Assembly: GCF_023634065.1 (NCBI RefSeq)
Contig: NZ_JALKCV010000001.1
Span: 496,001 to 560,000, forward strand
Source: Microbulbifer litoralis
GTDB taxonomy: Bacteria; Pseudomonadota; Gammaproteobacteria; Pseudomonadales; Cellvibrionaceae
Direction of reading: 5' to 3'
DNA: 64,000 bases
The position numbers were made by a program, and so were the translations under genes. The notes below the pieces were generated by a model. That model did not search any database. It worked only from the letters and a program-made list of their open reading frames with translations, and had not been told where the DNA came from. This document shows, one piece after another, positions 1-64,000 of the stretch; the first letter of the stretch is position 1; every line of letters begins with the position of its first letter.

Positions 1-3000
1 TACCGGAGGCCAGCGCCGTAGAGCCACCGCTATCTGCAACGGCGGCACCGTTCAGCGTCGTGGAATTGGGCACATAGGTGGTATTGGCCGGCACCTGGTC
101 GCGCAGGACAGATTCGATGGTGTTTTCATCGCCGATATTTTCCAGGCGCAGGGTGTAGCGCAGCGTGTCGCCCACCATCAGCAGTTCCGGATCGCCGGTG
201 ATGTCTTCGGAGGTTTTCTCGACGATCACTTCGGGGGCGGATTCGATCAGCAGCTCCGTCGGGTTGCTGTCGCCGTCGATGGTCGGATCGTCACTGTCCT
301 GCAGCAACTGGCCGGGCAACTGCACCTGGGCCTGGTTCAACACAACTGTGCCGTTGTCGATCACCGCAGCCAGGGTCACATCATAGGTCACTTCCAGGCT
401 GCCGTTCGGCGCCAGGCTCAGGTCGCCCAGATCCAGCAGCCCGCTGTTGTGTGCACCACCGCTCGGATCGGAATTGTCGGTCGCCCCGGAAACCACGATA
501 TTGGCCAGGGTACCGGGTTCGAACAACGGCAGTTCGTTGAGGCGGCCCAACTCATCGGTAATCGCGATATCGTCGATCTGCAGGTCCGATTCATTGGTCA
601 GCGTCAGGCGATAGCTGGCAGTATCACCGGGGCTGGCCGGGCTGTCGCTGAGAAGTTCCTTGGTAAAGGCGACACTGGGAACCAGCGCGGTGATCTCTAG
701 CGCATCCTCGTGCAAATCCGCACCGTCATCCGGTTCAGAGCGGGTGTATTCACGGCTCTCTACACCGGCGCTGTCCCAGCTCCACCAGTTGGTGACACCG
801 GCCACATTGGTCAGTACATCGCCGTCGACTGTGTCCGTATCCAACCAGGCCTGGTATTGCACCTGCAGGGTGGCACCGGCGGGCAGCGCGGCACTGCTAC
901 CGGTGGTAGTCACGGTGAAGCGGCAATCATCCCCGTTGAACGCAACACTGAAGTCCGTGCCCTCAGAGAGGTTTGACGCGTTTCCGCCGGCATCGATTAT
1001 CTGTGCCGTGAAATTATCCGGCGCTGTCTCGCACATGCCACCCGGATCGTTATTCGGCAACAGGTCAACGATGGTGATATCCCAGGCCGGACCGTCGCCC
1101 CGGTTTTCCACATTCAGGCTGAAGTTGCCGGGCAGCCCGGTCTGGACCTCGGTATCGCCGGTTTTGGTCAGTGCCAGCTCGTAGGGCTCGACAATGGTAA
1201 TCGGCGCCGAGTATTCACTGACCTCGCCCGTGCCGCGCCCGGCATCCGGGTTGTCGTCGGCGTAGTTGTAACTGTAACTGGCGCGGCTGGTGAAGCTGTT
1301 GCCGTATTCGTTGGTGGCAGTATCGCGCAGCATCAGGGTGACATCGATCACCGCCTCATCGCCGGCTTCCACATCGATACCGCTGGCGGGATCCTGAATA
1401 GTCAGCAATCCGCCGTCCACGGACCCCTGTGGATTGAAGGCGATATTGCCGGATACCTGCTCGGCGCCGACAAACGCCAGATCGACCGGATCCAGGCCGG
1501 AATCCGCCAGATCCATTTCTATCGCCACATCGTGCAGTGCGCCCGCAGCGGGAACCGTAATGCGATAGACAAAGGGTTCGCCGATGGAGGCCGTTTCGCG
1601 GCTGGCGGGTTCCACCGCGATCAGCAGCGGCTGTGCGTCCGGGGTGCTGAAGGCCACACTTACCGGATCGGACGGCCCGTAGGGCTGGCGATTTTCCAGC
1701 GCGGCGCCTTCGGGGATATCGCTTTCACCGAAGGAGTAGTACCACTCCACATAGGCGTTGTTGCTGATCTGCAGACCTGCAGCGATATCACTGTCTGCAT
1801 TCACTTGGTAAACAACTTCCATAGTGCCGCCCGCGGGAATTTCATTGAGGAAATTCCACACGGTTTCGCCGGAGGTTGCATCAAACGTGGGTTGCAGCGG
1901 ATTGGTCGTGTCGCCATCGACGCTGATGGTCTGAACACCGCCCTGGCGCAGTCCCGCCGGGATTACATCGCGCAGCACGATATCGTAGGCCGGCGCCGTA
2001 CCGTCATTGGTGATAGTGGCGGTAAAGGTGATGGTCTCGTCCGGCGTCAGTGCATCGGTACCGTCCGGAGTCGCCGTCAGGGCAAAATCCAGATCCGGTT
2101 GCAATAGATCCAGGGAGACTTCTTCGGAAAGTACCGAATCGCTGCCAGCGGCCGTCCGGAACTCGAAGGCGGCGCTGTTGGGTAGCGGAATAGTCGGCGC
2201 GTTCAGTTCCAGGACGTCTCGCTGTACACGAGTGCGATAGGTGATGACCAGTTCTTCGCCGGAGGTATTCACCAGTTCGCCCAGGTCCCAGCTCACTGCG
2301 CCGCTGGCCTCCGGCTGCGGTTCCTGTGCGAGGCTGTAGTCCATGCCCTCGGCGCTGATGGAGACGGTATCCACAAATACCATGCCCTGCGGCAAGGTGT
2401 CGGTGATCACCGCATCGGGCAATGTGCCCCGCTGCGCGCCCAGGCGCAATTCATAGGTCACCAGATCGCCGATACGCAGCTCGCCGTCACCGAGCGGAGC
2501 CGTTTCACTGAGTGCGCTTTTCGTCAGCGTGGAATTGTTGCCGACCGCCAGTGGCGGCAGGGACTGCGGACCGAGGAAGTAATTATTCAGCGCATTCGCG
2601 TCCGGCATGTCGGATCCATTGCGCTCGATATACTGCGCATCGCCCTGCTGGCTGGTCCACTGGGCGGTGGTATCGCCACCCAGTTCCTGGCCGGCGAGCA
2701 CACTGTCCAGCACGCGGACATCGAATGCCAGGGTGCGGCTTTCACCCGCTGGAATGTCGGTACCCGCCACGGCGTTCCAGGCCAGCGTCTGCGCCTCATT
2801 GACACCGTCGCCAGTCACGGTAAACAGCCCGTCGTCAATGGCGGTGCCATTGAAAGTGGTCGTACCCGGTTCGTAAACCCAGCCCAGGCTCAGCTCTTCC
2901 AGTATTGAGAGATCGTGCGCGGTAGCGCCATTGGCACCCTGCTCGGAGAATTCCAGCGTGAAGTGATAGATATCGCCGGCGACGGGTTCGGTGTTGCCGC

Positions 3001-6000
3001 TCTGGTTCACGGCTGCCTTGGCCAATACCAGTTCCGGCTCGACAATGGTGACCTGCGCCGCCTCGCCTTCCATTTCCCGGGTGGCGCCTGCCTCGCTGTA
3101 AGTGTAGAGGGCACTGGTATCAATGGTGACACCGGACTGCGCTTCGGGGACATTGTCCACCCAGGCGTTGACGACGATATCCCGGGTCTCGTTTGGAGGA
3201 ATATCGCCAATATCGAAGGTGAGCGTCTCACCATTCTGCGCAGGCGTCGCCGCGGTTCCATTCACGGTAACAGTGTCGATCTGTACAAGGGTGCCCAGCC
3301 CAGCAAGGACATTTTCCACTTCGACGTCTGCGAGCGTGGAGCTGGTGATGGGATTACCCGGTACACGGATACGGTAACTGACCGACTCGCCGATGGGCGC
3401 CAGGCCATCGTCGGGAGACTCGAGAGCCAACGTCAGGGGACCGGCTTCGGCAACCGGCGTCAGCAACTCGAAACAGTTGGGCAGGCCGGCGCTACACTGT
3501 GGAGCAACATCCGTTCCATAAAGCCGACGATTAACGACGCCTTCATCTTCCAGGGAAGCGTAACTGCTGGGGTGGAAGCTGTTGTACCAGGTGTGGCCAC
3601 TGGGGATATCCGTGTGCAGCCCCACGTTGTATTCGATGCTCAGGCAGTCTCCCGGCTGGCCCGTTTCAGCCAGTACGCCATCGAAAGTGAACTCTATAAC
3701 GCCATTGGTTACGGTATGGCTGTAGGTGGCCGGCTGGCCGCCGATCAGTACCTGCTGGATGGCAATGGTACTTTCATCAAATTCCGGGTTGGCCGGATCC
3801 GCGTTGAGCGTATCGGTTACCACCGGATCATAGGCGGGGGCGCCGCCTGTGTTACAGGCCTGCAGACGGAAGTTCATCACCTCATTGGCAATGTCCGTTA
3901 CTGAATAAGGACTAGCCACACTGTTGCGGGTGTCGGTTTTTGCCAGATCGCTGATATTCGGCTGCACCACCCAGATACTGGCCTGATCCTCGCGCGGCTC
4001 ATCGATGCCATCGTAAGTCAGCTCGGCGCTGTTGATGCGCTCTATTTCACCACTGCCGGCAGGGAAAGCACTGATATCATCCAGCACAACTGCGGTATAG
4101 ACAATGGTAAACGGGGGGGTTGAATCACTCTCTGCTGTGATGTTACCCAGTTGCCACTCCAGGGCGGTTGCACCGGGAGCAGGTTCAATGGGTTCCTGAT
4201 CGCAGGTAAAGCCGTTTACGCCGCAATCGATAGATTCCACGGACACCAGTTCCAGCCCCACCGGTAATTGGTCGGTAACCACCACATTGCTAGTCGTGCC
4301 AGGCTGCAGGCCCAGGTTGAGAGTATATTGAACCGTATCGCCGATACGCGCACGTGAGGGGTCACCCCAGGCTGTGGATTCGGCGGTTTTGCTGAATACG
4401 GTGTTATCCTCGGTAGTTACCGATTCTGAGGCTTCGTTGCAGTATATATTCGGGGCAGTAGTAGCGGGGCAGCCCTGACCGTGGCGCTGATAGTCTCCCG
4501 GATAGGTATCCTGACCCGGCACACCGTGATCCAGAGAGGTCCAGTCCACATATACGGTGTTATCGATGGCACTGCCAAAAGCCGAAAGTACCGTGGTGTG
4601 ATAAACCAGTGTCAGGGTTTCGCCCGGAGCGATATCCAGGTTGTTATCACCGTTCTCACGCCCCCATACCAGTGCGCCATCACTGTCTCGGACGCCAGGC
4701 GGGGAATCGGCATCATTGATCGTGGCGCCGTCCAGGCGCAATTGTTCCGGCACCGGCAGAATATCGGCAATATTTACATCGAAGGCAGTGGAGACATTAT
4801 CCCCGGTGGCATTGGTGATCTCGACGGTATAGTCCAGTGCATCTCCGCTAACTGCACTTTCCGCACTCGCGGTCTTGGTAACCGTCAGTACCGGTTCCGT
4901 CACTGCAATCGGTCCCGCCTCGGCAGTCCGGCTTTCCCGGCTGCTGTCCTGGCCGTTGTCATACTCCAGGTTGGCCGCATTGCTCAGCTCGGTTCCGGCC
5001 TGGTTTCCATCCACATTTGCAATACGCGCAAAGTAAGTGATGCGGATTACCGGATCGATAGTACCAGTCCCGGTGATATCGTCCTCGGTATGGGTCGCTA
5101 CCATACCGATATCCCAAGCGATATCGCCAGTGCTACCCGCAACCGGATGATCTCCGCGGAAAGACTCACAGAATTCTTCTGGCGCTTCGCCGTTGATCGT
5201 GAGAATGCTGTCGTCGTATTCACAGCGGATGCCATAGCCCTGGGCGTCGTTATCAGCCAGTACATAACCTGCAGAGAGAGTATCCGTTACCAGCACATTG
5301 TCGGTAACACCTTCCGGCAGAGAGATTTCCAACTCAAACTTGCGATGGGCACCGATAGCGCGGGAGTCGGCTTCAACGCTGTACTGCGAAGTATCGGTAA
5401 CATCGGTCTTGCCAAGTTCCAGGCCGGGAACAACAATGGAATCCTCGGCTTCGGTGTCATAGTCGTTGATGCCGGCCACGGGATTTGGATCCCCATCATC
5501 AATGGAGAACCAGCCGTTGCGCATACCGTCTTCGGCACCGTCTGCACCGATGGCACCAGCGCTGAGAGCGGGGTCGATGTTCAGGTTCAGGTTGCGGTTG
5601 GGCAGGGACTGCCAGACAGCCTCAATGGTGTTGGCCAGTTCTTCGTGGGGTGATACATCCACTCCATCATCATTTTCACCAACCACACGCACCTGGAAAC
5701 TGAATTCCACAGGTTGGCCCTGGGCGATGGCATAGGGAGAAGCCCACTCAGTGCCGGCGGGCGCATCCGGATTGGGATCATCCCAGTAGAAAATCGGCGC
5801 GTCTTGTTCATTGGTATCAACCAGCGGTGCCGGTGTACCGTTCAAGCCGGCTTCGCTGCCGGGCACATAGCGATATTTTGTGTTGCGCAGATCGTCCAGT
5901 ACACGCAGGCCGTAGGCGGTGCCACTGGTATCGCCATCCTCATTACTGTTGTTGGTGGCCCTGACGGTGACAGTGACAATATCGTCGCCATCGACATTTT

Positions 6001-9000
6001 CCACGGCCTCGTCAAAAGTCTTTTCCAGGACAACCCGGGGGCCGTTGACGTGCACGGTAATAGGCGGCGGCACAAACACATTGGATTCATTTTCAGAGGA
6101 GCCGGCCGGCAGGTAGGACATATAGGAGTCCCCGTTACCGTTGACTACCAGATCTGAACCATGCCCGGTGAAATTGTTGTTCTCCACCCGCACCACGAAG
6201 GAAACCCTGACAGGGATCAGACCGTCGCTATACATGGCGCGATCGTATTCGAGTAGATGCTGGAACCCATACTCCCAGGTCACTGAGTCTCCCGCCCCCT
6301 CGCAGCCGCTGATTTGCGGAGTCAGGGGGGCGCTACTGTCGCCCGGGAACCACGTGGTGCCGTCAATACTGCGCAGGTCTTTTGCCTCCGCGTCAATACA
6401 GCGCAGGCCATCGGGTAACTCGGCGTGGAAGGTGAAATCCCCCAGGCGCGCCGCCGGTACGCGACCGGTGAGGCGCAAGCGGATTTCCTCACCCACTACT
6501 GCCTCCAGCTCGCCCTGGCGCGGTGCGTACTCGCCGAGGGTGGACTGGCCGATAGCCTCGATGGGGTCCACATCCACCTCATAGATGGTCATGGTGGCAC
6601 TGTCTGAAGCACAGTGTTCACTCTCATCGTCCGAATTGACGCAATAGATACGCGCACCGGCGGAACGGGGGGTATCCGGGGTTTCAGGCAAGCCGGTGGA
6701 CGCCAGGGGATGATTGGTATTGGGTATGGGTACTACTGTCTGCTCCCCGGATTCCCCCCTCAGGCTGTCGTAGCGGAAAATATCCGCAACGTTGGTAAAA
6801 CTCTGGCCCGGAGCCACAGTGCGGTGGGGGCTGACCCGGTACTGCAGCACCACCTCGCTGCCCGGATCTATCTGTTTCAGCTTGTCGGATTCTTCATAGG
6901 AGAAGGTGATATGGGCCGGACTGCCACCGTTGAGACAGTGCGGTGATGACTCCGGGTCTGTATGGTCATAGGTGTAATCCGCCCGGCCCGTGGCTGTTCC
7001 CACGATACCGGCCTGAGGTCCGGCGGCATCCCCGGGAATATTGTCGATACCATCGTCATCAAATGCGCCATTGACCGCCCAAACGCACATCTGGCCGCCG
7101 TCGTCCAGGACATCGGTAATCACGACATCGTAGGCGGGGGCGCGGGCCACATCATCAGCCGCCGCTTCGTTCTCGACAGTCAAACGGTAGACAAAATCAT
7201 CGAACTTGCTGCCCTCGGCGGAAGTGTCCCACTGACATGCATTGACATCGCCCGCCGCACCGCTGAGGTTGCAAACCTCCTTGGTGATACTCAGCCTGGG
7301 CTCCGCCATCTGTGTCTGCGCAGTCCATTCCTGCCATTGGGGGTAGCCGGGGTAGGACGGGTTACAACCCTGGTTTTGCGTGTCGTAAACAGGGTTATCC
7401 CAGTCTTCTCCGGACTTGAAGCAGGCATTCTGTGCAGGGCTGCCACTACCGTCATTGGCAATAGTCTGCTGATCGATAATGCCACCGCCCTGTTCCGCAA
7501 AGGTAACCTGGAAACGACTGCGGCCATAATCGACACTGATATTGGCGTGCTGGTTCGGGTCTGCGACTGCATCCTCCGACTCGTTGCGCAGGCGGGTGGT
7601 CATGTTGGCCAGGAACCAGCGGTTCTTCGTTGTGACAGAAGTGCCACCGAATGTCCAATTCAGGTTTCCGCCACCCAAGGGTGCGGCCGGAGTAAAGCCG
7701 CCGGGAGTAATGACACTGTCGCAGACGGAATTCGGGGAGCCGGGTAGCCCTCCAACAGTACAGAGACTGGTCAATTCCTCTTTGCTGACATAGTGCTGCG
7801 GGCCGGTACCACTGTCATCACCACCGGCATGTGCGGGAATGGCGTCGGCTACGGCGATGGAATCCACAGTGACATTCCAGCCAGGGGTTTCAAACCCGAA
7901 CCAACCGCCGGCATAGATATCGAATTCACATTCCTCGCCGATAAGAATCTGCGGCGGACTGATCCGGCCGTCGCCATCGCCGCCCCCCCGATTGGCGGCT
8001 TCCTTACAGGTTCCGGGCACGTATCGCTTGAGCAGGTTGAAACCCAGCGCCTTGGCGCGAACCGCGTCGAGAGTGTAGTTGTTGGCAAGTTGCTGGGAGG
8101 GCGTGGTGCCGTTTACAGGATCATTCAAGTTGGCCGGCGGGGGGTAAACCAGGGCCTCATCGCTGATGGCATAATTGGCCGGATCCGAGTAATCTCGGCC
8201 CTGCTCCGCCAGGGTGATCATACCGACTATATCGGCGCGCATGGTGAGGTCGTCGGCGCCGGCACTGTGATTTTTACTGACTAGGAATTCCAGGGATGTA
8301 TTGGGGTTATTGCTACTGTAACCACCTCCCAGCTGACCTAGGTCACAGAGATAGACGTTGGCATTTTCTGGCAGGGGGTTGCCATCATCGTTTGGGGTGG
8401 GGTCGTTTCGCCATGCCGGTGTATTCCACAGTGGAATCTGTGCATCCGTCTGGTTCGGTACATTCATATCAGCTGGCAGATGAGGGGGATTACCATCCGC
8501 CAACTGACATTGTGCCGGCGGGCCCTCTACGATAATGGCTTCACCGAAGGTAACGTAAAACAGGTAGTCGCTGGCTGTGTGACCGCCGCTGTTCCAAATA
8601 TTCACCGTAACTGGCGTAGTACCCTCGTCACGGATGATATAAAGAGGATGTGGGATATCAACGTTGAGGTTTTCTGGATTCGGGGTAAATATCTGGCTTA
8701 CCGTCTGGTTGGAACGCGTAGAGCCGTTGGCGTTACTGTCACAGAAGTCGCCCCACTGTACTCTCAAGTTGTTTGTCAGGGTTCCCATTGAAGCCGGATC
8801 AAAAGCAGTCCCACTCTCATCATGCTCGTCCAGATCCGCCATACGATCGTAATAGGTCAGGGTTTCATTCTGGTTGACCTGTACGATACGAAAGGTGATT
8901 GTCGCCACGTCGCCGTGGCGCATCAGATCTTCCTGATAGCTCTGCTCGTTCGCAAAGCTTCCATCACTGGTCAAATAGAAATTAGGCGCTTTCAAAGCCG

Positions 9001-10534
9001 GATTATTCAGGTAAGCCGTCTGATCCGCTGTCGGCGTGACCCGATTTCGCCAATCTATACGGGTGACACGCCCCGCATAATTCTCGTAGGGCGATGAAAT
9101 GCTGAATTGGGGCTCGAAATTGGGGTCAAGAATATACTCGTCCGGCAGGGTATTGGTCAGCTCAACCCGATTGACGGTGCCGCCGGTACGGTTTTCTAGT
9201 GTAATAGTAACCAAACCGCGCATACCTACAGGTTCACCGGGATTGAGGCCACTGAATTCTACGTTGTAGTTGAGTTCGCCTGCATCGATAAAGTCTCCAC
9301 CTAAGCCTTCGGTCAGGTTCGGGCTAGAGCTGACAGCCAGCCTAGACTGATTGCCAGCACCATATTGAGGGAAGCCCCCTTCTATACTCTGCCCTATTCC
9401 GGCAACACCATTGACCTGGGTCTGACCATCCGTTGCCAAGCAACCCCACTCGACATTATTTGCGACGTTTAACTGGTCTTCACATGAGTTACGCAGAGTA
9501 CCGGCTATAAAAATTTCGCGTTCCTGCCCTGGCCAAATTGGAAGCGGAAACCCGAAATCATCTTGTAGATGGCTACCTAAAAGCTGATCCCCCGATATAG
9601 GTGTGCATGAGCCACCATTGGCAGGCCCTCCCTGAGCGACATTCTCCGCTTCCGCCTCAGTACGGCATACCGCCAGAACATCCATGTTGCCATTGGGGTC
9701 TGGCACCATGGAGTCATCGAAGATGACGTCGTACATGGGCGCAGAACCATTGTAGTTGTCGATGATCACCCGCCAGATTACACCGTCGTCTTCGTGGCCG
9801 AAGATAGTATTCCCAGCCAGGTCGGGATCATCAGAGAAGGTTCCGCGAGGCATACCCGCGTCGATGTTGCGACCAGCCTTCGCAATCCCCGGACGGGGTT
9901 CCCGAATATTCAAAGTGTCATAGAAATTAAACGGACCTTCACTATATGGAGAACCACCATAGATGTGATACTCCCAACTTCCTCCCGGCCAGCCCCCCGT
10001 TCTGGTTCGATACTCCCCGCCTTCGCAGTTTCCATATTCGAACTCTACGGCTGTTCTGATCTGCCGCGAAATACCTACCAGATCTTCCTGATCGAAATCT
10101 CTGGCATTCAGGTCAAAACTGACCGTTGCTGAACCATTCCGGTAGATATTGCCCAAATTCCATCGTAGTTGGGAACCGTTCTGGCCAGCGAATCCAGCTG
10201 AATAACCACTGGTATCAAAGACAGCGTCTACCTGCTGCAGGTCCACAGTGACCTCGACATCCTCGAAGCTCCTGTTGCCGGGCTCAACCGTCTCACTACG
10301 CCAGGGCAGGTTAACCGCGTTGTAGCCCGTGTTATTACTAATGCGTAACCTGACTTCACCACCTGCGCAAAACTCGCAGTAACCAACCTCCAGAGCCACC
10401 TGAACTTGAGGGTCTGGACAGTATTGCGCTGCCGCCCAAACACCAGCAGCAGGCCAAAAGGTCCCCAAGCAGGCAAGAACAAAGCCAACAAGCGCATTCT
10501 TCAAAGATTTTCGCCCAGTTACTTCAGACATCAT
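1..10534 (-). CDS. Giant secreted DUF11-repeat protein (partial, C-terminus off the window)
   Basis: One uninterrupted reading frame runs from the ATG pair at 10534/10531 to the left edge, more than 3,500 codons, without its stop. The N-terminus (MSEVTGRKSLKNALVGFV, then a hydrophobic stretch ending near WAAAQYC) is a Sec signal peptide. After it come at least fifteen units of about 150-190 residues. Each opens with a K-T/S-type strand followed by a 'GD.(V/L).Y.L...N' strand and ends near 'Y..V..D.LP'. Unit openings lie near 7290, 6560, 6035, 5430, 4890, 4400, 3950, 3440, 3030, 2540, 2095, 1640, 1200, 660 and 230. This is the DUF11 (conserved repeat domain B) beta-sandwich pattern of large surface proteins. 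The sequence is Asp/Glu/Asn-rich and cysteine-poor. A surface or matrix/adhesive role is inferred. It lies downstream of, and in the same direction as, the motor operon at 11005-21168. Confidence 0.85.
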   Translation of the reverse strand, partial: MMSEVTGRKSLKNALVGFVLACLGTFWPAAGVWAAAQYCPDPQVQVALEVGYCEFCAGGEVRLRISNNTGYNAVNLPWRSETVEPGNRSFEDVEVTVDLQQVDAVFDTSGYSAGFAGQNGSQLRWNLGNIYRNGSATVSFDLNARDFDQEDLVGISRQIRTAVEFEYGNCEGGEYRTRTGGWPGGSWEYHIYGGSPYSEGPFNFYDTLNIREPRPGIAKAGRNIDAGMPRGTFSDDPDLAGNTIFGHEDDGVIWRVIIDNYNGSAPMYDVIFDDSMVPDPNGNMDVLAVCRTEAEAENVAQGGPANGGSCTPISGDQLLGSHLQDDFGFPLPIWPGQEREIFIAGTLRNSCEDQLNVANNVEWGCLATDGQTQVNGVAGIGQSIEGGFPQYGAGNQSRLAVSSSPNLTEGLGGDFIDAGELNYNVEFSGLNPGEPVGMRGLVTITLENRTGGTVNRVELTNTLPDEYILDPNFEPQFSISSPYENYAGRVTRIDWRNRVTPTADQTAYLNNPALKAPNFYLTSDGSFANEQSYQEDLMRHGDVATITFRIVQVNQNETLTYYDRMADLDEHDESGTAFDPASMGTLTNNLRVQWGDFCDSNANGSTRSNQTVSQIFTPNPENLNVDIPHPLYIIRDEGTTPVTVNIWNSGGHTASDYLFYVTFGEAIIVEGPPAQCQLADGNPPHLPADMNVPNQTDAQIPLWNTPAWRNDPTPNDDGNPLPENANVYLCDLGQLGGGYSSNNPNTSLEFLVSKNHSAGADDLTMRADIVGMITLAEQGRDYSDPANYAISDEALVYPPPANLNDPVNGTTPSQQLANNYTLDAVRAKALGFNLLKRYVPGTCKEAANRGGGDGDGRISPPQILIGEECEFDIYAGGWFGFETPGWNVTVDSIAVADAIPAHAGGDDSGTGPQHYVSKEELTSLCTVGGLPGSPNSVCDSVITPGGFTPAAPLGGGNLNWTFGGTSVTTKNRWFLANMTTRLRNESEDAVADPNQHANISVDYGRSRFQVTFAEQGGGIIDQQTIANDGSGSPAQNACFKSGEDWDNPVYDTQNQGCNPSYPGYPQWQEWTAQTQMAEPRLSITKEVCNLSGAAGDVNACQWDTSAEGSKFDDFVYRLTVENEAAADDVARAPAYDVVITDVLDDGGQMCVWAVNGAFDDDGIDNIPGDAAGPQAGIVGTATGRADYTYDHTDPESSPHCLNGGSPAHITFSYEESDKLKQIDPGSEVVLQYRVSPHRTVAPGQSFTNVADIFRYDSLRGESGEQTVVPIPNTNHPLASTGLPETPDTPRSAGARIYCVNSDDESEHCASDSATMTIYEVDVDPIEAIGQSTLGEYAPRQGELEAVVGEEIRLRLTGRVPAARLGDFTFHAELPDGLRCIDAEAKDLRSIDGTTWFPGDSSAPLTPQISGCEGAGDSVTWEYGFQHLLEYDRAMYSDGLIPVRVSFVVRVENNNFTGHGSDLVVNGNGDSYMSYLPAGSSENESNVFVPPPITVHVNGPRVVLEKTFDEAVENVDGDDIVTVTVRATNNSNEDGDTSGTAYGLRVLDDLRNTKYRYVPGSEAGLNGTPAPLVDTNEQDAPIFYWDDPNPDAPAGTEWASPYAIAQGQPVEFSFQVRVVGENDDGVDVSPHEELANTIEAVWQSLPNRNLNLNIDPALSAGAIGADGAEDGMRNGWFSIDDGDPNPVAGINDYDTEAEDSIVVPGLELGKTDVTDTSQYSVEADSRAIGAHRKFELEISLPEGVTDNVLVTDTLSAGYVLADNDAQGYGIRCEYDDSILTINGEAPEEFCESFRGDHPVAGSTGDIAWDIGMVATHTEDDITGTGTIDPVIRITYFARIANVDGNQAGTELSNAANLEYDNGQDSSRESRTAEAGPIAVTEPVLTVTKTASAESAVSGDALDYTVEITNATGDNVSTAFDVNIADILPVPEQLRLDGATINDADSPPGVRDSDGALVWGRENGDNNLDIAPGETLTLVYHTTVLSAFGSAIDNTVYVDWTSLDHGVPGQDTYPGDYQRHGQGCPATTAPNIYCNEASESVTTEDNTVFSKTAESTAWGDPSRARIGDTVQYTLNLGLQPGTTSNVVVTDQLPVGLELVSVESIDCGVNGFTCDQEPIEPAPGATALEWQLGNITAESDSTPPFTIVYTAVVLDDISAFPAGSGEIERINSAELTYDGIDEPREDQASIWVVQPNISDLAKTDTRNSVASPYSVTDIANEVMNFRLQACNTGGAPAYDPVVTDTLNADPANPEFDESTIAIQQVLIGGQPATYSHTVTNGVIEFTFDGVLAETGQPGDCLSIEYNVGLHTDIPSGHTWYNSFHPSSYASLEDEGVVNRRLYGTDVAPQCSAGLPNCFELLTPVAEAGPLTLALESPDDGLAPIGESVSYRIRVPGNPITSSTLADVEVENVLAGLGTLVQIDTVTVNGTAATPAQNGETLTFDIGDIPPNETRDIVVNAWVDNVPEAQSGVTIDTSALYTYSEAGATREMEGEAAQVTIVEPELVLAKAAVNQSGNTEPVAGDIYHFTLEFSEQGANGATAHDLSILEELSLGWVYEPGTTTFNGTAIDDGLFTVTGDGVNEAQTLAWNAVAGTDIPAGESRTLAFDVRVLDSVLAGQELGGDTTAQWTSQQGDAQYIERNGSDMPDANALNNYFLGPQSLPPLAVGNNSTLTKSALSETAPLGDGELRIGDLVTYELRLGAQRGTLPDAVITDTLPQGMVFVDTVSISAEGMDYSLAQEPQPEASGAVSWDLGELVNTSGEELVITYRTRVQRDVLELNAPTIPLPNSAAFEFRTAAGSDSVLSEEVSLDLLQPDLDFALTATPDGTDALTPDETITFTATITNDGTAPAYDIVLRDVIPAGLRQGGVQTISVDGDTTNPLQPTFDATSGETVWNFLNEIPAGGTMEVVYQVNADSDIAAGLQISNNAYVEWYYSFGESDIPEGAALENRQPYGPSDPVSVAFSTPDAQPLLIAVEPASRETASIGEPFVYRITVPAAGALHDVAIEMDLADSGLDPVDLAFVGAEQVSGNIAFNPQGSVDGGLLTIQDPASGIDVEAGDEAVIDVTLMLRDTATNEYGNSFTSRASYSYNYADDNPDAGRGTGEVSEYSAPITIVEPYELALTKTGDTEVQTGLPGNFSLNVENRGDGPAWDITIVDLLPNNDPGGMCETAPDNFTAQIIDAGGNASNLSEGTDFSVAFNGDDCRFTVTTTGSSAALPAGATLQVQYQAWLDTDTVDGDVLTNVAGVTNWWSWDSAGVESREYTRSEPDDGADLHEDALEITALVPSVAFTKELLSDSPASPGDTASYRLTLTNESDLQIDDIAITDELGRLNELPLFEPGTLANIVVSGATDNSDPSGGAHNSGLLDLGDLSLAPNGSLEVTYDVTLAAVIDNGTVVLNQAQVQLPGQLLQDSDDPTIDGDSNPTELLIESAPEVIVEKTSEDITGDPELLMVGDTLRYTLRLENIGDENTIESVLRDQVPANTTYVPNSTTLNGAAVADSGGSTALASG

Positions 10535-11004
10535 CGTTAGTTATCAGCCGCTGTTCTCTTTTGGGATTGCTGCCCGGTGCTCGCGCAGGGGTGCTGCCGG
10601 GCAGACACTGCCCGGTAGGCGGACTTTAGTGGGGATGGGACGAATGGGCCGTGAAGCAGGTCTAAATTAGTGGACTGGCAGGGAACTTTTTTGAAGTTTG
10701 CCAAGCAGTTCTCAGGGGAACTTTAGGTGGATTATTAAGAGATACAAAGTGTGAGACGAAGCGGCCTTTGCAGGTGCCCCCGGGTTGTTATTGCCATGTT
10801 CTCTTTCAGTGAAAGCGACGATCCACGGCAGTATCGGTCGCTATCAATGATCACTCCCGCAGTGCAATCAAGCGGGGGCGCAGTTTGCCGGCCTGCAAGC
10901 AGCTCCCCCGCTCGGGATGTCGAGCTGGAGATCGGTGCACCCGGGGAGGGGGGCGGAGCTGGAGCTCCGCGGTCCCGGGAACCCCGGGCCCTCCCAATTG
11001 GCTG
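10535..11004. other. Intergenic region between the motor operon and the giant gene
   Basis: No convincing gene is present. CTGCCCGG (10570-10577) and CCGGGCAG (10597-10604) form a hairpin. A near-repeat of the GGGAACTTT type occurs twice between about 10680 and 10725. A GC-rich hairpin with 8-bp arms GCGGAGCT/AGCTCCGC lies at 10953-10970, just past the stop of the upstream operon; it has no T-run, so terminator function is uncertain. The AT-richer part (10660-10750) is the most plausible promoter region for the giant gene. Confidence 0.5.
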
Positions 11005-12384
11005 TCAGGCGGCCGGGAGGAAGTCGATCGGGTAGAGGATGGTGATAGTCGGGACACCCTCTTTGGCGCCGAAGTTAAACCGTTTTACCCTCGCGATGAT
11101 CTTCGCATTGAGCGGCGGTGAATCCATATCGCTGGACTCGACCTGGGCCAGGGAAACCGAGCCGTCGGGTTCGATGGTGATCTTCAGGACCATCTTGCCC
11201 TGCAGTGCCGGGTTCTTGCGCAGTTCGCGGTTGTAGATGCGATACAGCGCGGCCTTGTAGCGGTCGAAGACGATCTGGATCTCTTCATCGGTACGGGATG
11301 GGCCCACACCGTCGCTGAGAGGCCGGTCCTCGCCTGCAAAGTCGCCCTCGGTGCCGATGGAGCTCTCCACCCGCGAGAAGGCCACACCGTCGAGCGCCTG
11401 CCCGGCACCGCCCACATTGCGGCTGAGTTCGGCGGTATTGATACCGCCGCTGCCGGCCTTGGCCTGTGCGGTGATAAGCGAGCGCTGGCTGCGATTTTCC
11501 TTCTTGCCGGCGGTGCTGAGCTGGGTCTGCTGGCCGAGGCGGTCGTCCAGGTCGTCTTCCATCAGGTCCTGGAAGTTGTCCTTGAAGGCCAGTACACCGG
11601 CGCGCTCCGCCTTCTTGCGGGCTTCTTTCTTCTCGGTCTTGCTCGGCTTGGGCTCTTCCTTGGCCACCTTCTGCTGCTTGGGCTCCGGCTTCTTCTCTTC
11701 CTTCTTCGGCTGCGGCTTCTCGGGCTCCGGCGGCGGTTTGGGTTTGGTTTTCTTCTCGATCACCAGCTTGGCCAGGCGCTCGGGAATCTCCACCACCTCA
11801 TCCTCTTCCGGCTCCGGCAGTGTCCATTGCGGAACCATATAACCCAGGAACAGGGCCATCAGCAGCGATGCGAACAGGCAGCGACGGAAACGGCGCTCGT
11901 CCTCGCCCTGTGTATGCCAGGGCATCTGCGAGGGGCGGTATTCGCCCTGCTCGATATCCCGGGTGACTTCAAATTCGAACTGCGCCTCTTCCTCATCGCG
12001 GCGGATCTGGTCCGCGCGGGCATCCAGTTCGAAGATATCGTCCCGGCAGTCCTCAATACTGTCGAGAACGCGCTTGCGCCGCTCCTGTAACAGATCCAGG
12101 TTGGCGTTGTAGACGCTGACCGTCCGCTCGATGCGGTGGATAACCGCTTTGGCGGAGTCTTCCCGGTAGTCGTCGGCCCAGAAGAGATCGCCGGCCCCCT
12201 GCTCTTCCAGCTTGTTGAGGCGCTCGGATATCTCGTCGAGAAGCTGGTGCTTGTTCTCGTCCTTGCGCAGCTCGGTCAGCTTATCTTCTACTTGCCGCTG
12301 CTCGCCTTCAAGCACGCGCAGCCGTCGGCGAACCTGTTCCAGTTCGCCGCTCAGCACCTGCTTCTGTTGAAGAAAATTACTCAC
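11005..12384 (-). CDS. AgmX/PglI-type TonB-like energy-transducing protein
   Basis: 459 residues, starting with GTG at 12384 (no better start is visible). An N-terminal coiled coil (residues 1-60, with more helix to about 150) is followed by one membrane segment at about 169-187. Next is a Pro/Lys/Glu-rich TonB-like spacer at about 200-260. The C-terminal domain (about 360-459, with DEEIQIVFDRYKAALYRIYN and KITIEPDGSVSLAQVESS) is of the AgmX/PglI type, related to TonB C-termini. The family couples an ExbB/ExbD motor to envelope partners, as GltG/GltJ do in Myxococcus gliding. It is the last gene of the operon, 9 bp after the ExbD gene. The long cytoplasmic coiled coil before the membrane segment is unlike classical TonB. 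The physiological function is inferred only. Confidence 0.8.
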   Translation of the reverse strand: MSNFLQQKQVLSGELEQVRRRLRVLEGEQRQVEDKLTELRKDENKHQLLDEISERLNKLEEQGAGDLFWADDYREDSAKAVIHRIERTVSVYNANLDLLQERRKRVLDSIEDCRDDIFELDARADQIRRDEEEAQFEFEVTRDIEQGEYRPSQMPWHTQGEDERRFRRCLFASLLMALFLGYMVPQWTLPEPEEDEVVEIPERLAKLVIEKKTKPKPPPEPEKPQPKKEEKKPEPKQQKVAKEEPKPSKTEKKEARKKAERAGVLAFKDNFQDLMEDDLDDRLGQQTQLSTAGKKENRSQRSLITAQAKAGSGGINTAELSRNVGGAGQALDGVAFSRVESSIGTEGDFAGEDRPLSDGVGPSRTDEEIQIVFDRYKAALYRIYNRELRKNPALQGKMVLKITIEPDGSVSLAQVESSDMDSPPLNAKIIARVKRFNFGAKEGVPTITILYPIDFLPAA

Positions 12385-12393
12385 AAACTTCTA

Positions 12394-12945
12394 CTAACCT
12401 TGAGCTGCTTTCTGAATGACCGCCAGCGAAACCTTGGTGTACCCAGCATCAGTGCAGCTGGACATCACTTTCTTGAGCAGGCTGAACGGTATGGTTCTGT
12501 CCGCGAGAATATTCACTTCCGGCGGCAGCGCGGATTGGTCTTCACCTTCCTCTCCAGCAGTCTCTGCCTGCTGTTCATCCTGTTCGTTACTGGCGACCAG
12601 AATGGCCTTGTCCATCTCCGAGATCATCGCCTGCTTGATGGCTTCGATGATTCTCTCCTCGCTATTGATCACATCACTGGTCGCGACAATTGACTTGGAT
12701 TCGACCAGGATTTCCTCATCGGTAACCATCAGCGTTACCGTCTCGCGCGGCTTGGTCTCTACGACCGAGTCCGGCAGGGTGATCACTTTTGGCGGCTCAA
12801 GGGCCTCGTTGCTGGATGTATTGGTCAACAGGAAGAAGACCAGAATGGTGAATACATCCATCAGCGATGTCAGGTTCATGCCCTGGGTCTTCTTACGCTT
12901 GTGGCTCCGGGCCATGCGTTTCATGCGTCGGCTTTGTCGTTTCAC
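12394..12945 (-). CDS. ExbD/TolR family biopolymer transport protein
   Basis: 183 residues with a GTG start whose GTGA overlaps the stop of the preceding ExbD gene, which indicates translational coupling. A very basic cytoplasmic N-terminus (residues 1-22) is followed by one membrane segment (about 27-41, TSLMDVFTILVFFLL) carrying the conserved Asp30 that lines the proton path in ExbD/TolR/MotB-like stators. A periplasmic domain follows (about 60-183) with an acidic insertion near 125-140. It should form a stator with the ExbB-like protein at 13541-14329. The family is clear; the machine it powers is inferred from context. Confidence 0.88.
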   Translation of the reverse strand: MKRQSRRMKRMARSHKRKKTQGMNLTSLMDVFTILVFFLLTNTSSNEALEPPKVITLPDSVVETKPRETVTLMVTDEEILVESKSIVATSDVINSEERIIEAIKQAMISEMDKAILVASNEQDEQQAETAGEEGEDQSALPPEVNILADRTIPFSLLKKVMSSCTDAGYTKVSLAVIQKAAQG

Positions 12946-13541
12946 GGCGCATCTCCTATGGATATATCCGGGAACAGAACCACATGCTCAACGGCCTCCG
13001 GGTCGTCGGGGTTACTGCCCTCTTCGCGCACATCGGCGCCGCGCACGGCGTCCATGACACCGACCAGGTGCTCATAGGCGATATCCGGCTCCATCAGCAG
13101 GATCGAATCTGTCTTTTCCGGATAGCTGCTTTTTATATCCAGCAGGGCCAGGCTCAGTTTCTCCAGATCGTAGACATCCTCTGTGGGCAGTACGGGCTGC
13201 GCGGCCTGCTCAGCGGAAGCATCGGTATCCGCCGCTGTCTCGCTGCCGGTTTCCGTCGTCTCGCCCTGCCCTGCAGTGCCCAGGTTGGGAAAGCGGGCGA
13301 CCACTTTCTCACCATCACTGATCTCCAGTGCGTCTTTGCGCACCACGACCTCAACCGTGACCGTCGGATCGTCCGGGGCGCCGCCACCGGCACCGGAAGG
13401 CATATTCAGCTCGAGAATCGTAACCCGGGAAAATACGGCCGATACCAGCAGAAACGGCACCAGCACCACCATCAGGTTCAGGAAGGCGGTAATGTCCAGC
13501 TCCGGGGCTTCTTTATCTCTCCCATGGCGCCGTCTTCTCAT
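12942..13541 (-). CDS. ExbD/TolR family protein, variant lacking the channel Asp
   Basis: 199 residues. The ATG overlaps the ExbB stop (TAATG), so the genes are coupled. A basic N-terminus precedes a single membrane segment (about 17-36). At the place where ExbD proteins have the proton-path Asp, this protein reads FLNLM, so Asn22 appears to replace it. The periplasmic part is acidic and Ala/Glu-rich (about 100-130). With the downstream ExbD it makes a two-ExbD motor, the arrangement known for AglR-AglQ-AglS of Myxococcus. The Asn substitution suggests a structural or regulatory rather than proton-carrying partner. Confidence 0.85.
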   Translation of the reverse strand: MRRRRHGRDKEAPELDITAFLNLMVVLVPFLLVSAVFSRVTILELNMPSGAGGGAPDDPTVTVEVVVRKDALEISDGEKVVARFPNLGTAGQGETTETGSETAADTDASAEQAAQPVLPTEDVYDLEKLSLALLDIKSSYPEKTDSILLMEPDIAYEHLVGVMDAVRGADVREEGSNPDDPEAVEHVVLFPDISIGDAP

Positions 13542-14329
13542 TACACTTTTTCCGCTTGCTGTTCTTCGGCTGTGGTTTCTTCGCTATCGGGTTCGGCAGT
13601 GTCTTCCGCAGCCGACGCCTGCTGCTCCTCCTCCACAGGCTCCGGGGAAACCTCTGCCTCTTCGGCCGGCTCATCAGTTCCGGTATCCCGGCGGCGGCGG
13701 GAGGACATGGCGATAATATTCAGTGCCTTGACCGATACCATTTCCAGGCTGTCGACGATCTCGCCGGTCAGGGAGTTCAGCAGGGCGTGAATGATCAGCA
13801 GCGGAATACCGGTCATCAGGCCGAATGCGGTGGTGTTCATCGCCACCGAGATACTGGCCGACAGCAGGTCGGCCTTTTCCGCCGGGTTGGCGTTGGCTAC
13901 TGCGGTAAACGCCTCGATCAGGCCCATAATGGTACCCAGCAGGCCCAAGAGTGTGGCGATATTGGAAAAGAGTGCGACGTAGGGCGTGCGTTTTTCGAGC
14001 TGGGGAATAATCTCCATCATGCTCTCTTCCATCGCGATCTCGATGTCCTCGCGCCGGCGTACGGCCCCCTGGCGGGCGAGGCCCATCGCCAGCACCTGGC
14101 TGACACCGGATTTGTCCTGCTTGACCAGGTTGCGCGCGCGATCGAAATCACCGGAGTTCAGCACCGGCTCCAGCTTGTCCCACATGGCCCGGTTGGTGTG
14201 GCGCTCGTAAATCAGGCGGATATAGCGCTCCACCGCCACCGCGATCCCCAGCGCGGCAACCACCAGGATCGGGTACATGAAGGTACCGCCTGTCTGGAAG
14301 AACGCGATTACGCTGTTGAAAAAGTCCAT
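13541..14329 (-). CDS. MotA/TolQ/ExbB family proton-channel protein
   Basis: 262 residues. The first membrane segment (about 15-35) is followed by a cytoplasmic loop with KQDKSGVSQVLAMGLARQ and a second membrane segment containing ATLLGLLGTIMGLIEAF, the diagnostic TolQ/ExbB signature. A third segment contains GLMTGIPLLIIHALLN. The C-terminal 45 residues are acidic (EPAEEAEVSPEPVEEEQQ). The family forms pentameric proton channels around ExbD dimers at the inner membrane. It is the first motor gene of the cluster, followed by two ExbD genes and an AgmX-like gene, matching the AglR position in Agl-Glt systems. Confidence 0.9.
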   Translation of the reverse strand: MDFFNSVIAFFQTGGTFMYPILVVAALGIAVAVERYIRLIYERHTNRAMWDKLEPVLNSGDFDRARNLVKQDKSGVSQVLAMGLARQGAVRRREDIEIAMEESMMEIIPQLEKRTPYVALFSNIATLLGLLGTIMGLIEAFTAVANANPAEKADLLSASISVAMNTTAFGLMTGIPLLIIHALLNSLTGEIVDSLEMVSVKALNIIAMSSRRRRDTGTDEPAEEAEVSPEPVEEEQQASAAEDTAEPDSEETTAEEQQAEKV

Positions 14330-14427
14330 TACAAGCCCTCTTTAGAAAATACTGCAGTAATTTGTTGAATCTTTGTTGTGCGCCACAGGCGCACGGTGTT
14401 TCTGTCCGTGCCCGGCCGGGAGTCCGC

Positions 14428-14748
14428 TCAGTCCCCGGAGAGACTCAGCTCATAAAATTCCAGTTCGCGCATAAATACCTCTTTGTCCAGAGGTTTCAGC
14501 TTGCCATCCATCAGGCTCGAGGCCAGGTCGCTTTCCACACCCACCTCGGAGCTTTTCCAGGGGACGATATAGAGCGATTTTGGCGCTTCCTTGTTGCCGA
14601 TGATCGAGATACCGGAGAGTTCCTTGACGTCGTTGTCGACCTTCTTCTCCTCGCTTTCCGACTCGCCCGACTGTGCAAACGCCAACGCACTGCCCAGAGC
14701 AATCGGCAATGCCAGCGACAATGAACCTATCGCGATTCCCAGTCTCAT
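14428..14748 (-). CDS. Small secreted protein of unknown function
   Basis: 106 residues with a clear Sec signal peptide (MRLGIAIGSLSLALPIALGS, cleavage near AFA-QS). The mature part is short and acidic (SESEEKKVDNDVKELSG) and contains PKSLYIVPWKSSE, a pattern I do not recognise as a named domain. Its ATG overlaps the stop of the upstream TPR lipoprotein (ATGA), so it is translated with that gene. Its position inside the motor operon suggests a periplasmic accessory subunit; no specific activity can be assigned. Confidence 0.75.
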   Translation of the reverse strand: MRLGIAIGSLSLALPIALGSALAFAQSGESESEEKKVDNDVKELSGISIIGNKEAPKSLYIVPWKSSEVGVESDLASSLMDGKLKPLDKEVFMRELEFYELSLSGD

Positions 14749-15338
14749 TGTCCGGCCCTCCTTTTGAGATCTGCCATCCAGATAGTGACGTCTTTGTCTT
14801 CAGGTTCCAGCTGCAGGTAGTGTTGGAATTGTGCCAGAGCACAATCCAGATCTTGCAGATAGAGATCACATAAAATCCCAAGGTTTTTGATCAGGGGAAG
14901 ATATTGCGGGTGTTCGCCCAGCGCCGCACTATAGAGTTTGCGCGCCTCCTGGAACCGACCCTGTTTGCGGTACAGAACCGCCAGCTCATTGGTGGCCACC
15001 GGATTGTGTGGATCCCGCTCCAGTGCAGCCATGAACGTTTCTTCCGCGTGTTTTTCATCGCCACTTTTGAAGTAGGCAATCCCCAGATTGATATAGGGTG
15101 CTGGCAGGCGTTTTTCGCGCTCGATCACACTCTGCAGCAGTTCGATGGCAGCTGCATAATTCTCTGCGCGCAGATATTCCAGCGACTTCTCGAAGTCCCG
15201 GTTTACGCTGCCGGAAACATCGACCGAGGAGAAGTCCTCCACCTTTCCCGGCTTCGACGGTGCCGAGGCACACGAGGCCAGCAGTACCACCAGGGACAGA
15301 ACAGCCAGTCTTTGCAATGTTTTCTGGAGCTGAGTCAT
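14745..15338 (-). CDS. TPR-repeat lipoprotein (PilF/GltE-like)
   Basis: 197 residues. The signal peptide ends in the lipobox LLASC, so the mature protein should be lipid-anchored, with Ala at +2 favouring the outer membrane. From about residue 45 there are three to four tetratricopeptide repeats (for example APYINLGIAYFKSGDEKHAE and NELAVLYRKQGRFQEARKLY). TPR lipoproteins of this size act as assembly scaffolds, such as the type IV pilus pilotin PilF and the Glt TPR lipoprotein. It lies between the large TPR lipoprotein gene and the small secreted protein in the motor operon. Confidence 0.82.
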   Translation of the reverse strand: MTQLQKTLQRLAVLSLVVLLASCASAPSKPGKVEDFSSVDVSGSVNRDFEKSLEYLRAENYAAAIELLQSVIEREKRLPAPYINLGIAYFKSGDEKHAEETFMAALERDPHNPVATNELAVLYRKQGRFQEARKLYSAALGEHPQYLPLIKNLGILCDLYLQDLDCALAQFQHYLQLEPEDKDVTIWMADLKRRAGQ

Positions 15339-15395
15339 AAACCTTGTTTCTTGCCTTATCCGGAAACTTTATTCCGGGATACCCTCCCGAGGGGA

Positions 15396-18300
15396 TTAGC
15401 CTTTTGTGCCCGAAGCGGGCTCTTCCGTACTCGCCTGCTCCGGAGCCGGCGGCAGCGGCACGATGCTCTGTACATACTGGCCGGACTCCTCGGCCCTGGC
15501 GTAGCGTGCAGGTACCAGGCCGGCCAGCTTGCCGATACTCTTTTCCACCCAATTGTTGTATATGCCCATCCCCAGGAGCTCGACGTTCTTCTCGTGCACG
15601 GAGATCGCCTTCTCCTCAAACGGGTAGATCTGCTCCTCCAGTGCCAGCTCGTATTCCTCCAGCTCCAGCGGGCTCAGGTTTGTGGGCCGCTCGGATTCTT
15701 TCAGTGCGCGACTGAAATGCAGGTAGATTTCCGCCAGGTAGTAGGTTGCCGCCGCAGTCACATCGGCCACCTGGTAGTCGATCAGGTCGGAATAGGCACT
15801 GATTGCCGCCTTCATCCGCGTGCGCTTCCTGTTGAGGTTCTGTTCGATCGGTGCCACCAGCCGGATCTCGGTAAAGGCGTCAAAGCGGGGCTCCGCCAGG
15901 ATCAGGGCCGCGTTGCCCGCCAGGTAGCGGGTGCGGTCATTGCGCTGGTCGCCGCCGCGGAGCTCGATGCGCACCATCTGCTCGAGCTCATCCTTATAAC
16001 GCCCCTGTTCGCCGGCCGCCTTATATAACCCGGCAATCTTCTGCCGCGTTTCCAGTGCGGGCTCCATCGGGCTGGGGAAGAGCTTGACGTAGCGACGCAG
16101 CACCCGCAGGGCCTTCTCGTCGTCCTTGGCGGCACTGTAGAGGTCGGCGGCCTGGGTCAGGGCCTCCCGGCGCACGGCATCGTCCTCGGATTCCCGTTCG
16201 ATACGCTCGAACTCGGCGGCAGCCAGTAACAGTTCGCCACTCTCCTGGTAGACAACCGCCAGTTTCTTGGTGACATCCTTGATCAGCTTGTGCTCGGGGA
16301 AGTTCTGCCGGAAAGATTTCAGTACCGAAGCCGCCCGGCCCCAGTCTTCCAGCAGAATCAGCGATGCCGCGGCATCGTATTCGGCGGTAGCCAACAGGGT
16401 CGCGCCGGGCGCGGATTCGCGAATACGCAGGAAGTGCTTCGCCGCCGTGGCGTGATCCTCCTGCTTGCGTGCCAGTTCACCCTGTTGGTAGATGGAGGCC
16501 GCCAGGTTGTCGATCAACGCCGCGCGGTCTTCCGCATCGGCAGCAGTCAGGGCCAGGGCGTCGCCGTATGCCGACTCCGCCTCGACGAAGGCGTCCGTAT
16601 CGAACGAGGCGTGCCCCACCAGCATCCACGCGGAGCGACGGATGCCGGTCTCGGCCTGCGGGAATTTTTCCAGCAGCAGCCGGCCGTTGTGAATAGTCTG
16701 GGGAAAATCCTTCAGGCTGTACAGGTCTTCGACGGCGCCCACCATCACCTGTGCGGCCTTCTCGTGCTCGGGGAAGGTATCCGAAAACTGCAGCGAGGAA
16801 CGGATGACTTCCCGCTGGAAGGGCGCGCGCTTTTGTGCCGATGCGTCTTTCAGCGCATTGGCGAGGTTCTCGCGATAGGCGTAGACCGCGGCGTAGCCCG
16901 CTTCGCTGGATTTCTCGTGGGCCGGATATTCGTAGGCAGTGCGCTCGTACTCCCGCGCCGCGCCGTGGAAATCGCGGTTTTCCAACATCAGACCGGCGAG
17001 CTGGTGATTGATTTCCGGCGCACGGGGCCTGTCGCTGAACGACTCGAGATATTTCCGGTACCAGTGGATTGCCTCCCGGTAGTGCTCCGGCTTTTTGTCT
17101 TTGAGTTTCTTGTTCTGGTAGGCGGCATGATAGTGACCCGCCAGGTCGATCAGGTTGGTCTGCAGGAAGTCCACCACTTCGCCGTACTCGTTGACGTCGA
17201 AGACAGTCCAGTATTGCGCGTTCAGCGCGTAGGTGGTGGCGAAGTCTTTCTTCGCTTCCAGCACCAGTTTCGGGAAGCCGCCTTCTTGGTAGATCTCAAT
17301 CACACGGATGGAGAAATCCGCGGAAACCTTGTTCAGGGGGTTGCGATCCACGTAGAGATTGTAGGCTTCGGCCGCATCCTGGTAGCGGCGCTTGGTCAGG
17401 TAGTATTCGCCGAGATGGCTGTACACCATGGACTCGTACTGCCGCGAGCCCTTGCGCTCGAAGTAGTCGACGATGGAACGGGCCCCGCCCAGATAGGAAA
17501 AGCTCAGGCTGACGACGCGAAAGGTATCGTCGACATGCTTGCGCTCCACCTGGTTGCTCTGCTGTTCAAAGTCGTAGCCCTGGGAGAGCTTGTAATCGAG
17601 CATGGCGATGTAGTCATCCAGTGCCATCTCGTACATTTCCTGCTTGAACAGGGACCAGCCGCGCTTGTAGAGCGACAGCTCGAAGAAACTGGAGGCCTCG
17701 CCCATGGCGATAACCTTGCCGTACGCCTCCTCCGCGTCCAGGTATTTCTTGCGCGTGAAGTAGTACTCACCCAGGCGGAACCAGGCCTCATCGAGGTGGC
17801 GCGAATCGGGGAACTTCGCCACCATTTCCCGCAGCACTTCCACCGCTTTCTCGATCTCGCCGATCTCTTCGTAGGCGCGCGACAACTGGTACATGACCTG
17901 GTCGTTGCGGTCGTAGAGCGGGTACTTGGCCAACAGCTTGCGATAGAGGTTGATGGCTTCGCGCGCATTGGCTGCCAGCAGTGCATCCGGGTTGTCGCCC
18001 GGGGGGGCGATGGGGGTATCGTCTTCCGGAATATCGATTCCGGCGGTGGCCCTTGTCTCGAAATCGCTATCCGATTCGTCGTGCCGGGCGATGCCGCTGG
18101 CCGCTGCGGCCGTTGCAGCGGCGGCCGGGGCAACCGCTGTTTCCGGCGCGTCCATCTTGCGGCCCGGCCGGGTCGCCGACTCCGGGTCGATGGAGACCAC
18201 GGCGTCGCTGCCCCCGCCGGCGGCGTCGGCAACGGCGCTGTCAATGGCCCGGTCTTCCGCCCGGTGTGCCTGTTTGATCTTGAGGTCGGCGATACGGCGT

Positions 18301-18611
18301 ATCGCCTCCGGTGTCAGGTTGGTTTCCGGTGTTTCCTGCAGGTATTGCTGGTAGCCCGCCAGCGCTTTCTCGAGGCTGCCGTCGATATGCTGTTCCCTGA
18401 TTTCAATATCGACCTTCTGCAGGCTGGCAATGGTTTTGCCGCTGTTGCTCGCACAGGCGTTCAGCAACAGCGCCATGGAGGCCAGGGTGGCGCAGCGCAG
18501 AAAGACACGCCCTGCCGGGGGCTGGCTGTTTCTGCATGCCTGGATGGCCCCGTTTTTTTCGCCTGCGGGCAGGCTCCTGCGGCGGGAGACGGCGTTCAGG
18601 AGGGGATTCAT
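15396..18611 (-). CDS. Large TPR-repeat lipoprotein of the motor operon
   Basis: 1,071 residues. An unusually long basic N-region leads to a hydrophobic segment ending in the lipobox LLNAC (Cys53), predicting a lipoprotein. Residues about 130-200 are an Ala-rich low-complexity linker. From about 210 to 1000 there are many degenerate tetratricopeptide repeats (for example VMYQLSRAYEEIGEIEKAVE and AWFRLGEYYFTRKKYLDAEE). The C-terminus is Pro/Ala/Glu-rich. Proteins of this architecture accompany Agl-Glt-like motors as periplasmic scaffolds. The ATG overlaps the stop of the neighbouring TPR gene (ATGA), so the two are coupled. Function beyond scaffolding is inferred. Confidence 0.82.
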   Translation of the reverse strand: MNPLLNAVSRRRSLPAGEKNGAIQACRNSQPPAGRVFLRCATLASMALLLNACASNSGKTIASLQKVDIEIREQHIDGSLEKALAGYQQYLQETPETNLTPEAIRRIADLKIKQAHRAEDRAIDSAVADAAGGGSDAVVSIDPESATRPGRKMDAPETAVAPAAAATAAAASGIARHDESDSDFETRATAGIDIPEDDTPIAPPGDNPDALLAANAREAINLYRKLLAKYPLYDRNDQVMYQLSRAYEEIGEIEKAVEVLREMVAKFPDSRHLDEAWFRLGEYYFTRKKYLDAEEAYGKVIAMGEASSFFELSLYKRGWSLFKQEMYEMALDDYIAMLDYKLSQGYDFEQQSNQVERKHVDDTFRVVSLSFSYLGGARSIVDYFERKGSRQYESMVYSHLGEYYLTKRRYQDAAEAYNLYVDRNPLNKVSADFSIRVIEIYQEGGFPKLVLEAKKDFATTYALNAQYWTVFDVNEYGEVVDFLQTNLIDLAGHYHAAYQNKKLKDKKPEHYREAIHWYRKYLESFSDRPRAPEINHQLAGLMLENRDFHGAAREYERTAYEYPAHEKSSEAGYAAVYAYRENLANALKDASAQKRAPFQREVIRSSLQFSDTFPEHEKAAQVMVGAVEDLYSLKDFPQTIHNGRLLLEKFPQAETGIRRSAWMLVGHASFDTDAFVEAESAYGDALALTAADAEDRAALIDNLAASIYQQGELARKQEDHATAAKHFLRIRESAPGATLLATAEYDAAASLILLEDWGRAASVLKSFRQNFPEHKLIKDVTKKLAVVYQESGELLLAAAEFERIERESEDDAVRREALTQAADLYSAAKDDEKALRVLRRYVKLFPSPMEPALETRQKIAGLYKAAGEQGRYKDELEQMVRIELRGGDQRNDRTRYLAGNAALILAEPRFDAFTEIRLVAPIEQNLNRKRTRMKAAISAYSDLIDYQVADVTAAATYYLAEIYLHFSRALKESERPTNLSPLELEEYELALEEQIYPFEEKAISVHEKNVELLGMGIYNNWVEKSIGKLAGLVPARYARAEESGQYVQSIVPLPPAPEQASTEEPASGTKG

Positions 18612-20647
18612 TCTTCGCCTCCATCTTCGGGCGCTTCCAGTTCCGGCGGATTGTCCTGGGGAAGAGCTTCACCATCTTCCTCGGTGCCTTGCGACGAGGA
18701 TTGGTGCATCTCGATCCTGCGCTGGTCCTCGCGCTGTTCCTGCAGTTCGTTGGCGCGGTCGTAACTGTCCGCCAGGGCGAAGCGTGCCTTGATCTGGTAG
18801 CTCTCCAGCTGGGCCCGGCGTCGCTCCAGCTCGTCGACGGCGAGCCTTTCCAGCATGTTGCCCTGGCGCGCCATCAGGCGATCCAGCCGCTCCTGGGTGC
18901 GATTGACCTGGGCCCGCAGGCGGTCGATGGTGTCGTTGTAGCCTACATAGCTGTGCGTCGCCGCCTGGCGGCTGCGCACGTAAGAGTTGTATACCGCCTG
19001 CAATGCCTCGATCTCTTCGTTGAGTTCCTGCAGATGTTTGTAGGCATCGGTCAGCCTGTCATCGTACTGGGTGGCCAGGCGCCAGTTGAGTACGCCTTGC
19101 AGCCGCGCCACCCGCGCTTCGGTTTCGCCGCTGCTGAGGTTGGGGCTGCGCTGCAGCACGGAGCGGATTCTCCCCAGCCTCTGCAGTGCTTCCTGCTCTT
19201 CGGCCCTGGCCAGGTATTCCGGGCGCCGGCTCACCAGCATCTGCTCGATACGGCTGGCGAACCTGTCGCGCTGTTCTATACGCACCTGTATACGCGCATC
19301 CAGCTCGCGGAACTTCCGGTCCAGCCCCGGAAGCAGCGGCTCGTAGTAGGCGCGGCGCTGGCGGATGACATCCTCGTAGGCCGCCAGGCTGTCGAGCCAG
19401 GACTCGTTGCGTTCGAAGAGATCATTCAGGTCGCGGTAGTTGCGCAGGAATTCCTGATAGTCATTGTTGGCCATCAGATCCAGGAGATAGTGGGTCTCCG
19501 GCGCCCCCGGCAGGTCGCGCAGGGCGACGACCCAGTTCTTGACCTGGTTCGCCTCTTTGCGGCGCAGCGCCTCCAGGAATTTGCCCTCGCGGATACTCTG
19601 GATGGAACCGGTCAGGGTGTCGATTTCGCGACCGAAGGTTTCCAGCGCGCGGCCGTAGTTGATCGCGGCGGTGCTGTGTACATCCAGCTTGCCGTAGGCA
19701 AAGGGCACCGCCAGCATGACCTCCTGTACCGACTCATTGGTAACCTTGCGATCCTGCAGCATCTGCCAGGGCACCAGCGCGCGATCGTAGCGGCCCGCGC
19801 GCGCCTCGACCCAGCCGGCCCCGAGCAACGCGCGATTGGAGAAGGGCCCCTCCAGGTGCACGCGATCGAAATAGGGGCGGGCCAGCTCCAGTTCGCCGGA
19901 CTCCATCAGGTGCGAGCCAAGCAGCAGGTTGGTTTTGTCGTACAGGGCCTGCATGGCCGGTTCCGAACTGGAGCGCTTGCCCAGCGCCGTCAGTTCGAGG
20001 ATGCCGCGCTCGGTCCGGTCCGCCTTCAACAGCGCGATGCCGAGGTTGTATTCGACAAAACCGTCGAGCGACTCTTCTCCCTTCAGGTCCTCCAGCAGTT
20101 CCACCGCCTCTTCGAAGCGCCCCAGCTCCATATACACCCGCGCGCGCAGGAACTGTTCGTCGGGCCTCACCCGTTCCGGCACCCGCCCCTCGATCATCTC
20201 CAGGGCGTGCAGTGCATTGAGCGGCTGCTGCTTGTGGTACTGGATACGGGCCAGGCGATAGGCGGCCTCGTTGCGCACCGGCTGCGGGACATTGCCCTTC
20301 AGCACCGCCTCGATCGCGCGGCCGGCCTCGCGGTGCATACGATAGGAGAGCTCGAGATCGCCGACAGAGAACTCGGCCTGGCCCAGGTGCGCGGTAAACG
20401 GATCCAGCTCGGGCTCATCCAGGTTGCGGTACTGCTGTAGCTCCGTATCCAGCTCCACGATCGCATCGAAATAGTTTTCCTGGTAGGCCTGGTACATGGC
20501 CTCACCGAAGAACAGATCCTCGAGCTTGCCCGGTTGGTCGGCCACAGCGGCGGCCCCCGCTACCGCCGGCACGGCACACAGCGACAGGGCCAATCTGCGC
20601 AGCCGGGGGAGGGCGCGGAAGAGAGCAGAAGCCAGGGGAGCGCGCAT
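18608..20647 (-). CDS. Periplasmic TPR and coiled-coil protein of the motor operon
   Basis: 679 residues with an N-terminal Sec signal (about 1-35, cleavage near AGA-AA). Residues about 45-330 contain degenerate TPRs (AMYQAYQENYFDAIVELDTE, FLRARVYMELGRFEEAVELL). The C-terminal half (about 400-650) is predicted coiled coil rich in Arg/Glu/Gln, followed by an acidic tail. The stop overlaps the start of the large TPR lipoprotein by four bases. Together they look like a long periplasmic scaffold connecting the inner-membrane motor to the outer membrane. I do not recognise a more specific named family. Confidence 0.8.
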   Translation of the reverse strand: MRAPLASALFRALPRLRRLALSLCAVPAVAGAAAVADQPGKLEDLFFGEAMYQAYQENYFDAIVELDTELQQYRNLDEPELDPFTAHLGQAEFSVGDLELSYRMHREAGRAIEAVLKGNVPQPVRNEAAYRLARIQYHKQQPLNALHALEMIEGRVPERVRPDEQFLRARVYMELGRFEEAVELLEDLKGEESLDGFVEYNLGIALLKADRTERGILELTALGKRSSSEPAMQALYDKTNLLLGSHLMESGELELARPYFDRVHLEGPFSNRALLGAGWVEARAGRYDRALVPWQMLQDRKVTNESVQEVMLAVPFAYGKLDVHSTAAINYGRALETFGREIDTLTGSIQSIREGKFLEALRRKEANQVKNWVVALRDLPGAPETHYLLDLMANNDYQEFLRNYRDLNDLFERNESWLDSLAAYEDVIRQRRAYYEPLLPGLDRKFRELDARIQVRIEQRDRFASRIEQMLVSRRPEYLARAEEQEALQRLGRIRSVLQRSPNLSSGETEARVARLQGVLNWRLATQYDDRLTDAYKHLQELNEEIEALQAVYNSYVRSRQAATHSYVGYNDTIDRLRAQVNRTQERLDRLMARQGNMLERLAVDELERRRAQLESYQIKARFALADSYDRANELQEQREDQRRIEMHQSSSQGTEEDGEALPQDNPPELEAPEDGGEE

Positions 20648-20649
20648 GG

Positions 20650-21168
20650 TTACCAGTCCTTGAAGCGGATCGCGGACTCGGTACCGGCTATTTTGATTTC
20701 GACGAATTTGGGGCCGACTTGCTTTTCCACCTGATAACTGGCCGTTGCCCGGTATTCCCTGCCCGACGCCGATTTGCCGATAAAACTGACTTCCAGTGGG
20801 TGATTGCCGGCCTGTACATTGCCGGTAAAGATCTTCTGCACGCCGCCCTTCTGCAGGGCTTCGATCTCGCGGAAGGTATAGAGATGGTGGGCGACGACCT
20901 CACTGTCGAGCTTCAACTCCACCGATTCCAGGTTGAAAGTCTCCGCATCGGCGGTGGAAACGAAAAAAGAGACCTGGGTGTTCGATGGAAAGAGTAGCTT
21001 TTCCTCCAACTGCGACAGCTCGGCGGTCAGCCCGATCACATCTTTTTTTACATCCTGGATCTGCTCGTCGAGCCCGCGGATCTCGTCGCGACTTACGCTT
21101 CCAGTGCTCTGCGCAAAACAGGCAGAGGTCAAAAGCATAAAAAGGGTTATCTGTAGAAATCTGAACAT
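20650..21168 (-). CDS. Secreted protein with short coiled coil, first gene of the motor operon
   Basis: 172 residues from the ATG at 21168, chosen because it has an AGGTAGG ribosome-binding site 4 bases upstream and gives a proper signal peptide (MFRFLQITLFMLLTSACFAQ); an in-frame upstream ATG at 21213 would put 15 odd residues before it. The SAC-F sequence could also serve as a lipobox. A coiled coil (about 25-55) is followed by a beta-rich domain (about 60-172, with VSFFVSTADAETFNLESVEL). It probably docks onto the TPR proteins encoded directly downstream. No named family recognised. Confidence 0.75.
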   Translation of the reverse strand: MFRFLQITLFMLLTSACFAQSTGSVSRDEIRGLDEQIQDVKKDVIGLTAELSQLEEKLLFPSNTQVSFFVSTADAETFNLESVELKLDSEVVAHHLYTFREIEALQKGGVQKIFTGNVQAGNHPLEVSFIGKSASGREYRATASYQVEKQVGPKFVEIKIAGTESAIRFKDW

Positions 21169-21669
21169 GTCACCTACCTCGAACACGACGCCGGAATTTC
21201 CAGTCGGGCACAACGGAAACCGTGTGCTATCAGGGGGGCATCAGGTCAGCGCGATTGTATTGCAATCCGGGCAAGGCCAAATGTGAGGCAGATCATATCC
21301 CGCACAATCCGGCGCAATCGTCGCGCAGCTACAGACTTGTAGCGGGGAAGAGATGTGACGGTGTTAGCTGATACGACATGGCACGGGCAACGACCCTAAA
21401 AAGTGAACATGTACGCAAAGCGGCAGCAGGTTTCTCCGGGATTTACTTTTTTGGGGAAGGTCGCGGCCGGAACAATAAGCAGACTTTGCGACACACCTCA
21501 CAAAGTCGAGCAAAGCCGGCGGCAACGCCCAGGGGAAACCAAAGCTCTCCAGCGCGGCGCTCCCGGGAAGATGCCAGAGAAGATTTACAACATTACAGTG
21601 CCGCCAAAACGCAGAAAGCCCCGCAGAGCGGGGCTTTCTGTCGGACTCCGGAATACCCGGATTTTGATG
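21169..21669. other. Intergenic region between the motor operon and tRNA-Leu
   Basis: About 500 bases without a supportable gene. The right end holds the tRNA terminator. The AT-richer stretch around 21280-21480 is the likely promoter region for the motor operon. Open frames here are short, overlap on both strands and lack ribosome-binding sites. In related bacteria rimP-nusA-infB normally follow secG-tRNA-Leu; they are absent here. Confidence 0.5.
21612..21640 (-). terminator. Intrinsic terminator of the tRNA-Leu transcript
   Basis: A perfect 13-bp inverted repeat, CAGAAAGCCCCGC / GCGGGGCTTTCTG, with a 3-base loop lies 30 bases past the 3' end of the tRNA. Read on the minus strand it ends in TTTCTGCGTTTTGG. 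It isolates tRNA-Leu from the motor operon downstream. Confidence 0.88.
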
Positions 21670-21755
21670 TGGTGCCCAGGGCGGGACTTGAACCCGCACG
21701 AGCATAGCTCACTACCCCCTCAAGATAGCGTGTCTACCAATTCCACCACCTGGGC
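21670..21755 (-). tRNA. tRNA-Leu (anticodon GAG)
   Basis: The 86-nt minus-strand sequence begins GCCCAGGTGGTGGAATTGGT and ends with an encoded CCA. The acceptor stem GCCCAGG pairs with CCTGGGC. The anticodon stem CTATC/GGTAG encloses the loop TTGAGGG, giving anticodon GAG (reads CUC/CUU). A long variable arm makes it a class II tRNA, and the T arm contains GGTTCAAGTCC. It lies 9 bases downstream of secG, as leuU does in E. coli. Confidence 0.97.
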
Positions 21756-21764
21756 TGAAAACTG

Positions 21765-22205
21765 TTACTGCTGCTCCCCTTGCGGCTCATCGGCCTGCGG
21801 AGCCTGTTCGGCTTCCGGGGTCTCCACCTGCGGGATCTCACCGGAGGAGGGAATATCTCCGGCCGGCTCTTCCTGCAGCTCGGGGATATCGCTTTCCATG
21901 GCCGGCACTTCGCTCGGCTGGCTTTCTTCGACTGCCGGCGCCTGCGGCAGATCCGCATCAATGTCCGCACCGGCATCGCGCTTGGACAACAGCGCCAGGC
22001 CGAGGCTGGTCACGAAGAATACAGTGGCCATGATGGCGGTCAGGCGGGAAAAGAAGTTACCGCTGCCCTGGCTGCCAAATACCGTCTGTGAAGCGCCTGC
22101 GCCAAAGGAGGCACCCGCTTCGGCGCCCTTGCCCTGCTGCAGCAGGATCAGACCGATAATACTGAGCGCGGTCAGGACGTGTACGATTAAAACCAATTTT
22201 TCCAT
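21765..22205 (-). CDS. secG: Protein-export membrane protein SecG
   Basis: 146 residues. SecG is the small SecYEG translocon subunit that assists preprotein translocation. Two membrane segments are present (about 3-22, VLIVHVLTALSIIGLILLQQ, and about 52-72), separated by the family signature GKGAEAGASFGAGASQTVFG. The C-terminal tail (about 75-146) is a long acidic Pro/Glu/Gln-rich extension, longer than in E. coli SecG (110 residues). It sits between tpiA and tRNA-Leu, the classical gammaproteobacterial order. Confidence 0.95.
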   Translation of the reverse strand: MEKLVLIVHVLTALSIIGLILLQQGKGAEAGASFGAGASQTVFGSQGSGNFFSRLTAIMATVFFVTSLGLALLSKRDAGADIDADLPQAPAVEESQPSEVPAMESDIPELQEEPAGDIPSSGEIPQVETPEAEQAPQADEPQGEQQ

Positions 22206-22277
22206 TTTCAGGAAGCTCGCTATCGGGGCCCGCGGGCCCGTTATTCAGAATTCTGTTTTGCCTGCCAGACCGGGCTT

Positions 22278-23009
22278 CTACCCCGCCGCCCGACAGATCC
22301 GGGCAAACTCTTCCGCATCCAGAGATGCGCCGCCCACCAGTGCGCCGTCGATATCCGGCTGCGCAAACAGGGTTGCCGCATTGCCGCTCTTGACGCTGCC
22401 GCCGTACAGTATCTGTACCGCCGCCCCGGCCTCGCCGAGATACCCGCGAATAAACCCGTGCACCTGTTGTGCCTGTTCCGGCGTCGCCGTCTTGCCGGTG
22501 CCTATGGCCCATACCGGTTCATAGGCGATGATCGCAGAACCCCAGATATTGCCGCTACCGGCTTCGGCGACCGCCTGCAGCTGGCTGCCGATCACTTCCA
22601 GGGTGCGCTCCGCCTCCCGCTCCTGCAGGGTCTCGCCCACGCACAGGATTGGAACCAGGCCGGCGGACTGGGCGGCCAGGAATTTGCCCGCGACCAGTTC
22701 GCTGCTCTCCCCATACAGGCTGCGGCGCTCCGAGTGGCCCACTATGGCATAGCGGACCCCGAAATCCAGCAGCATCCCCGCCGACACCTCACCGGTAAAA
22801 GCTCCGGAGGTCTCCTGGCTGAGGTTCTGGGCACCCAGCGCCACGCCCATGCCCTTCAGCTTTTCCCCCACCTGCGGCAGATAGGGGAAAGAGGGGCAGA
22901 TAACCACTTCGGCAGTCGCACCCTCGAGATCGAGCGCGGCAAAAAACTGTTCGGCAAACTCGCGGCTGCCGTTCATTTTCCAGTTAGCTGCTACCAGCGG
23001 TGTGCGCAT
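22278..23009 (-). CDS. tpiA: Triose-phosphate isomerase
   Basis: 243 residues from the ATG at 23009, chosen because AAGGAG lies 6 bases upstream and the protein then starts MRTPLVAANWKMNGS like other TPIs. An in-frame ATG at 23084 would add 25 unrelated residues. It interconverts dihydroxyacetone phosphate and glyceraldehyde 3-phosphate in glycolysis. Catalytic motifs are visible: NWKMN (Lys), VGHSERR (His), AYEPVWAIGTGK (Glu plus flexible loop 6) and the phosphate-binding YGGSVK. It lies between glmM and secG in the housekeeping operon. Confidence 0.97.
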   Translation of the reverse strand: MRTPLVAANWKMNGSREFAEQFFAALDLEGATAEVVICPSFPYLPQVGEKLKGMGVALGAQNLSQETSGAFTGEVSAGMLLDFGVRYAIVGHSERRSLYGESSELVAGKFLAAQSAGLVPILCVGETLQEREAERTLEVIGSQLQAVAEAGSGNIWGSAIIAYEPVWAIGTGKTATPEQAQQVHGFIRGYLGEAGAAVQILYGGSVKSGNAATLFAQPDIDGALVGGASLDAEEFARICRAAG

Positions 23010-23096
23010 GTGTGCTCCTTCAAGGGGCGCAAATCTTAGCGATATTGCCGGGGAATGTAAATGCGAAATCATTCCGCATTCCAAACCCCCGGTGGG

Positions 23097-24449
23097 TCAT
23101 GCGTTGCCGACTCTTTCGACCACCTCGGCAATCTGCCCGGCCAGCTGTTCCACCTGGGCGCGGTCCTCGCCCTCGACCATGACCCGAATCAGGGGTTCGG
23201 TCCCGGACGGGCGCAACAGTACCCGGCCGCGACTCGCCAGCTCGCCCTCGACGGCGCGCACCGCGGCCCTGACATCCCCGTGGTCCAGCACGCCATCGCG
23301 GTGGGCGAGGCGGACATTGATCATATGCTGGGGCAGCATCGTCATGCGCCCCTTCAACTGGTGCAGCGGTTCGTCAAAATCGCACACGGCGCGCAGTACC
23401 TGCAGGGCGGAGATGATGCCATCGCCGGTGGTGGTGGCGTCGGCACAGATGATATGGCCGGAGGACTCGCCACCCAGGCTCCAGCCGTTGGCCTGCATCT
23501 TTTCCAGCACGTAGCGGTCGCCGACCTTGGCGCGATCGAACGGGATCTGGCGCTCGCGCAGCCCCAGCTCGAAGCCGTAGTTACTCATCTGGGTGCCGAC
23601 CACGCCGTTGCAGCCGCCGAGGAACTGCTGGCGGTGCAGGGCGATCATGAACAGCAACTGGTCGCCATCCACCAGTTCGCCGTTGCAGTCGGCAAACAGC
23701 ACCCGGTCGCCGTCGCCGTCGAAGGCGATCCCCAGGTCGGCGCCCTGCTCCCGCACTGCCTGCTGCAGTTGCCGGGGCTTGGTGGAGCCGCACTCAAGGT
23801 TGATATTGACGCCATCCGGCGCGACGCCGATGGTGGACACCTGTGCTCCCAATTCCCGGAATACCTTGGGCGCGATGTGGTAGGTGGCGCCGTTGGCGCA
23901 GTCCAGTACGACCTTCAGGCCCTCCAGGGAGAAGCCCCAGGGGGTGGAGGCCTTGCAGAATTCGATATAGCGGGCGGCGGCATCGTCGATGCGCCAGGCC
24001 TTGCCCAGGTCGGCCGCTGTGACCATGGGTTGTTCGAGCGCCGCCTCGATATCCAGCTCCACCTGATCCGGCAGCTTGCTGCCGTCGGCGCTGAAGAACT
24101 TGATGCCGTTGTCCTGGTAGGGATTGTGTGAGGCGCTGATCACGATACCGGCACTGGCGTGGAAGGTGCGCGTCAGGTAGGCAATGGCCGGTGTCGGCAT
24201 CGGCCCCAGCAGCCCCACGTCGACGCCGGCGCTGATCAGGCCCGCCTCCAGCGCCGCCTCGAACATATAGCCAGACACGCGCGTGTCCTTGCCGATCAGG
24301 ATGCTGGGCCGGCCGGAGCGCTTGTTGGCCGCCAGCTTGCCGAATACCTTGCCGGCGGCGTAGCCGAGCCGCAGCATGAATTCGGGCGTAATCACGCCCT
24401 CGCCTACGCGGCCACGGATACCGTCGGTGCCGAAATACTTTCTCGCCAT
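23097..24449 (-). CDS. glmM: Phosphoglucosamine mutase
   Basis: 450 residues, full length. It converts glucosamine 6-phosphate to glucosamine 1-phosphate for UDP-GlcNAc, peptidoglycan and LPS synthesis. The N-terminus [13 protein letters not shown] is diagnostic. The phosphoserine loop is [17 protein letters not shown], the metal-binding loop is [13 protein letters not shown], the sugar-binding motif is GGESSGH, and the C-terminal phosphate-binding loop is [15 protein letters not shown]. It follows folP in the conserved ftsH-folP-glmM order and is separated from folP by a REP-like palindrome. Confidence 0.97.
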
Positions 24450-24487
24450 ATTGTTGGTTCTCGATTCTGTTCATTGCATGAGAGACA

Positions 24488-24580
24488 GACGTAGCCCGGA
24501 TGGAGTGCAGCGGAATCCGGGGAACCCGTCGCCACCTGGCCCCGGATTCCGGCGCTGCGCGCCTCCATCCGGGCTACGTC
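24488..24580. repeat. REP-like palindrome, GTAGCCCGGATG family
   Basis: Perfect 18-bp inverted arms (24488-24505 and 24563-24580) containing GTAGCCCGGATGGAG and its complement, with inner imperfect arms CGGAATCCGGGG / CCCCGGATTCCGG. The same core recurs in the array at 61900-62342. It fills the glmM-folP gap and should form a long hairpin in RNA or single-stranded DNA. Confidence 0.85.
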
Positions 24581-24604
24581 CCTCAAGGTTCAGGTTCTCG
24601 GGAG

Positions 24605-25450
24605 TTAAGAGGGGCCGTCCACCAGCTGCTGCATTTTGAGGACGTCCGCCGTGGCGGCGACATCGTGTACACGCAGTATCCTGGCGCCGCGCTGGGCGGA
24701 CAGCATGGCCAGGGCCAGGCTGCCGGGCAGGCGGTCGCGGACGTCGCGCCCGAGCAGGCGGCCGACCATCGACTTGCGCGACACTCCCACCAGCAGCGGA
24801 ATATCCGACGGCGCCAGCTCCGGGAGGTTCCGCATCATTGCCAGGTGGTGGTCATCGTTCTTGCCAAACCCGAAACCCGGATCAAAAATCATTCGCTCGC
24901 GCCCGATACCGGCGCGCTCACAGACCTGCATCCGCTCCAGCAGGTAGGCACCCACTTCGGCCACCACATCGTCGTAGTGCGGATCCCGCTGCATGGTGCC
25001 GGGCTGCCCCTGCATGTGCATGATGCAGACCGGCAGATCGGTTGCGGCCGCCGCCTCCACGGCCCCGGGGCGCTCCAGGGCGCGTACATCATTGATGATC
25101 CCGGCGCCTGCGGCTGCAGATTCGGTGATCACCGCCGGGGTGCTGGTATCCACGGACACGATCGCGCCCAGCCTGGAGACCACTGCCTCCACCACTGGTA
25201 CCACGCGGTCCAGTTCCTCCTGCTCCGAGACCGGCGCGGCGCCCGGCCGGGTGGACTCGCCACCGACATCGATAATGGCGCCGCCTTCCTCCAGAATCTG
25301 CTCGGCCCGGCGCAGTGCCAGGTCGAGATCCAGCCGGCCGTCGGCATAGTAGCTGCCGCCATCGGAGAAGGAGTCCGGAGTGGTGTTGAGAATGCCCATG
25401 ACGACCGGGCGGGAGAGATCCAGGGTGTTTTTGCCGCAGGTGAGATTCAT
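24605..25450 (-). CDS. folP: Dihydropteroate synthase
   Basis: 281 residues. It condenses 6-hydroxymethyl-dihydropterin diphosphate with p-aminobenzoate in folate synthesis and is the sulfonamide target. Family motifs are present: VMGILNTTPDSFSDGG (residues about 17-32, loop 1), DVGGESTRPGA (loop 2), SVDTSTPAV, IINDVRAL, FDPGFGFGKN and GVSRKSMVG. Length matches the family. There is no good ribosome-binding site before the ATG at 25450; instead a 9-codon GTG mini-frame (25476-25447) ends in a TGA that overlaps this ATG, and the start region is duplicated. Translational coupling is therefore possible. Confidence 0.96.
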   Translation of the reverse strand: MNLTCGKNTLDLSRPVVMGILNTTPDSFSDGGSYYADGRLDLDLALRRAEQILEEGGAIIDVGGESTRPGAAPVSEQEELDRVVPVVEAVVSRLGAIVSVDTSTPAVITESAAAGAGIINDVRALERPGAVEAAAATDLPVCIMHMQGQPGTMQRDPHYDDVVAEVGAYLLERMQVCERAGIGRERMIFDPGFGFGKNDDHHLAMMRNLPELAPSDIPLLVGVSRKSMVGRLLGRDVRDRLPGSLALAMLSAQRGARILRVHDVAATADVLKMQQLVDGPS

Positions 25451-25476
25451 AGGGGATACGGAATGGTGAGATTCAC
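25447..25476 (-). other. Possible 9-codon leader frame overlapping the folP start
   Basis: GTG at 25476 opens a frame encoding MNLTIPYPL whose TGA stop overlaps the folP ATG (ATGA). The segment is a near-duplicate of the folP start (GTGAATCTCACC versus ATGAATCTCACC, each preceded by CGTATyCCCT). No strong ribosome-binding site precedes the GTG, so it may be only a tandem duplication. Confidence 0.3.
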
Positions 25477-25531
25477 AGGGAATACGAAACGCGGAATGCG
25501 GAATACCCGGTCCACTGCTGTGCCGTAAAAA

Positions 25532-25592
25532 CGGCCGCTGGCCGCGATCCAGCTACCGGGAACCCCGGCAGTTGGATCGCGGCCAGCGGCCG
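25532..25592. repeat. REP-like palindrome, CGGCC...GGCCGCGATC family
   Basis: Perfect 20-bp arms: CGGCCGCTGGCCGCGATCCA (25532-25551) and its complement (25573-25592), enclosing a smaller CCGGG/CCCGG stem. It lies in the ftsH-folP gap. The core GGCCGCGATC is shared with the palindrome at 28361-28428, so this is a second repeat family. Confidence 0.82.
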
Positions 25593-25642
25593 CTCCTGCA
25601 ACACTATGTCAGTGCGCGTACTCCGCATTCACCATTTATTGG

Positions 25643-27538
25643 TCAGTGCCCGGAGACGGGGCCGCCGATCGGGTTTTCGCCATCGCCGGCGGGCTCACCG
25701 CTGGCGCTGCCGCCGGAACCGAAGTCGTTGTCGTGCCAGTCGCGCGGCGGGCGCACCTTGCGGCGGGCCATCAGGTCGTCGACCTGCTCGGCATCGAGGG
25801 TCTCGTATTCCATCAGCGCGTCTTTCATCGCCTCGAGAATATCGCGATTCTCGGTCAGCAGTGTCTGCGCGCGCTCATAGCAGCTGTCGATAATGCGGCG
25901 CACCTCGGTATCGATCTCGTTGGAGGTGTTGCCGGATACCGGATTGCCGGCGCCGGGCTGGCCGCTATCGTCCTCGCCGTAGTGCAGCGGGCCGAGTTTC
26001 TCGGACAGCCCCCACTTGGTGACCATATTGCGCGCCAGCTCGGTGGCCCGCTCGATATCGTTGGAGGCGCCGGTGGTCACACCGTCCACGCCCAGGGTCA
26101 TCTCCTCGGCGATACGGCCGCCGAACAGGGAGCACAGCTGCGATTCGATCGCGCGCTTGGAGATGCTGTACTTGTCCTCCTCCGGCAGGAACTGGGTGAC
26201 ACCCAGGGCGCGGCCGCGGGGAATGATCGTGACCTTGTGCACCGGGTCGTGCTCCGGCACCAGGCGGCCGATGATCGCGTGGCCGGCCTCGTGGTAGGCG
26301 GTGTTCACCTTCTCCTTCTCGCTCATGACCATGGACTTGCGCTCGGCGCCCATCATGATCTTGTCGCGGGCGCGCTCGAACTCCTCCATGGTCACCACGC
26401 GCTTGTTGGCGCGGGCGGCGAACAGGGCGGCCTCGTTGGTCAGGTTGGCCAGGTCGGCACCGGAGAAACCGGGGGTTCCGCGGGCGATGGTCTGCGCATC
26501 GACCTTGTCGTCCACCGGCACCTTGCGCATATGCACCTTGAGGATCTGCTCGCGACCGCGGATATCCGGCAGGCCGACAAACACCTGGCGGTCGAAACGG
26601 CCGGGGCGCAACAGCGCGTGGTCGAGCACGTCCGGGCGGTTGGTGGCGGCGATGACGATGACGCCCTCGTTGCCCTCGAAACCGTCCATTTCCACCAGCA
26701 GCTGGTTCAGGGTCTGCTCGCGCTCGTCGTGACCGCCGCCGACACCGGCGCCGCGGTGGCGACCGACGGCGTCGATTTCGTCGATAAAGATGATGCAGGG
26801 CGCCTGTTTCTTGGCCTGCTCGAACATATCGCGCACGCGGGACGCGCCCACACCGACGAACATTTCCACGAAGTCGGAACCGGAAATGGAGAAGAAAGGC
26901 ACTTTCGCCTCGCCGGCGATGGCCTTGGCCAGCAGCGTCTTACCGGTGCCGGGCGGGCCCGCCATCAGCACGCCGCGGGGGATAGCGCCGCCCAGGCGCT
27001 GGAATTTGCTCGGGTCGCGCAGGAATTCGACCAGCTCCTGCACGTCTTCCTTGGCCTCGTCCACACCCGCCACATCGGCGAAAGTGGTCTTGATCTGGTC
27101 CTCGCCCAGCAGGCGCGCCTTGCTCTTGCCGAAGGCCATGGGGCCGGAGCGGCCGCCGGCGCCGCCCTGCATCTGGCGCATGAAGAACATAAACACGGCG
27201 ATGATGATCAGGATCGGGAAGCTGGCCACCAGCAGTTGCTGCCAGATGCTGGGGGATTCCGGCTCGCGGCCGACGAACTGTACATTGCTGCGCACCAGTT
27301 CGTTGGTCAACTCGTCATCGATGATCTGCGGCTGGATGGTCTTGAAGTGGCTGCCGTCGTTCTTCTCGCCGGTGATGGTGAGGCCGTCGACCACCACGCT
27401 TTTCACCTGGCCGGACTGCACGTCCTGCACGAATTGGGAGTAGCTGAGGGACTCGTCCCGGGACTGCGGTTTGAAGTTCTGGAACACCATCAGCAGTACC
27501 GCCGCGATGATCAACCACAGTACAAGATTCTTTGCCAT
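25643..27538 (-). CDS. ftsH: ATP-dependent zinc metalloprotease FtsH
   Basis: 631 residues from the ATG at 27538 ([20 protein letters not shown]). A TTG nine bases upstream (27547), preceded by GAGGG at good spacing, would add Leu/Met-Asn-Asp, mimicking the longer E. coli start, so either may be used. Two membrane segments (about 5-22 and 100-120) flank a periplasmic domain. The AAA+ domain has Walker A GPPGTGKT, Walker [17 protein letters not shown] and the second region of homology [20 protein letters not shown]. The zinc protease motif is HEAGH. The tail is Gly/Asp-rich. It degrades membrane and regulatory proteins (LpxC, sigma-32 in E. coli) and is transcribed after rlmE. Confidence 0.97.
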
Positions 27539-27714
27539 ATCGTTCAAAGGGATCACCCTCTCGCATTGTTGACGCTGTGGCCGGGCGCGCCCGACCGGCG
27601 GCACGCCCTGTGCCGCGCTAATATTCAGTCACACCAGTATAGGCATGTACTTCGGCGCGCCCTCGCGCGCAGGGACGCTTATACCATATCGGGCCCCGGG
27701 CCAGAAATGGCCGA

Positions 27715-28335
27715 TCAGCCCCTGAAGCCCCGCGCCACCAGGTAGACCTCGCGGGAGCGGGCCCTGGACGCACCCGGCTTGCGGGTCACAACGCTGCTGT
27801 AACTGGCCCGCAGGTCGCGGATCAGGGCGTCGAAGCCCTCGCCCTGGAATACCTTGGCGACAAATCCGCCACCCGGCTTCAGTACCTGTCGCGCCATATC
27901 CACAGCCAGCTCCACCAGGTACATGGAGGCCGGCTGGTCGACATCGCGCACACCACTCATATTGGGGGCCATATCGGAAATCACAAGGTCGGCTTTCTCC
28001 TCTCCCAGGCGGTCGAGCAGCGCATTGAGCACCGATTCCTCGGTGAAATCGCCCTGCACGAACTCCACCCCGGCCAGGGCGTCCATCGGCAGGATATCCG
28101 AGGCCAGCACGCGGCCCTTGTGACCCACCAGTTCCACCGCCACCTGGGACCAGCCGCCGGGCGCCGCCCCCAGGTCCACCACCGTCATGCCCGGCTTGAT
28201 CAGCCGGTCTTTCTTCTGCAGTTCCTGCAGTTTATAGCTGGCACGGGAGCGGTAGCCCTCTTTCTGGGACTGTTTGACGTACTGGTCGTTGAAATGTTCT
28301 CGCAGCCAGCGGTGGCTGCTCTTGGATCGGCCCAT
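27715..28335 (-). CDS. rlmE: 23S rRNA 2'-O-methyltransferase RlmE (FtsJ)
   Basis: About 206 residues. It methylates the 2'-OH of U2552 of 23S rRNA. The SAM-binding motif [17 protein letters not shown] and the K-D-K-E catalytic tetrad context (residues around [29 protein letters not shown]) are present. The ATG at 28335 gives [14 protein letters not shown] at 28344 has a closer ribosome-binding site (AGGAAGTA), so three extra residues are possible. It is adjacent to ftsH and divergent from yhbY, as in E. coli. Confidence 0.95.
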
Positions 28336-28360
28336 CGGGTACAATACTTCCTCAGATCCC

Positions 28361-28428
28361 GTAGCAGCGGCCCGGGGCCGCGATCTTGCCGCTAGCAGGC
28401 ACTGATCGCGGCCCCGGGCCGCTTCTAC
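28361..28428. repeat. REP-like palindrome between rlmE and yhbY
   Basis: Arms GTAGCAGCGGCCCGGGGCCG... (28361-28385) and the complementary strand (28404-28428) pair over about 25 bp with one or two mismatches around an 18-base loop. It belongs to the same family as 25532-25592 and sits in the divergent promoter region of rlmE and yhbY. Confidence 0.8.
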
Positions 28429-28458
28429 AATAAGATAGATGTGGTAATGGAGTATTGT

Positions 28459-28761
28459 ATGCCTTTAACCGCCGACCGTAAAAAAGCCCTGCGCACCATC
28501 GGGCACAATCTGAAGCCGGTGGTCACCGTCGCCGGCAAGGGCCTGACCGAAGGCGTACTGGAAGAACTGAACCGCGCACTGGAAGACCACGAGCTGATCA
28601 AGGTCAAACTGGTGGTCGCGGACCGCGAACTGCGCCACCAGGTGATCGCCGAGCTGTGCGACAAAAGCGGGGCCGAACTGGTGCAGGAGATCGGCAAGAT
28701 CGCCCTGATCTACCGGGCGGCGGAGAAACCCAACGCCAAACTGTCCAACCTGCTGCGCTGA
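28459..28761 (+). CDS. yhbY: CRM-domain ribosome assembly RNA-binding protein YhbY
   Basis: 100 residues from the ATG at 28459, chosen because GGAG lies 7 bases upstream and the product then begins [20 protein letters not shown] like other YhbY proteins. A single CRM domain fills the protein, with the GKGL RNA-binding loop ([20 protein letters not shown]) and the C-terminal [14 protein letters not shown]. It associates with pre-50S particles. It is divergent from rlmE/ftsH, a conserved gammaproteobacterial arrangement. Confidence 0.94.
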
Positions 28762-28839
28762 TATACCCGGCGCCACCGGCGGGATTACCGGCAACGCTGC
28801 CGCCGGCACCACAACCCCGCACTTCCTCTCGCGGGGAGG

Positions 28840-29238
28840 TTAATCCTCCGCCGACTGTTCCGGCACACAGCTGGCGCCCGGCAGCGACCAGCGGCTGTTG
28901 TCGGACAGCTTGACCAGCCAGCAGCCGGAACCGTCAGTCATCAACCGGAACTTCTCCGGCTTCTTCAGCTTGCGGCCATTCAGGCCGCCGGGATGCTGCA
29001 GGTTGCGCACCGGGCGGCGCTCGATGATCAGCAAGCTCTCCTCGGTCAGCGCGTCATCGGCCAGCGTCACGGTTACTCCGTGAAGCGCTTCGGAGACGGC
29101 GCGCTCCAGCTCTGCGTGACTGTTGTCATCCGTGTTCTCCAGCAGGGCGGGCACCGGCGTGCCCTGCGCCGGCTGGGAGCCGCAGGCGGTCAACAGCAAC
29201 GCGGCAACGCAACAGCGAATGGTGTTTGCAGTCTTCAT
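28840..29238 (-). CDS. Small lipoprotein of unknown function
   Basis: 132 residues. The signal peptide ends in the lipobox LLTAC (Cys near residue 19), followed by Gly-Ser, predicting an outer-membrane lipoprotein. The mature part includes LLIIERRPVRNLQHPGG and a C-terminal segment with two Cys (GSGCWLVKL and PGASCVPEQ) that could form a disulfide. No family recognised. It lies 4 bases downstream of the S41 peptidase gene and is probably cotranscribed with it. Confidence 0.75.
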   Translation of the reverse strand: MKTANTIRCCVAALLLTACGSQPAQGTPVPALLENTDDNSHAELERAVSEALHGVTVTLADDALTEESLLIIERRPVRNLQHPGGLNGRKLKKPEKFRLMTDGSGCWLVKLSDNSRWSLPGASCVPEQSAED

Positions 29239-29242
29239 CTGG

Positions 29243-30844
29243 TCACCTCACCATGATCCGGTTGCTGCGCCAGATAGACTTGGAAACCCTGCCGTCGCTG
29301 TTGGATAGCGAGGAACCTATAGCACCGCGCGAATAGCCTGCCGCCGGGATATCCTCCGGACAATTGCCGGTCTCGATATAGTGAATCGCCGCAGCCAGCC
29401 GCGCTTCATCCGGATTGCCCAATGGATGGGTAAAATCATCACCGACCCTGCAGCCCGGAAGGTCGGCTTCGGTACCCGTATTGCCATCGGGGAAGAAACC
29501 GTCCGTGTAGTCGCCGTAACCATCGGCATTGACGCCCTTGAACTGGATAGTGAAATAGGTGGTGCCGCAGTTGTCCAGACCGTAGAAACCGTAGGGTTTG
29601 CCGCAGGTGGTATTGCCGATCTGGACCACCTCCATACCGATGCCCCGCAGACTATTGACGATCGATTCGCTGGCGGAACAGGTACTGCCGCCGGTCAGCA
29701 CGAATACACGCGACAGATTCAGAGCCGGCAATGGCAGGTCCTTCTGCAAGCCGCTATTGTCGGACGTAACTGTCATGAAAGGCTCCGGGGTCAGGGGTGC
29801 GCCTGTCACCGGATCGGTTTCCGGATGTTTGTCATTCCAGACTACCTGCTCGAAAGTCTGGCCCTCGGCAGTATCGCCGGCAAGCATATAGGCCAATTGA
29901 CTGGCGATGTACAGGTAGCCACCGCTGTTGTAACGGAGATCCAATACCAGATCATCGACATCCCAGCTCTCCAACTGATTAACAGCATCAATCAAAAGGG
30001 GCTCCGCGGTGGCGATATGGTCGTTGAACAACATATAGCCGATACGACGGCCCATCGCCCCGGGAATAGACTGAACAAGCTGCACCGGTTCGGATTTCAC
30101 GGCCCGGGCAGTCAGTTCAATTTCGATGGGCTCTTCCGCTCCGACCGGCAGCAGCTCGAAGATATGCGCATCGCCAACTTCAGCGGGCCACATACCCTCG
30201 TTCAGGGTATCCACATCGTCGCCGTATTCCAGATCCACTCCATCGACGGAAATCACTTCCGCTCCCCGTGTTACCACCGGCGGCAGGCCGTCCCCGTTTT
30301 CGGTCTCTGTATAGGCTACTACCGCCTTGCGCGGCGGATAGGATTCGAGCAGGGCCCACTGCAGACCGTAGCCAACGAAGACTCCCGATTCCGATTGCGC
30401 TCTCCACTCACTGGTCGGCGCCGTATAGTGAAACCTGTCTTTATCCTCACCAGTAGCGGTCTGGGCGAACGTTTTGAGCTCGCCGAAATACTCGATGGAA
30501 TCGTTGAAATTGGCCGGGTCCTGATCTTCGATCTCGCCATACCACAGATAGAGATCGTTACTCATGGAGCGCAGCCAGTTGTTCTCGTCCAACCTCGTCC
30601 CCTTTACATCGGGGTAACGCCTGCCGTCGGGATCGGTGCCGCTACGCGGATTGACGCAGCGGCTGGCAAAGGTCGAGGCCGGCAGAAATACCCCCTCTTC
30701 CCAAGTGCCCTGGTCATTACCGTCATCGACGTCGGGCGGACTGTCGGAACCACCGTCGCCGCCGCCCCCACCACAGGCGGACAGATAAAGGGCACTGAAA
30801 AGAAGGGATAAAGACAAAACCAGGCGGCGGACAGTAGCCTCCAT
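29243..30844 (-). CDS. S41-family (C-terminal processing type) peptidase, lipoprotein
   Basis: 533 residues. The signal peptide ends in the lipobox LYLSAC, followed by a Gly/Asp-rich linker. A PDZ-like segment (about 180-240, VVTRGAEVISVDGVDL) precedes the S41 core. LVLDLRYNSGGYL (about 300-312), the nucleophile region STCSASESIVNSLRG and the GNTTCGKPYG segment supplying the catalytic Lys fit the S41 Ser-Lys dyad. It should be a periplasmic or surface-facing serine protease. The extra Cys residues (for example GLDNCGTTY, DLPGCRVG) suggest disulfides. The substrate is unknown; downstream is a small lipoprotein. Confidence 0.88.
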   Translation of the reverse strand: MEATVRRLVLSLSLLFSALYLSACGGGGGDGGSDSPPDVDDGNDQGTWEEGVFLPASTFASRCVNPRSGTDPDGRRYPDVKGTRLDENNWLRSMSNDLYLWYGEIEDQDPANFNDSIEYFGELKTFAQTATGEDKDRFHYTAPTSEWRAQSESGVFVGYGLQWALLESYPPRKAVVAYTETENGDGLPPVVTRGAEVISVDGVDLEYGDDVDTLNEGMWPAEVGDAHIFELLPVGAEEPIEIELTARAVKSEPVQLVQSIPGAMGRRIGYMLFNDHIATAEPLLIDAVNQLESWDVDDLVLDLRYNSGGYLYIASQLAYMLAGDTAEGQTFEQVVWNDKHPETDPVTGAPLTPEPFMTVTSDNSGLQKDLPLPALNLSRVFVLTGGSTCSASESIVNSLRGIGMEVVQIGNTTCGKPYGFYGLDNCGTTYFTIQFKGVNADGYGDYTDGFFPDGNTGTEADLPGCRVGDDFTHPLGNPDEARLAAAIHYIETGNCPEDIPAAGYSRGAIGSSLSNSDGRVSKSIWRSNRIMVR

Positions 30845-30923
30845 GTGAACGAGCTCCAGTTTCTTATTTTTGAAGCCCCGAAGGTTACCACCGCCGCCGG
30901 TTTCAATCGACGGGAAAAAACGG

Positions 30924-32315
30924 TCAGCCGGTCAGTTTGCCCAACACCGCCTGCAGGCTGTCCTTGGCGTCGCCGAACAGCATGCGCGCATTTTCCTTGT
31001 AGAACAGCGGGTTGGCGACGCCGGCGTAGCCGGAGGCCATGGAACGCTTGAGGATCACCACCTTGCCGGCCTTCCAGCACTCCAGCACCGGCATGCCGGC
31101 AATCGGCGAACCGGGCTTTTCCACCGCGTCCGGGTTGACCGTGTCGTTGGCGCCGATTACCAGCACCATATCGGTGTCGGGAAAATCATCGTTGATTTCG
31201 TCCATTTCCAGCACGATATCGTAGGGCACATTGGCTTCCGCCAGCAGCACGTTCATATGTCCGGGCAGGCGGCCGGCCACCGGGTGGATACCGAAGCGCA
31301 CCGTCTTGCCCTGTTTGCGCAGCTTGTCGGTCAGGTCGCTGACCGCCTGCTGGGCGTGGGCCACGGCCATGCCGAAACCGGGCACGATGATGATGCTCTC
31401 GGCAGCATCCAGGTCTGCGGCCACTTCGTCGGCACTGGTCTCTACCGCCTCGCCCTCGATCTCGCCCTCGGCCACTTCGCCACCGTCGGAGCCGAAGCCG
31501 CCCAGGATCACGCTGACAAAGGAACGGTTCATGCCGCGGCACATGATGTAGCTGAGGATGGCACCGGAGGAGCCCACCAGCGCACCCACCACGATCAGCA
31601 GGTCGTTACTGAGCATAAAGCCGGTGGCCGCCGCGGCCCATCCGGAGTAGCTGTTCAGCATCGAGATCACCACCGGCATGTCGGCGCCGCCAATGGCCGC
31701 GATCAGGTGAATGCCCAGCAGCAGCGCGATGGAGGTCATGATCAGCAGGTTGATCACAGTGCCCGCCCCCAGGTCGGCGGGAATAAACAGTGCACCCAGA
31801 ACCACACAGGCCAGGATCGCGGCCAGGTTCAGCCAGTGGCGCGCCGGCAGCATCAGCGGCTTGCCGGAAATCAGGCCCTGCAGTTTGCCGAAGGCCACCA
31901 GAGAACCGGTCAGGGTGATGGCGCCGATAAAGATACCCAGATAGATCTCGGTGTTGTGCACGACGTGCTCGGCACCGGTCAGTGAAAGGCGCGGATCCAG
32001 GAACCCGCCCCAGCCGATCAACACCGCTGCCAGGCCGACGAAGCTGTGCAACAGCGCCACCATCTGCGGCATCTGTGTCATGGCCACGCGCCTGGCGAGG
32101 AAGATACCGATCGCCGCACCCACCGCCATGGCGATGGCCACCATCCAGTAGGCGCCGGTGGCGATGCCGGCGATGGTGGCAATAATGGCCACCGCCATAC
32201 CCACCATGCCGTAGATATTGCCGCGTCGCGCCGTCTCGTGGCTGGACAATCCGCCCAGGCTGAGAATGAACATCACCGCGGAGAAGAGATAAGCCATGGA
32301 AATCATACCGTTCAT
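30924..32315 (-). CDS. pntB: NAD(P) transhydrogenase subunit beta
   Basis: 463 residues, full length. With PntA it forms the proton-translocating transhydrogenase that makes NADPH from NADH at the inner membrane. The N-terminal half has about eight membrane segments. The C-terminal NADP-binding domain III (about 290-463) contains [18 protein letters not shown] and the conserved [12 protein letters not shown] and [19 protein letters not shown] motifs. It is 15 bases downstream of pntA. Confidence 0.96.
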
Positions 32316-32330
32316 CGTTTTTCTCCTCTG

Positions 32331-33881
32331 TTAGCGGTGGAACATTTTCAGCATGCGGTAGGTGACGAAAAAGCCACCGAAGATATTGATGCTCGCCACC
32401 AGCACACCGACAAAGGCGAGCAGCGTGACCAGGCCGGAGCCGGTGGCGCCCACCTGCAGCAGTGCGCCGACAACGACGATACCGGAAATGGCATTGGTCA
32501 CACTCATCAATGGTGTATGCAGCGCGTGGGTCACGTTCCAGATCACCTGCCAGCCGACAAAGATCGCCAGTACGAATACGGTGAAGTGGGAGACGAATTC
32601 CTGCGGCGCCACGCGACCGAGCCAAAGCAACAGCGCACCGGCCACGGCCCAGAACGCCAGTATCGCCAGCGGCGATTTGCGCCCGGGTGTTTTCTCCTCC
32701 GTTACGGGTTCCGGCTCGGGTTTCTTTTCCGGGGCCGGTTTCGGCTGGGCGGAAACCTTGGGGGCGGGCGGCGGCCAGGTGACTTCGCCCTGTTTGACCA
32801 CGGTCGCCCCGCGAATCACCTCGTCGTCGAAATTGAGGTTGATCTCTCCGTCTTTCTCCGGCGAAAGCTCACTCAGCAGGTGCGCCAGGTTGGTGGAGTA
32901 GAGGGTGGAGGACTGGGTCGCGGCGCGGCTGGGCAGATTGGTGTAGCCGATAATGGTGACGCCGCTCTCGACCGTCTTCTCGTGCGGCACCGTGTAGTCG
33001 CAGTTGCCGCCGTTCTCCGCCGCCAGATCCACGACCACGGAGCCCTCGGCCATGCTGTCGACCATATCCGCCAGCCACAGCTTGGGGGCAGGTTTGCCGG
33101 GAATCAGCGCGGTGGTGATGACGATGTCCACCTCTTTGGCCTGCTCGCGGAACAGCGCCATCTCCGCGTCGATAAACTCCTTGGACATCTCCTTGGCATA
33201 GCCGCCGGAGCCGGAGCCCTCCTCCTCGAAATCCACGGTGAGGAATTCCGCTCCCATGGACTCCACCTGCTCGCGCACTTCGGCGCGGGTGTCGAAGGCG
33301 CGCACCACGGCACCCATGCTCTTGGCGGTGCCGATGGCCGACAGGCCGGCGACACCGGCGCCGATCACCAGCACCTTGGCCGGCGGTATTTTCCCGGCAG
33401 CGGTAATCTGGCCGGTAAAGAAGCGGCCAAAATTGTGCGCCGCCTCGACCACTGCGCGGTAGCCGGCGATATTGGCCATGGAGCTGAGCGCATCCATCTT
33501 CTGCGCCCGGGAGATACGCGGAATCGATTCCACCGCCAGGGCATTGATATTCCTGTCGGCGAGTTTTTTCAGGTAGTCGCCATTCTGGGCCGGCTTCAGG
33601 AAAGCGACCAGGGTCGCGCCGGCGGGGATCAGCTCCAGCTCTTCATCACTCGGGGCCTGCACTTTCAGGACCAGGCCGGCCCCTTCCAGGCACGCCGTGA
33701 TATCCGGGCAGATCTTCGCGCCGGCCTGCTCATAGGCGTCGTCGGTGAAGCTGGCTTCCGCACCCGCCCCTGTTTCCACCGCGACCGAAAACCCCAGGTC
33801 ACGCAAACGCCGCACGCTGTCGGGAGTGGCCGCTACCCGCGCCTCCCCAGCTGCAGTCTCTTTCGGTATGGCTATGATCAC
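32331..33881 (-). CDS. pntA: NAD(P) transhydrogenase subunit alpha
   Basis: 516 residues. A single chain contains the soluble NAD-binding domain I (residues 1-370; [20 protein letters not shown] at the start, [20 protein letters not shown]ossmann loop, [17 protein letters not shown] region). A Pro/Lys-rich linker (about 380-415) and four membrane segments at the C-terminus follow. This is the undivided E. coli-type alpha subunit (510 residues) rather than the split PntAA/PntAB form. It forms an operon with pntB. Confidence 0.95.
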
Positions 33882-34420
33882 CGCTTTGCTCCGTCAGTCA
33901 GTTTGCCGGATTCGGCTTTACGCCTGCCGCCAACTTCCTGCAACGTCGCAAAGCCTTCATCGGCATTTTTATTGATACATCTGCTCACTTCCTGCCCGTA
34001 AGACTCGAACATGAAAAACGGAATTCGGGAAATACAGACTCTCGGAAAGGACGAAAAAGTTTATACGCCAAGCGGGCTTATTAAAAGAATATTTAACTGA
34101 TTCGCATATAAAAGTTATCAATAACGAAATTCGCGCCTGGCAATAGTCCCCGGAAACTATTCTGCAGTTGCAGGTGAAACTTTTACGCAGCCCGCATAAC
34201 GCCTGGATACAGACGGACCAGCCCATTGGCCAGGTTGTCAAAACCGACCATATCCACAGGTCAATCAGATCATCACCGGGGCGGGACAAGTGGCGTGATA
34301 GCGGGATAACCAGCGCACAGTTTCAGTTGATACTGTGCGAATTTGAACAGTAGTTTAACGACAGGAATTGACTGGTGAACAATACGGAATCATGACGGGC
34401 TTCGTATACCGCTCGCCGAA
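33882..34420. other. AT-rich intergenic region between moaE and pntA
   Basis: About 540 bases with no supportable gene. It is clearly AT-richer than its surroundings (for example 34040-34120 with AAAAGTTTATACG and TTAAAAGAATATTTAAC), fitting the promoter of pntAB on the minus strand and the 3' region of the moa operon. A minus-strand open frame at 33969-34289 lacks a ribosome-binding site and resembles nothing known. Confidence 0.5.
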
Positions 34421-34879
34421 CTACCATTTATCGAGCGCTTTGAGATCACTCTGGCGTGCGGCCACCCAGTGCTCCCCTTCAGGGCCGCTTTCCTTTTTCC
34501 AGAATGGCGCCCGGGTCTTGAGAAAATCCATCATGAAGGCACAGGCATCGAGTGCCGCCTGGCGGTGGGGGGCCGTGCTGCCGACAAAGACAATATCCTC
34601 ACCGGGATGCAGGCGACCAAACCGGTGCACTATCCGCACCCGCCCCAGCTGCCAGCGCCCGGCGGCCTGCCCGGCAATTTCCCGCAGCACCTTTTCCGTC
34701 ATTCCCGGATAGTGCTCCAGTTCCAGGCAGCTCACCGACTGCGCCATATTCAGGTCCCGCACCGAGCCGGTAAACATCGCCGTGGCGCCATCCGCACAAT
34801 TGTGCTGTCGCAACTGCGCGTATTCGGCCCCGACATCGAAGGCTTCCCGCTGTACGGCAATACTGACGGCCACACTCAC
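34421..34879 (-). CDS. moaE: Molybdopterin synthase catalytic subunit
   Basis: 152 residues. MoaE transfers sulfur from MoaD thiocarboxylate to precursor Z (cPMP), giving molybdopterin. Motifs include AMFTGSVRDLN, LELEHYPGMTEKVLREIAG, RIVHRFGRLHPGEDIVFVG and the catalytic region APHRQAALDACAFMMDFLKT with following Lys residues. The ATG overlaps the stop of moaD (ATGA), which is expected since the two proteins form the synthase. It is the last gene of the moa operon. Confidence 0.95.
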   Translation of the reverse strand: MSVAVSIAVQREAFDVGAEYAQLRQHNCADGATAMFTGSVRDLNMAQSVSCLELEHYPGMTEKVLREIAGQAAGRWQLGRVRIVHRFGRLHPGEDIVFVGSTAPHRQAALDACAFMMDFLKTRAPFWKKESGPEGEHWVAARQSDLKALDKW

Positions 34880-35124
34880 CCCCCGGTTACCGGCGGAAAG
34901 AAAGCGACTTCATCGCCACCGCCGACGGCGGTATCCGGCGTAGCCACCGAACGGTTGAGGGCCATCTGCAGATTGTCGTCGGCGAGCGCCGAACGCCACT
35001 GCTCACCGCGTCCGCCCAGGTGTGCGCGCAACTCGGCCAGGGTGCCGCACGTTTCCGCCGGCACTGAAATCTCGGCGCACGCCAACTGTTCGCGCAGCCC
35101 GGCAAAAAAAAGTACCCGTATCAC
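34876..35124 (-). CDS. moaD: Molybdopterin synthase sulfur-carrier subunit
   Basis: 82 residues with a ubiquitin-like fold. It begins [20 protein letters not shown] and ends in FFPPVTGG; the terminal Gly-Gly is the site of adenylation and thiocarboxylation. It overlaps moaC at its start and moaE at its end by four bases each, indicating coupled translation. Confidence 0.95.
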
Positions 35125-35627
35125 CAGTGTTCCTCCACGTCTCCGGCCGCTCGCGACTCACCGGGCACCCAGTGTCCGCGCTTGCCACCGATTTTTTCCC
35201 GCAGCCGGGTGTGGGCGATGGTGATCGCCGGATCCACGGCCTTGCACATATCGTAGATGGTGAGCGCGGCGATCGATGCCGCCGTCAGCGCCTCCATCTC
35301 CACGCCGGTCCGGCCGGCGAGCTTGCAGAAACTGGCGATACGGACACGGTTGTATTCCGGCTCCAGTTCAAAATCCACCTGCACCCTGGTCAGGGCCAGC
35401 GGGTGGCACAGCGGGATCAAGTCGGCGGTTTTCTTCGCCGCCTGGATACCGGCGATGCGCGCAGTGGCGAGCACGTCGCCCTTTTTGTTCTGGCCAGCCT
35501 GCAGTTGCCCGAAGGCTTCGGCACTCATACAGACCAGGGACTCGGCACGGGCAATGCGTTCGCTCACCGATTTATCGGTGACATCGACCATACTGGCTTC
35601 ACCCCGCTGATTCAGATGGGTCAACAC
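35121..35627 (-). CDS. moaC: Cyclic pyranopterin monophosphate synthase accessory protein
   Basis: 168 residues. It acts after MoaA to form cPMP from the GTP-derived intermediate. The N-terminus [20 protein letters not shown] matches E. coli MoaC, including residues before MVDV, so the first ATG is correct. The substrate-binding motif [18 protein letters not shown] and the conserved [20 protein letters not shown] and MCKAVD follow. The last residues ([19 protein letters not shown]) form a slightly long tail that overlaps moaD. Confidence 0.96.
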
Positions 35628-35630
35628 GAT

Positions 35631-36140
35631 TTATTTCCCCCGCAGGTGGGCGACAAAATTGCAGGGTTTGAAAGCCGCATCCAGTTGCTGGCCGAGGATA
35701 TTTTCCCAGGCGGTGCGACAGGCGCCGGTGGAACCGGGCATACAGCAGACCAGCGTATTGTTGGCGAGGCCGGCGAGTGCGCGCGACTGGATTGTCGAGG
35801 ACCCGATCTCGTCGTAGGAAATTGCCCGAAACAGCTCACCAAATCCCTCCACCCGCTTGTCGAACAGCGGCGCCAGCGCCTCCGGGGTGGAATCGCGGCC
35901 GCTGAAGCCGGTACCGCCGGTGGTCAGGATCACCTGCACATTGTCATCGGCGATCCAGCGGGAAACCTCCGCGCGCAGTTGGTAGATATCGTCGCGGACG
36001 ATTTTCTTTTCATGCAGCGTGTGGCCGGCGGACTGGAGTACCTCGGCCAGATACTGGCCGGAGGTGTCCGTGTCTTCGGTGCGGGTGTCGGAGACCGTCA
36101 GCACCGCGATGGATAGTGCGTTATTTTCTCGATCTTGCAT
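35631..36140 (-). CDS. moaB: Molybdenum cofactor biosynthesis protein B
   Basis: 169 residues of the MoaB/MogA fold. Residues [20 protein letters not shown] and [20 protein letters not shown] are the substrate-binding motifs, and the following [18 protein letters not shown] region matches MoaB proteins. In organisms with such a protein it adenylates molybdopterin before MoeA inserts molybdate. It is 3 bases upstream of moaC and 79 bases downstream of mobA. Confidence 0.93.
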
Positions 36141-36219
36141 TGTCTGGTTTTCCTCGAAATAAAGAGCACGGCGACGTGCCCATCAAGCCCGGTGATGAGC
36201 GCGCTTCGCTTTGCCCATG

Positions 36220-36804
36220 CTACGGAAGCGTGAGATTCGAAAACTCCCGCATGGTATTTACATTTTGGTGCCAGTCGCCCAGCGGCTTCCGCAATTGACA
36301 GCCACCCAGGGTTGCTATCAGCGCGCGCACCGGCGGTGTTTCAGGACGCTCGACCGCAGCTCGCAGGTAATTGCGACAGCGTTCATCCAGGCGCAGCCAC
36401 AGCGGCAGGTAAAACCGGTCGAAGCACAGCGCTCCGGCGCCGCTCTCCGGGCCCGCGCAGCACAGGGCTTCCAACTGGGCGCGCTGCAGCAGCGGCATAT
36501 CCACCGGTATCACCAGCAGTGCGTCGCAGCGGACCTGCCGCTCCTGCAGGAAGTGGGCGACAGCGTGCAGGCCGCCTAACGGGCCGCGATCCGGCACCCG
36601 GTCCGCAATGCCACCGGGCCTGTCGCCGCTGGTCAGCGGCGGCAGGAATTCCAGCCCCGGCACCCGCAGGCTGCGCAGCAGGGACTCCGCCCGCGCCAGC
36701 AGTGTCTGTCCGCTGGCGAGCCGCAGTTGCGCCTTATCGCGTCCCATGCGGCGCGAGCGGCCGCCGGCCAGCACCAGCGGGCAGACACTCAGGCGGCTAA
36801 CCAC
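36220..36804 (-). CDS. mobA: Molybdenum cofactor guanylyltransferase
   Basis: 194 residues. It transfers GMP from GTP to Mo-molybdopterin, giving the bis-MGD cofactor needed by nitrate reductase. The nucleotide-binding signature VLAGGRSRRMGRDKAQL is near the N-terminus, and LLVIPVDMPLLQ carries the metal-binding Asp. It overlaps moaA by 8 bases. Its presence in the operon fits the bis-MGD enzyme NasA encoded at 56423-59089. Confidence 0.93.
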   Translation of the reverse strand: MVSRLSVCPLVLAGGRSRRMGRDKAQLRLASGQTLLARAESLLRSLRVPGLEFLPPLTSGDRPGGIADRVPDRGPLGGLHAVAHFLQERQVRCDALLVIPVDMPLLQRAQLEALCCAGPESGAGALCFDRFYLPLWLRLDERCRNYLRAAVERPETPPVRALIATLGGCQLRKPLGDWHQNVNTMREFSNLTLP

Positions 36805-37765
36805 CGAGCATTGCCAGGTTGCGGGTGGCGCCCACCCGCTGCTGCTGCAGGTAGTGGCTGGGCTCCTTGTGGCCGATCAGTTCACGCACCCGCGCCGCGA
36901 CGGCATCGCTGTCGCCGGAGCGGATGATGTCGTAGAGGTCCAGGCCCTGATCGGCGAACAGGCACAGGTGCAGCCGGCCCTGGGCGGAAATCCGCAGGCG
37001 GTTGCAGCTGTCGCAGAAATCCTCGCTGTAGGGGGTGATCAGGCCGATGCGGCCGCGGTAATCCGGGTGGCTGTATTCCCGCGCCGGCCCCGCGTCGCGC
37101 GCCCGCGGCAGGAGCTGCCAGCCGTCGCGCAGCAGCTGCTGCTCGATCGTGGCGCCACGCAGGTGGTTGCTGGCGAAATAGTCGCGGTTGTCGCCGGTGC
37201 GCATCAGCTCGATAAAGCGCAGGGTCACCGGCGTGTCGCGCAGCCAGTGCAGGAAGGCCTGCAGCCGGCGCTCGGCGCCATCGGCCAGCAGCACCGCGTT
37301 GACCTTGACCTGCACTCCCAGGGCGCGCGCCAGCTCGATGCCGTCGAGCACCCTGGGCAGGCAATCGTGGCCGGTAAAGTCGGCGAACTCGCGGCGGTCC
37401 AGGGTATCGATACTGATATTCAGCTGGTCCAGCCCCGCATCGCACCAGGCATCGATGACCCGCGGCAGCTTGTAGCCATTGCTGGTCACGGCCACCCGGC
37501 GGATACCGGGCGCTCCCTTGCTGGCGGCAATGATCTCCGGCAGGTCGGCGCGCAGCGACGGCTCGCCGCCGGTCAGGCGCACCTTTTCAGTGCCCAGGCC
37601 GGCAAAGGCGCGCACCACGGTCGCCGCCTCCGCGGCGGAGAGATGGGGGGATTCGTCAGTCGACTGATAGCCATCGGGCAGGCAGTAGCTGCAACGGAAG
37701 TTGCAGACATCAGTGACGGACAGGCGCAGGTAATAGAACCTGCGCCCGAGGTTATCTTTAAGCAT
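36797..37765 (-). CDS. moaA: GTP 3',8-cyclase (radical SAM)
   Basis: 322 residues from the ATG at 37765, chosen because GGAAAGG lies just upstream and MLKDNLGRRFYYLRLSVTD starts as in other MoaA proteins; an upstream in-frame start at 37891 would translate the structured leader. It converts GTP to 3',8-cyclo-GTP, the first step of Moco synthesis. The radical-SAM cluster motif is CNFRCSYC (CX3CX2C), the SAM-binding motif is LTGGEPSLR, and the second cluster is in CDSCNRLRISAQGRLHLC. The C-terminus ends in Gly-Gly. It is the first gene of the Moco operon. Confidence 0.96.
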   Translation of the reverse strand: MLKDNLGRRFYYLRLSVTDVCNFRCSYCLPDGYQSTDESPHLSAAEAATVVRAFAGLGTEKVRLTGGEPSLRADLPEIIAASKGAPGIRRVAVTSNGYKLPRVIDAWCDAGLDQLNISIDTLDRREFADFTGHDCLPRVLDGIELARALGVQVKVNAVLLADGAERRLQAFLHWLRDTPVTLRFIELMRTGDNRDYFASNHLRGATIEQQLLRDGWQLLPRARDAGPAREYSHPDYRGRIGLITPYSEDFCDSCNRLRISAQGRLHLCLFADQGLDLYDIIRSGDSDAVAARVRELIGHKEPSHYLQQQRVGATRNLAMLGG

Positions 37766-37785
37766 CAAACGCCTTTCCAAGTCAT

Positions 37786-37925
37786 CGAGCCGCAGCGCCG
37801 CTGGCGGTACTGGCTCTCGGGAGGCCGGAGGATTTCTCTGCCGACCCTGGTGACCGCGACCGCTTGTCGCGGTTTCGGTCACGGCCCGCAAATCCTATTC
37901 CGGGGAACTTAGATCGACGGGCTCG
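37786..37925 (-). promoter_or_regulatory. Probable molybdenum-cofactor (Moco) riboswitch in the moaA leader
   Basis: On the minus strand a 140-nt multi-stem domain ends 20 bases before moaA. A closing stem CGAGCC/GGCTCG pairs 37920-37925 with 37786-37791. A second stem GGATTT/AAATCC pairs 37890-37895 with 37830-37835. Inside are the hairpin CCGCGAC-AAGCG-GTCGCGG, a GGCCTCCCGAGAGCC element and CCGC-CA-GCGG. The size and position fit the Moco RNA motif known upstream of moaA in gammaproteobacteria. Assignment rests on position and foldability, not on a covariance search. Confidence 0.6.
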
Positions 37926-38008
37926 GTGTTTACGATGTCAGCGAATTCGATTTGTTCTCAATGTTCTGGAATAAGAACAGCTCCAATCGGTGATTGCCTG
38001 TTCAATCA

Positions 38009-38024
38009 GGCAAACTCTGTGCCA
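38009..38024 (-). promoter_or_regulatory. Sigma-54-type promoter of the moa operon
   Basis: The minus strand reads TGGCACAGAGTTTGCC, a full match to the TGGCAC-N5-TTGC consensus with GG-N10-GC spacing. Transcription should start near 37998, giving a leader of about 230 nt that contains the probable riboswitch. Confidence 0.65.
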
Positions 38025-38108
38025 CCGCCCGGATGCGGGGGACAGCCGAGCCCGCCCGGCACTCGCCGGTACCCGGCGCACCAAAATCAGGCCGGGCAAA
38101 CAGGCACC

Positions 38109-38124
38109 GCACCAGCATAGCGCA
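38109..38124. promoter_or_regulatory. Candidate NtrC enhancer site between moaA and nasT
   Basis: The minus strand reads TGCGCTATGCTGGTGC, one mismatch from the NtrC consensus TGCAC-N5-TGGTGC. It lies about 100 bp upstream of both divergent sigma-54-like promoters, the usual enhancer distance. Confidence 0.45.
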
Positions 38125-38219
38125 GTGCGGCGGATTCCTGGAAGCGCCGACCCGGCAGCCATCGGCGAACGGACGGATTCCCCGGGGCGAAACGGCGCTC
38201 GCGCGCGGCCGGCGCCAAT

Positions 38220-38235
38220 TGGCACGTCTTTTGAT
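38220..38235 (+). promoter_or_regulatory. Sigma-54-like promoter of nasT
   Basis: TGGCACGTCTTTTGAT has a perfect -24 element and N10 spacing, but GA instead of GC at -12. The same deviation occurs upstream of narK (40060) and nirB (53245). Confidence 0.5.
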
Positions 38236-38244
38236 TATATTTTG

Positions 38245-38294
38245 TTATCGGCAATGAAGCCCGGTGACTCCCCCGCGATTCGCCGGGCTTTTTT
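38245..38294 (+). terminator. nasT leader: ANTAR-type hexaloop overlapping an intrinsic terminator
   Basis: An 8-bp stem AAGCCCGG/CCGGGCTT (38257-38264 with 38283-38290) runs into six T residues (38289-38294): a complete intrinsic terminator 85 bases before nasT with no gene upstream on this strand. A competing hairpin TTATCGGC-AATGAA-GCC(C)GGTGA (38245-38267) has a hexaloop with A at position 1 and G at position 4, and its 3' arm uses the same GCCCGG. NasT binding could thus block termination, giving autoregulation. Confidence 0.55.
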
Positions 38295-38378
38295 GTGCGC
38301 GGACAATCCGGCCGGGCGGCTGGCACCGCCCTTGCAACTCCGATAACCCGAGAGCAGAAAAAACAAAAGACGGACTCG

Positions 38379-38963
38379 ATGAGTAAACCCCTTGGCATCA
38401 TGCTGGTAGACGACCAGCCCGAGCGCGCGGAGATGGTGGGCCGGCAGTTGCGCGCCGCCGGCTACCGCCTGCTCGTACAGCTGACCAGCGCAGAGGGGCT
38501 GCTGCAACACGTGGACGCCCACCGCCCGGATATCGTGCTGATCGATATCGAATCCCCGGATCGCGATATTCTCGAGAGCCTCACCATCATCAACCGCCAG
38601 AACCCCACCCCGGTGGCCATGTTCTCCGCCCGCGGCGGCAGCGACTTTATCAGCCGCGCCGTGGAGGCCGGGGTCAGCGCCTATATGGCCGAGGGTATGA
38701 GCGCCGAGCGGGTGGCGCCGGCGATCGAGATCGCCATGGCCCAGTTCCGCAACTTCCAGCAATTGCGCCAGTCCCTGGAGCGCACGCAGAAGCAACTGCA
38801 GGAGCGCAAGACCATCGAGCGGGCCAAGGGCCTGCTGATGGCCAGGAAAGGGCTCGACGAGGACGCGGCACACCGCACGCTGCGCAATATCGCCATGAAC
38901 AGTAATTCCACCATGCTCGCCGTGGCGGAGCAGATCATCAATCACCTACAGTCCCAGCCATGA
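38379..38963 (+). CDS. nasT: ANTAR-domain response regulator/antiterminator NasT
   Basis: 194 residues from the ATG at 38379 (MSKPLGIMLVDDQPERAEMV); upstream in-frame codons would translate the leader. A receiver-like domain (1-120) keeps Asp11-Asp12 and Asp56 (IVLIDIESPDRD). A coiled-coil linker (about 125-145) leads to the RNA-binding ANTAR domain (about 140-190, ERKTIERAKGLLMARKGLDE). NasT promotes read-through of nitrate-assimilation leaders and is held inactive by NasS without nitrate. The gene overlaps nasS by ATGA. Target-like hairpins occur in its own leader and in those of narK and nirB. Confidence 0.93.
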   Translation: MSKPLGIMLVDDQPERAEMVGRQLRAAGYRLLVQLTSAEGLLQHVDAHRPDIVLIDIESPDRDILESLTIINRQNPTPVAMFSARGGSDFISRAVEAGVSAYMAEGMSAERVAPAIEIAMAQFRNFQQLRQSLERTQKQLQERKTIERAKGLLMARKGLDEDAAHRTLRNIAMNSNSTMLAVAEQIINHLQSQP

Positions 38964-40030
38964 CCGCAGCAACGCCACTGACACCGGAAAAGCCCCATCT
39001 CAAACTGCTGTACCTGCGGCTGACCGACAGTGCGCCGCTGATCGTCGCCCGCGAGATGGGCCTCTTCGCCCGCTTCGGGCTCGAGGTACAACTGCAGCGC
39101 GAAACCTCCTGGGCGACGCTGCGCGACAAGCTGATCGGCGGTGTCGCCGATGCCGCCGCCATGCTCGCGCCCATGCCACTGACGCTGAAGCAGGCCCTGC
39201 CCCACTGCGAGGAGCGGCTGCTGACCGGCCTGATCCTCAGTTGCAACGGCAACGCCATCACCCTGTCGACAGAGCTGCATGCCAGACTGGGGCTCTCGGC
39301 CGCGGATGCGGGCGGGGCCGCCGGCAGCGCCCTGGCCGCCTACCTGCGGCGCCGCACGCCGGGCGCGACACCGCTGAAGCTGGCCACCGTCTACCCCTTC
39401 TCCAGCCACACTCTGCAACTGCGCCACTGGCTGCGCAGCTCCGGTATCGATCCGGACCGCGACCTGCAGATCCAGGTACTGCCGCCGGAACAGATGGTCG
39501 AGCGGCTGAAACGCGGCGATATCGACGGCTACTGTGTCGGCGAGCCCTGGAACACCATCGCCGCACAGCGCGGGCTCGGCACCATCGTCGCCGCCTGCAA
39601 TGCGCTGCTGCCGGCGATGCCGGAAAAGGTGCTGGCCGCCACCGAATCCTGGCACGCGCGCAACCCGCGCACCCACCTGGCCCTGCGCGCGGCGCTGTTG
39701 CAGGCCTGCAGCTGGCTGGCGGACCGCGGCCAGCGGCGCGATGCCGCAACCATCCTAGCGCGGGAGGAATACCTGGACCTGGAGCCCGGCAGCCTGGCGC
39801 CGTCGCTGAATGACCAGCTTCACGCCGGGGGTGACCAGCCGCCCTCGGCCAATCCCGGCTGGCACCTGTTCGCCCACACCGACAGCGACTGCGGGCGCCC
39901 CAGCGGGGACAAGGCGCAGCAACTGCTGGGCCTGTGCGAGCGCTTTTCGCCCATCAGCGCCGGTGCGGAAAAGGCCTTCCGGGAGGACCTGTACCAGCAG
40001 ACGCTGGACTTCCTGCAGCGCAGGAAGTGA
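38960..40030 (+). CDS. nasS: Nitrate/nitrite sensor protein NasS (NrtA/CmpA family)
   Basis: 356 residues of the NrtA/CmpA substrate-binding fold (LKLLYLRLTDSAPLIVAREM, LKLATVYPFSSHTLQLRHWL, GYCVGEPWNTIAAQRG). Unlike transporter NrtA there is no signal peptide or lipobox, so it is cytoplasmic, as expected of NasS, which binds nitrate or nitrite and sequesters NasT in their absence. It starts at 38960 overlapping the nasT stop. No ABC permease or ATPase genes follow, which supports sensing rather than transport. Confidence 0.9.
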   Translation: MTAATPLTPEKPHLKLLYLRLTDSAPLIVAREMGLFARFGLEVQLQRETSWATLRDKLIGGVADAAAMLAPMPLTLKQALPHCEERLLTGLILSCNGNAITLSTELHARLGLSAADAGGAAGSALAAYLRRRTPGATPLKLATVYPFSSHTLQLRHWLRSSGIDPDRDLQIQVLPPEQMVERLKRGDIDGYCVGEPWNTIAAQRGLGTIVAACNALLPAMPEKVLAATESWHARNPRTHLALRAALLQACSWLADRGQRRDAATILAREEYLDLEPGSLAPSLNDQLHAGGDQPPSANPGWHLFAHTDSDCGRPSGDKAQQLLGLCERFSPISAGAEKAFREDLYQQTLDFLQRRK

Positions 40031-40059
40031 ACCCGGCCCACCGGTAGAACAGACAACGA

Positions 40060-40075
40060 TGGCACGCAATTTGAA
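40060..40075 (+). promoter_or_regulatory. Sigma-54-like promoter upstream of narK
   Basis: TGGCACGCAATTTGAA matches the -24 element with N10 spacing but has GA at -12. A transcript from about 40086 would contain the antiterminator/terminator leader at 40134-40196. Confidence 0.5.
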
Positions 40076-40133
40076 TACACACTGAGCACAGCAATTTTCA
40101 GCGGACCCCGTGTTCGCGCGACAGACCAGACAA

Positions 40134-40196
40134 TGGACAACGGAGTCCACCGGCCGCAGCCGAGGCACAACCAAGGCTGCACCCGTGGGCTTTTTT
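40134..40196 (+). terminator. narK leader: hexaloop antiterminator exclusive with an intrinsic terminator
   Basis: Hairpin TGGAC-AACGGA-GTCCA (40134-40149) has a hexaloop with A at position 1 and G at position 4, the ANTAR recognition signature. Its 3' arm also begins the terminator stem GTCCAC/GTGGGC (40145-40150 with 40185-40190), continued by GCAGCC/GGCTGC (40156-40161 with 40075-equivalent 40175-40180) and followed directly by TTTTTT (40191-40196). The two folds cannot coexist, so NasT binding should allow read-through into narK. Confidence 0.7.
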
Positions 40197-40256
40197 CGTG
40201 CCCGCGGAATTTGAAGGCGTGGAAGCTACCCCGCGCAATCGATCAGAGGAAACGAA

Positions 40257-41723
40257 ATGTCCAGCGAGACCCTGAACCTGCTCTCCTTCCGCGGCAAGAC
40301 CCGGATACTGCACCTGACCTGGGTGGCCTTTTTCATCAGCTTCTATGCCTGGTTCAACCACGCACCGCTGTTGATGGCCATTTCCGACAGCCTGTCGCTG
40401 GCGCCGGAACAGGTAAAAACCCTGCTGATCCTGAACGTCGCCCTGACGATTCCGGCACGTATCGTGATCGGCATGCTGACCGACAAGTACGGGCCGCGGC
40501 TGACTTTCTCGATCCTGCTGGCCGTGGGCAGCATCCCCTGCTTTATCTTTGCACTGGCCGAAAACTTTGTGCAGGCCGCCCTGGGCCGTTTCCTGCTCGG
40601 TTTTATCGGTGCCGGTTTCGTGGTCGGTATCCGCATGGTGTCGGAGTGGTTCCCGGCCAGGCAGCTGGGGACTGCCGAGGGTATCTACGGCGGCTGGGGC
40701 AATTTCGGGTCCGCCGCGGCGGCCATGACGCTGCCTACCGTCGCACTGATCTTTGGCGGTGAAGACGGCTGGCGCTATGCCGTCGGCCTCACCGGTGTCA
40801 TCGCGCTGGTCTACAGCTTCATCTATTACAATACCGTCACCGACACCCCCAAGGGCTCCACCTATTTCAAGCCGAAGAAAATCGGCGGCATGGAGGTCAC
40901 CGGCAGGGGGGATTTCATCCTGCTGCTGGTAATGAAGCTGCCGATGTACGCGGCGCTGGCACTGCTGACCTGGAAACTGTCGCCGGCCGGTGTCTCACTG
41001 CTGCCCGGCACCGCGGCAACAATCATTTATATCGGCCTGGTGCTGCTCTACGCACTGGATGCGCGCAAGTGCCACGACGTCAACCGCGAGGTTCTCAGGA
41101 CACCGCCGGAGCCGATCCACCGCTACAAGTTCAAACAGGTCGCGATCCTGAACCTGCTCTACTTCGCCACCTTTGGCTCCGAACTGGCGGTCGTCTCCAT
41201 GCTGCCGCTGTTTTTTTCCGAAACCTTCACCCTGGATCCGGTCAAGGCCGGCCTGCTGGGCTCCGCCTACGCGTTCATGAACCTGGTATCCCGTCCCACC
41301 GGCGGCCTGTTCAGCGACAAGTACGGCCGCAAGGTCACACTGCAGATCCTGGTGCTGGGCCTGGCGGTGGGCTACCTGCTGATGAGCCAGATCAACTCGG
41401 AGTGGCCGATCTACCTGGCGGTGGCAGCGGCCATGTTCTGCTCCTTCTTTGTGCAGGCCGGCGAGGGTGCGGTATTCGCGGTGGTGCCGCTGATCAAGCG
41501 CCGCCTCACCGGGCAGATCGCGGGCATGACCGGTGCCTACGGCAATGTCGGGGCCGTCTTCTACCTGACGGTACTGAGCCTGGTGTCCTACGAAGTCTTC
41601 TTCCTGGTGATTGCCGCCACCGCCGTGGTCGGCTTTGCCGCACTGCTGTTGATGGAAGAGCCGCAGGGACAGATGGCGGAGACGCTGCCGGACGGCACCG
41701 TTTCGCTGATCAATGTCACCTGA
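40257..41723 (+). CDS. narK: Nitrate/nitrite MFS transporter, NarK/NasA type (copy 1)
   Basis: 488 residues, about twelve membrane segments, of the nitrate/nitrite porter family. Family signatures [16 protein letters not shown] and [14 protein letters not shown] (nitrate signature motifs in TM5 and TM11) and MLTDKYGPR / LFSDKYGRK loops are present, as is FNHAPLL in TM1. AGAGGAAACGAA provides the ribosome-binding site. It follows nasTS and the leader terminator and is followed by a close paralog, so it most likely imports nitrate for assimilation. Confidence 0.92.
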
Positions 41724-41846
41724 GTGAAATAGCCAGGCCGGAAATCAGATACCCAATAAAAAATAACCGGTACCCTGGGAAACCTCCGATCCGTTCGGGG
41801 TTTTCCCGTCTATAGCGAAGATGAGAGAAACGGATAAGGAAAAAGT

Positions 41847-43310
41847 ATGTCCGGAGATTCCCTGAACCTGTTTTCCTTCCGCGGGAAAACGAAGGTGCTG
41901 CACCTGACCTGGCTGGCATTTTTTATCTGCTTTTTTGCCTGGTTCAACCACGCGCCGCTATTGATGGCGATTGCCGACAGCCTGTCGTTGAGCAGCGAAC
42001 AGGTGAAGACGCTGTTGATCCTGAACGTGGCGCTGACCATTCCGGCGCGCATCATTGTCGGAATGCTGACCGACAGGTACGGCCCGCGGCGTACCTACTC
42101 CGCCCTGCTGATGGTGGGCAGTGTGCCCTGCTTTATCTTCGCACTGGCGGACAGCTTTGCCGCGGCGGCCCTGGGCCGCTTCCTGCTGGGCTTTGTCGGC
42201 GCCGCCTTCGTGATCGGTATCCGCATGGTCTCCGAGTGGTTCCCGGCCCGGCAGTTGGGCACCGCCGAGGGTATCTACGGCGGCTGGGGCAATTTCGGCT
42301 CCGCCGCCGGCGCCATGAGCCTGCCCGCCATCGCGCTGCTGTTTGGAGGAAACGAGGGCTGGCGCTACGCCGTCGGGCTCACCGGCCTGCTGTGCCTGGC
42401 CTACGGTTTTATCTATTACTTCTCCGTCACCGATACCCCCAAGGGTGCCACCTATTTCAAACCGAAAAAAATGGGTGCCATGGAAGTCACCAGCCCCGGC
42501 GATCTGGTGTTGCTGCTGGTGATGCGGCTGCCGCTCTACGCGGCCCTGGCACTGCTCATCTGGAAACTTGCCGGTGAAGTCAATCTGCTGTCGGGAACCT
42601 GGGCGGCGCTGGTCTATTGCGGGCTGGGCCTGCTCTACCTGCTGGACGTGAAAAAGAGTTTCAGCGTCAACCGCGAAGTGCTGAGCGCACCGCCGGAGCC
42701 GCTGCTGCGCTACAAGTTCAAGCAGGTGGCGGTGTTGAACCTGCTCTATTTCATCACCTTCGGCTCCGAACTGGCGGTGATCTCGATGCTGCCGCTGTTC
42801 TTTTCCGAGACTTTTACCCTGAGCCCGGTGATGGCCGGCCTGCTGGGTTCCTCCTACGCCCTGATGAACCTGCTGGCCCGGCCCGCGGGCGGCCTGATCA
42901 GCGATCGCTGCGGGCGCAAACCCACGCTGCTGGTACTGGTGGCCGGGCTCGCCGCCGGTTACTGCCTGATGAGCCAGATAAACGGCAGCTGGCCACTGTA
43001 CCTGGCCGTAGCCGCGGCCATGGCCTGTGCCCTCTTCGTACAGGCCGGCTCCGGCGCGGTGTTCGCGGTGGTGCCGCTGATCAAGCGCCGCCTCACCGGC
43101 CAGATCGCCGGCATGACCGGCGCCTACGGCAATGTGGGTGCCGTCTGTTTCCTGACCGTGCTGAGCCTGGTTTCCTACCAGACCTTTTTCCTGGTCATCG
43201 CCGCCACCGCGGTACTCGGTTTTGTGGCACTCTTCCTGCTGGAGGAACCACAGGGCCATATGGCGGAGGTGATGCCAGACGGCAGCGTGTCGCTGATCGA
43301 TGTCGCCTGA
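41847..43310 (+). CDS. Nitrate/nitrite MFS transporter, NarK/NasA type (copy 2)
   Basis: 487 residues, closely similar to the preceding transporter along its whole length (for example [56 protein letters not shown]). Both nitrate signature motifs are intact. A hairpin GGGAAACC...GGGGTTTTCCC (about 41779-41808) separates the two genes and may tune read-through or RNA stability. The pair arose by tandem duplication. One copy may differ in affinity or favour nitrite; the sequence alone does not say which. Confidence 0.9.
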
Positions 43311-43326
43311 CAGGGGGAGCGGAAAC

Positions 43327-45054
43327 TTGGAACCGGGAACGGGGGAAGAAACACTGGCAGCGGAGAGGGTGAACGGCGCCCTGGCATTCTCCAGCGCCTC
43401 CAGCGCCGGCCGCCGCCAGCAAAACGACGACGCCTGCGCCATCTGCCAGCCCGACGGTCCGGAACTGCGCAGCCGCGGCGCCCTGGCCGCAGTGGCCGAT
43501 GGCGTGGCCAGTGCCGAGGCCGGCGGCGAGGCGGCGCGGGCGGCCATCAGCGGTTTCCTGTCCGACTACTACAGCACCCCGCAGACCTGGCCGCTGAAAA
43601 AGGCCGCCGCGCGGGTGCTGCAATCCCTGAACAGCTGGCTCTACCGCCAGAGCGGCGGCGGCGAGATCAGGCAGGGCTGGCTCACCACCTTCTCCGCGGC
43701 CATATTCAAGGGCGCCAGCGCGCACCTGATCCATATCGGCGACTCGCGCATCTACCGCCTGCGCGGCGATAAACTGGAGTCACTGACCCGCGATCACAGC
43801 CGCGCCCTGGGCCCGGGGCGCACCTTCCTGAGCCGGGCGCTGGGCATGGACGCCCACGTGGATGTGGACTACCGCCGCGAGGAACTGCGGCCCGGCGATA
43901 TCTACCTCGTCAGCAGCGACGGTGTACACGATTTCCTGTCAGCAGCACACATTGTCGATATCCTGCAGGCCGACGACGACTCCGCCCGGGCCCTGGTAGA
44001 CGCGGCCCTGGCCGCCGGTTCCGGCGACAACCTGAGCGCCGCCGTCTGCCGGGTGCACCGCGTCGAGCCCAACGACGACGACCTGCTCACCCACAATCGC
44101 GAGCTGCCCTTTCCCCCGGACCTGCGCCCGGGCAACAAGCTGGACGGTTTCCTGATCCTGCAGGAGCTGCACGCGAGCAGCCGCAGCCAGTTGTACCTGG
44201 CCAGGGATATCGACAGCGACGAGCTGCGGGCGATAAAAACCCCTTCGGTGAATTTCTCCGACGACCCGGCCTATATCGAACGCTTTATCGCCGAGGAGTG
44301 GACCGGTCGCCGCCTGGATCATCCTGGTATCATCCGCGTCTATCCACCCAGGCCGGGGCGGCAGTTTCTGTACCACGTGCTGGAATATATCGACGGCCAG
44401 AACCTGCGCCAGTGGATGCAGCTGCACCCGCAGCCGTCCGTCGAACAGGTACGCGAATTGATTGCCCAACTGGTCAGCGCGCTGCGCCGGCTGCAGCGCA
44501 TGGAAATCGTGCACGGGGACCTGAAGCCGGAAAATATCATGGTCACCGCCGACGGCCGCCTGAAACTGATCGACCTGGGCGGTGCTGACGGCGCCGGCAT
44601 CCGCGAACACCTGAATCTCGGCGGCGATACCCCGCCGGGCAGCAAGAACTATGCGGCCCCGGAATATTTCCTCGGCGACAGCCCCAGCCACCGCTCGGAT
44701 ATTTTCTCCCTCGGCGTCATCGCCTACGAACTGCTGACCGGCCGCTATCCCTACCCGGAGCGCGCCGGTTTCCGCCACTACCAGCTGAAGCACTACGCCA
44801 GCCTGCAATACACCAGCGCGCGGCAGCACCGCGAGGATATCCCCGAGTGGATCGACGGCGCCCTGCACAAGGCCTGCGCAGCCGACCCCAGGCACCGCTA
44901 CCCGGCGCTATCGGAATTCGTGCACGATCTGCATACGGCCAACCCGGAATTCGTCCCCAGGCGGGAGCGGCCGTTGATGGAGCGGAATCCGCTGTTGTTC
45001 TGGCAGGTGGTGGCGTTGTTGCTGTTGCTGTCGCACCTGTTGCACTTCCTTTGA
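43327..45054 (+). CDS. Bifunctional PP2C phosphatase / Ser-Thr protein kinase, membrane-anchored
   Basis: About 575 residues. TTG at 43327 is preferred because AGGGGGAG lies 7 bases upstream; an in-frame ATG at 43300 overlaps narK copy 2 but has no ribosome-binding site. The N-terminal PP2C domain (about 20-255) has RRQQNDDACAI, AVADGVASAE, HIGDSRIYRL, VSSDGVHDFL and GSGDNLSAAV. The kinase domain (about 265-545) has AIKTP (Lys), EEW (helix C), HGDLKPENIM (catalytic loop), DLGG in place of DFG, and APEYF. One membrane segment ends the protein. Such fusions recur in nitrate-assimilation clusters; the target is unknown. Confidence 0.88.
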   Translation: MEPGTGEETLAAERVNGALAFSSASSAGRRQQNDDACAICQPDGPELRSRGALAAVADGVASAEAGGEAARAAISGFLSDYYSTPQTWPLKKAAARVLQSLNSWLYRQSGGGEIRQGWLTTFSAAIFKGASAHLIHIGDSRIYRLRGDKLESLTRDHSRALGPGRTFLSRALGMDAHVDVDYRREELRPGDIYLVSSDGVHDFLSAAHIVDILQADDDSARALVDAALAAGSGDNLSAAVCRVHRVEPNDDDLLTHNRELPFPPDLRPGNKLDGFLILQELHASSRSQLYLARDIDSDELRAIKTPSVNFSDDPAYIERFIAEEWTGRRLDHPGIIRVYPPRPGRQFLYHVLEYIDGQNLRQWMQLHPQPSVEQVRELIAQLVSALRRLQRMEIVHGDLKPENIMVTADGRLKLIDLGGADGAGIREHLNLGGDTPPGSKNYAAPEYFLGDSPSHRSDIFSLGVIAYELLTGRYPYPERAGFRHYQLKHYASLQYTSARQHREDIPEWIDGALHKACAADPRHRYPALSEFVHDLHTANPEFVPRRERPLMERNPLLFWQVVALLLLLSHLLHFL

Positions 45055-45187
45055 CAGCGTCGGGGATACGCGTTCGCATGAAGTTTCAGGGCCCGGTCGC
45101 CGGGCGGAATAGCGGCACTTTGTGTCAATCCAAACAGGCTCCGGGCTCTCCTGGTCACGAATCGCGCGCGAGCTGCCTCTACGCCCG

Positions 45188-45937
45188 TCACTGTTGGGCA
45201 GGCGCGGCCCTCACCGCGGACGGCAACTCGCCAAACTGCCGCGCAAACTGCCGGCTGAAATAGCCCGGATCGGCAAAACCGGCCCGCTCCGCCACGGTGG
45301 CGATGGACAGGGCGCTTTCCGTGAGCAGGCGGCGGGCGTTGATCAGGCGGAATTCGTTGAGAAACTGCATGGGCGTCTTGCCCAGGTGTGTCTTGAAGCG
45401 TCGCTCAAGGGCGCTGACCGAGAGATTGGCACTGTCCGCCACCTCACGGATGGTGATGGGCCTGCTGTAGTGCTCGCGGATAAAATCGATGGGCGCCCGC
45501 AACTGGTCGATGATCCTTCTGGCGATCGGCGCCTGGCCCACATGGCGGGAAACGCCGTAGGAACCGATAATACGCCGGTCGCGATCGAAGATCGGCCGTT
45601 TGCTCGTCAGGAACCAGCCGATATCGCCATTGCGGAGAATATTCATTTCCAGGCGATCGTCGATGATCTCACCCCGCAGTACCCGCTGGTCGTCGGCGAT
45701 AAACTGTTCGGCGATGTCCCGCGGCGCTATATCGTAGTCGGTGAGGCCGATGGTGTGCTCCAGACAGTGCGTGCCGATGACCTCGAGGGTGTGCCGATTG
45801 GCAAACAGGAAGTGTCCACCGGCATCCTTGATCCAGAAGGAGATATCCGGCAGCAGGTCGAAGGACTGCACCAGTTGGTGAATACCAGCCCGGTCGATAA
45901 AGGACTGCAGCTGGGAGTGATCGAAGTTGTCCGGCAT
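45188..45937 (-). CDS. PAS-domain AraC family transcriptional regulator
   Basis: 249 residues from the ATG at 45937 (MPDNFDHSQLQSFIDRAGIH); an upstream start at 46039 would add 34 unlikely residues. An N-terminal PAS-like domain (about 20-125, LPDISFWIKDAGGHFLFANR) is followed by two AraC helix-turn-helix units (about 145-245, ITIREVADSANLSVSALERR and IATVAERAGFADPGYFSRQF). It is divergent from the sugar-oxidation operon at 46342-53130, so it is the likely regulator of that operon, responding to a small ligand bound by the PAS-like domain. Confidence 0.88.
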   Translation of the reverse strand: MPDNFDHSQLQSFIDRAGIHQLVQSFDLLPDISFWIKDAGGHFLFANRHTLEVIGTHCLEHTIGLTDYDIAPRDIAEQFIADDQRVLRGEIIDDRLEMNILRNGDIGWFLTSKRPIFDRDRRIIGSYGVSRHVGQAPIARRIIDQLRAPIDFIREHYSRPITIREVADSANLSVSALERRFKTHLGKTPMQFLNEFRLINARRLLTESALSIATVAERAGFADPGYFSRQFARQFGELPSAVRAAPAQQ

Positions 45938-46341
45938 ACCGTCTGGATTATTATTGGGTTGTAAACTCAGGTTTCGGAGTTCAGTTCCGGGAGCCGGGAC
46001 AGGATGCGCCCTTCCGGGACACACCGTAAACCCATCCATGGAGGCTTGTCCGCGAGGTCCCTCTCGCAGACAGTCCCAGAAGGGCGCATCCCGCCCCGGC
46101 TTGTGCCACCTGCAGGTCTTCGAATTCCAAAACTTGGGCTGTAGAGAAAACGGACAGGTCCCGCCCCAATATTACCCGAATGCACCAATATATCGACCCC
46201 CGGGCCCACCATTGGTGCAATATCCAACCGCCGCAAACGCCGATTTTGTCCCCCTGGGCGGTGATTCTCTTCTAACTGCCGCACCGGCCCTTGGGTAGCA
46301 TCTTTGCCTGAATCGAAATTCTTTCAGCGAAAGGGAGAACA
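45938..46341. promoter_or_regulatory. Divergent control region with a 90-bp inverted-repeat element
   Basis: About 400 bases between the AraC gene and the sugar operon. It contains perfect 13-bp arms GGATGCGCCCTTC (46002-46014) and GAAGGGCGCATCC (46079-46091) enclosing further small inverted repeats (CATCCATGG; GCGAGGTCCCTCTCGC). It looks like a palindromic intergenic element. The AT-richer part at 46170-46330 is the likely promoter for the rightward operon; AAAGGGAG before 46342 is the ribosome-binding site. Confidence 0.55.
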
Positions 46342-47523
46342 ATGCGCAAAATCCGCATGGGTATGGTGGGCGGCGGCAGCGGTGCCTTTATCGGTGCCAT
46401 ACACCGCATGGCCGCGGCGCTGGACGGGCAGATAGAGCTGGTATGTGGCGCCTTCAGCAGCAGCGCTGAACGCTCGCGGGAATCCGGCCGCGGGCTCTAC
46501 CTGCCGGAATCCCGCTGCTACGCCAGCTACCGGGAGATGTTCGAGCGCGAAGCGCAGCTGCCCGAGGGCGAGCGCATGGATTTCGTCGCCATCGTCACCC
46601 CCAACCACCTGCACCTGCCGGTGGCCAGCATGGCGCTGGAAAACGGCTTTCACGTCCTCTCCGACAAGCCCGCCACCCGCAGCCTGGCGGAGGCCCTGGA
46701 GCTGCAGGACTGTGTGGCGCGCAGCGGATGCCTCTACGGCCTGACACACACCTATACCGGTTACCCCATGGTCAAGGAGGCCCGCGCCCGGGTGGCCGCG
46801 GGGGAACTGGGAGCCATCCGCAAGGTGGTGGTGGAATATTCCCAGGGCTGGCTGGCGGACGCGGCGGCGGAGAATAGCAAGCAGGCGGCCTGGCGCCTGG
46901 ACCCGGAACAGGCGGGTATCAGCTGCTGCATGGGGGATATCGGTGTCCACGCCGCCAACCTGGCGGAATATGTCTGCGGCGAAATCCGCGAAATCTGCGC
47001 CGACCTGCGCGCCGCGGTGCCCGGGCGGCGGCTGGATGACGACGGCACCGTGCTGCTGAAATTCGACAGCGGCGCCCGCGGCCTGCTCAGCGCCAGCCAG
47101 GTGTGCACCGGCGAGGAGAACGGGCTGCGCCTGCGGGTCTACGGCGAGAAGGCCGGACTGGACTGGTCGCAGATGGAACCCAATACCCTCTGGCTGCGCT
47201 CCCTGAACCAGCCCGCACAGCAGCTGCGCGCCGGTGTCGGCAACCTCGCACCCGAGACCCTGGCCAATCTGCGCACACCGGCCGGGCATCCGGAAGGCTA
47301 CCTGGAGGCGTTCGCCAATATATACCGCAACTTTGCCGGGCAGATTCGCGCGCGGATCACCGCGGAGCCGGCGCCGGAAATCGCCTGCGATGTACCCGGT
47401 ATCCGCGAGGCTGTTCGCGGCATGGCGTTTATCGAGGGCACGGTGTCGGCCAGCCTCTCGGACAAAAAATGGCACCCGCTGGCCGCGCCCGAACCCGATC
47501 CGCACATAGGGAGACCAGAATGA
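46342..47523 (+). CDS. Gfo/Idh/MocA family oxidoreductase
   Basis: 393 residues. The N-terminal Rossmann domain (MVGGGSGAFIGAIHRMAAAL, residues about 7-26) binds NAD(P). VTPNHLHLPVA and SDKPATRSLAEA are the family catalytic-Lys region (DKP in place of EKP), and the C-terminal substrate domain includes GDIGVHAANLAEYV. The family oxidises or reduces sugar or cyclitol hydroxyls. It starts the operon with AAAGGGAG upstream and overlaps the next gene by ATGA. With the TIM-barrel and GMC neighbours it probably acts on a 3-keto sugar or glycoside; the substrate is inferred. Confidence 0.88.
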   Translation: MRKIRMGMVGGGSGAFIGAIHRMAAALDGQIELVCGAFSSSAERSRESGRGLYLPESRCYASYREMFEREAQLPEGERMDFVAIVTPNHLHLPVASMALENGFHVLSDKPATRSLAEALELQDCVARSGCLYGLTHTYTGYPMVKEARARVAAGELGAIRKVVVEYSQGWLADAAAENSKQAAWRLDPEQAGISCCMGDIGVHAANLAEYVCGEIREICADLRAAVPGRRLDDDGTVLLKFDSGARGLLSASQVCTGEENGLRLRVYGEKAGLDWSQMEPNTLWLRSLNQPAQQLRAGVGNLAPETLANLRTPAGHPEGYLEAFANIYRNFAGQIRARITAEPAPEIACDVPGIREAVRGMAFIEGTVSASLSDKKWHPLAAPEPDPHIGRPE

Positions 47524-48596
47524 CACAGAGCGAGACAAAAACCCGTATAAAGGGCCCGGCCATCTTCCTGGCGCAGTTTCTCGGCCCCGAGCCGCCGTTC
47601 AACAACCTGGAGAGTATCTGCCGCTGGGCGGCGGAGCTGGGCTACCGGGCCATCCAGCTGCCCACATCTGACACCGCGCTGTTCGACCTGGCACTGGCCG
47701 CCGAAAGCCAGGACTACTGCGATGAGATCGCCGGTACGGTGGAGTGCGCAGGACTGGAGATCAGCGAACTGTCCACCCACCTGCAGGGGCAGCTGGTGGC
47801 GGTGCACCCAGCCTACGACGCCATGTTTGCCGGCTTTGCCCCCGACGAGCTGCGTGGCAATGCCGAGGCGCGCCGCCAGTGGGCCAATGAACAGTTACTG
47901 TATGCCGCTCGCGCCAGCCGGCGGCTGGGGCTCAACGCCCACGCGACTTTTTCCGGCGCACTGCTCTGGCATACGGTCTACCCGTGGCCGCAGCGCCCGG
48001 CGGGACTTGTCGAGGCCGGCTTCGAAGAACTGGGCCGGCGCTGGCTGCCCATTCTCGACGCCTTCGACGAGGCCAGCGTGGACCTGTGCTTCGAACTGCA
48101 CCCGGGCGAGGACCTGCACGACGGCGTGACCTTCGAGCGCTTTCTACAGGCCACCGGCCAGCATCCGCGGGCCAATATCCTCTACGATCCCAGCCACTTC
48201 CTGCTGCAACAGCTGGATTACCTGCAATTTATCGATATCTACCACCAGCGCATCAAGGCCTTCCACGTCAAGGATGCGGAGTTCAATCCCAGCGGCCGCA
48301 GCGGCATCTACGGCGGCTACCAGTCGTGGGTAGACAGGCCGGGGCGCTTCCGCTCCCTGGGCGACGGGCAGATCGATTTCAGCGGCATCTTCAGCCGCCT
48401 GACCCAGTATGGTTTCAGCGGCTGGGCGGTACTGGAGTGGGAGTGCTGTCTCAAGCACCCCGAGGACGGCGCGCGGGAGGGGGCCGAATTTATCCGCAAG
48501 CACCTGATACGCACCGCGGATCGGGCGTTCGACGATTTTGCCAAGGTGCAGACAGATGCGCAGTTGAACCGGGAACTACTGGGATTGAGCGATTGA
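47520..48596 (+). CDS. Sugar phosphate isomerase/epimerase-like TIM barrel (AP endonuclease 2 family)
   Basis: 358 residues. The ATG overlaps the stop of the upstream oxidoreductase. Motifs include ISELSTHLQGQLVAVHPAYD, FELHPGEDLHDG (metal-binding Glu/His), ILYDPSHFLLQQLDY, IKAFHVKDAEFN and VLEWECCLKHPEDG, the metal-ligand pattern of xylose-isomerase-like TIM barrels. At 358 residues it is longer than hydroxypyruvate isomerase (about 260), like the members paired with Gfo/Idh oxidoreductases. It may isomerise, hydrate or eliminate a keto-sugar made by the neighbouring dehydrogenases; no specific substrate can be named. Confidence 0.85.
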   Translation: MTQSETKTRIKGPAIFLAQFLGPEPPFNNLESICRWAAELGYRAIQLPTSDTALFDLALAAESQDYCDEIAGTVECAGLEISELSTHLQGQLVAVHPAYDAMFAGFAPDELRGNAEARRQWANEQLLYAARASRRLGLNAHATFSGALLWHTVYPWPQRPAGLVEAGFEELGRRWLPILDAFDEASVDLCFELHPGEDLHDGVTFERFLQATGQHPRANILYDPSHFLLQQLDYLQFIDIYHQRIKAFHVKDAEFNPSGRSGIYGGYQSWVDRPGRFRSLGDGQIDFSGIFSRLTQYGFSGWAVLEWECCLKHPEDGAREGAEFIRKHLIRTADRAFDDFAKVQTDAQLNRELLGLSD

Positions 48597-48681
48597 CACG
48601 CAGGATGGGAAAAACGAAGTGCACCCATCAGCGTTGTATTAAAAGCGTAGAAGAATAAAATGAGTCAAAGGAATAATAACG

Positions 48682-49923
48682 ATGAAGCCTTTTGCCAAAT
48701 ACCAGCTCGGCGCCATGATGTTTCTGCAGTTTTTTATCTGGGGCGGCTGGTTTGTCACCCTCGGGACTTTCCTGGCCAATAACCTCGGCGCCGACGGCGG
48801 CCAGATCGGCATAGCATTTTCCACCCAGTCCTGGGGCGCCATCATCGCGCCCTTTGTGATCGGGCTGATCGCCGACCGCTATTTCAATGCCGAGCGAATT
48901 CTCGCCATCCTGCACCTGCTGGGCGCACTGCTGATGTTCCTGATGTATCGCGCCGCAGACTTCTCCGCCTTCTATCCCGCCGTGCTGGCCTATATGGTGC
49001 TCTATATGCCTACCCTGGCACTGGCAAATTCCATTTCTTTCCGCCATCTGGCCGACCCGGCTCGAGAGTTCTCCGGCATCCGCGTCTGGGGGACCCTGGG
49101 CTGGATCTGCGCCGGGCTGCTCATCAGCTATGTGTTCGCCTGGGATTCCCGCCAGGGTATTGACGCGGGTCAGCTTGCCAACACCTTCCCGATGTGCGCT
49201 GCGGCATCACTGTTGTTGGGGCTGTTCAGTCTGTTCCTGCCGGCCACACCGCCGGCAACGGAAAAAAGTGGCGGCAGTACACTGGGAGAAATACTGGGAC
49301 TGAAATCCATCGGGCTGTTCAGGGACAGGAATTTCCGGGTATTCTTTGTTTTTTCCATCCTCGTGTGTATTCCACTCGCCTTCTACTACCAGAACACCAG
49401 CCTCTTCCTGACGGAAGCCGGTATGGAAAACTCCACCGCCAAAATGGCGCTGGGCCAGGCTTCGGAAGTTCTGTTCATGCTCTGCGTACCGCTGTTCCTG
49501 CTGCGCTTCGGTATAAAGGTCACGCTGCTGGCGGCGATGCTGGCCTGGGCAGTGCGCTATTTTCTGTTCGCCTATGGTAATGCCGGTGAATTCTCCTACC
49601 TGCTGATCCTGGGTATCGCGCTGCACGGCATCTGCTACGACTTCTTTTTTGTCAGCGGGCAGATCTATACCGACAGCAAGGCCGAAGCCAGCTATCGCAG
49701 CGCTGCCCAGGGCCTGGTCACCCTGGCCACCTATGGCCTGGGGATGCTGATCGGGTTCTGGATTGCGGGGTGGGTAACCGACCTCTATGCGCTCGACGGG
49801 GGCCATGCATGGCGGAATATCTGGCTGCTGCCAGCCGCCTTCTCCCTGGTGGTTTTCACACTGTTTGCCGCGCTGTTTCGCAGCGAGGCAGTGGCGACCG
49901 GTGGCCTGGCCTACTCCAGATAG
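48682..49923 (+). CDS. MFS nucleoside:H+ symporter family transporter (NupG/XapB-like)
   Basis: 413 residues, about twelve membrane segments. MMFLQFFIWGGWFVTLGTFL, FSTQSWGAIIAPFVIGLIAD and FSGIRVWGTLGWICAGLLIS are typical of the nucleoside:H+ symporter family, as are the C-terminal Phe-rich FSYLLILGIALHGICYDFFF and YRSAAQGLVTLATYGLGM. In sugar catabolic clusters of marine bacteria members of this family often carry sugars or glycosides rather than nucleosides. Here the neighbours argue for the sugar substrate of the GMC pathway. Confidence 0.85.
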   Translation: MKPFAKYQLGAMMFLQFFIWGGWFVTLGTFLANNLGADGGQIGIAFSTQSWGAIIAPFVIGLIADRYFNAERILAILHLLGALLMFLMYRAADFSAFYPAVLAYMVLYMPTLALANSISFRHLADPAREFSGIRVWGTLGWICAGLLISYVFAWDSRQGIDAGQLANTFPMCAAASLLLGLFSLFLPATPPATEKSGGSTLGEILGLKSIGLFRDRNFRVFFVFSILVCIPLAFYYQNTSLFLTEAGMENSTAKMALGQASEVLFMLCVPLFLLRFGIKVTLLAAMLAWAVRYFLFAYGNAGEFSYLLILGIALHGICYDFFFVSGQIYTDSKAEASYRSAAQGLVTLATYGLGMLIGFWIAGWVTDLYALDGGHAWRNIWLLPAAFSLVVFTLFAALFRSEAVATGGLAYSR

Positions 49924-49969
49924 GAAGTAGTGTACAGGGCACCTCCAACAATAAGAAAAAGGTGTCAAT

Positions 49970-50563
49970 ATGAGCGATGATGTCCAGAGCCCGGCAAGGC
50001 GCCGGTTACTGCGCGATATCGCGCTGCTAGTCGGTGCGACGGCCGTCAGCCCGCAGATTGCCTCGGCGTTGATGGCCGCCGGCGATAGCGAAGCCGCATC
50101 CAATCCATCCCGCGGTTTGACCAGCTCGCACTTTCAGCTGGTTGAAACCCTGAGCGAGATCATTATTCCGCAGACGGATACCGCCGGCGCCATCGGCGCC
50201 GGCGTGCCGCAGTTTATCGATGCCCTGGTGGCCAGCCACTACCCTCCCGAACACCGCCGGCGTTTTCGCCGGGGTCTGGAAGACATCGATGCCCTGCCAA
50301 TGGATTCGGCCACCGACGGTTTCCTGCATGCGACGCAGCAACAGCAAATCGCCCTGGTGGAAAAACTGGATCGACAGGCATTCGCACAGGAAAGTGAACT
50401 GCCGGGCAATGTATTTTTCCGCGAATTCAAACAACTGGTGCTGTTCGGCTACTACACCTCCGAGATCGGGGCAACCGAGGAATTGCGATACCAGCCCATT
50501 CCGGGGGAATTCAAGGGCTGTGTTCCATTGCGGGAAATCGGTCGCGCCTGGGCGACTTATTAG
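49970..50563 (+). CDS. Gluconate 2-dehydrogenase subunit 3 family protein (GMC partner subunit)
   Basis: 197 residues. The N-terminus has a twin-arginine-like segment (ARRRLLRDIALLVGATAV), suggesting Tat export. The body (about 50-197) shows LVETLSEIIIPQTDTAGAIG and FREFKQLVLFGYYTSEIGA, diagnostic of the subunit 3 family. Such subunits bind and co-export an FAD-containing GMC subunit that has no signal of its own. The next gene (50589) is exactly such a GMC protein, so the two should form a periplasmic sugar dehydrogenase. Confidence 0.88.
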   Translation: MSDDVQSPARRRLLRDIALLVGATAVSPQIASALMAAGDSEAASNPSRGLTSSHFQLVETLSEIIIPQTDTAGAIGAGVPQFIDALVASHYPPEHRRRFRRGLEDIDALPMDSATDGFLHATQQQQIALVEKLDRQAFAQESELPGNVFFREFKQLVLFGYYTSEIGATEELRYQPIPGEFKGCVPLREIGRAWATY

Positions 50564-50588
50564 TGTGGTGCAAGGCAAGGGGGCTGTA

Positions 50589-52283
50589 ATGAAAGAGAAA
50601 ATCTACGATGTCATTGTTGTCGGGTCGGGAATATCCGGCGGCTGGGCGGCCAAGGAATTGACCGAAAACAATATGAAAACCCTGGTCATCGAACGCGGCC
50701 CCCAAAAGGTCCATCGACAGGACTATCCACACGATTTCAGCAATCCCTGGGATCTGGAACAGCGCGGCATGGTGCCTGAGCAGCTGCAGGAGAGCGACTA
50801 CGCAACCCAGAAAAAATGTTATGTCTTCAACGAATTCAGCCGCGACCGCTTCGTCAATGATCGCGAAAACCCCTACGTCCAGGAAAAACCCTTCGACTGG
50901 ATCCGCGGTTACCAGACCGGTGGCCGCTCACTCCTCTGGGGGCGCCAGAGCTATCGCTGGAGCGACCTGGACTTCGGCGCAAACAAACGCGACGGGCACG
51001 GCGTGGACTGGCCAATCCGCTACCGGGATCTCGCACCCTGGTATGATCACGTAGAGGAATTCGCCGGGATCAGCGGTAACCGCGACAATATCCCGCAGTT
51101 ACCGGACGGCATTTTCCAGCCACCGATGCCGATGAACTGCGTGGAAAAGGAGATCAAGTCCCGCATTGAAAAAGCCTTTCCGGAACGGCGCATGATCATA
51201 GGCCGCGCCGCCCACCTCACCGATCCCAAGCCGGTGCACACCGAGCTGGGGCGCGGCAAATGCCAGTACCGGAACCAGTGCTATCGCGGCTGTTCGTTCG
51301 GGGCCTACTTCAGCAGTCTCAGCGCCACCCTGCCCGCCGCGGAGAGAACCGGCAACCTGGAAATGGTGCACGACAGCATCGCCAGGGACATCATTTTCGA
51401 TCCGCAAACCGGGCGCGCCACCGGGGTCCGGGTCGTCGACCGCCTTACGCTGCAGGAGCGCGTTTATCGTGCGCGGATCATTTTCCTGTGTGCCTCCACC
51501 CTCGGCAGTACCCAACTGATGCTCAACTCGGTATCCGATCATTTCCCCAACGGTATCGCCAACCGCAGTGGGGCACTCGGCCGCTACCTGATGGACCACA
51601 CGATGAGCGCCGGCGCTTTCGGCACCGTCGACGGTCACCTGGACAGCTATTATTCCGGTCGCCGCCCCAACGGCATCTACATTCCCCGCTTTCGCAACCT
51701 GCAGCGGCAGGGCGAGGACTACCTGCGCGGCTTCGGATATCAGGGCGGCGCCATGCGACCGAGCTGGCAGCGCCGCGGACAAAAGGCCGGTATCGGGCTC
51801 GCGCTCAAGGAGCGCCTGCGCCAGCCCGGCCCCTGGGTGTTCCACCTGGCCGGTTTCGGAGAGATGCTGCCCTATCGACACAACCGTGTATCGCTGGACC
51901 CCGAAAAGCGCGACCGCTGGGGCATACCGCTACTCAGGATCGACGCGTCCTGGGGCGAAAACGAAAGAAAGATGCGTGAGGATATGGCGTCCTCCGCGGT
52001 GGAGATGCTGCAGGCGGTGGGAATCGGGGACGCGACGCCCATCAAGCAGGATCACGCACCGGGGCTGGCGATTCATGAAATGGGCACCGCCCGTATGGGG
52101 CGGGACCCGAAGACATCGGTACTCAACGGCTACAACCAGTGCCACGATGTCAAAAACCTGTTTGTCACCGACGGCGCGGCAATGGCCTCCTCGGCCTGCC
52201 AGAACCCCTCCCTGACTTATATGGCGTTGACGGCACGGGCGGTCGACCATGCGGTGAAAGAAATCCGGGCGGGGCGCCTTTGA
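50589..52283 (+). CDS. GMC family FAD-dependent sugar dehydrogenase, large subunit
   Basis: 564 residues from the ATG at 50589 (MKEKIYDVIVVGSGISGG). The N-terminal FAD-binding Rossmann motif GSGISGGWAAKEL, GGRSLLWGRQSYRW (family signature region), ECQYRNQCYRGCSFG-like Cys-rich segment and the C-terminal catalytic region IHEMGTARMG (His) and SACQNPSLTYMALTARAVDH (Asn, FAD contact) are visible. There is no signal peptide; it is probably exported with the subunit-3 protein encoded 25 bases upstream. Homologous two-subunit enzymes oxidise C2 or C3 hydroxyls of aldoses or glycosides; glucoside 3-dehydrogenase is the best inference. Confidence 0.9.
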   Translation: MKEKIYDVIVVGSGISGGWAAKELTENNMKTLVIERGPQKVHRQDYPHDFSNPWDLEQRGMVPEQLQESDYATQKKCYVFNEFSRDRFVNDRENPYVQEKPFDWIRGYQTGGRSLLWGRQSYRWSDLDFGANKRDGHGVDWPIRYRDLAPWYDHVEEFAGISGNRDNIPQLPDGIFQPPMPMNCVEKEIKSRIEKAFPERRMIIGRAAHLTDPKPVHTELGRGKCQYRNQCYRGCSFGAYFSSLSATLPAAERTGNLEMVHDSIARDIIFDPQTGRATGVRVVDRLTLQERVYRARIIFLCASTLGSTQLMLNSVSDHFPNGIANRSGALGRYLMDHTMSAGAFGTVDGHLDSYYSGRRPNGIYIPRFRNLQRQGEDYLRGFGYQGGAMRPSWQRRGQKAGIGLALKERLRQPGPWVFHLAGFGEMLPYRHNRVSLDPEKRDRWGIPLLRIDASWGENERKMREDMASSAVEMLQAVGIGDATPIKQDHAPGLAIHEMGTARMGRDPKTSVLNGYNQCHDVKNLFVTDGAAMASSACQNPSLTYMALTARAVDHAVKEIRAGRL

Positions 52284-52302
52284 TCACAATGAGGAAAACA
52301 CC

Positions 52303-53130
52303 ATGAACAGAAGAAAGTTTCTCGGTATCACCGCCGCCGGCCTCGGCGCCATGGCGGCCGGTTGCAGCGCGCGCGAGCCGGCCGGCGGAGACAACAGGGC
52401 GCTCGGAGTGCAGCTTTACACCCTGCGCGAGCAGATGGCCCGGAGCGTAACGGAAACCCTGCGGGCGGTGGCACAAACCGGCTATCGATCGGTGGAGTTC
52501 GCCGGCTACTTCGATCAGCCACCGCGGGAGATCCGCACCATTCTCGACGGCGAGGGCCTGGCCTCTCCCGCCGGCCATTTCCCGCTGGAGATGATGCGGC
52601 GGAATTTCCAGCAGATCCTGGATGATGCCCAGACGGTGGGACATCGGTATCTGGTTCTGCCCTGGCTGTCGCCGGCGCAACGCCAGTCCCTGGATCAATA
52701 CAAAAGATTGGCGCAGGATCTCAACCGCTGGGGCGAGGCCTGCAACGCGCGCGGCATGAAAATGGCCTACCACAACCACGACTTCGAGTTCGAAGCAAAA
52801 GAAGGCATCACGCCCTACCAGCTGCTGCTGGAGGAGTCGGAAACGGATAAGGTATTTTTTGAGATGGACCTCTACTGGATGGCCAAGGCGGGCAGAGACG
52901 CCCAGCTTTACTTCCAGCAGAACCCGGGCAGGTTTCCCCTCTGGCACCTGAAAGACATGGCCGCCGACGGCGCAATGGCAGACCTGGGCAGCGGCATACT
53001 CGACTTCAGGAAAATCTACGCATCGCGGGACCTGGCCGGATTCGAATACGGGTTTGTCGAGCGCGATGATCCGGAGGACGCCTATCGCTCGATCCGCGCG
53101 GGCTACAAAACAATGGCCGGCATCATGTAA
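52303..53130 (+). CDS. Tat-exported lipoprotein TIM barrel (sugar phosphate isomerase/epimerase family)
   Basis: 275 residues. The N-terminus MNRRKFLGITAAGLGAMAAG followed by Cys combines a Tat motif (RRKFLG) with a lipobox (AAGC). The barrel contains GVQLYTLREQM, YRSVEFAGYF, MAYHNHDFEF (metal-binding His), VFFEMDLYWMAKAG, PLWHLKDM and EYGFVERDDPEDAYRS, the ligand set of AP-endonuclease-2 type isomerases. Export fits action on a product of the periplasmic GMC dehydrogenase encoded just upstream, for example a 3-keto-glycoside. It is the last gene of the operon. Confidence 0.88.
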   Translation: MNRRKFLGITAAGLGAMAAGCSAREPAGGDNRALGVQLYTLREQMARSVTETLRAVAQTGYRSVEFAGYFDQPPREIRTILDGEGLASPAGHFPLEMMRRNFQQILDDAQTVGHRYLVLPWLSPAQRQSLDQYKRLAQDLNRWGEACNARGMKMAYHNHDFEFEAKEGITPYQLLLEESETDKVFFEMDLYWMAKAGRDAQLYFQQNPGRFPLWHLKDMAADGAMADLGSGILDFRKIYASRDLAGFEYGFVERDDPEDAYRSIRAGYKTMAGIM

Positions 53131-53244
53131 TCCGTGCACGCGCGAGGCCCCAGAATGGGGCGGATACACCTTGCCCGCACCAAGTTATGGCACCCGGTCA
53201 GGTCCTCTGCCTCCAGACCCCACAAAATGCGGAGCTTTCCATCT

Positions 53245-53260
53245 TGGCACAAACCTTGAA
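53245..53260 (+). promoter_or_regulatory. Sigma-54-like promoter upstream of nirB
   Basis: TGGCACAAACCTTGAA has the -24 element, N10 spacing and GA at -12, the same form as the elements before nasT and narK. Start of transcription is expected near 53271. Confidence 0.5.
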
Positions 53261-53296
53261 TAACCATAGTCACCAACACAATTTACCCCCCTAACG

Positions 53297-53337
53297 AGGC
53301 AACGGCGCCTGAACTCTTCGGCAGAAGAGGAGGCGCC
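53297..53337 (+). promoter_or_regulatory. nirB leader: hexaloop hairpin competing with a longer stem
   Basis: AGGC-AACGGC-GCCT (53297-53310) has a hexaloop with A1 and G4, nearly identical to the narK loop AACGGA. Its 3' half also pairs in a longer hairpin GGCGCCT/AGGCGCC (53304-53310 with 53331-53337) with inner stem CTCTTC/GAAGAG. Only one can form. No T-run follows, so this is not a standard terminator; the NasT target role is inferred from the other two leaders. Confidence 0.45.
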
Positions 53338-53365
53338 CGTGCCGAGTCACCTCCGCCCTTCCCTC

Positions 53366-53399
53366 TCCTGCCGGGCAATTCAGACAACACACGGCAGGA
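53366..53399 (+). promoter_or_regulatory. Hairpin sequestering the nirB ribosome-binding site
   Basis: TCCTGCCG (53366-53373) is perfectly complementary to CGGCAGGA (53392-53399), which contains the AGGA ribosome-binding site of nirB three bases before its ATG. The 8-bp stem has an 18-base loop. It could limit translation unless melted by an upstream event. Confidence 0.5.
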
Positions 53400-53402
53400 A
53401 TT

Positions 53403-55931
53403 ATGGTTAAGCAAAAACTGATCGTCATCGGCAACGGCATGGTGGGCCACCACTTTCTCGAGCAGCTGGCTTCAAGGCCCGAAAAAGAGCTGTTCGACGT
53501 TACCGTCTTCTGCGCCGAACCCAGACCCGCCTACGACCGCGTCCACCTGTCCGAATACTTCGCCGGCCGCACGGCCGACGACCTGGCCATGGGCAAGATC
53601 GAGCAGTACCGCGACTGGGGGTTCGAGCTGCACCTGAACGATGCCGCGGTGAGCATCGACAGGGAAAACCGGGTCGTCACCTCCGAATCCGGCACCGGGA
53701 AACCCTACGACAAACTGATCCTGGCCACCGGCTCCTATCCTTTCGTGCCGCCCATCCCCGGCCACGAGCACGAGAAGTGCTTCGTCTACCGCACTCTCGA
53801 AGACCTGGACGCGATCCGCGCAGCCAGTGAAAACGCCCGCGTCGGCGTGGTGGTCGGCGGCGGCCTGCTGGGCCTGGAAGCGGCCAATGCGCTCAAGGAA
53901 CTGGGCCTCGAAGCCCACGTGGTCGAATTCGCCCCCGGCCTGATGGGCGTGCAGCTGGACGAAGGCGGCTCCGGGCTGCTGAGAAGCAAGATCGAGGACC
54001 TGGGTGTGACCGTGCACACCAGCACCGCCACTGAGCTGATCGAGGAAGTGGACGGCGGTCGCCTGCGGATGCGTTTTAAGGGAGAACGCGAACTGGCCAC
54101 CGACCTGATCGTCTTCTCCGCCGGTATCCGTCCCGAGGACAAGCTGGCCAGGGCCGCCGGCCTGCAACTGGGCGAGCGCGGCGGCATCGTCATCGATGAA
54201 TCCTGCCGCACCTCCGACGGCAATATCTTCGCCATCGGCGAGTGCGCCCTGTACAACAACTTCATCTACGGCCTGGTGGCCCCCGGCTACACCATGGCCC
54301 GCAACACCGTGTCCCTGCTGTGCGGCGAGGAGGCCAGCTTTACCAGTGCCGATATGAGCACCAAGCTGAAACTGCTGGGCGTCGAGGTGGGTTCCATCGG
54401 CGATGCCCACGGCCGCGCCGAGGGCGCCGCTGCCATTACCTTTGTCGACGAGCAGAGCGGCATTTACAAACGCATGATCACCGACAGCGAAGGCAAGCAA
54501 CTGCTGGGCGCCGTGCTGGTGGGCGATACCGGTGACTACGACCAGCTACTGCAGTACCACCTGAACGGCATCGAACTGCCCGAACAGCCGGAACAACTGA
54601 TCCTGCCCGCCGCCGACGGCGCGGCGCCGACCCTGGGCGCCGGCGCCCTGCCGGACACCGCCACCATCTGCTCCTGCCACAACGTCAGCAAGGGCGATAT
54701 CGTACAGACAGTCCAGGGGGGCTGCTGCTCCCTGGGCGAAGTGAAGGATGCCACCAAGGCCTCCACCGGCTGCGGCGGCTGCGCCGCGCTGCTGAAAAAT
54801 ATCGTCGACGAGGAGCTCGCGGCGCTGGGTATGGAAGTCAACAACGACCTCTGCCCGCACTTCCCCCACACTCGCCAGGAAATTTTCCATATGGTGCAGG
54901 TGGAGGAGATCAAGACCTTCGACGAACTGCTGGAAAAACACGGCCGCGGCCAGGGCTGCGAAGTCTGCAAGCCGGCGGTGGGTTCCATTCTCGCCTCGCT
55001 GTGGAACGAGCACGTACACAAAAAACCGCACGTGGGCCTGCAGGATACCAACGACACCTTTATGGCCAACATGCAGAAGAACGGCAGCTACTCGGTCGTG
55101 CCGCGCGTGCCCGGCGGCGAGATCACACCGGACAAACTGATCGTGCTGGGCCAGGTGGCGAAGAAGTACAACCTCTACACCAAGATCACCGGCGGCCAGC
55201 GGGTCGACCTGTTCGGCGCACGGCTGGAACAGCTGCCGGAAATCTGGGGCGAGCTGATCGACGCCGGTTTCGAGACCGGCCACGCCTACGGTAAATCCTT
55301 GCGCACGGTGAAGTCCTGTGTCGGCAGCACCTGGTGCCGCTTCGGTGTGCAGGACAGCGTGAAGATGGCGCTGGACGTTGAGAACCGTTACAAGGGCCTG
55401 CGCTCGCCGCACAAGATCAAGATGGCGGTCTCCGGCTGTACGCGCGAGTGCGCGGAGGCGCAGAGCAAGGATGTGGGCGTGATCGCCACCGAGAATGGCT
55501 GGAACCTGTTCCTGTGCGGCAACGGCGGTATGCGCCCGCGCCACGCCGACCTGTTCGCCACCGACCTGGACGACGAGACGCTGATCAGGTACATCGACCG
55601 CTTCCTGATGTTTTACGTGCGTACCGCCGACAAACTGCAGCGCACCTCCGTATGGCTGGAAAACCTGGACGGCGGCCTCGACTACCTGCGCGAAGTCATT
55701 GTCGATGACAAGCTCGGTATCTGCGACGAGCTGGAGGCGCAGATGGCCAATGTGGTGGGCACCTACCAGTGCGAGTGGAAAACCGCCATCAACGACCCCG
55801 AAATGCTCAAGCGCTTCCGCCAGTTCGTGAACACCGACGAGCCGGACGAGAAAATCGTATTTGTCGAGGAGCGCGGCCAGCCGCGACCGGCGGAGGAAGA
55901 GGAAATCGTCAGGATTGCCGAACCGGCGTAG
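53403..55931 (+). CDS. nirB: NADH-dependent assimilatory nitrite reductase, large subunit
   Basis: 842 residues, full length. The N-terminal FAD/NAD(P)H domain (1-400) has VIGNGMVGHHFLEQLASR and VGVVVGGGLLGLEAANALKE. A [2Fe-2S] BFD-type domain (about 418-475) has CSCHNVSKGDIV and STGCGGC. The sulfite/nitrite reductase domains (about 545-790) carry the siroheme/[4Fe-4S] ligands in CVGSTWC (CX5C) and SGCTREC (CX3C). It reduces nitrite to ammonium with NADH in the cytoplasm. nirD follows after about 110 bases and nasA after that. Confidence 0.96.
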   Translation: MVKQKLIVIGNGMVGHHFLEQLASRPEKELFDVTVFCAEPRPAYDRVHLSEYFAGRTADDLAMGKIEQYRDWGFELHLNDAAVSIDRENRVVTSESGTGKPYDKLILATGSYPFVPPIPGHEHEKCFVYRTLEDLDAIRAASENARVGVVVGGGLLGLEAANALKELGLEAHVVEFAPGLMGVQLDEGGSGLLRSKIEDLGVTVHTSTATELIEEVDGGRLRMRFKGERELATDLIVFSAGIRPEDKLARAAGLQLGERGGIVIDESCRTSDGNIFAIGECALYNNFIYGLVAPGYTMARNTVSLLCGEEASFTSADMSTKLKLLGVEVGSIGDAHGRAEGAAAITFVDEQSGIYKRMITDSEGKQLLGAVLVGDTGDYDQLLQYHLNGIELPEQPEQLILPAADGAAPTLGAGALPDTATICSCHNVSKGDIVQTVQGGCCSLGEVKDATKASTGCGGCAALLKNIVDEELAALGMEVNNDLCPHFPHTRQEIFHMVQVEEIKTFDELLEKHGRGQGCEVCKPAVGSILASLWNEHVHKKPHVGLQDTNDTFMANMQKNGSYSVVPRVPGGEITPDKLIVLGQVAKKYNLYTKITGGQRVDLFGARLEQLPEIWGELIDAGFETGHAYGKSLRTVKSCVGSTWCRFGVQDSVKMALDVENRYKGLRSPHKIKMAVSGCTRECAEAQSKDVGVIATENGWNLFLCGNGGMRPRHADLFATDLDDETLIRYIDRFLMFYVRTADKLQRTSVWLENLDGGLDYLREVIVDDKLGICDELEAQMANVVGTYQCEWKTAINDPEMLKRFRQFVNTDEPDEKIVFVEERGQPRPAEEEEIVRIAEPA

Positions 55932-56039
55932 AGAGGCAACTGCATGGTCTGCGGAACTACTGCTCGGCGCACCATGAATGGGCAAAACAATGAATTTTTA
56001 AATACCAGTGCACAACTATTGCATTTTGGAGTATAAATA

Positions 56040-56420
56040 ATGAATCAAGTTGCCATAACCCGCACCCAGTGGCAGCCGATCTGCCAGCGATCAGATCTGG
56101 TTGCCAATTCCGGAGTGTGTGCCCTTATGGGCGATGCGTCTTCCGACAGAAAGAGCATTGCCCTGTTTTTTATTCCCGGCGCAGAGCCACAGCTCTACGC
56201 CATCGACAACCGGGATCCCTTCTCCAATGCCGGTGTTATCGCACGCGGTATTGTCGCGGAGGTGGACGGCCAGTTGACCGTAGCCTCGCCGCTGTACAAA
56301 CAGCACTTTCGCCTCGGCGACGGCGTCTGCCTGGAAGATGAAACCGTCAAGCTCGACACCTATCCGATCGCCTTTGACGGCGATACCGTTCTCATTACCA
56401 CCGGGTCGGAAAATTCCTGA
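56040..56420 (+). CDS. nirD: Assimilatory nitrite reductase, small subunit
   Basis: 126 residues with GGAG upstream of the ATG. It has a Rieske-like fold (AGAEPQLYAIDNRDPFSNAG-type region, VASPLYKQHFRLGDGVCLED) but the Cys-His cluster ligands of true Rieske proteins are missing (Gln-His appears at YKQHF without CPxH), as is normal for NirD. It supports NirB assembly or activity. It ends 2 bases before nasA, so the two are cotranslated. Confidence 0.94.
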   Translation: MNQVAITRTQWQPICQRSDLVANSGVCALMGDASSDRKSIALFFIPGAEPQLYAIDNRDPFSNAGVIARGIVAEVDGQLTVASPLYKQHFRLGDGVCLEDETVKLDTYPIAFDGDTVLITTGSENS

Positions 56421-56422
56421 CA

Positions 56423-59089
56423 ATGGCACTGATCGAGCGGTTTCACGCCCAGAAAACCTGTACCACCTGCCCCTACTGCGGCGTCGGCTGCGGCGTCGCC
56501 GCCACGCACAAGCGCGGCGCCAGCGAGGAAGTCAGTATCGAGGGCGACGAGCGCCACCCGGCCAATGCCGGCCGCCTCTGTGTCAAGGGATCGGCGCTGG
56601 CGGAAACCCTCGGCGAACGCGGCCGCCTGCTGCGCCCGCGCCTGCACGGCCGCGAACACGACTGGGACAGCGCCATGGACTATATGGCCCGCCAGTTCGC
56701 CCGCACCATTGCCGAGCACGGTCCCGACTCCGTCGCCTTCTACCTGTCCGGCCAGTTGCTGACCGAGGACTACTATGTCGCCAACAAGCTGATGAAAGGC
56801 TTTATCGGCAGCGGCAATGTGGATACCAACTCACGGCTGTGCATGTCGTCCGCGGTGGCCGCCTACAAACGCAGCCTGGGCGCAGACGCAGTGCCCTGCT
56901 GTTACCGGGATCTGGAAGAGGCCGAGCTGGTGGTGCTGGTCGGCTCCAACGCCGCCTGGACCCACCCGATCCTGTTCCAGCGCATGCAGGCGGCGGAGAC
57001 GAAACTGGTGGTCGTCGACCCCCGCGCCAGCGCCACCAGCGAAATGGCAGACCTGCACCTGCCGATTACACCGGGCAGCGACGCGGCACTGTTCAACGGC
57101 CTGTTGAATTACCTGCTGGAACAGGACCGGCTCGACGACACCTTCATCGAACAACATACCGAAAATTTTGCCGAGGCGGTAATTGCAGCGCGCGACTGGA
57201 CACTGGAGAAAACCGCCCGCGCCTGTGCTATCGAGAAGGAGAAACTGAAAGAATTTTTCCGATTGTTCGCGCGCACGGAAAAAACCATCAGTTTCTACTC
57301 CCAGGGCGTCAACCAGTCCAGCAGCGGCACCGACAAGAACAACTCGATCATCAACTGTCACCTGGCCAGCGGCCGCATTGGCAAGCCAGGCTGCGGTCCC
57401 TTTTCCATTACCGGCCAGCCCAATGCCATGGGTGGGCGCGAAGTCGGCGGGCTCGCCAATATGCTGGCCGCCCATATGAATTTCGAGCCGGACGATATCG
57501 ACCGCGTGGGCCGCTTCTGGCGCGCCGGCAATATGACGCAGAAGCCGGGACTGAAGGCGGTGGATCTTTTCCGCGCGGTGGAGAGTGGCGAGATCAAGGC
57601 CATCTGGATCATGGCCACCAATCCGGCGGTGAGCATGCCGGATGCGGCGCGTATCGGTCGCGCGCTGGAGAAGTGCCCACTGGTGGTGGTGTCCGACTGT
57701 GTCGCCGATACCGATACCGCCCGCTGCGCCGACCTGCTGCTACCGGCCACCACCTGGGGCGAAAAGAACGGCACCGTGACCAATTCCGAACGGCGCATCT
57801 CGCGGCAGCGGGGTTTCCTGGCGCCGCCGGGCGAAGCCCGCCACGACTGGCAGATTATCTGCGACCTGGCGCGGCGGCTGGGTTACGGCGAGGCGTTTGA
57901 CTACCGGCACCCGGTGGAGATTTTCCGCGAACACGCCGCCCTGTCCGGCTTCGAGAACGACCGCTCGCGCGCCTTCGATATCTCCGCATTGCAAGCTCTC
58001 AACGAGCGCGAGTACGACCAGTTGCAACCGGTGCAGTGGCCGATCAACGCCGACAACCCCGGCGGCAGTGCGCGGCTGTTCACCGACGGCCACTTTTTCA
58101 CCCCCAGTGGCCGCGCGCAGTTTGTGCCGATACGCCCGCTGGCGCCTCAACAGCAGCGCAGCGACGACTATCCGCTGTGGTTGAACAGCGGCCGCATGCG
58201 CGATCAATGGCACACCATGACCCGCACCGGACGCGCGCGCAAACTGCTCGATCACAGCGAGATGCCCCGGATCCAGGTCCACCCCGCCGACGCCGCGCAC
58301 CTCGGTATCGAAGACGGACAGCTGGTGGAAGCGGCCAGCGTTCGCGGCCGCATGCGCGGCCGCGCCGAAATCACCGCGGCGCAGAAAAAAGGCGAGCTCT
58401 TCGCGCCGATTCACTGGAGCGAAAGCCTGGCCGGCGACAGCCGTGTCAGCGCCCTGGCGGAGCCGGCAACCGATCCGCATTCCGGGCAGCCGGAATTCAA
58501 GCAGGTGGCCGTGCGACTGCGCGGGCTCACCGTGCATACCTACCTGTGCCTGATCTGCCCGGCGCAAACCGCGGGCCGACTGCAGGGCCAACTGGCCGAA
58601 ATCGAATCCCTGCAGCATTGGTACCGGGTACCCTGCGATGGTGGCTACCGCTATGAACTGGCACTGTCCGACGCACCCGACTGCCGCGCACTGGCACAGC
58701 GGTTACTGGAGAGCGTCGGCGAACCACTCCGCTGGCAGCAACTGCAACTGCCCGGCGCCCAGCGCTGGCTGGTGTACACGGACGCATTGCAACTGCTGCT
58801 GTTTACCGCTGACGACTGGCGACGGCTGCCGGACCGCCACGCGTTGGAGCAGTGGCTGGTCGAGGCCCTGCCCGACAACCCCGCCCAGCTGTTGCAGAAG
58901 GTTACCCCGGCGGCACAGATGGTCTGTAGCTGCATGCAGGTCTCCCGGGAGCAGATCGAGACCGCCATCGCCGCGGGCACCGACTCCGTGGAGGCCCTGG
59001 GTGAACAGCTGGGTTGCGGCACCAACTGCGGCTCCTGCAAGCCGGAGATCGCCTCGATTCTGCGGGCGCGGGTGAAAAGCGTCGCCTGA
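56423..59089 (+). CDS. nasA: Assimilatory nitrate reductase, catalytic subunit
   Basis: 888 residues. The N-terminal [4Fe-4S] motif is CPYCGVGC with the fourth Cys in GRLCVKG. Bis-MGD-binding motifs include STNSRLCMSSAV-like NSRLCMSS, GVNQSSSGTDKNN, ITGQPNAMGGREVGG and WIMATNPAVSMPD. The C-terminal molybdopterin-dinucleotide domain (about 575-700) is followed by a BFD-like [2Fe-2S] domain (about 830-885, CSCMQVSREQIE and GCGTNCGSCK), seen in the NAD(P)H-coupled NasA class. It reduces nitrate to nitrite in the cytoplasm (no Tat signal). moeA follows. Confidence 0.95.
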   Translation: MALIERFHAQKTCTTCPYCGVGCGVAATHKRGASEEVSIEGDERHPANAGRLCVKGSALAETLGERGRLLRPRLHGREHDWDSAMDYMARQFARTIAEHGPDSVAFYLSGQLLTEDYYVANKLMKGFIGSGNVDTNSRLCMSSAVAAYKRSLGADAVPCCYRDLEEAELVVLVGSNAAWTHPILFQRMQAAETKLVVVDPRASATSEMADLHLPITPGSDAALFNGLLNYLLEQDRLDDTFIEQHTENFAEAVIAARDWTLEKTARACAIEKEKLKEFFRLFARTEKTISFYSQGVNQSSSGTDKNNSIINCHLASGRIGKPGCGPFSITGQPNAMGGREVGGLANMLAAHMNFEPDDIDRVGRFWRAGNMTQKPGLKAVDLFRAVESGEIKAIWIMATNPAVSMPDAARIGRALEKCPLVVVSDCVADTDTARCADLLLPATTWGEKNGTVTNSERRISRQRGFLAPPGEARHDWQIICDLARRLGYGEAFDYRHPVEIFREHAALSGFENDRSRAFDISALQALNEREYDQLQPVQWPINADNPGGSARLFTDGHFFTPSGRAQFVPIRPLAPQQQRSDDYPLWLNSGRMRDQWHTMTRTGRARKLLDHSEMPRIQVHPADAAHLGIEDGQLVEAASVRGRMRGRAEITAAQKKGELFAPIHWSESLAGDSRVSALAEPATDPHSGQPEFKQVAVRLRGLTVHTYLCLICPAQTAGRLQGQLAEIESLQHWYRVPCDGGYRYELALSDAPDCRALAQRLLESVGEPLRWQQLQLPGAQRWLVYTDALQLLLFTADDWRRLPDRHALEQWLVEALPDNPAQLLQKVTPAAQMVCSCMQVSREQIETAIAAGTDSVEALGEQLGCGTNCGSCKPEIASILRARVKSVA

Positions 59090-59264
59090 GCACGGATCCT
59101 CTCTCCGGCCATCCACCCGCAGGCGCTATCGCGCCGGCGCTTGCCCAGGAGTCTTCGAAAGCGGACTCCCGCGACAAACCCTTCAAGAAGCTATCCACCG
59201 ATTTAATTTTGCCGCCGATCGCGCTATTGTCCGGTGCAACAGCCGCAATAAAAGACCAGAGCCC

Positions 59265-60515
59265 ATGACCATCGATACCTGCCTGCAGAAGGGCCTGCTC
59301 CCGGTGGAGCGGGCGCGCGCGCAGCTGCTGGAATCCGTTGCGCCACTGCGGGAAACCGAAACACTGCCGCTGGAACAGGCCCGCGGCCGGTTACTGGCGG
59401 AGGCGGCCAGTGCGCAGCTGGACCTGCCGCCCTGCGACAACTCGGCCATGGACGGCTACGCCCTGTGCGGCGACGGCCTGCAGTTCTCACTGGTGGGCAA
59501 AAGCCTGGCCGGCCACCCCTATTCCGGCGCGCTGGAGCCCGGCCAGTGCGTGCGCATCACCACCGGCGCGGCCCTGCCCGAGGGCGCCGACCGGGTGGAA
59601 ATGCAGGAAAATATCAAGCTCGATGACAAGCGCGTGCTGCTGCAGAAAGCCGCCGCTGCCGGCGCCCATATCCGCCGTCGCGGCGAGGATGTCACCAGCG
59701 GCGAAACCCTCGTGCCGGTCGGTCGGCGCCTCAAGGTGCCGGATATCGCGCTGCTGGCCGCGGCCGGCGTGCAGCGGGTCACGGTACTGCGCCGACTGCG
59801 CGCGGCGCTGTTGTCAGTCGGCGACGAACTGAAACCGCTGTCGACGCCGGCGGCGGAACTGGGCACCGGCGAGATCTACGACAGCAACCGCATCGCGCTC
59901 AGGGCCGCGCTGGAGGAGCTGGAAATCGACGTCGTCGACCTCGGCTGCCAGCCCGACGATCCCGGGCCGATTCGCGCGGCCTTCGAGCGGGCCCGCGACA
60001 GCGCGGATATCGTGATCACCAGCGGCGGTGTCTCCGTCGGTGAGGCGGACTATACCCGCGGCGTACTGGAGGAACTGGGGCAGCTGGAAATGTGGCGACT
60101 GGCGATCAAGCCCGGCAAGCCGTTCACCTTCGGCCGGCTGCCGCGGGCAGCCGGCGAGAGCTACTTCTTCGGCCTGCCCGGCAACCCGGTGTCCGCGCTG
60201 GTCACCCTCTACCAACTGGTGCTGCCGGCAGTGGAAAAAATACGCGGGGCCGACGACGAGCTGGTACGTTTCCAGGGCCGCGCGCGCCTGCTGAACCCGA
60301 TCCGCAAGTCGCCGGGGCGGCTGGATTTCCAGCGCGGCTTTACCTATCGCGACGGCGACGGCCTGCAGGTGGTGGAAACCACCGGAATCCAGGGCAGTCA
60401 TATCCTGTCCGGATTCTCCCACGCCAACTGCTTTATCGTGCTGCCCCGGGAAAGCGGCGACTGCGACACCGGCGACTGGGTGACCATCGAACCCTTCGGG
60501 GCGCCGTTGACCTGA
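59265..60515 (+). CDS. moeA: Molybdopterin molybdenumtransferase
   Basis: 416 residues, full length. MoeA inserts molybdate into adenylated molybdopterin. The N-terminal domain includes CDNSAMDGYAL; RITTGAALPEGADRV and RRRGEDVTSGETL are family motifs. The catalytic domain has LLSVGDEL, GEIYDSNRIALRAALEE, ITSGGVSVGEADY and GLPGNPVSALV. It completes the Moco pathway of the moa operon and lies directly downstream of the enzyme that needs the cofactor, 175 bases after nasA. Confidence 0.96.
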   Translation: MTIDTCLQKGLLPVERARAQLLESVAPLRETETLPLEQARGRLLAEAASAQLDLPPCDNSAMDGYALCGDGLQFSLVGKSLAGHPYSGALEPGQCVRITTGAALPEGADRVEMQENIKLDDKRVLLQKAAAAGAHIRRRGEDVTSGETLVPVGRRLKVPDIALLAAAGVQRVTVLRRLRAALLSVGDELKPLSTPAAELGTGEIYDSNRIALRAALEELEIDVVDLGCQPDDPGPIRAAFERARDSADIVITSGGVSVGEADYTRGVLEELGQLEMWRLAIKPGKPFTFGRLPRAAGESYFFGLPGNPVSALVTLYQLVLPAVEKIRGADDELVRFQGRARLLNPIRKSPGRLDFQRGFTYRDGDGLQVVETTGIQGSHILSGFSHANCFIVLPRESGDCDTGDWVTIEPFGAPLT

Positions 60516-60587
60516 GTTCACCCGGAAGATCACTGATCGGGCGGGGTGTAAAACAATATTGGGATAACCGGATTGAGATAACCGGCC

Positions 60588-60998
60588 ATGTTCAAGATTC
60601 AACAGATCGACCATATCGTCCTGCGCGTCAGCGACCTGCAGGCAATGACGGATTTTTATATCGACGTACTGGGTTGTACCCGGGAACGGGAGCAGCGCGA
60701 GATCGGCCTCTACCAGCTGCGCGCCGGCAGCAGCCTGATCGACCTGGTACCGGTCAACCAGAAACTGGGCCGCGCCGGCGGCGCACCGCCGGGAAACGAG
60801 GGTCGCAATATGGATCACCTTTGCCTGCGCGTGTCCCCTTTCGACGCCGATGCGATACTCTCCCACCTGCGCGAACGGGGCCTGGAGCCGGGGCAGGTGG
60901 AATCCCGCTACGGTGCCGAGGGCGAGGGCCCCTCCATCTACATCACCGATCCGGAAAACAATGTGGTGGAGCTCAAGGGGCCGCCCTGGCAGAGCTGA
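60588..60998 (+). CDS. VOC-family (glyoxalase/bleomycin-resistance fold) protein
   Basis: 136 residues. One vicinal-oxygen-chelate module pair: IDHIVLRVSDLQAMTDFYID at the start (metal-ligand His), MDHLCLRVSPFDADAILSHL in the middle and IYITDPENNVVELKGPPWQ with the C-terminal Glu ligand. Such proteins include lyases, dioxygenases and resistance proteins; no substrate can be named. It follows moeA by 72 bases in the same direction but has no obvious link with nitrate assimilation. Confidence 0.88.
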   Translation: MFKIQQIDHIVLRVSDLQAMTDFYIDVLGCTREREQREIGLYQLRAGSSLIDLVPVNQKLGRAGGAPPGNEGRNMDHLCLRVSPFDADAILSHLRERGLEPGQVESRYGAEGEGPSIYITDPENNVVELKGPPWQS

Positions 60999-61100
60999 AC
61001 CACGCCTCTGCAGGCCGCGTCGATACCGCGGGGCCGTTGCGTACGGCGCACCCACCCCAATAGAGATAGTTTCATTCGGATGAAAAGGAGAGCGAAACGC

Positions 61101-61829
61101 ATGCACAGCGAAACCATCGAGTACACCGTGGAGGGCGATTCCTTTACCGGTTATATCGCCAGCGACGACAGCGTCAGCGGCAAACGCCCCGGTATCCTGA
61201 TGATTCACGAATGGTGGGGCCACAACGATTTTGTGCGCGGGGAAGCCGACAAACTGGCCGCGGAGGGCTATACCGTCTTCGCACTGGATATGTTCGGCAC
61301 CGGCAAGCAGGCGGACAACCCGGACGATGCCGCCGCGCTGATGAACGCAGTGCTGGAGAAACCCGGCGCGGTCGAGGCGCGCTTCCGCGCGGCGCTGGAA
61401 ATCCTGCAACAACACGACACCGTGGATGCAGATAAAATCGCCGCCCAGGGTTACTGCTTCGGCGGGGCCGTGGCCCTGAATATGGCGCGGCTGGGACTAG
61501 ACCTGAACGGTGTCGTGAGCTTCCACGGCAACCTGGCCAGCGATATCCGGGCGAAACCGGGCGGCGTCAAGGCGGAACTGCAGGTCTATACCGGTGGCGC
61601 GGACGCAATGATTCCGGCAGAGCAGGTGGGCGCCTTTGTCGAGGAAATGCAGAATGCCGGGGCCAAATTCGAGCTGACCAGCTACCCGGGCGTCAAACAC
61701 GGCTTCACCAACCCCGCCGCCACCGGCCGCGGCGAGAAGTTCGGAATCCCGCTGGCGTATAGCGAAGAGGCGACCAGGGATTCCCGGACAGGCGCCCTGG
61801 CCTTCTACCGGAAACTGTTCGGGGGCTGA
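61101..61829 (+). CDS. Dienelactone hydrolase family protein
   Basis: 242 residues from the ATG at 61101, chosen because AAGGAG lies 10 bases upstream; an ATG at 61080 has none. Alpha/beta hydrolase with the Cys-Asp-His triad of dienelactone hydrolases: GYCFGGAVAL (Cys nucleophile), YTGGADAMIP (Asp) and GVKHGFTN (His). An N-terminal GILMIHEWWGHNDFV segment gives the oxyanion region. Housekeeping members hydrolyse small esters; the substrate is unknown. No ring-cleavage pathway genes are nearby. Confidence 0.9.
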   Translation: MHSETIEYTVEGDSFTGYIASDDSVSGKRPGILMIHEWWGHNDFVRGEADKLAAEGYTVFALDMFGTGKQADNPDDAAALMNAVLEKPGAVEARFRAALEILQQHDTVDADKIAAQGYCFGGAVALNMARLGLDLNGVVSFHGNLASDIRAKPGGVKAELQVYTGGADAMIPAEQVGAFVEEMQNAGAKFELTSYPGVKHGFTNPAATGRGEKFGIPLAYSEEATRDSRTGALAFYRKLFGG

Positions 61830-61899
61830 CTTGATTCTGGAAGTCGCGCGGCTGGATATAAACCCCGAGGTGGAGCCCTACCGGCTCACTCGGGAAAGC

Positions 61900-62342
61900 C
61901 CCCGGCCTTAGCAGCGGAATCCGGGGCACTTCGACCCCGTTTCCGACACCGACTTTCCCGGATTCCGGCGCTGCGCGCCTGCATCCGGGCTACGCCCTGT
62001 CGACTCGCACTCCGGGCCCAACCCGGACAAGTAGCCCGGATGAAGCGCAGCGGAATCCGGGAGCCCCCTGCATCCAGGCTACGCCCTGTCGACTTGCACT
62101 CCGGGCCCAACCCGGACAAGTAGCCCGGATGAAGCGCAGCGGAATCCGGGAGCACCCCTGCATCCGGGCTGCGCCCCGTCGACTTGCACTCCGGGCCCAA
62201 CCCGGACAAGTAGCCCGGATGAAGCGCAGCGGAATCCGGGAGCGCGCCTGCATCCGGGCTGCGCCCTGTCGACTCGTACTCCGGGCCCACCCCGGACAAG
62301 TAGCCCGGATGGAGCGCAGCGGAATCCGGGAGCCTTTCACCA
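61900..62342. repeat. 90-bp tandem repeat array built from REP-like palindromes
   Basis: Four full GTAGCCCGGATG.AGCGCAG units begin at 62031, 62120, 62210 and 62300, spaced 89-90 bp, preceded by a diverged copy from about 61900. Each unit contains GCGCAGCGGAATCCGGGAGC, then TGCATCCGGGCTACG in inverted orientation, and a spacer CTGTCGACTTGCACTCCGGG. The core matches the palindrome at 24488-24580. All open frames across it are by-products of the periodicity. It fills the gap between the dienelactone hydrolase gene and soxR. Confidence 0.92.
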
Positions 62343-62368
62343 TCGCTCCCGGATCCGCCGCCATGTCT

Positions 62369-62845
62369 CTACGACTTGCGGCGCACCTCTTCCAGGTACC
62401 AGGCACCGCTACCCAGTTCCGCCGCCCTGTCGCCGGGATTGCGCAGGGGACAGCTTTTCATCGACAGGCAGCCGCAGCCAATACAACCGTCCAGGCTATC
62501 GCGCAGCCTTGTCAACTGCTCGATGCGCGCATCCAGCTCCTCGTGCCACCGCGCCGACAATCTCGTCCAGTCTTTCTTGTTGGGTGTGCGGCCATCCGGC
62601 AGAGTGTCCAGCGCCGCCTTGATTTCCGCCAGCGGGATACCGGTGCGTTGCGCGACCTTGATGATACTCACCCGCCGCAAGACATCCCGGGCGTAGCGCC
62701 GCTGGTTGCCGCCGGTGCGCCAGCTTTTGATCAGCCCCTTGCTTTCGTAGAAATGCAGGGTGGATACCGCCAGGCCACTGCGCTCGGCCACCTCTCCCAC
62801 ACTCAATTCGCGGTTGAGCTTGCTGCAACCGTCACCTTTCGCCAT
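62369..62845 (-). CDS. soxR: Redox-sensitive transcriptional activator SoxR
   Basis: 158 residues from the ATG at 62845, chosen because GGAGG lies 7 bases upstream; a GTG two codons earlier is too close to it. MerR-type helix-turn-helix (about 15-85, [20 protein letters not shown] and [13 protein letters not shown]), dimerisation helix, and the [2Fe-2S] cluster motif [12 protein letters not shown] (about 120-131) followed by PLRNPGD. It senses redox-cycling compounds. A matching SoxR box lies 44 bases upstream in the divergent promoter. Confidence 0.96.
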
Positions 62846-62884
62846 GACCACCCCTCCACAGCGGCAATAAATTGCCGTCGCCTA

Positions 62885-62915
62885 TTGACCTAAAGTTAAC
62901 TTGAGCTTTTACACT
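62885..62915 (+). promoter_or_regulatory. SoxR-controlled promoter with SoxR box
   Basis: TTGACC (-35, 62885-62890) and TACACT (-10, 62910-62915) are 19 bp apart, the over-long spacer typical of MerR-family targets. Within it lies CCTAAAGTTAACTTGAGC (62889-62906), close to the SoxR palindrome CCTCAAGTTAACTTGAGG. It faces the FMN reductase gene. Confidence 0.88.
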
Positions 62916-62952
62916 GCCCGGTAACAGATTGCAACCAACGGGAGAAATCACC

Positions 62953-63486
62953 ATGGAAAATACGCTCCGCATTGCGCTGATCTACGGCAGCACCCGCGAG
63001 GGCCGCCTCTGCGACACCATCGTCAACTGGACCGCCGCGCGCCTCCGGGAACTGGGCGACTACCAGCTCGACCTGATAGACCCGGCGGCCCCGGGCGATC
63101 TCCACCAGCGCCTGGATCGGGCCGACGGCTTTATTGTCGCAACCCCGGAATACAACCACGGCTATCCGGCCCCTCTGAAGGCCCTGATCGATTCCGCCAA
63201 GGCCGAGTGGCAGGCCAAGCCGGTGGGCTTCGTCAGCTACGGCGGGATCTCCGGTGGCAGCCGCGCCGTAGAGCAGTTGCGCCAGGTGTTCGCCGAGCTG
63301 CACGCGGTCACGCTGCGGGACAGCGTCGGCTTTATCAATGCCTGGGAACAGTTCGACAACGGCCGCCTGCGCGAGCCGGAGCGGGCCAACCGCTCCCTGC
63401 AGCGGCTGGTCGCCCACCTGCACTGGTGGGCCTCGGCACTGCGCAGTGCACGCGCACAGGTTCCCTACGGGGAGGTCGTCGCATGA
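62953..63486 (+). CDS. NADPH-dependent FMN reductase family protein
   Basis: 177 residues from the ATG at 62953 (GGGAGA 8 bases upstream). Flavodoxin-like fold with the FMN-binding start LRIALIYGSTREGRLCDTIV, then ATPEYNHGYPAPLKALID, the family signature, and KPVGFVSYGGISGGSRAVEQ. It reduces flavins or quinones with NAD(P)H. It is directly downstream of the SoxR-box promoter, so it should be induced by redox-active compounds, and overlaps the following monooxygenase gene by ATGA. Confidence 0.92.
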   Translation: MENTLRIALIYGSTREGRLCDTIVNWTAARLRELGDYQLDLIDPAAPGDLHQRLDRADGFIVATPEYNHGYPAPLKALIDSAKAEWQAKPVGFVSYGGISGGSRAVEQLRQVFAELHAVTLRDSVGFINAWEQFDNGRLREPERANRSLQRLVAHLHWWASALRSARAQVPYGEVVA

Positions 63487-63815
63487 CCGGGACACCGACC
63501 GCTGCCATCTTCCGGCTCGACCGGTTCAGGATTCCCGAGAGCGCACGCGCCGAGTTCCTCCACAGGGTGCGGGAAACCCACCGGCTATTGCGGCGGCAAC
63601 CGGGCTTTGTCCGCGACCTGTTGCTGGAATCACCACTGCCGGGGGATTATTTTACCCTGGTCACGATGGTCGAGTGGCAGAGCGCGGGCGCACTGGAGAG
63701 CGCCCGCGCCGTGGTGACGGCCCGGCACGAGAGGGACAACTTCAATCCCCGCACACTGATGGCACGGCTCGGTATCGAGGCCAGCCTCGGCAGCTTCACC
63801 GAACTCGACAACTGA
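63483..63815 (+). CDS. Antibiotic biosynthesis monooxygenase (ABM) domain protein
   Basis: 110 residues. Small dimeric alpha-beta barrel: AIFRLDRFRIPESARAEFLH, RRQPGFVRDLLLES and FTLVTMVEWQSAGALESARA fit the ABM family (cofactor-free monooxygenases or quinol-related enzymes such as YgiN). The ATG overlaps the stop of the FMN reductase, so the two form a SoxR-controlled pair that may handle quinone-like compounds together. The specific substrate is unknown. Confidence 0.85.
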   Translation: MTGTPTAAIFRLDRFRIPESARAEFLHRVRETHRLLRRQPGFVRDLLLESPLPGDYFTLVTMVEWQSAGALESARAVVTARHERDNFNPRTLMARLGIEASLGSFTELDN

Positions 63816-63864
63816 CAGAAACAGGCAGACGAGTGGACAAAACTATGCAACTTCAATACAGCAC

Positions 63865-63890
63865 ATCGACATTTGCGTTAGGATGTCGAT
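63865..63890. promoter_or_regulatory. Inverted repeat, candidate operator before the ABC transporter gene
   Basis: ATCGACAT (63865-63872) and ATGTCGAT (63883-63890) form perfect 8-bp arms around 10 bases, about 57 bases upstream of the ABC ATPase start. It resembles a repressor operator; no regulator gene is visible in the window. Confidence 0.4.
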
Positions 63891-63946
63891 CTGTCCCGCG
63901 CCAGGTCGACAGGCTGGATGGGTCATACTGAAAAGGAAGAAATACA

Positions 63947-64000
63947 GTGGAATCGATTATCTCCGTCAAAGGGCTCGGCAAAACCTATGCCGGTGGGTTT
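63947..64000 (+). CDS. ABC transporter ATP-binding protein (N-terminal fragment, cut by the window edge)
   Basis: GTG at 63947 with AAGGAAG upstream opens a frame of 18 codons to the right edge, reading MESIISVKGLGKTYAGGF. The LGKTYAGGF pattern is typical of the first strand of ABC ATPases, often of ABC-2 type exporters. Walker motifs are outside the window, so only the family can be given. Confidence 0.6.
   Translation, partial: MESIISVKGLGKTYAGGF

What the first reader, a model, noticed from the sequence alone, without database searches (positions are those of the whole stretch)
1..21168. Giant DUF11 surface protein beside a Glt-like envelope machine
A frame of more than 3,500 codons made of DUF11 repeats lies directly downstream of, and in line with, an operon for an ExbB/ExbD/AgmX/TPR machine. 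DUF11 giants are usually surface or matrix proteins, and Agl-Glt machines move or deploy surface adhesins. The pairing suggests a motor that exports, anchors or drags a giant adhesin, a system I do not know to be described. The order and frames are seen; the functional link is inferred.
Basis: partly seen in the sequence, partly recalled or inferred. Interest (0 to 1): 0.75.

Follow-up and report, generated by a model that had tools for sequence, protein, structure and literature searches.

The report
Motor-coupled giant surface fibre unit
Genes for a proton-driven envelope motor, a giant stalk-like protein and a very large outer-membrane barrel stay together in many different bacteria, which suggests, without proof yet, that such cells use a dedicated motor to pull on, or push out, a giant adhesive fibre.

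Summary
The window is Microbulbifer-like. The giant is 4,510 aa. Its partner, just outside the window, is a 1,764-aa outer-membrane protein with three OmpA domains and a huge predicted barrel. The motor operon has the content of the Agl-Glt 'core complex', called standalone and of unknown function in print. It comes in two forms. A short form is common in the family and had no giant beside it in 11 of 11 loci fetched. A long form, with an extension on AgmX, is one clade; in 69 of 74 loci with 2 kb or more downstream, a giant homologue is the first large frame there. Long motor and full-length barrel protein occur in the same 8 of 61 family genomes and the same 8 of 274 class genomes (a ninth, G280, has a truncated barrel piece and only a short motor). 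In a Desulfobacterales genome the order is changed but the linkage kept. Related giant-barrel pairs without a motor beside them, eight fused into one frame, have 0-1 OmpA domains in the barrel protein, against three in 12 of 13 motor-linked ones. I read this as a motorised fibrillar adhesin; what the motor does to the fibre is not shown.

The parts
1..10534 (-). Giant DUF11 (CLIPPER) stalk protein; the gene runs off the window (4,510 aa in all, contig C1 493002-506534). N-terminus variable, C-terminus conserved; the last ~90 aa may be a degenerate OmpA-like domain (weak hint only)
   Evidence: hint:
10535..11004 (.). 470-bp gap between the AgmX gene and the giant; no terminator-like or promoter-like match in a consensus scan
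11005..12384 (-). AgmX/GltG-like energy transducer, long form: residues 1-168 before the one membrane helix (cytoplasmic by the charge rule, read by eye), proline-rich stretch, AgmX/TonB C-terminal domain
   Evidence: (NF033768, 66 bits, cut-off 40)
12394..12945 (-). ExbD/TolR-like subunit that keeps the membrane Asp (82 of 82 long-form loci)
12942..13541 (-). second ExbD/TolR-like subunit, Asn at the same place (80 of 82 long-form loci; 1 Asp, 1 not readable)
13541..14329 (-). MotA/TolQ/ExbB proton-channel subunit
14428..14748 (-). 106-aa protein, no Pfam or NCBIfam family; found in the operon of most loci
14745..15338 (-). 197-aa TPR protein with a lipoprotein-like start (GltE, Tgl and PilW matches, all below cut-off)
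15396..18611 (-). 1,071-aa TPR protein (GltD-like by place and make-up only)
18608..20647 (-). 679-aa TPR protein with a charged, coiled-coil-like C-terminal part (GltC-like by place and make-up only)
20650..21213 (-). 187-aa first gene of the operon (first ATG at 21168); one Pfam match below cut-off; found in most loci that reach so far

Best explanation
The motor operon, the giant and the barrel protein just beyond the window form one machine: a motorised fibrillar adhesin. The giant is exported by Sec, displayed outside as a long stalk with its variable N-terminus distal, and held by its conserved C-terminus at a very large outer-membrane barrel. The barrel protein's three OmpA domains, in the periplasm, grip the peptidoglycan. 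The ExbB/ExbD proton channel works the AgmX transducer, which reaches, with the TPR proteins, to the barrel-giant complex and puts force on it. Because related barrel-giant pairs exist with no motor beside them, I think the motor acts on the displayed fibre (traction, tension or retraction) rather than being needed for export. Shown: gene content, linkage, co-occurrence, domain make-up, conservation gradient. Inferred: surface location, topology, contact between motor and barrel, and the output.
For: A giant homologue is the first large frame (500 codons or more) downstream of the long-form AgmX in 69 of 74 loci with 2 kb or more downstream (of 80 examined). The same 8 of 61 family genomes hold long AgmX and full-length barrel protein, with one frame of 2,830-4,526 codons between them in all 8. 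The same 8 of 274 class genomes hold both at the cut-offs used. In a Desulfobacterales genome the order is giant, barrel, motor. Long-form AgmX is one side of a fully supported branch (100/100). OmpA domains: 3 in 12 of 13 and 2 in 1 of 13 motor-linked barrel proteins, 0-1 in 14 of 14 without a motor beside them (HMM from five domains, three of them the own protein's). Giant and barrel are in one open frame in 8 loci (Pfam on 4 of these). Giant identity is 72-81% in the last full window and 28-50% in the first, in four relatives. ExbD2 keeps its Asp in 82 of 82. G132 (97% complete) has a giant-barrel pair and no AgmX match at E 1e-10. DUF11 is described as a stalk domain of fibrillar adhesins (passages of PMC12617251 and PMC9210967).
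Against: No experiment. Three peptidoglycan-binding domains argue against long-range travel of the barrel. Surface exposure is inferred. L102 (Gallionella MAG) has the motor but no DUF11 or barrel match anywhere in that genome, and G064 has the barrel but no DUF11 match. G280 (class sample) has a barrel piece as similar as motor-linked ones (49-58%) on a 3.5-kb contig, but only a short-form motor. 'Motorless' means none in the fetched flanks: G223, G334 and the own genome hold a short-form motor elsewhere, which might serve the module in trans. In one relative (G035) the giant's identity is fairly even (59-77%) apart from the first window. Genome counts are not corrected for kinship. The 80 loci are the best 80 of 187, found with patterns from a Microbulbifer-rich alignment.
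Confidence: 0.5

Rival explanations
1. The motor powers export or assembly of the giant: a dedicated secretion system in which AgmX drives opening of, or translocation through, the very large barrel.
For: The barrel model lists enough strands for about 36-40, in the size class of the T9SS translocon SprA (SprA chains are among generic barrel matches; SprA's strand number is recalled). TonB-type transducers act on outer-membrane barrels (general knowledge). In Flavobacterium a proton motor serves both export and motion of SprB (passages of PMC8986121). Some genomes with a module but no linked motor hold a short-form motor elsewhere.
Against: Related giant-barrel pairs and fusions occur with no motor genes in their fetched flanks, and G132 has no AgmX match at E 1e-10 in the whole genome. 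Three OmpA domains are not an obvious need of a secretion pore.
Confidence: 0.27
2. A Tol-Pal-like envelope-tethering device: the motor pulls the outer membrane inward through the OmpA-rich barrel protein, and the giant is a passive surface coat.
For: Three OmpA domains are typical of motor-linked barrel proteins only. The motor has TolQ/TolR/TolA-type matches. A short-form motor without a giant beside it is common.
Against: Does not explain why the long-form motor keeps a giant beside it in 69 of 74 loci, nor two giants in a row behind one motor in M. donghaiensis.
Confidence: 0.12
3. The genes are neighbours only: a block that spreads by transfer or is inherited in place, without working together.
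For: The block appears to have moved by transfer: copies of three genomes of the same family lie apart from the Microbulbifer ones in the AgmX tree. Module and short-form motor each exist alone.
Against: Changed order with kept linkage in Desulfobacterales and co-variation of OmpA number with the motor.
Confidence: 0.06

Closest known systems
Agl-Glt 'core complex' of Gammaproteobacteria (Luciano et al. 2011, PMC3169522; Wartel et al. 2013, PMC3858216; passages seen)
   Same: An ExbB-type channel, two ExbD, a GltG-like TonB-type protein and TPR proteins in one cluster, plus an extra gene; function unknown in these bacteria.
   Different: In the passages seen, no giant or large barrel is mentioned and the core is called standalone. 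Here a long-form clade has a giant and a barrel protein as regular partners.
Myxococcus xanthus AglRQS-Glt gliding motor
   Same: Proton-channel parts and a TonB-type transducer with a cytoplasmic part.
   Different: The other Glt proteins were not sought. Matches to GltG, GltJ and GltE lie far below NCBIfam cut-offs. The candidate adhesin here is a DUF11 giant.
Bacteroidota GldLM-SprB gliding / type IX secretion
   Same: A proton-driven motor, a giant stalk-like adhesin and a giant barrel (works-like comparison).
   Different: Different motor family; no T9SS sorting domain in the Pfam scan of the giant; the barrel shows only generic barrel similarity.
DUF11/CLIPPER fibrillar adhesins (PMC12617251, PMC9210967; passages seen)
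   Same: Long proteins with tandem isopeptide-type stalk domains.
   Different: Dedicated motor operon, dedicated barrel partner, conserved C-terminal module.
Giant-barrel pairs and fusions without a linked motor (own contig C22 = L156; L169-L181, L207)
   Same: Ig-type repeats, SdrD_B, in most an OmpA domain, then a barrel; 26-47% identity in the barrel region.
   Different: No motor in the fetched flanks; 0-1 OmpA domains in the barrel protein; eight are one open frame.

Membership tests
Agl-Glt core complex (gammaproteobacterial type) | ExbB-type channel, two ExbD, TonB/GltG-type transducer and TPR proteins in one cluster | tested here: met
Agl-Glt core complex (gammaproteobacterial type) | phylogenetic placement with the published core sequences | not tested
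   the published sequences were not fetched; placement rests on gene content
M. xanthus gliding equivalogs (GltE, GltG, GltJ) | NCBIfam equivalog cut-offs | tested here: not met
   GltG 63.1 bits of 650, GltJ 32.5 of 450, GltE 43.4 of 225
Gliding machinery | drives movement of cells or of surface adhesins | not testable with these tools
   needs cells
Type IX secretion / SprB-type adhesin | C-terminal sorting domain on the adhesin | tested here: not met
   Pfam scan of both parts of the giant at E 0.01 lists none
Type IX secretion / SprB-type adhesin | SprA-family translocon | tested here: inconclusive
   SprA chains appear among many barrels, not above them
Fibrillar adhesin | repeated stalk domains | tested here: met
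   also in three other giants scanned
Fibrillar adhesin | surface anchor | tested here: inconclusive
   conserved C-terminal module next to, or fused with, a barrel protein; not shown by experiment
Fibrillar adhesin | adhesive domain at the tip | tested here: inconclusive
   the N-terminal 400 aa match only 3 Microbulbifer loci and, weakly, L079 among the 18 loci compared; no family's best stretch lies there
OmpA-like peptidoglycan-binding protein (barrel partner) | OmpA domain over Pfam's cut-off | tested here: met
   64.9 bits, cut-off 27.2; three copies by the session's HMM
Classical autotransporter (type V) | passenger and barrel in one chain | tested here: not met
   two genes here; one open frame only in relatives

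The most novel reading that the evidence does not exclude
A third, independent design of motor-driven giant adhesin, in Pseudomonadota and Desulfobacterota: a proton motor with one Asp-bearing and one Asn-bearing ExbD drives a fibre of some 1,600 to over 4,500 residues, seated on a barrel of about 36-40 strands and braced on peptidoglycan by three OmpA domains, to crawl, reel in or tension attachments. It would parallel GldLM-SprB and AglRQS-CglB.
Probability: 0.35. Interest if true: 0.92.

Novelty: new variant of a known kind. Interest (0 to 1): 0.76.

Why it matters
The function of the Agl-Glt core in non-gliding bacteria has been open since 2011. A clade of it with a regular giant partner and a regular giant-barrel partner gives that question a concrete, testable cargo. 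If the motor acts on the fibre, it is a new motorised adhesin in culturable bacteria such as Microbulbifer and Alcanivorax. If it powers export, it is a new secretion route for proteins of several thousand residues. Either way the barrel protein, named 'OmpA family protein' or 'flagellar motor protein MotB' in public records, deserves a better description.

Tried and rejected
Genes on the giant's far side as a refuter: a barrel partner is there but it belongs to the unit. Three frames beyond it on the other strand are a zinc-type dehydrogenase, a PepSY protein and a TonB-dependent receptor; four minus-strand frames there gave no Pfam family.

Motor widely without giant: true for the short-form paralog (no giant or barrel match in 11 of 11 fetched loci: L147, L149-L155, L208-L210), not for the long form. 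L148, fetched in the same batch, holds a barrel paralog instead of a motor and was not counted.

Rows dropped: L148, L187 (barrel frame cut by the contig) and L206 (G280, cut by the contig) are not in the OmpA count; L207 (G334) was fetched later and by tblastn shows one OmpA region. Two giants without a linked motor (L156, L173) carry an OmpA domain of their own.

OmpA-like nature of the giant's C-terminus: the profile comparison was weak (probability 0.6%); alignment with a relative suggests it, the HMM does not find it in the own giant. A structure prediction could not be had, so I leave it as a hint.

Barrel fold: only generic similarity to outer-membrane barrels. I did not inspect coordinates; the strand count comes from the secondary-structure listing. 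SprA family membership is neither shown nor excluded.

Type 11 secretion as a lead: the passages shown speak mainly of DUF1194, which the search term DUF11 also matches.

Class of the Desulfobacterales genome: the barrel protein is in 1 of 144 genomes, that genome itself, at E 1e-60; the unit is rare there.

It did not change my odds.
Full report
What is in the window. The minus-strand frame at 2-10534 continues beyond the window and is 4,510 aa long (contig C1 493002-506534). Pfam finds DUF11 and related stalk domains in both parts. Upstream on the same strand lie nine genes, 11005-21213: a 187-aa protein, a 679-aa TPR protein, a 1,071-aa TPR protein, a 197-aa TPR protein, a 106-aa protein, ExbB, two ExbD and an AgmX/TonB-type protein. 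Downstream of the giant, outside the window, a 1,764-aa frame overlaps its stop codon by 4 bp if its first ATG is used; a public cluster starts it 51 codons later. It has OmpA domains and a C-terminal barrel. Beyond it, three frames on the other strand have ordinary functions. The nearest named relatives are Microbulbifer (AgmX 84% to M. taiwanensis).

The motor has the content of a known core complex. Luciano et al. 2011 describe a 'core complex' of these parts plus an additional gene (passages of PMC3169522), and Wartel et al. 2013 call it standalone in many gammaproteobacteria (passage of PMC3858216). In the passages that I saw, no giant or barrel partner is mentioned. My searches of the held library found no paper that links the two: DUF11 with OmpA/ExbD, with AgmX/AglQ/AglR/GltG (33), with TolQ (34), with outer membrane/adhesin (57), with gliding/SdrD (96), with Alcanivorax/Microbulbifer (95); ExbD/TolQ/giant protein/gliding (77); AgmX alone (79); Microbulbifer with gliding motility (103). 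For these I saw listings, and passages of the papers named here only. The library lacks most subscription papers and all bioRxiv preprints.

Adjacency across genomes. A scan of genome contigs with an alignment of 14 AgmX homologues gave 187 relatives, of which the best 80 were kept: 27 Microbulbifer, 53 others including gamma-, beta- and deltaproteobacterial records. The operon genes are found in most loci, as far as the contigs reach. A match to the giant (E 1e-4 or better) follows AgmX on the same strand in 70 of 80. Of the 74 with at least 2 kb downstream, 69 have it, in the first frame of 500 codons or more; the five without are L102 (Gallionella MAG) and four deltaproteobacterial records, L082, L098, L100 and L108. 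Six of the ten genomes without a giant in the fetched stretch were searched whole (L070, L082, L098, L100, L102, L108; not L034, L064, L065, L081). DUF11 was found in 4 of 6 and the barrel protein in 5 of 6; the Gallionella MAG had neither. In the Desulfobacterales genome the order is giant (3,459 codons), barrel, motor. Linkage kept while the order changes is the strongest single sign of a working unit.

Co-occurrence. In 61 genomes of the family, the long AgmX (395 bits or more, aligned from residue 11 or before) is in 8, and the full-length barrel protein is in the same 8, with one long frame between them (2,830-4,526 codons in the seven others, 4,510 aa here). In 274 genomes of the class the long AgmX (E 1e-70 or better) is in 8 (a ninth hit, G111, aligns from residue 151 in a 316-codon frame and is a short form), and the full-length barrel protein is in the same 8, in G316 in two pieces. 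Of these 8, four have giant and barrel on the motor's contig (G000, G085, G203, G233), one has the giant adjacent up to the contig end (G167), one an open 744-codon frame without a giant match (G152), and in two the contig ends soon after AgmX (G316, G331). One genome blurs this: G280 has a barrel piece (residues 529-1650, 49-58%) on a 3.5-kb contig, so that its OmpA number cannot be told, and only a short-form motor. Fisher p-values (3e-10 for the family, 1e-15 for the class without G280) ignore kinship.

Two controls. First, the motor without the module: 46 of 61 family genomes have an AgmX match that lacks the N-terminal part (counted). In 11 of 11 such loci fetched (8 of the family, 3 of the class) most core genes are there, but no giant or barrel match; in six of them I listed the downstream frames, which differ. 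In a tree of 115 AgmX C-terminal parts (110 different), 90 long and 25 short forms separate with full support. Second, the module without a linked motor: the own genome's contig C22 (L156) and five other split loci, and eight loci in which giant and barrel are one open frame (up to 11,777 codons in G178), show no motor genes in the fetched flanks. Pfam, run on four of the eight fusions, shows Ig-type repeats ahead of the barrel in all four and OmpA in three, in one of them below cut-off. 'Without motor' here means not beside it: G223 and G334 have a short-form motor elsewhere, while G132 (97% complete) and G074 (75%) have no AgmX match at E 1e-10. OmpA domains number three in 12 of 13 and two in 1 of 13 motor-linked barrel proteins, against 0-1 in 14 of 14 others (the model was built from five domains, three from the own protein and two from fusions).

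Anatomy. The last 420 aa of the giant are 53-83% identical between the own giant and twelve others. The N-terminal 400 aa match three Microbulbifer loci (27-43%) and L079 (26%) among 18 loci compared. Identity along the giant in four relatives is 72-81% in the last full window of 450 and 28-50% in the first; in three of them it falls towards the N-terminus, in G035 it is fairly even except for the first window. This fits a fibre anchored by its C-terminus with a variable tip. M. donghaiensis has two giants in a row (3,694 and 3,446 codons) before the barrel gene. The barrel region (residues 640-1764) was modelled from 25 sequences (pLDDT 76.5, pTM 0.66): the listing shows 34 strands of 8 or more residues from model residue 487 on and about seven more of 7 or more residues between 229 and 397. 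Whole-porin alignments span model residues 229 to 1125, so I read one closed barrel of some 36-40 strands; coordinates were not inspected. In the motor, ExbD2 keeps the membrane Asp in 82 of 82 long-form loci, while ExbD1 has Asn in 80 of 82 (1 Asp, 1 not readable); in 8 short-form loci ExbD2 has Asp in 8 and ExbD1 Asn in 6 and Ser in 2, so this is not special to the long form. The long AgmX has 168 residues before its membrane helix, with a basic cluster on that side (read by eye), which the short form lacks.

Reading. DUF11 is now described as a stalk domain of fibrillar adhesins (PMC12617251, PMC9210967; passages). With a proton motor, a transducer, and a peptidoglycan-binding giant barrel, the simplest reading is a motorised adhesin. 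Since at least one relative (G132) keeps the module without any such motor, I think export is less likely to be the motor's job than force on the displayed fibre; this is an inference and the export model stays open (0.27). The resemblance to GldLM-SprB (passages of PMC8986121) is one of working, not of membership.

Spread. The barrel protein of three genomes of the same family (G005, G014, G040; 54-56% to the own one) is about as distant as that of the Desulfobacterales (54%). Their AgmX sequences, two of them identical to Aestuariicella and Pseudomaricurvus records, nest with Chromatiales-, Gallionellaceae- and Nitrosomonadales-type ones, away from Microbulbifer. This suggests that the unit has moved as a block. 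Homologues are many: 7,517 of 7,997 scored for AgmX, 3,535 of 7,995 for the barrel protein, 1,199 of 1,700 for the giant's C-terminus (the candidate lists were capped, and I saw the best 120 of each).

Limits. No phenotype, no localisation, no structure of the giant's C-terminus, MAGs of unknown completeness among the loci, cut-offs that may miss divergent long forms, and counts not corrected for kinship.

Noticed in passing
own genome G000:C5:322164-323090 (L147): A second, short-form copy of the motor operon without a giant or barrel match in the 14 kb fetched; similar copies are common in the family.
   Followed up: yes
own genome G000:C22 (L156): A DUF11 protein whose C-terminus has an OmpA domain, followed by a 1,264-codon barrel paralog and another DUF11 frame, with no motor in the 14 kb fetched.
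   Followed up: partly
own genome G000:C13 (L157, 576-8987, minus): A further 2,804-codon DUF11 frame with no barrel match in the 14 kb fetched.
   Followed up: no
G178:C2 (L168 and L169): An open frame of 11,777 codons; its C-terminal 1,997 codons have cadherin-like and DUF11 repeats, an OmpA match below cut-off and a barrel.
   Followed up: partly
L196 (M. donghaiensis): Two giants in tandem before one barrel gene, behind one motor.
   Followed up: yes
window 12942-13541: ExbD1 has Asn where ExbD2 has the membrane Asp, in 80 of 82 long-form loci and 6 of 8 short-form ones; the pair seems to have one intact and one changed proton site.
   Followed up: partly
window 21670-21755: tRNA-Leu(gag) lies just upstream of the operon; also in 6 of 11 Microbulbifer loci scanned, and not seen in the short upstream stretches of 16 other loci.
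   Followed up: partly
P0128, P0130, P0151 and others: The barrel partner is named 'flagellar motor protein MotB' in public records.
   Followed up: no
L102 / G065 (Gallionella MAG): Long-form motor with no DUF11 or barrel match in the whole MAG; a real loss or an incomplete bin.
   Followed up: partly
L206 / G280: A barrel gene piece on a 3.5-kb contig, close to the motor-linked kind, in a genome where only a short-form motor was found.
   Followed up: partly
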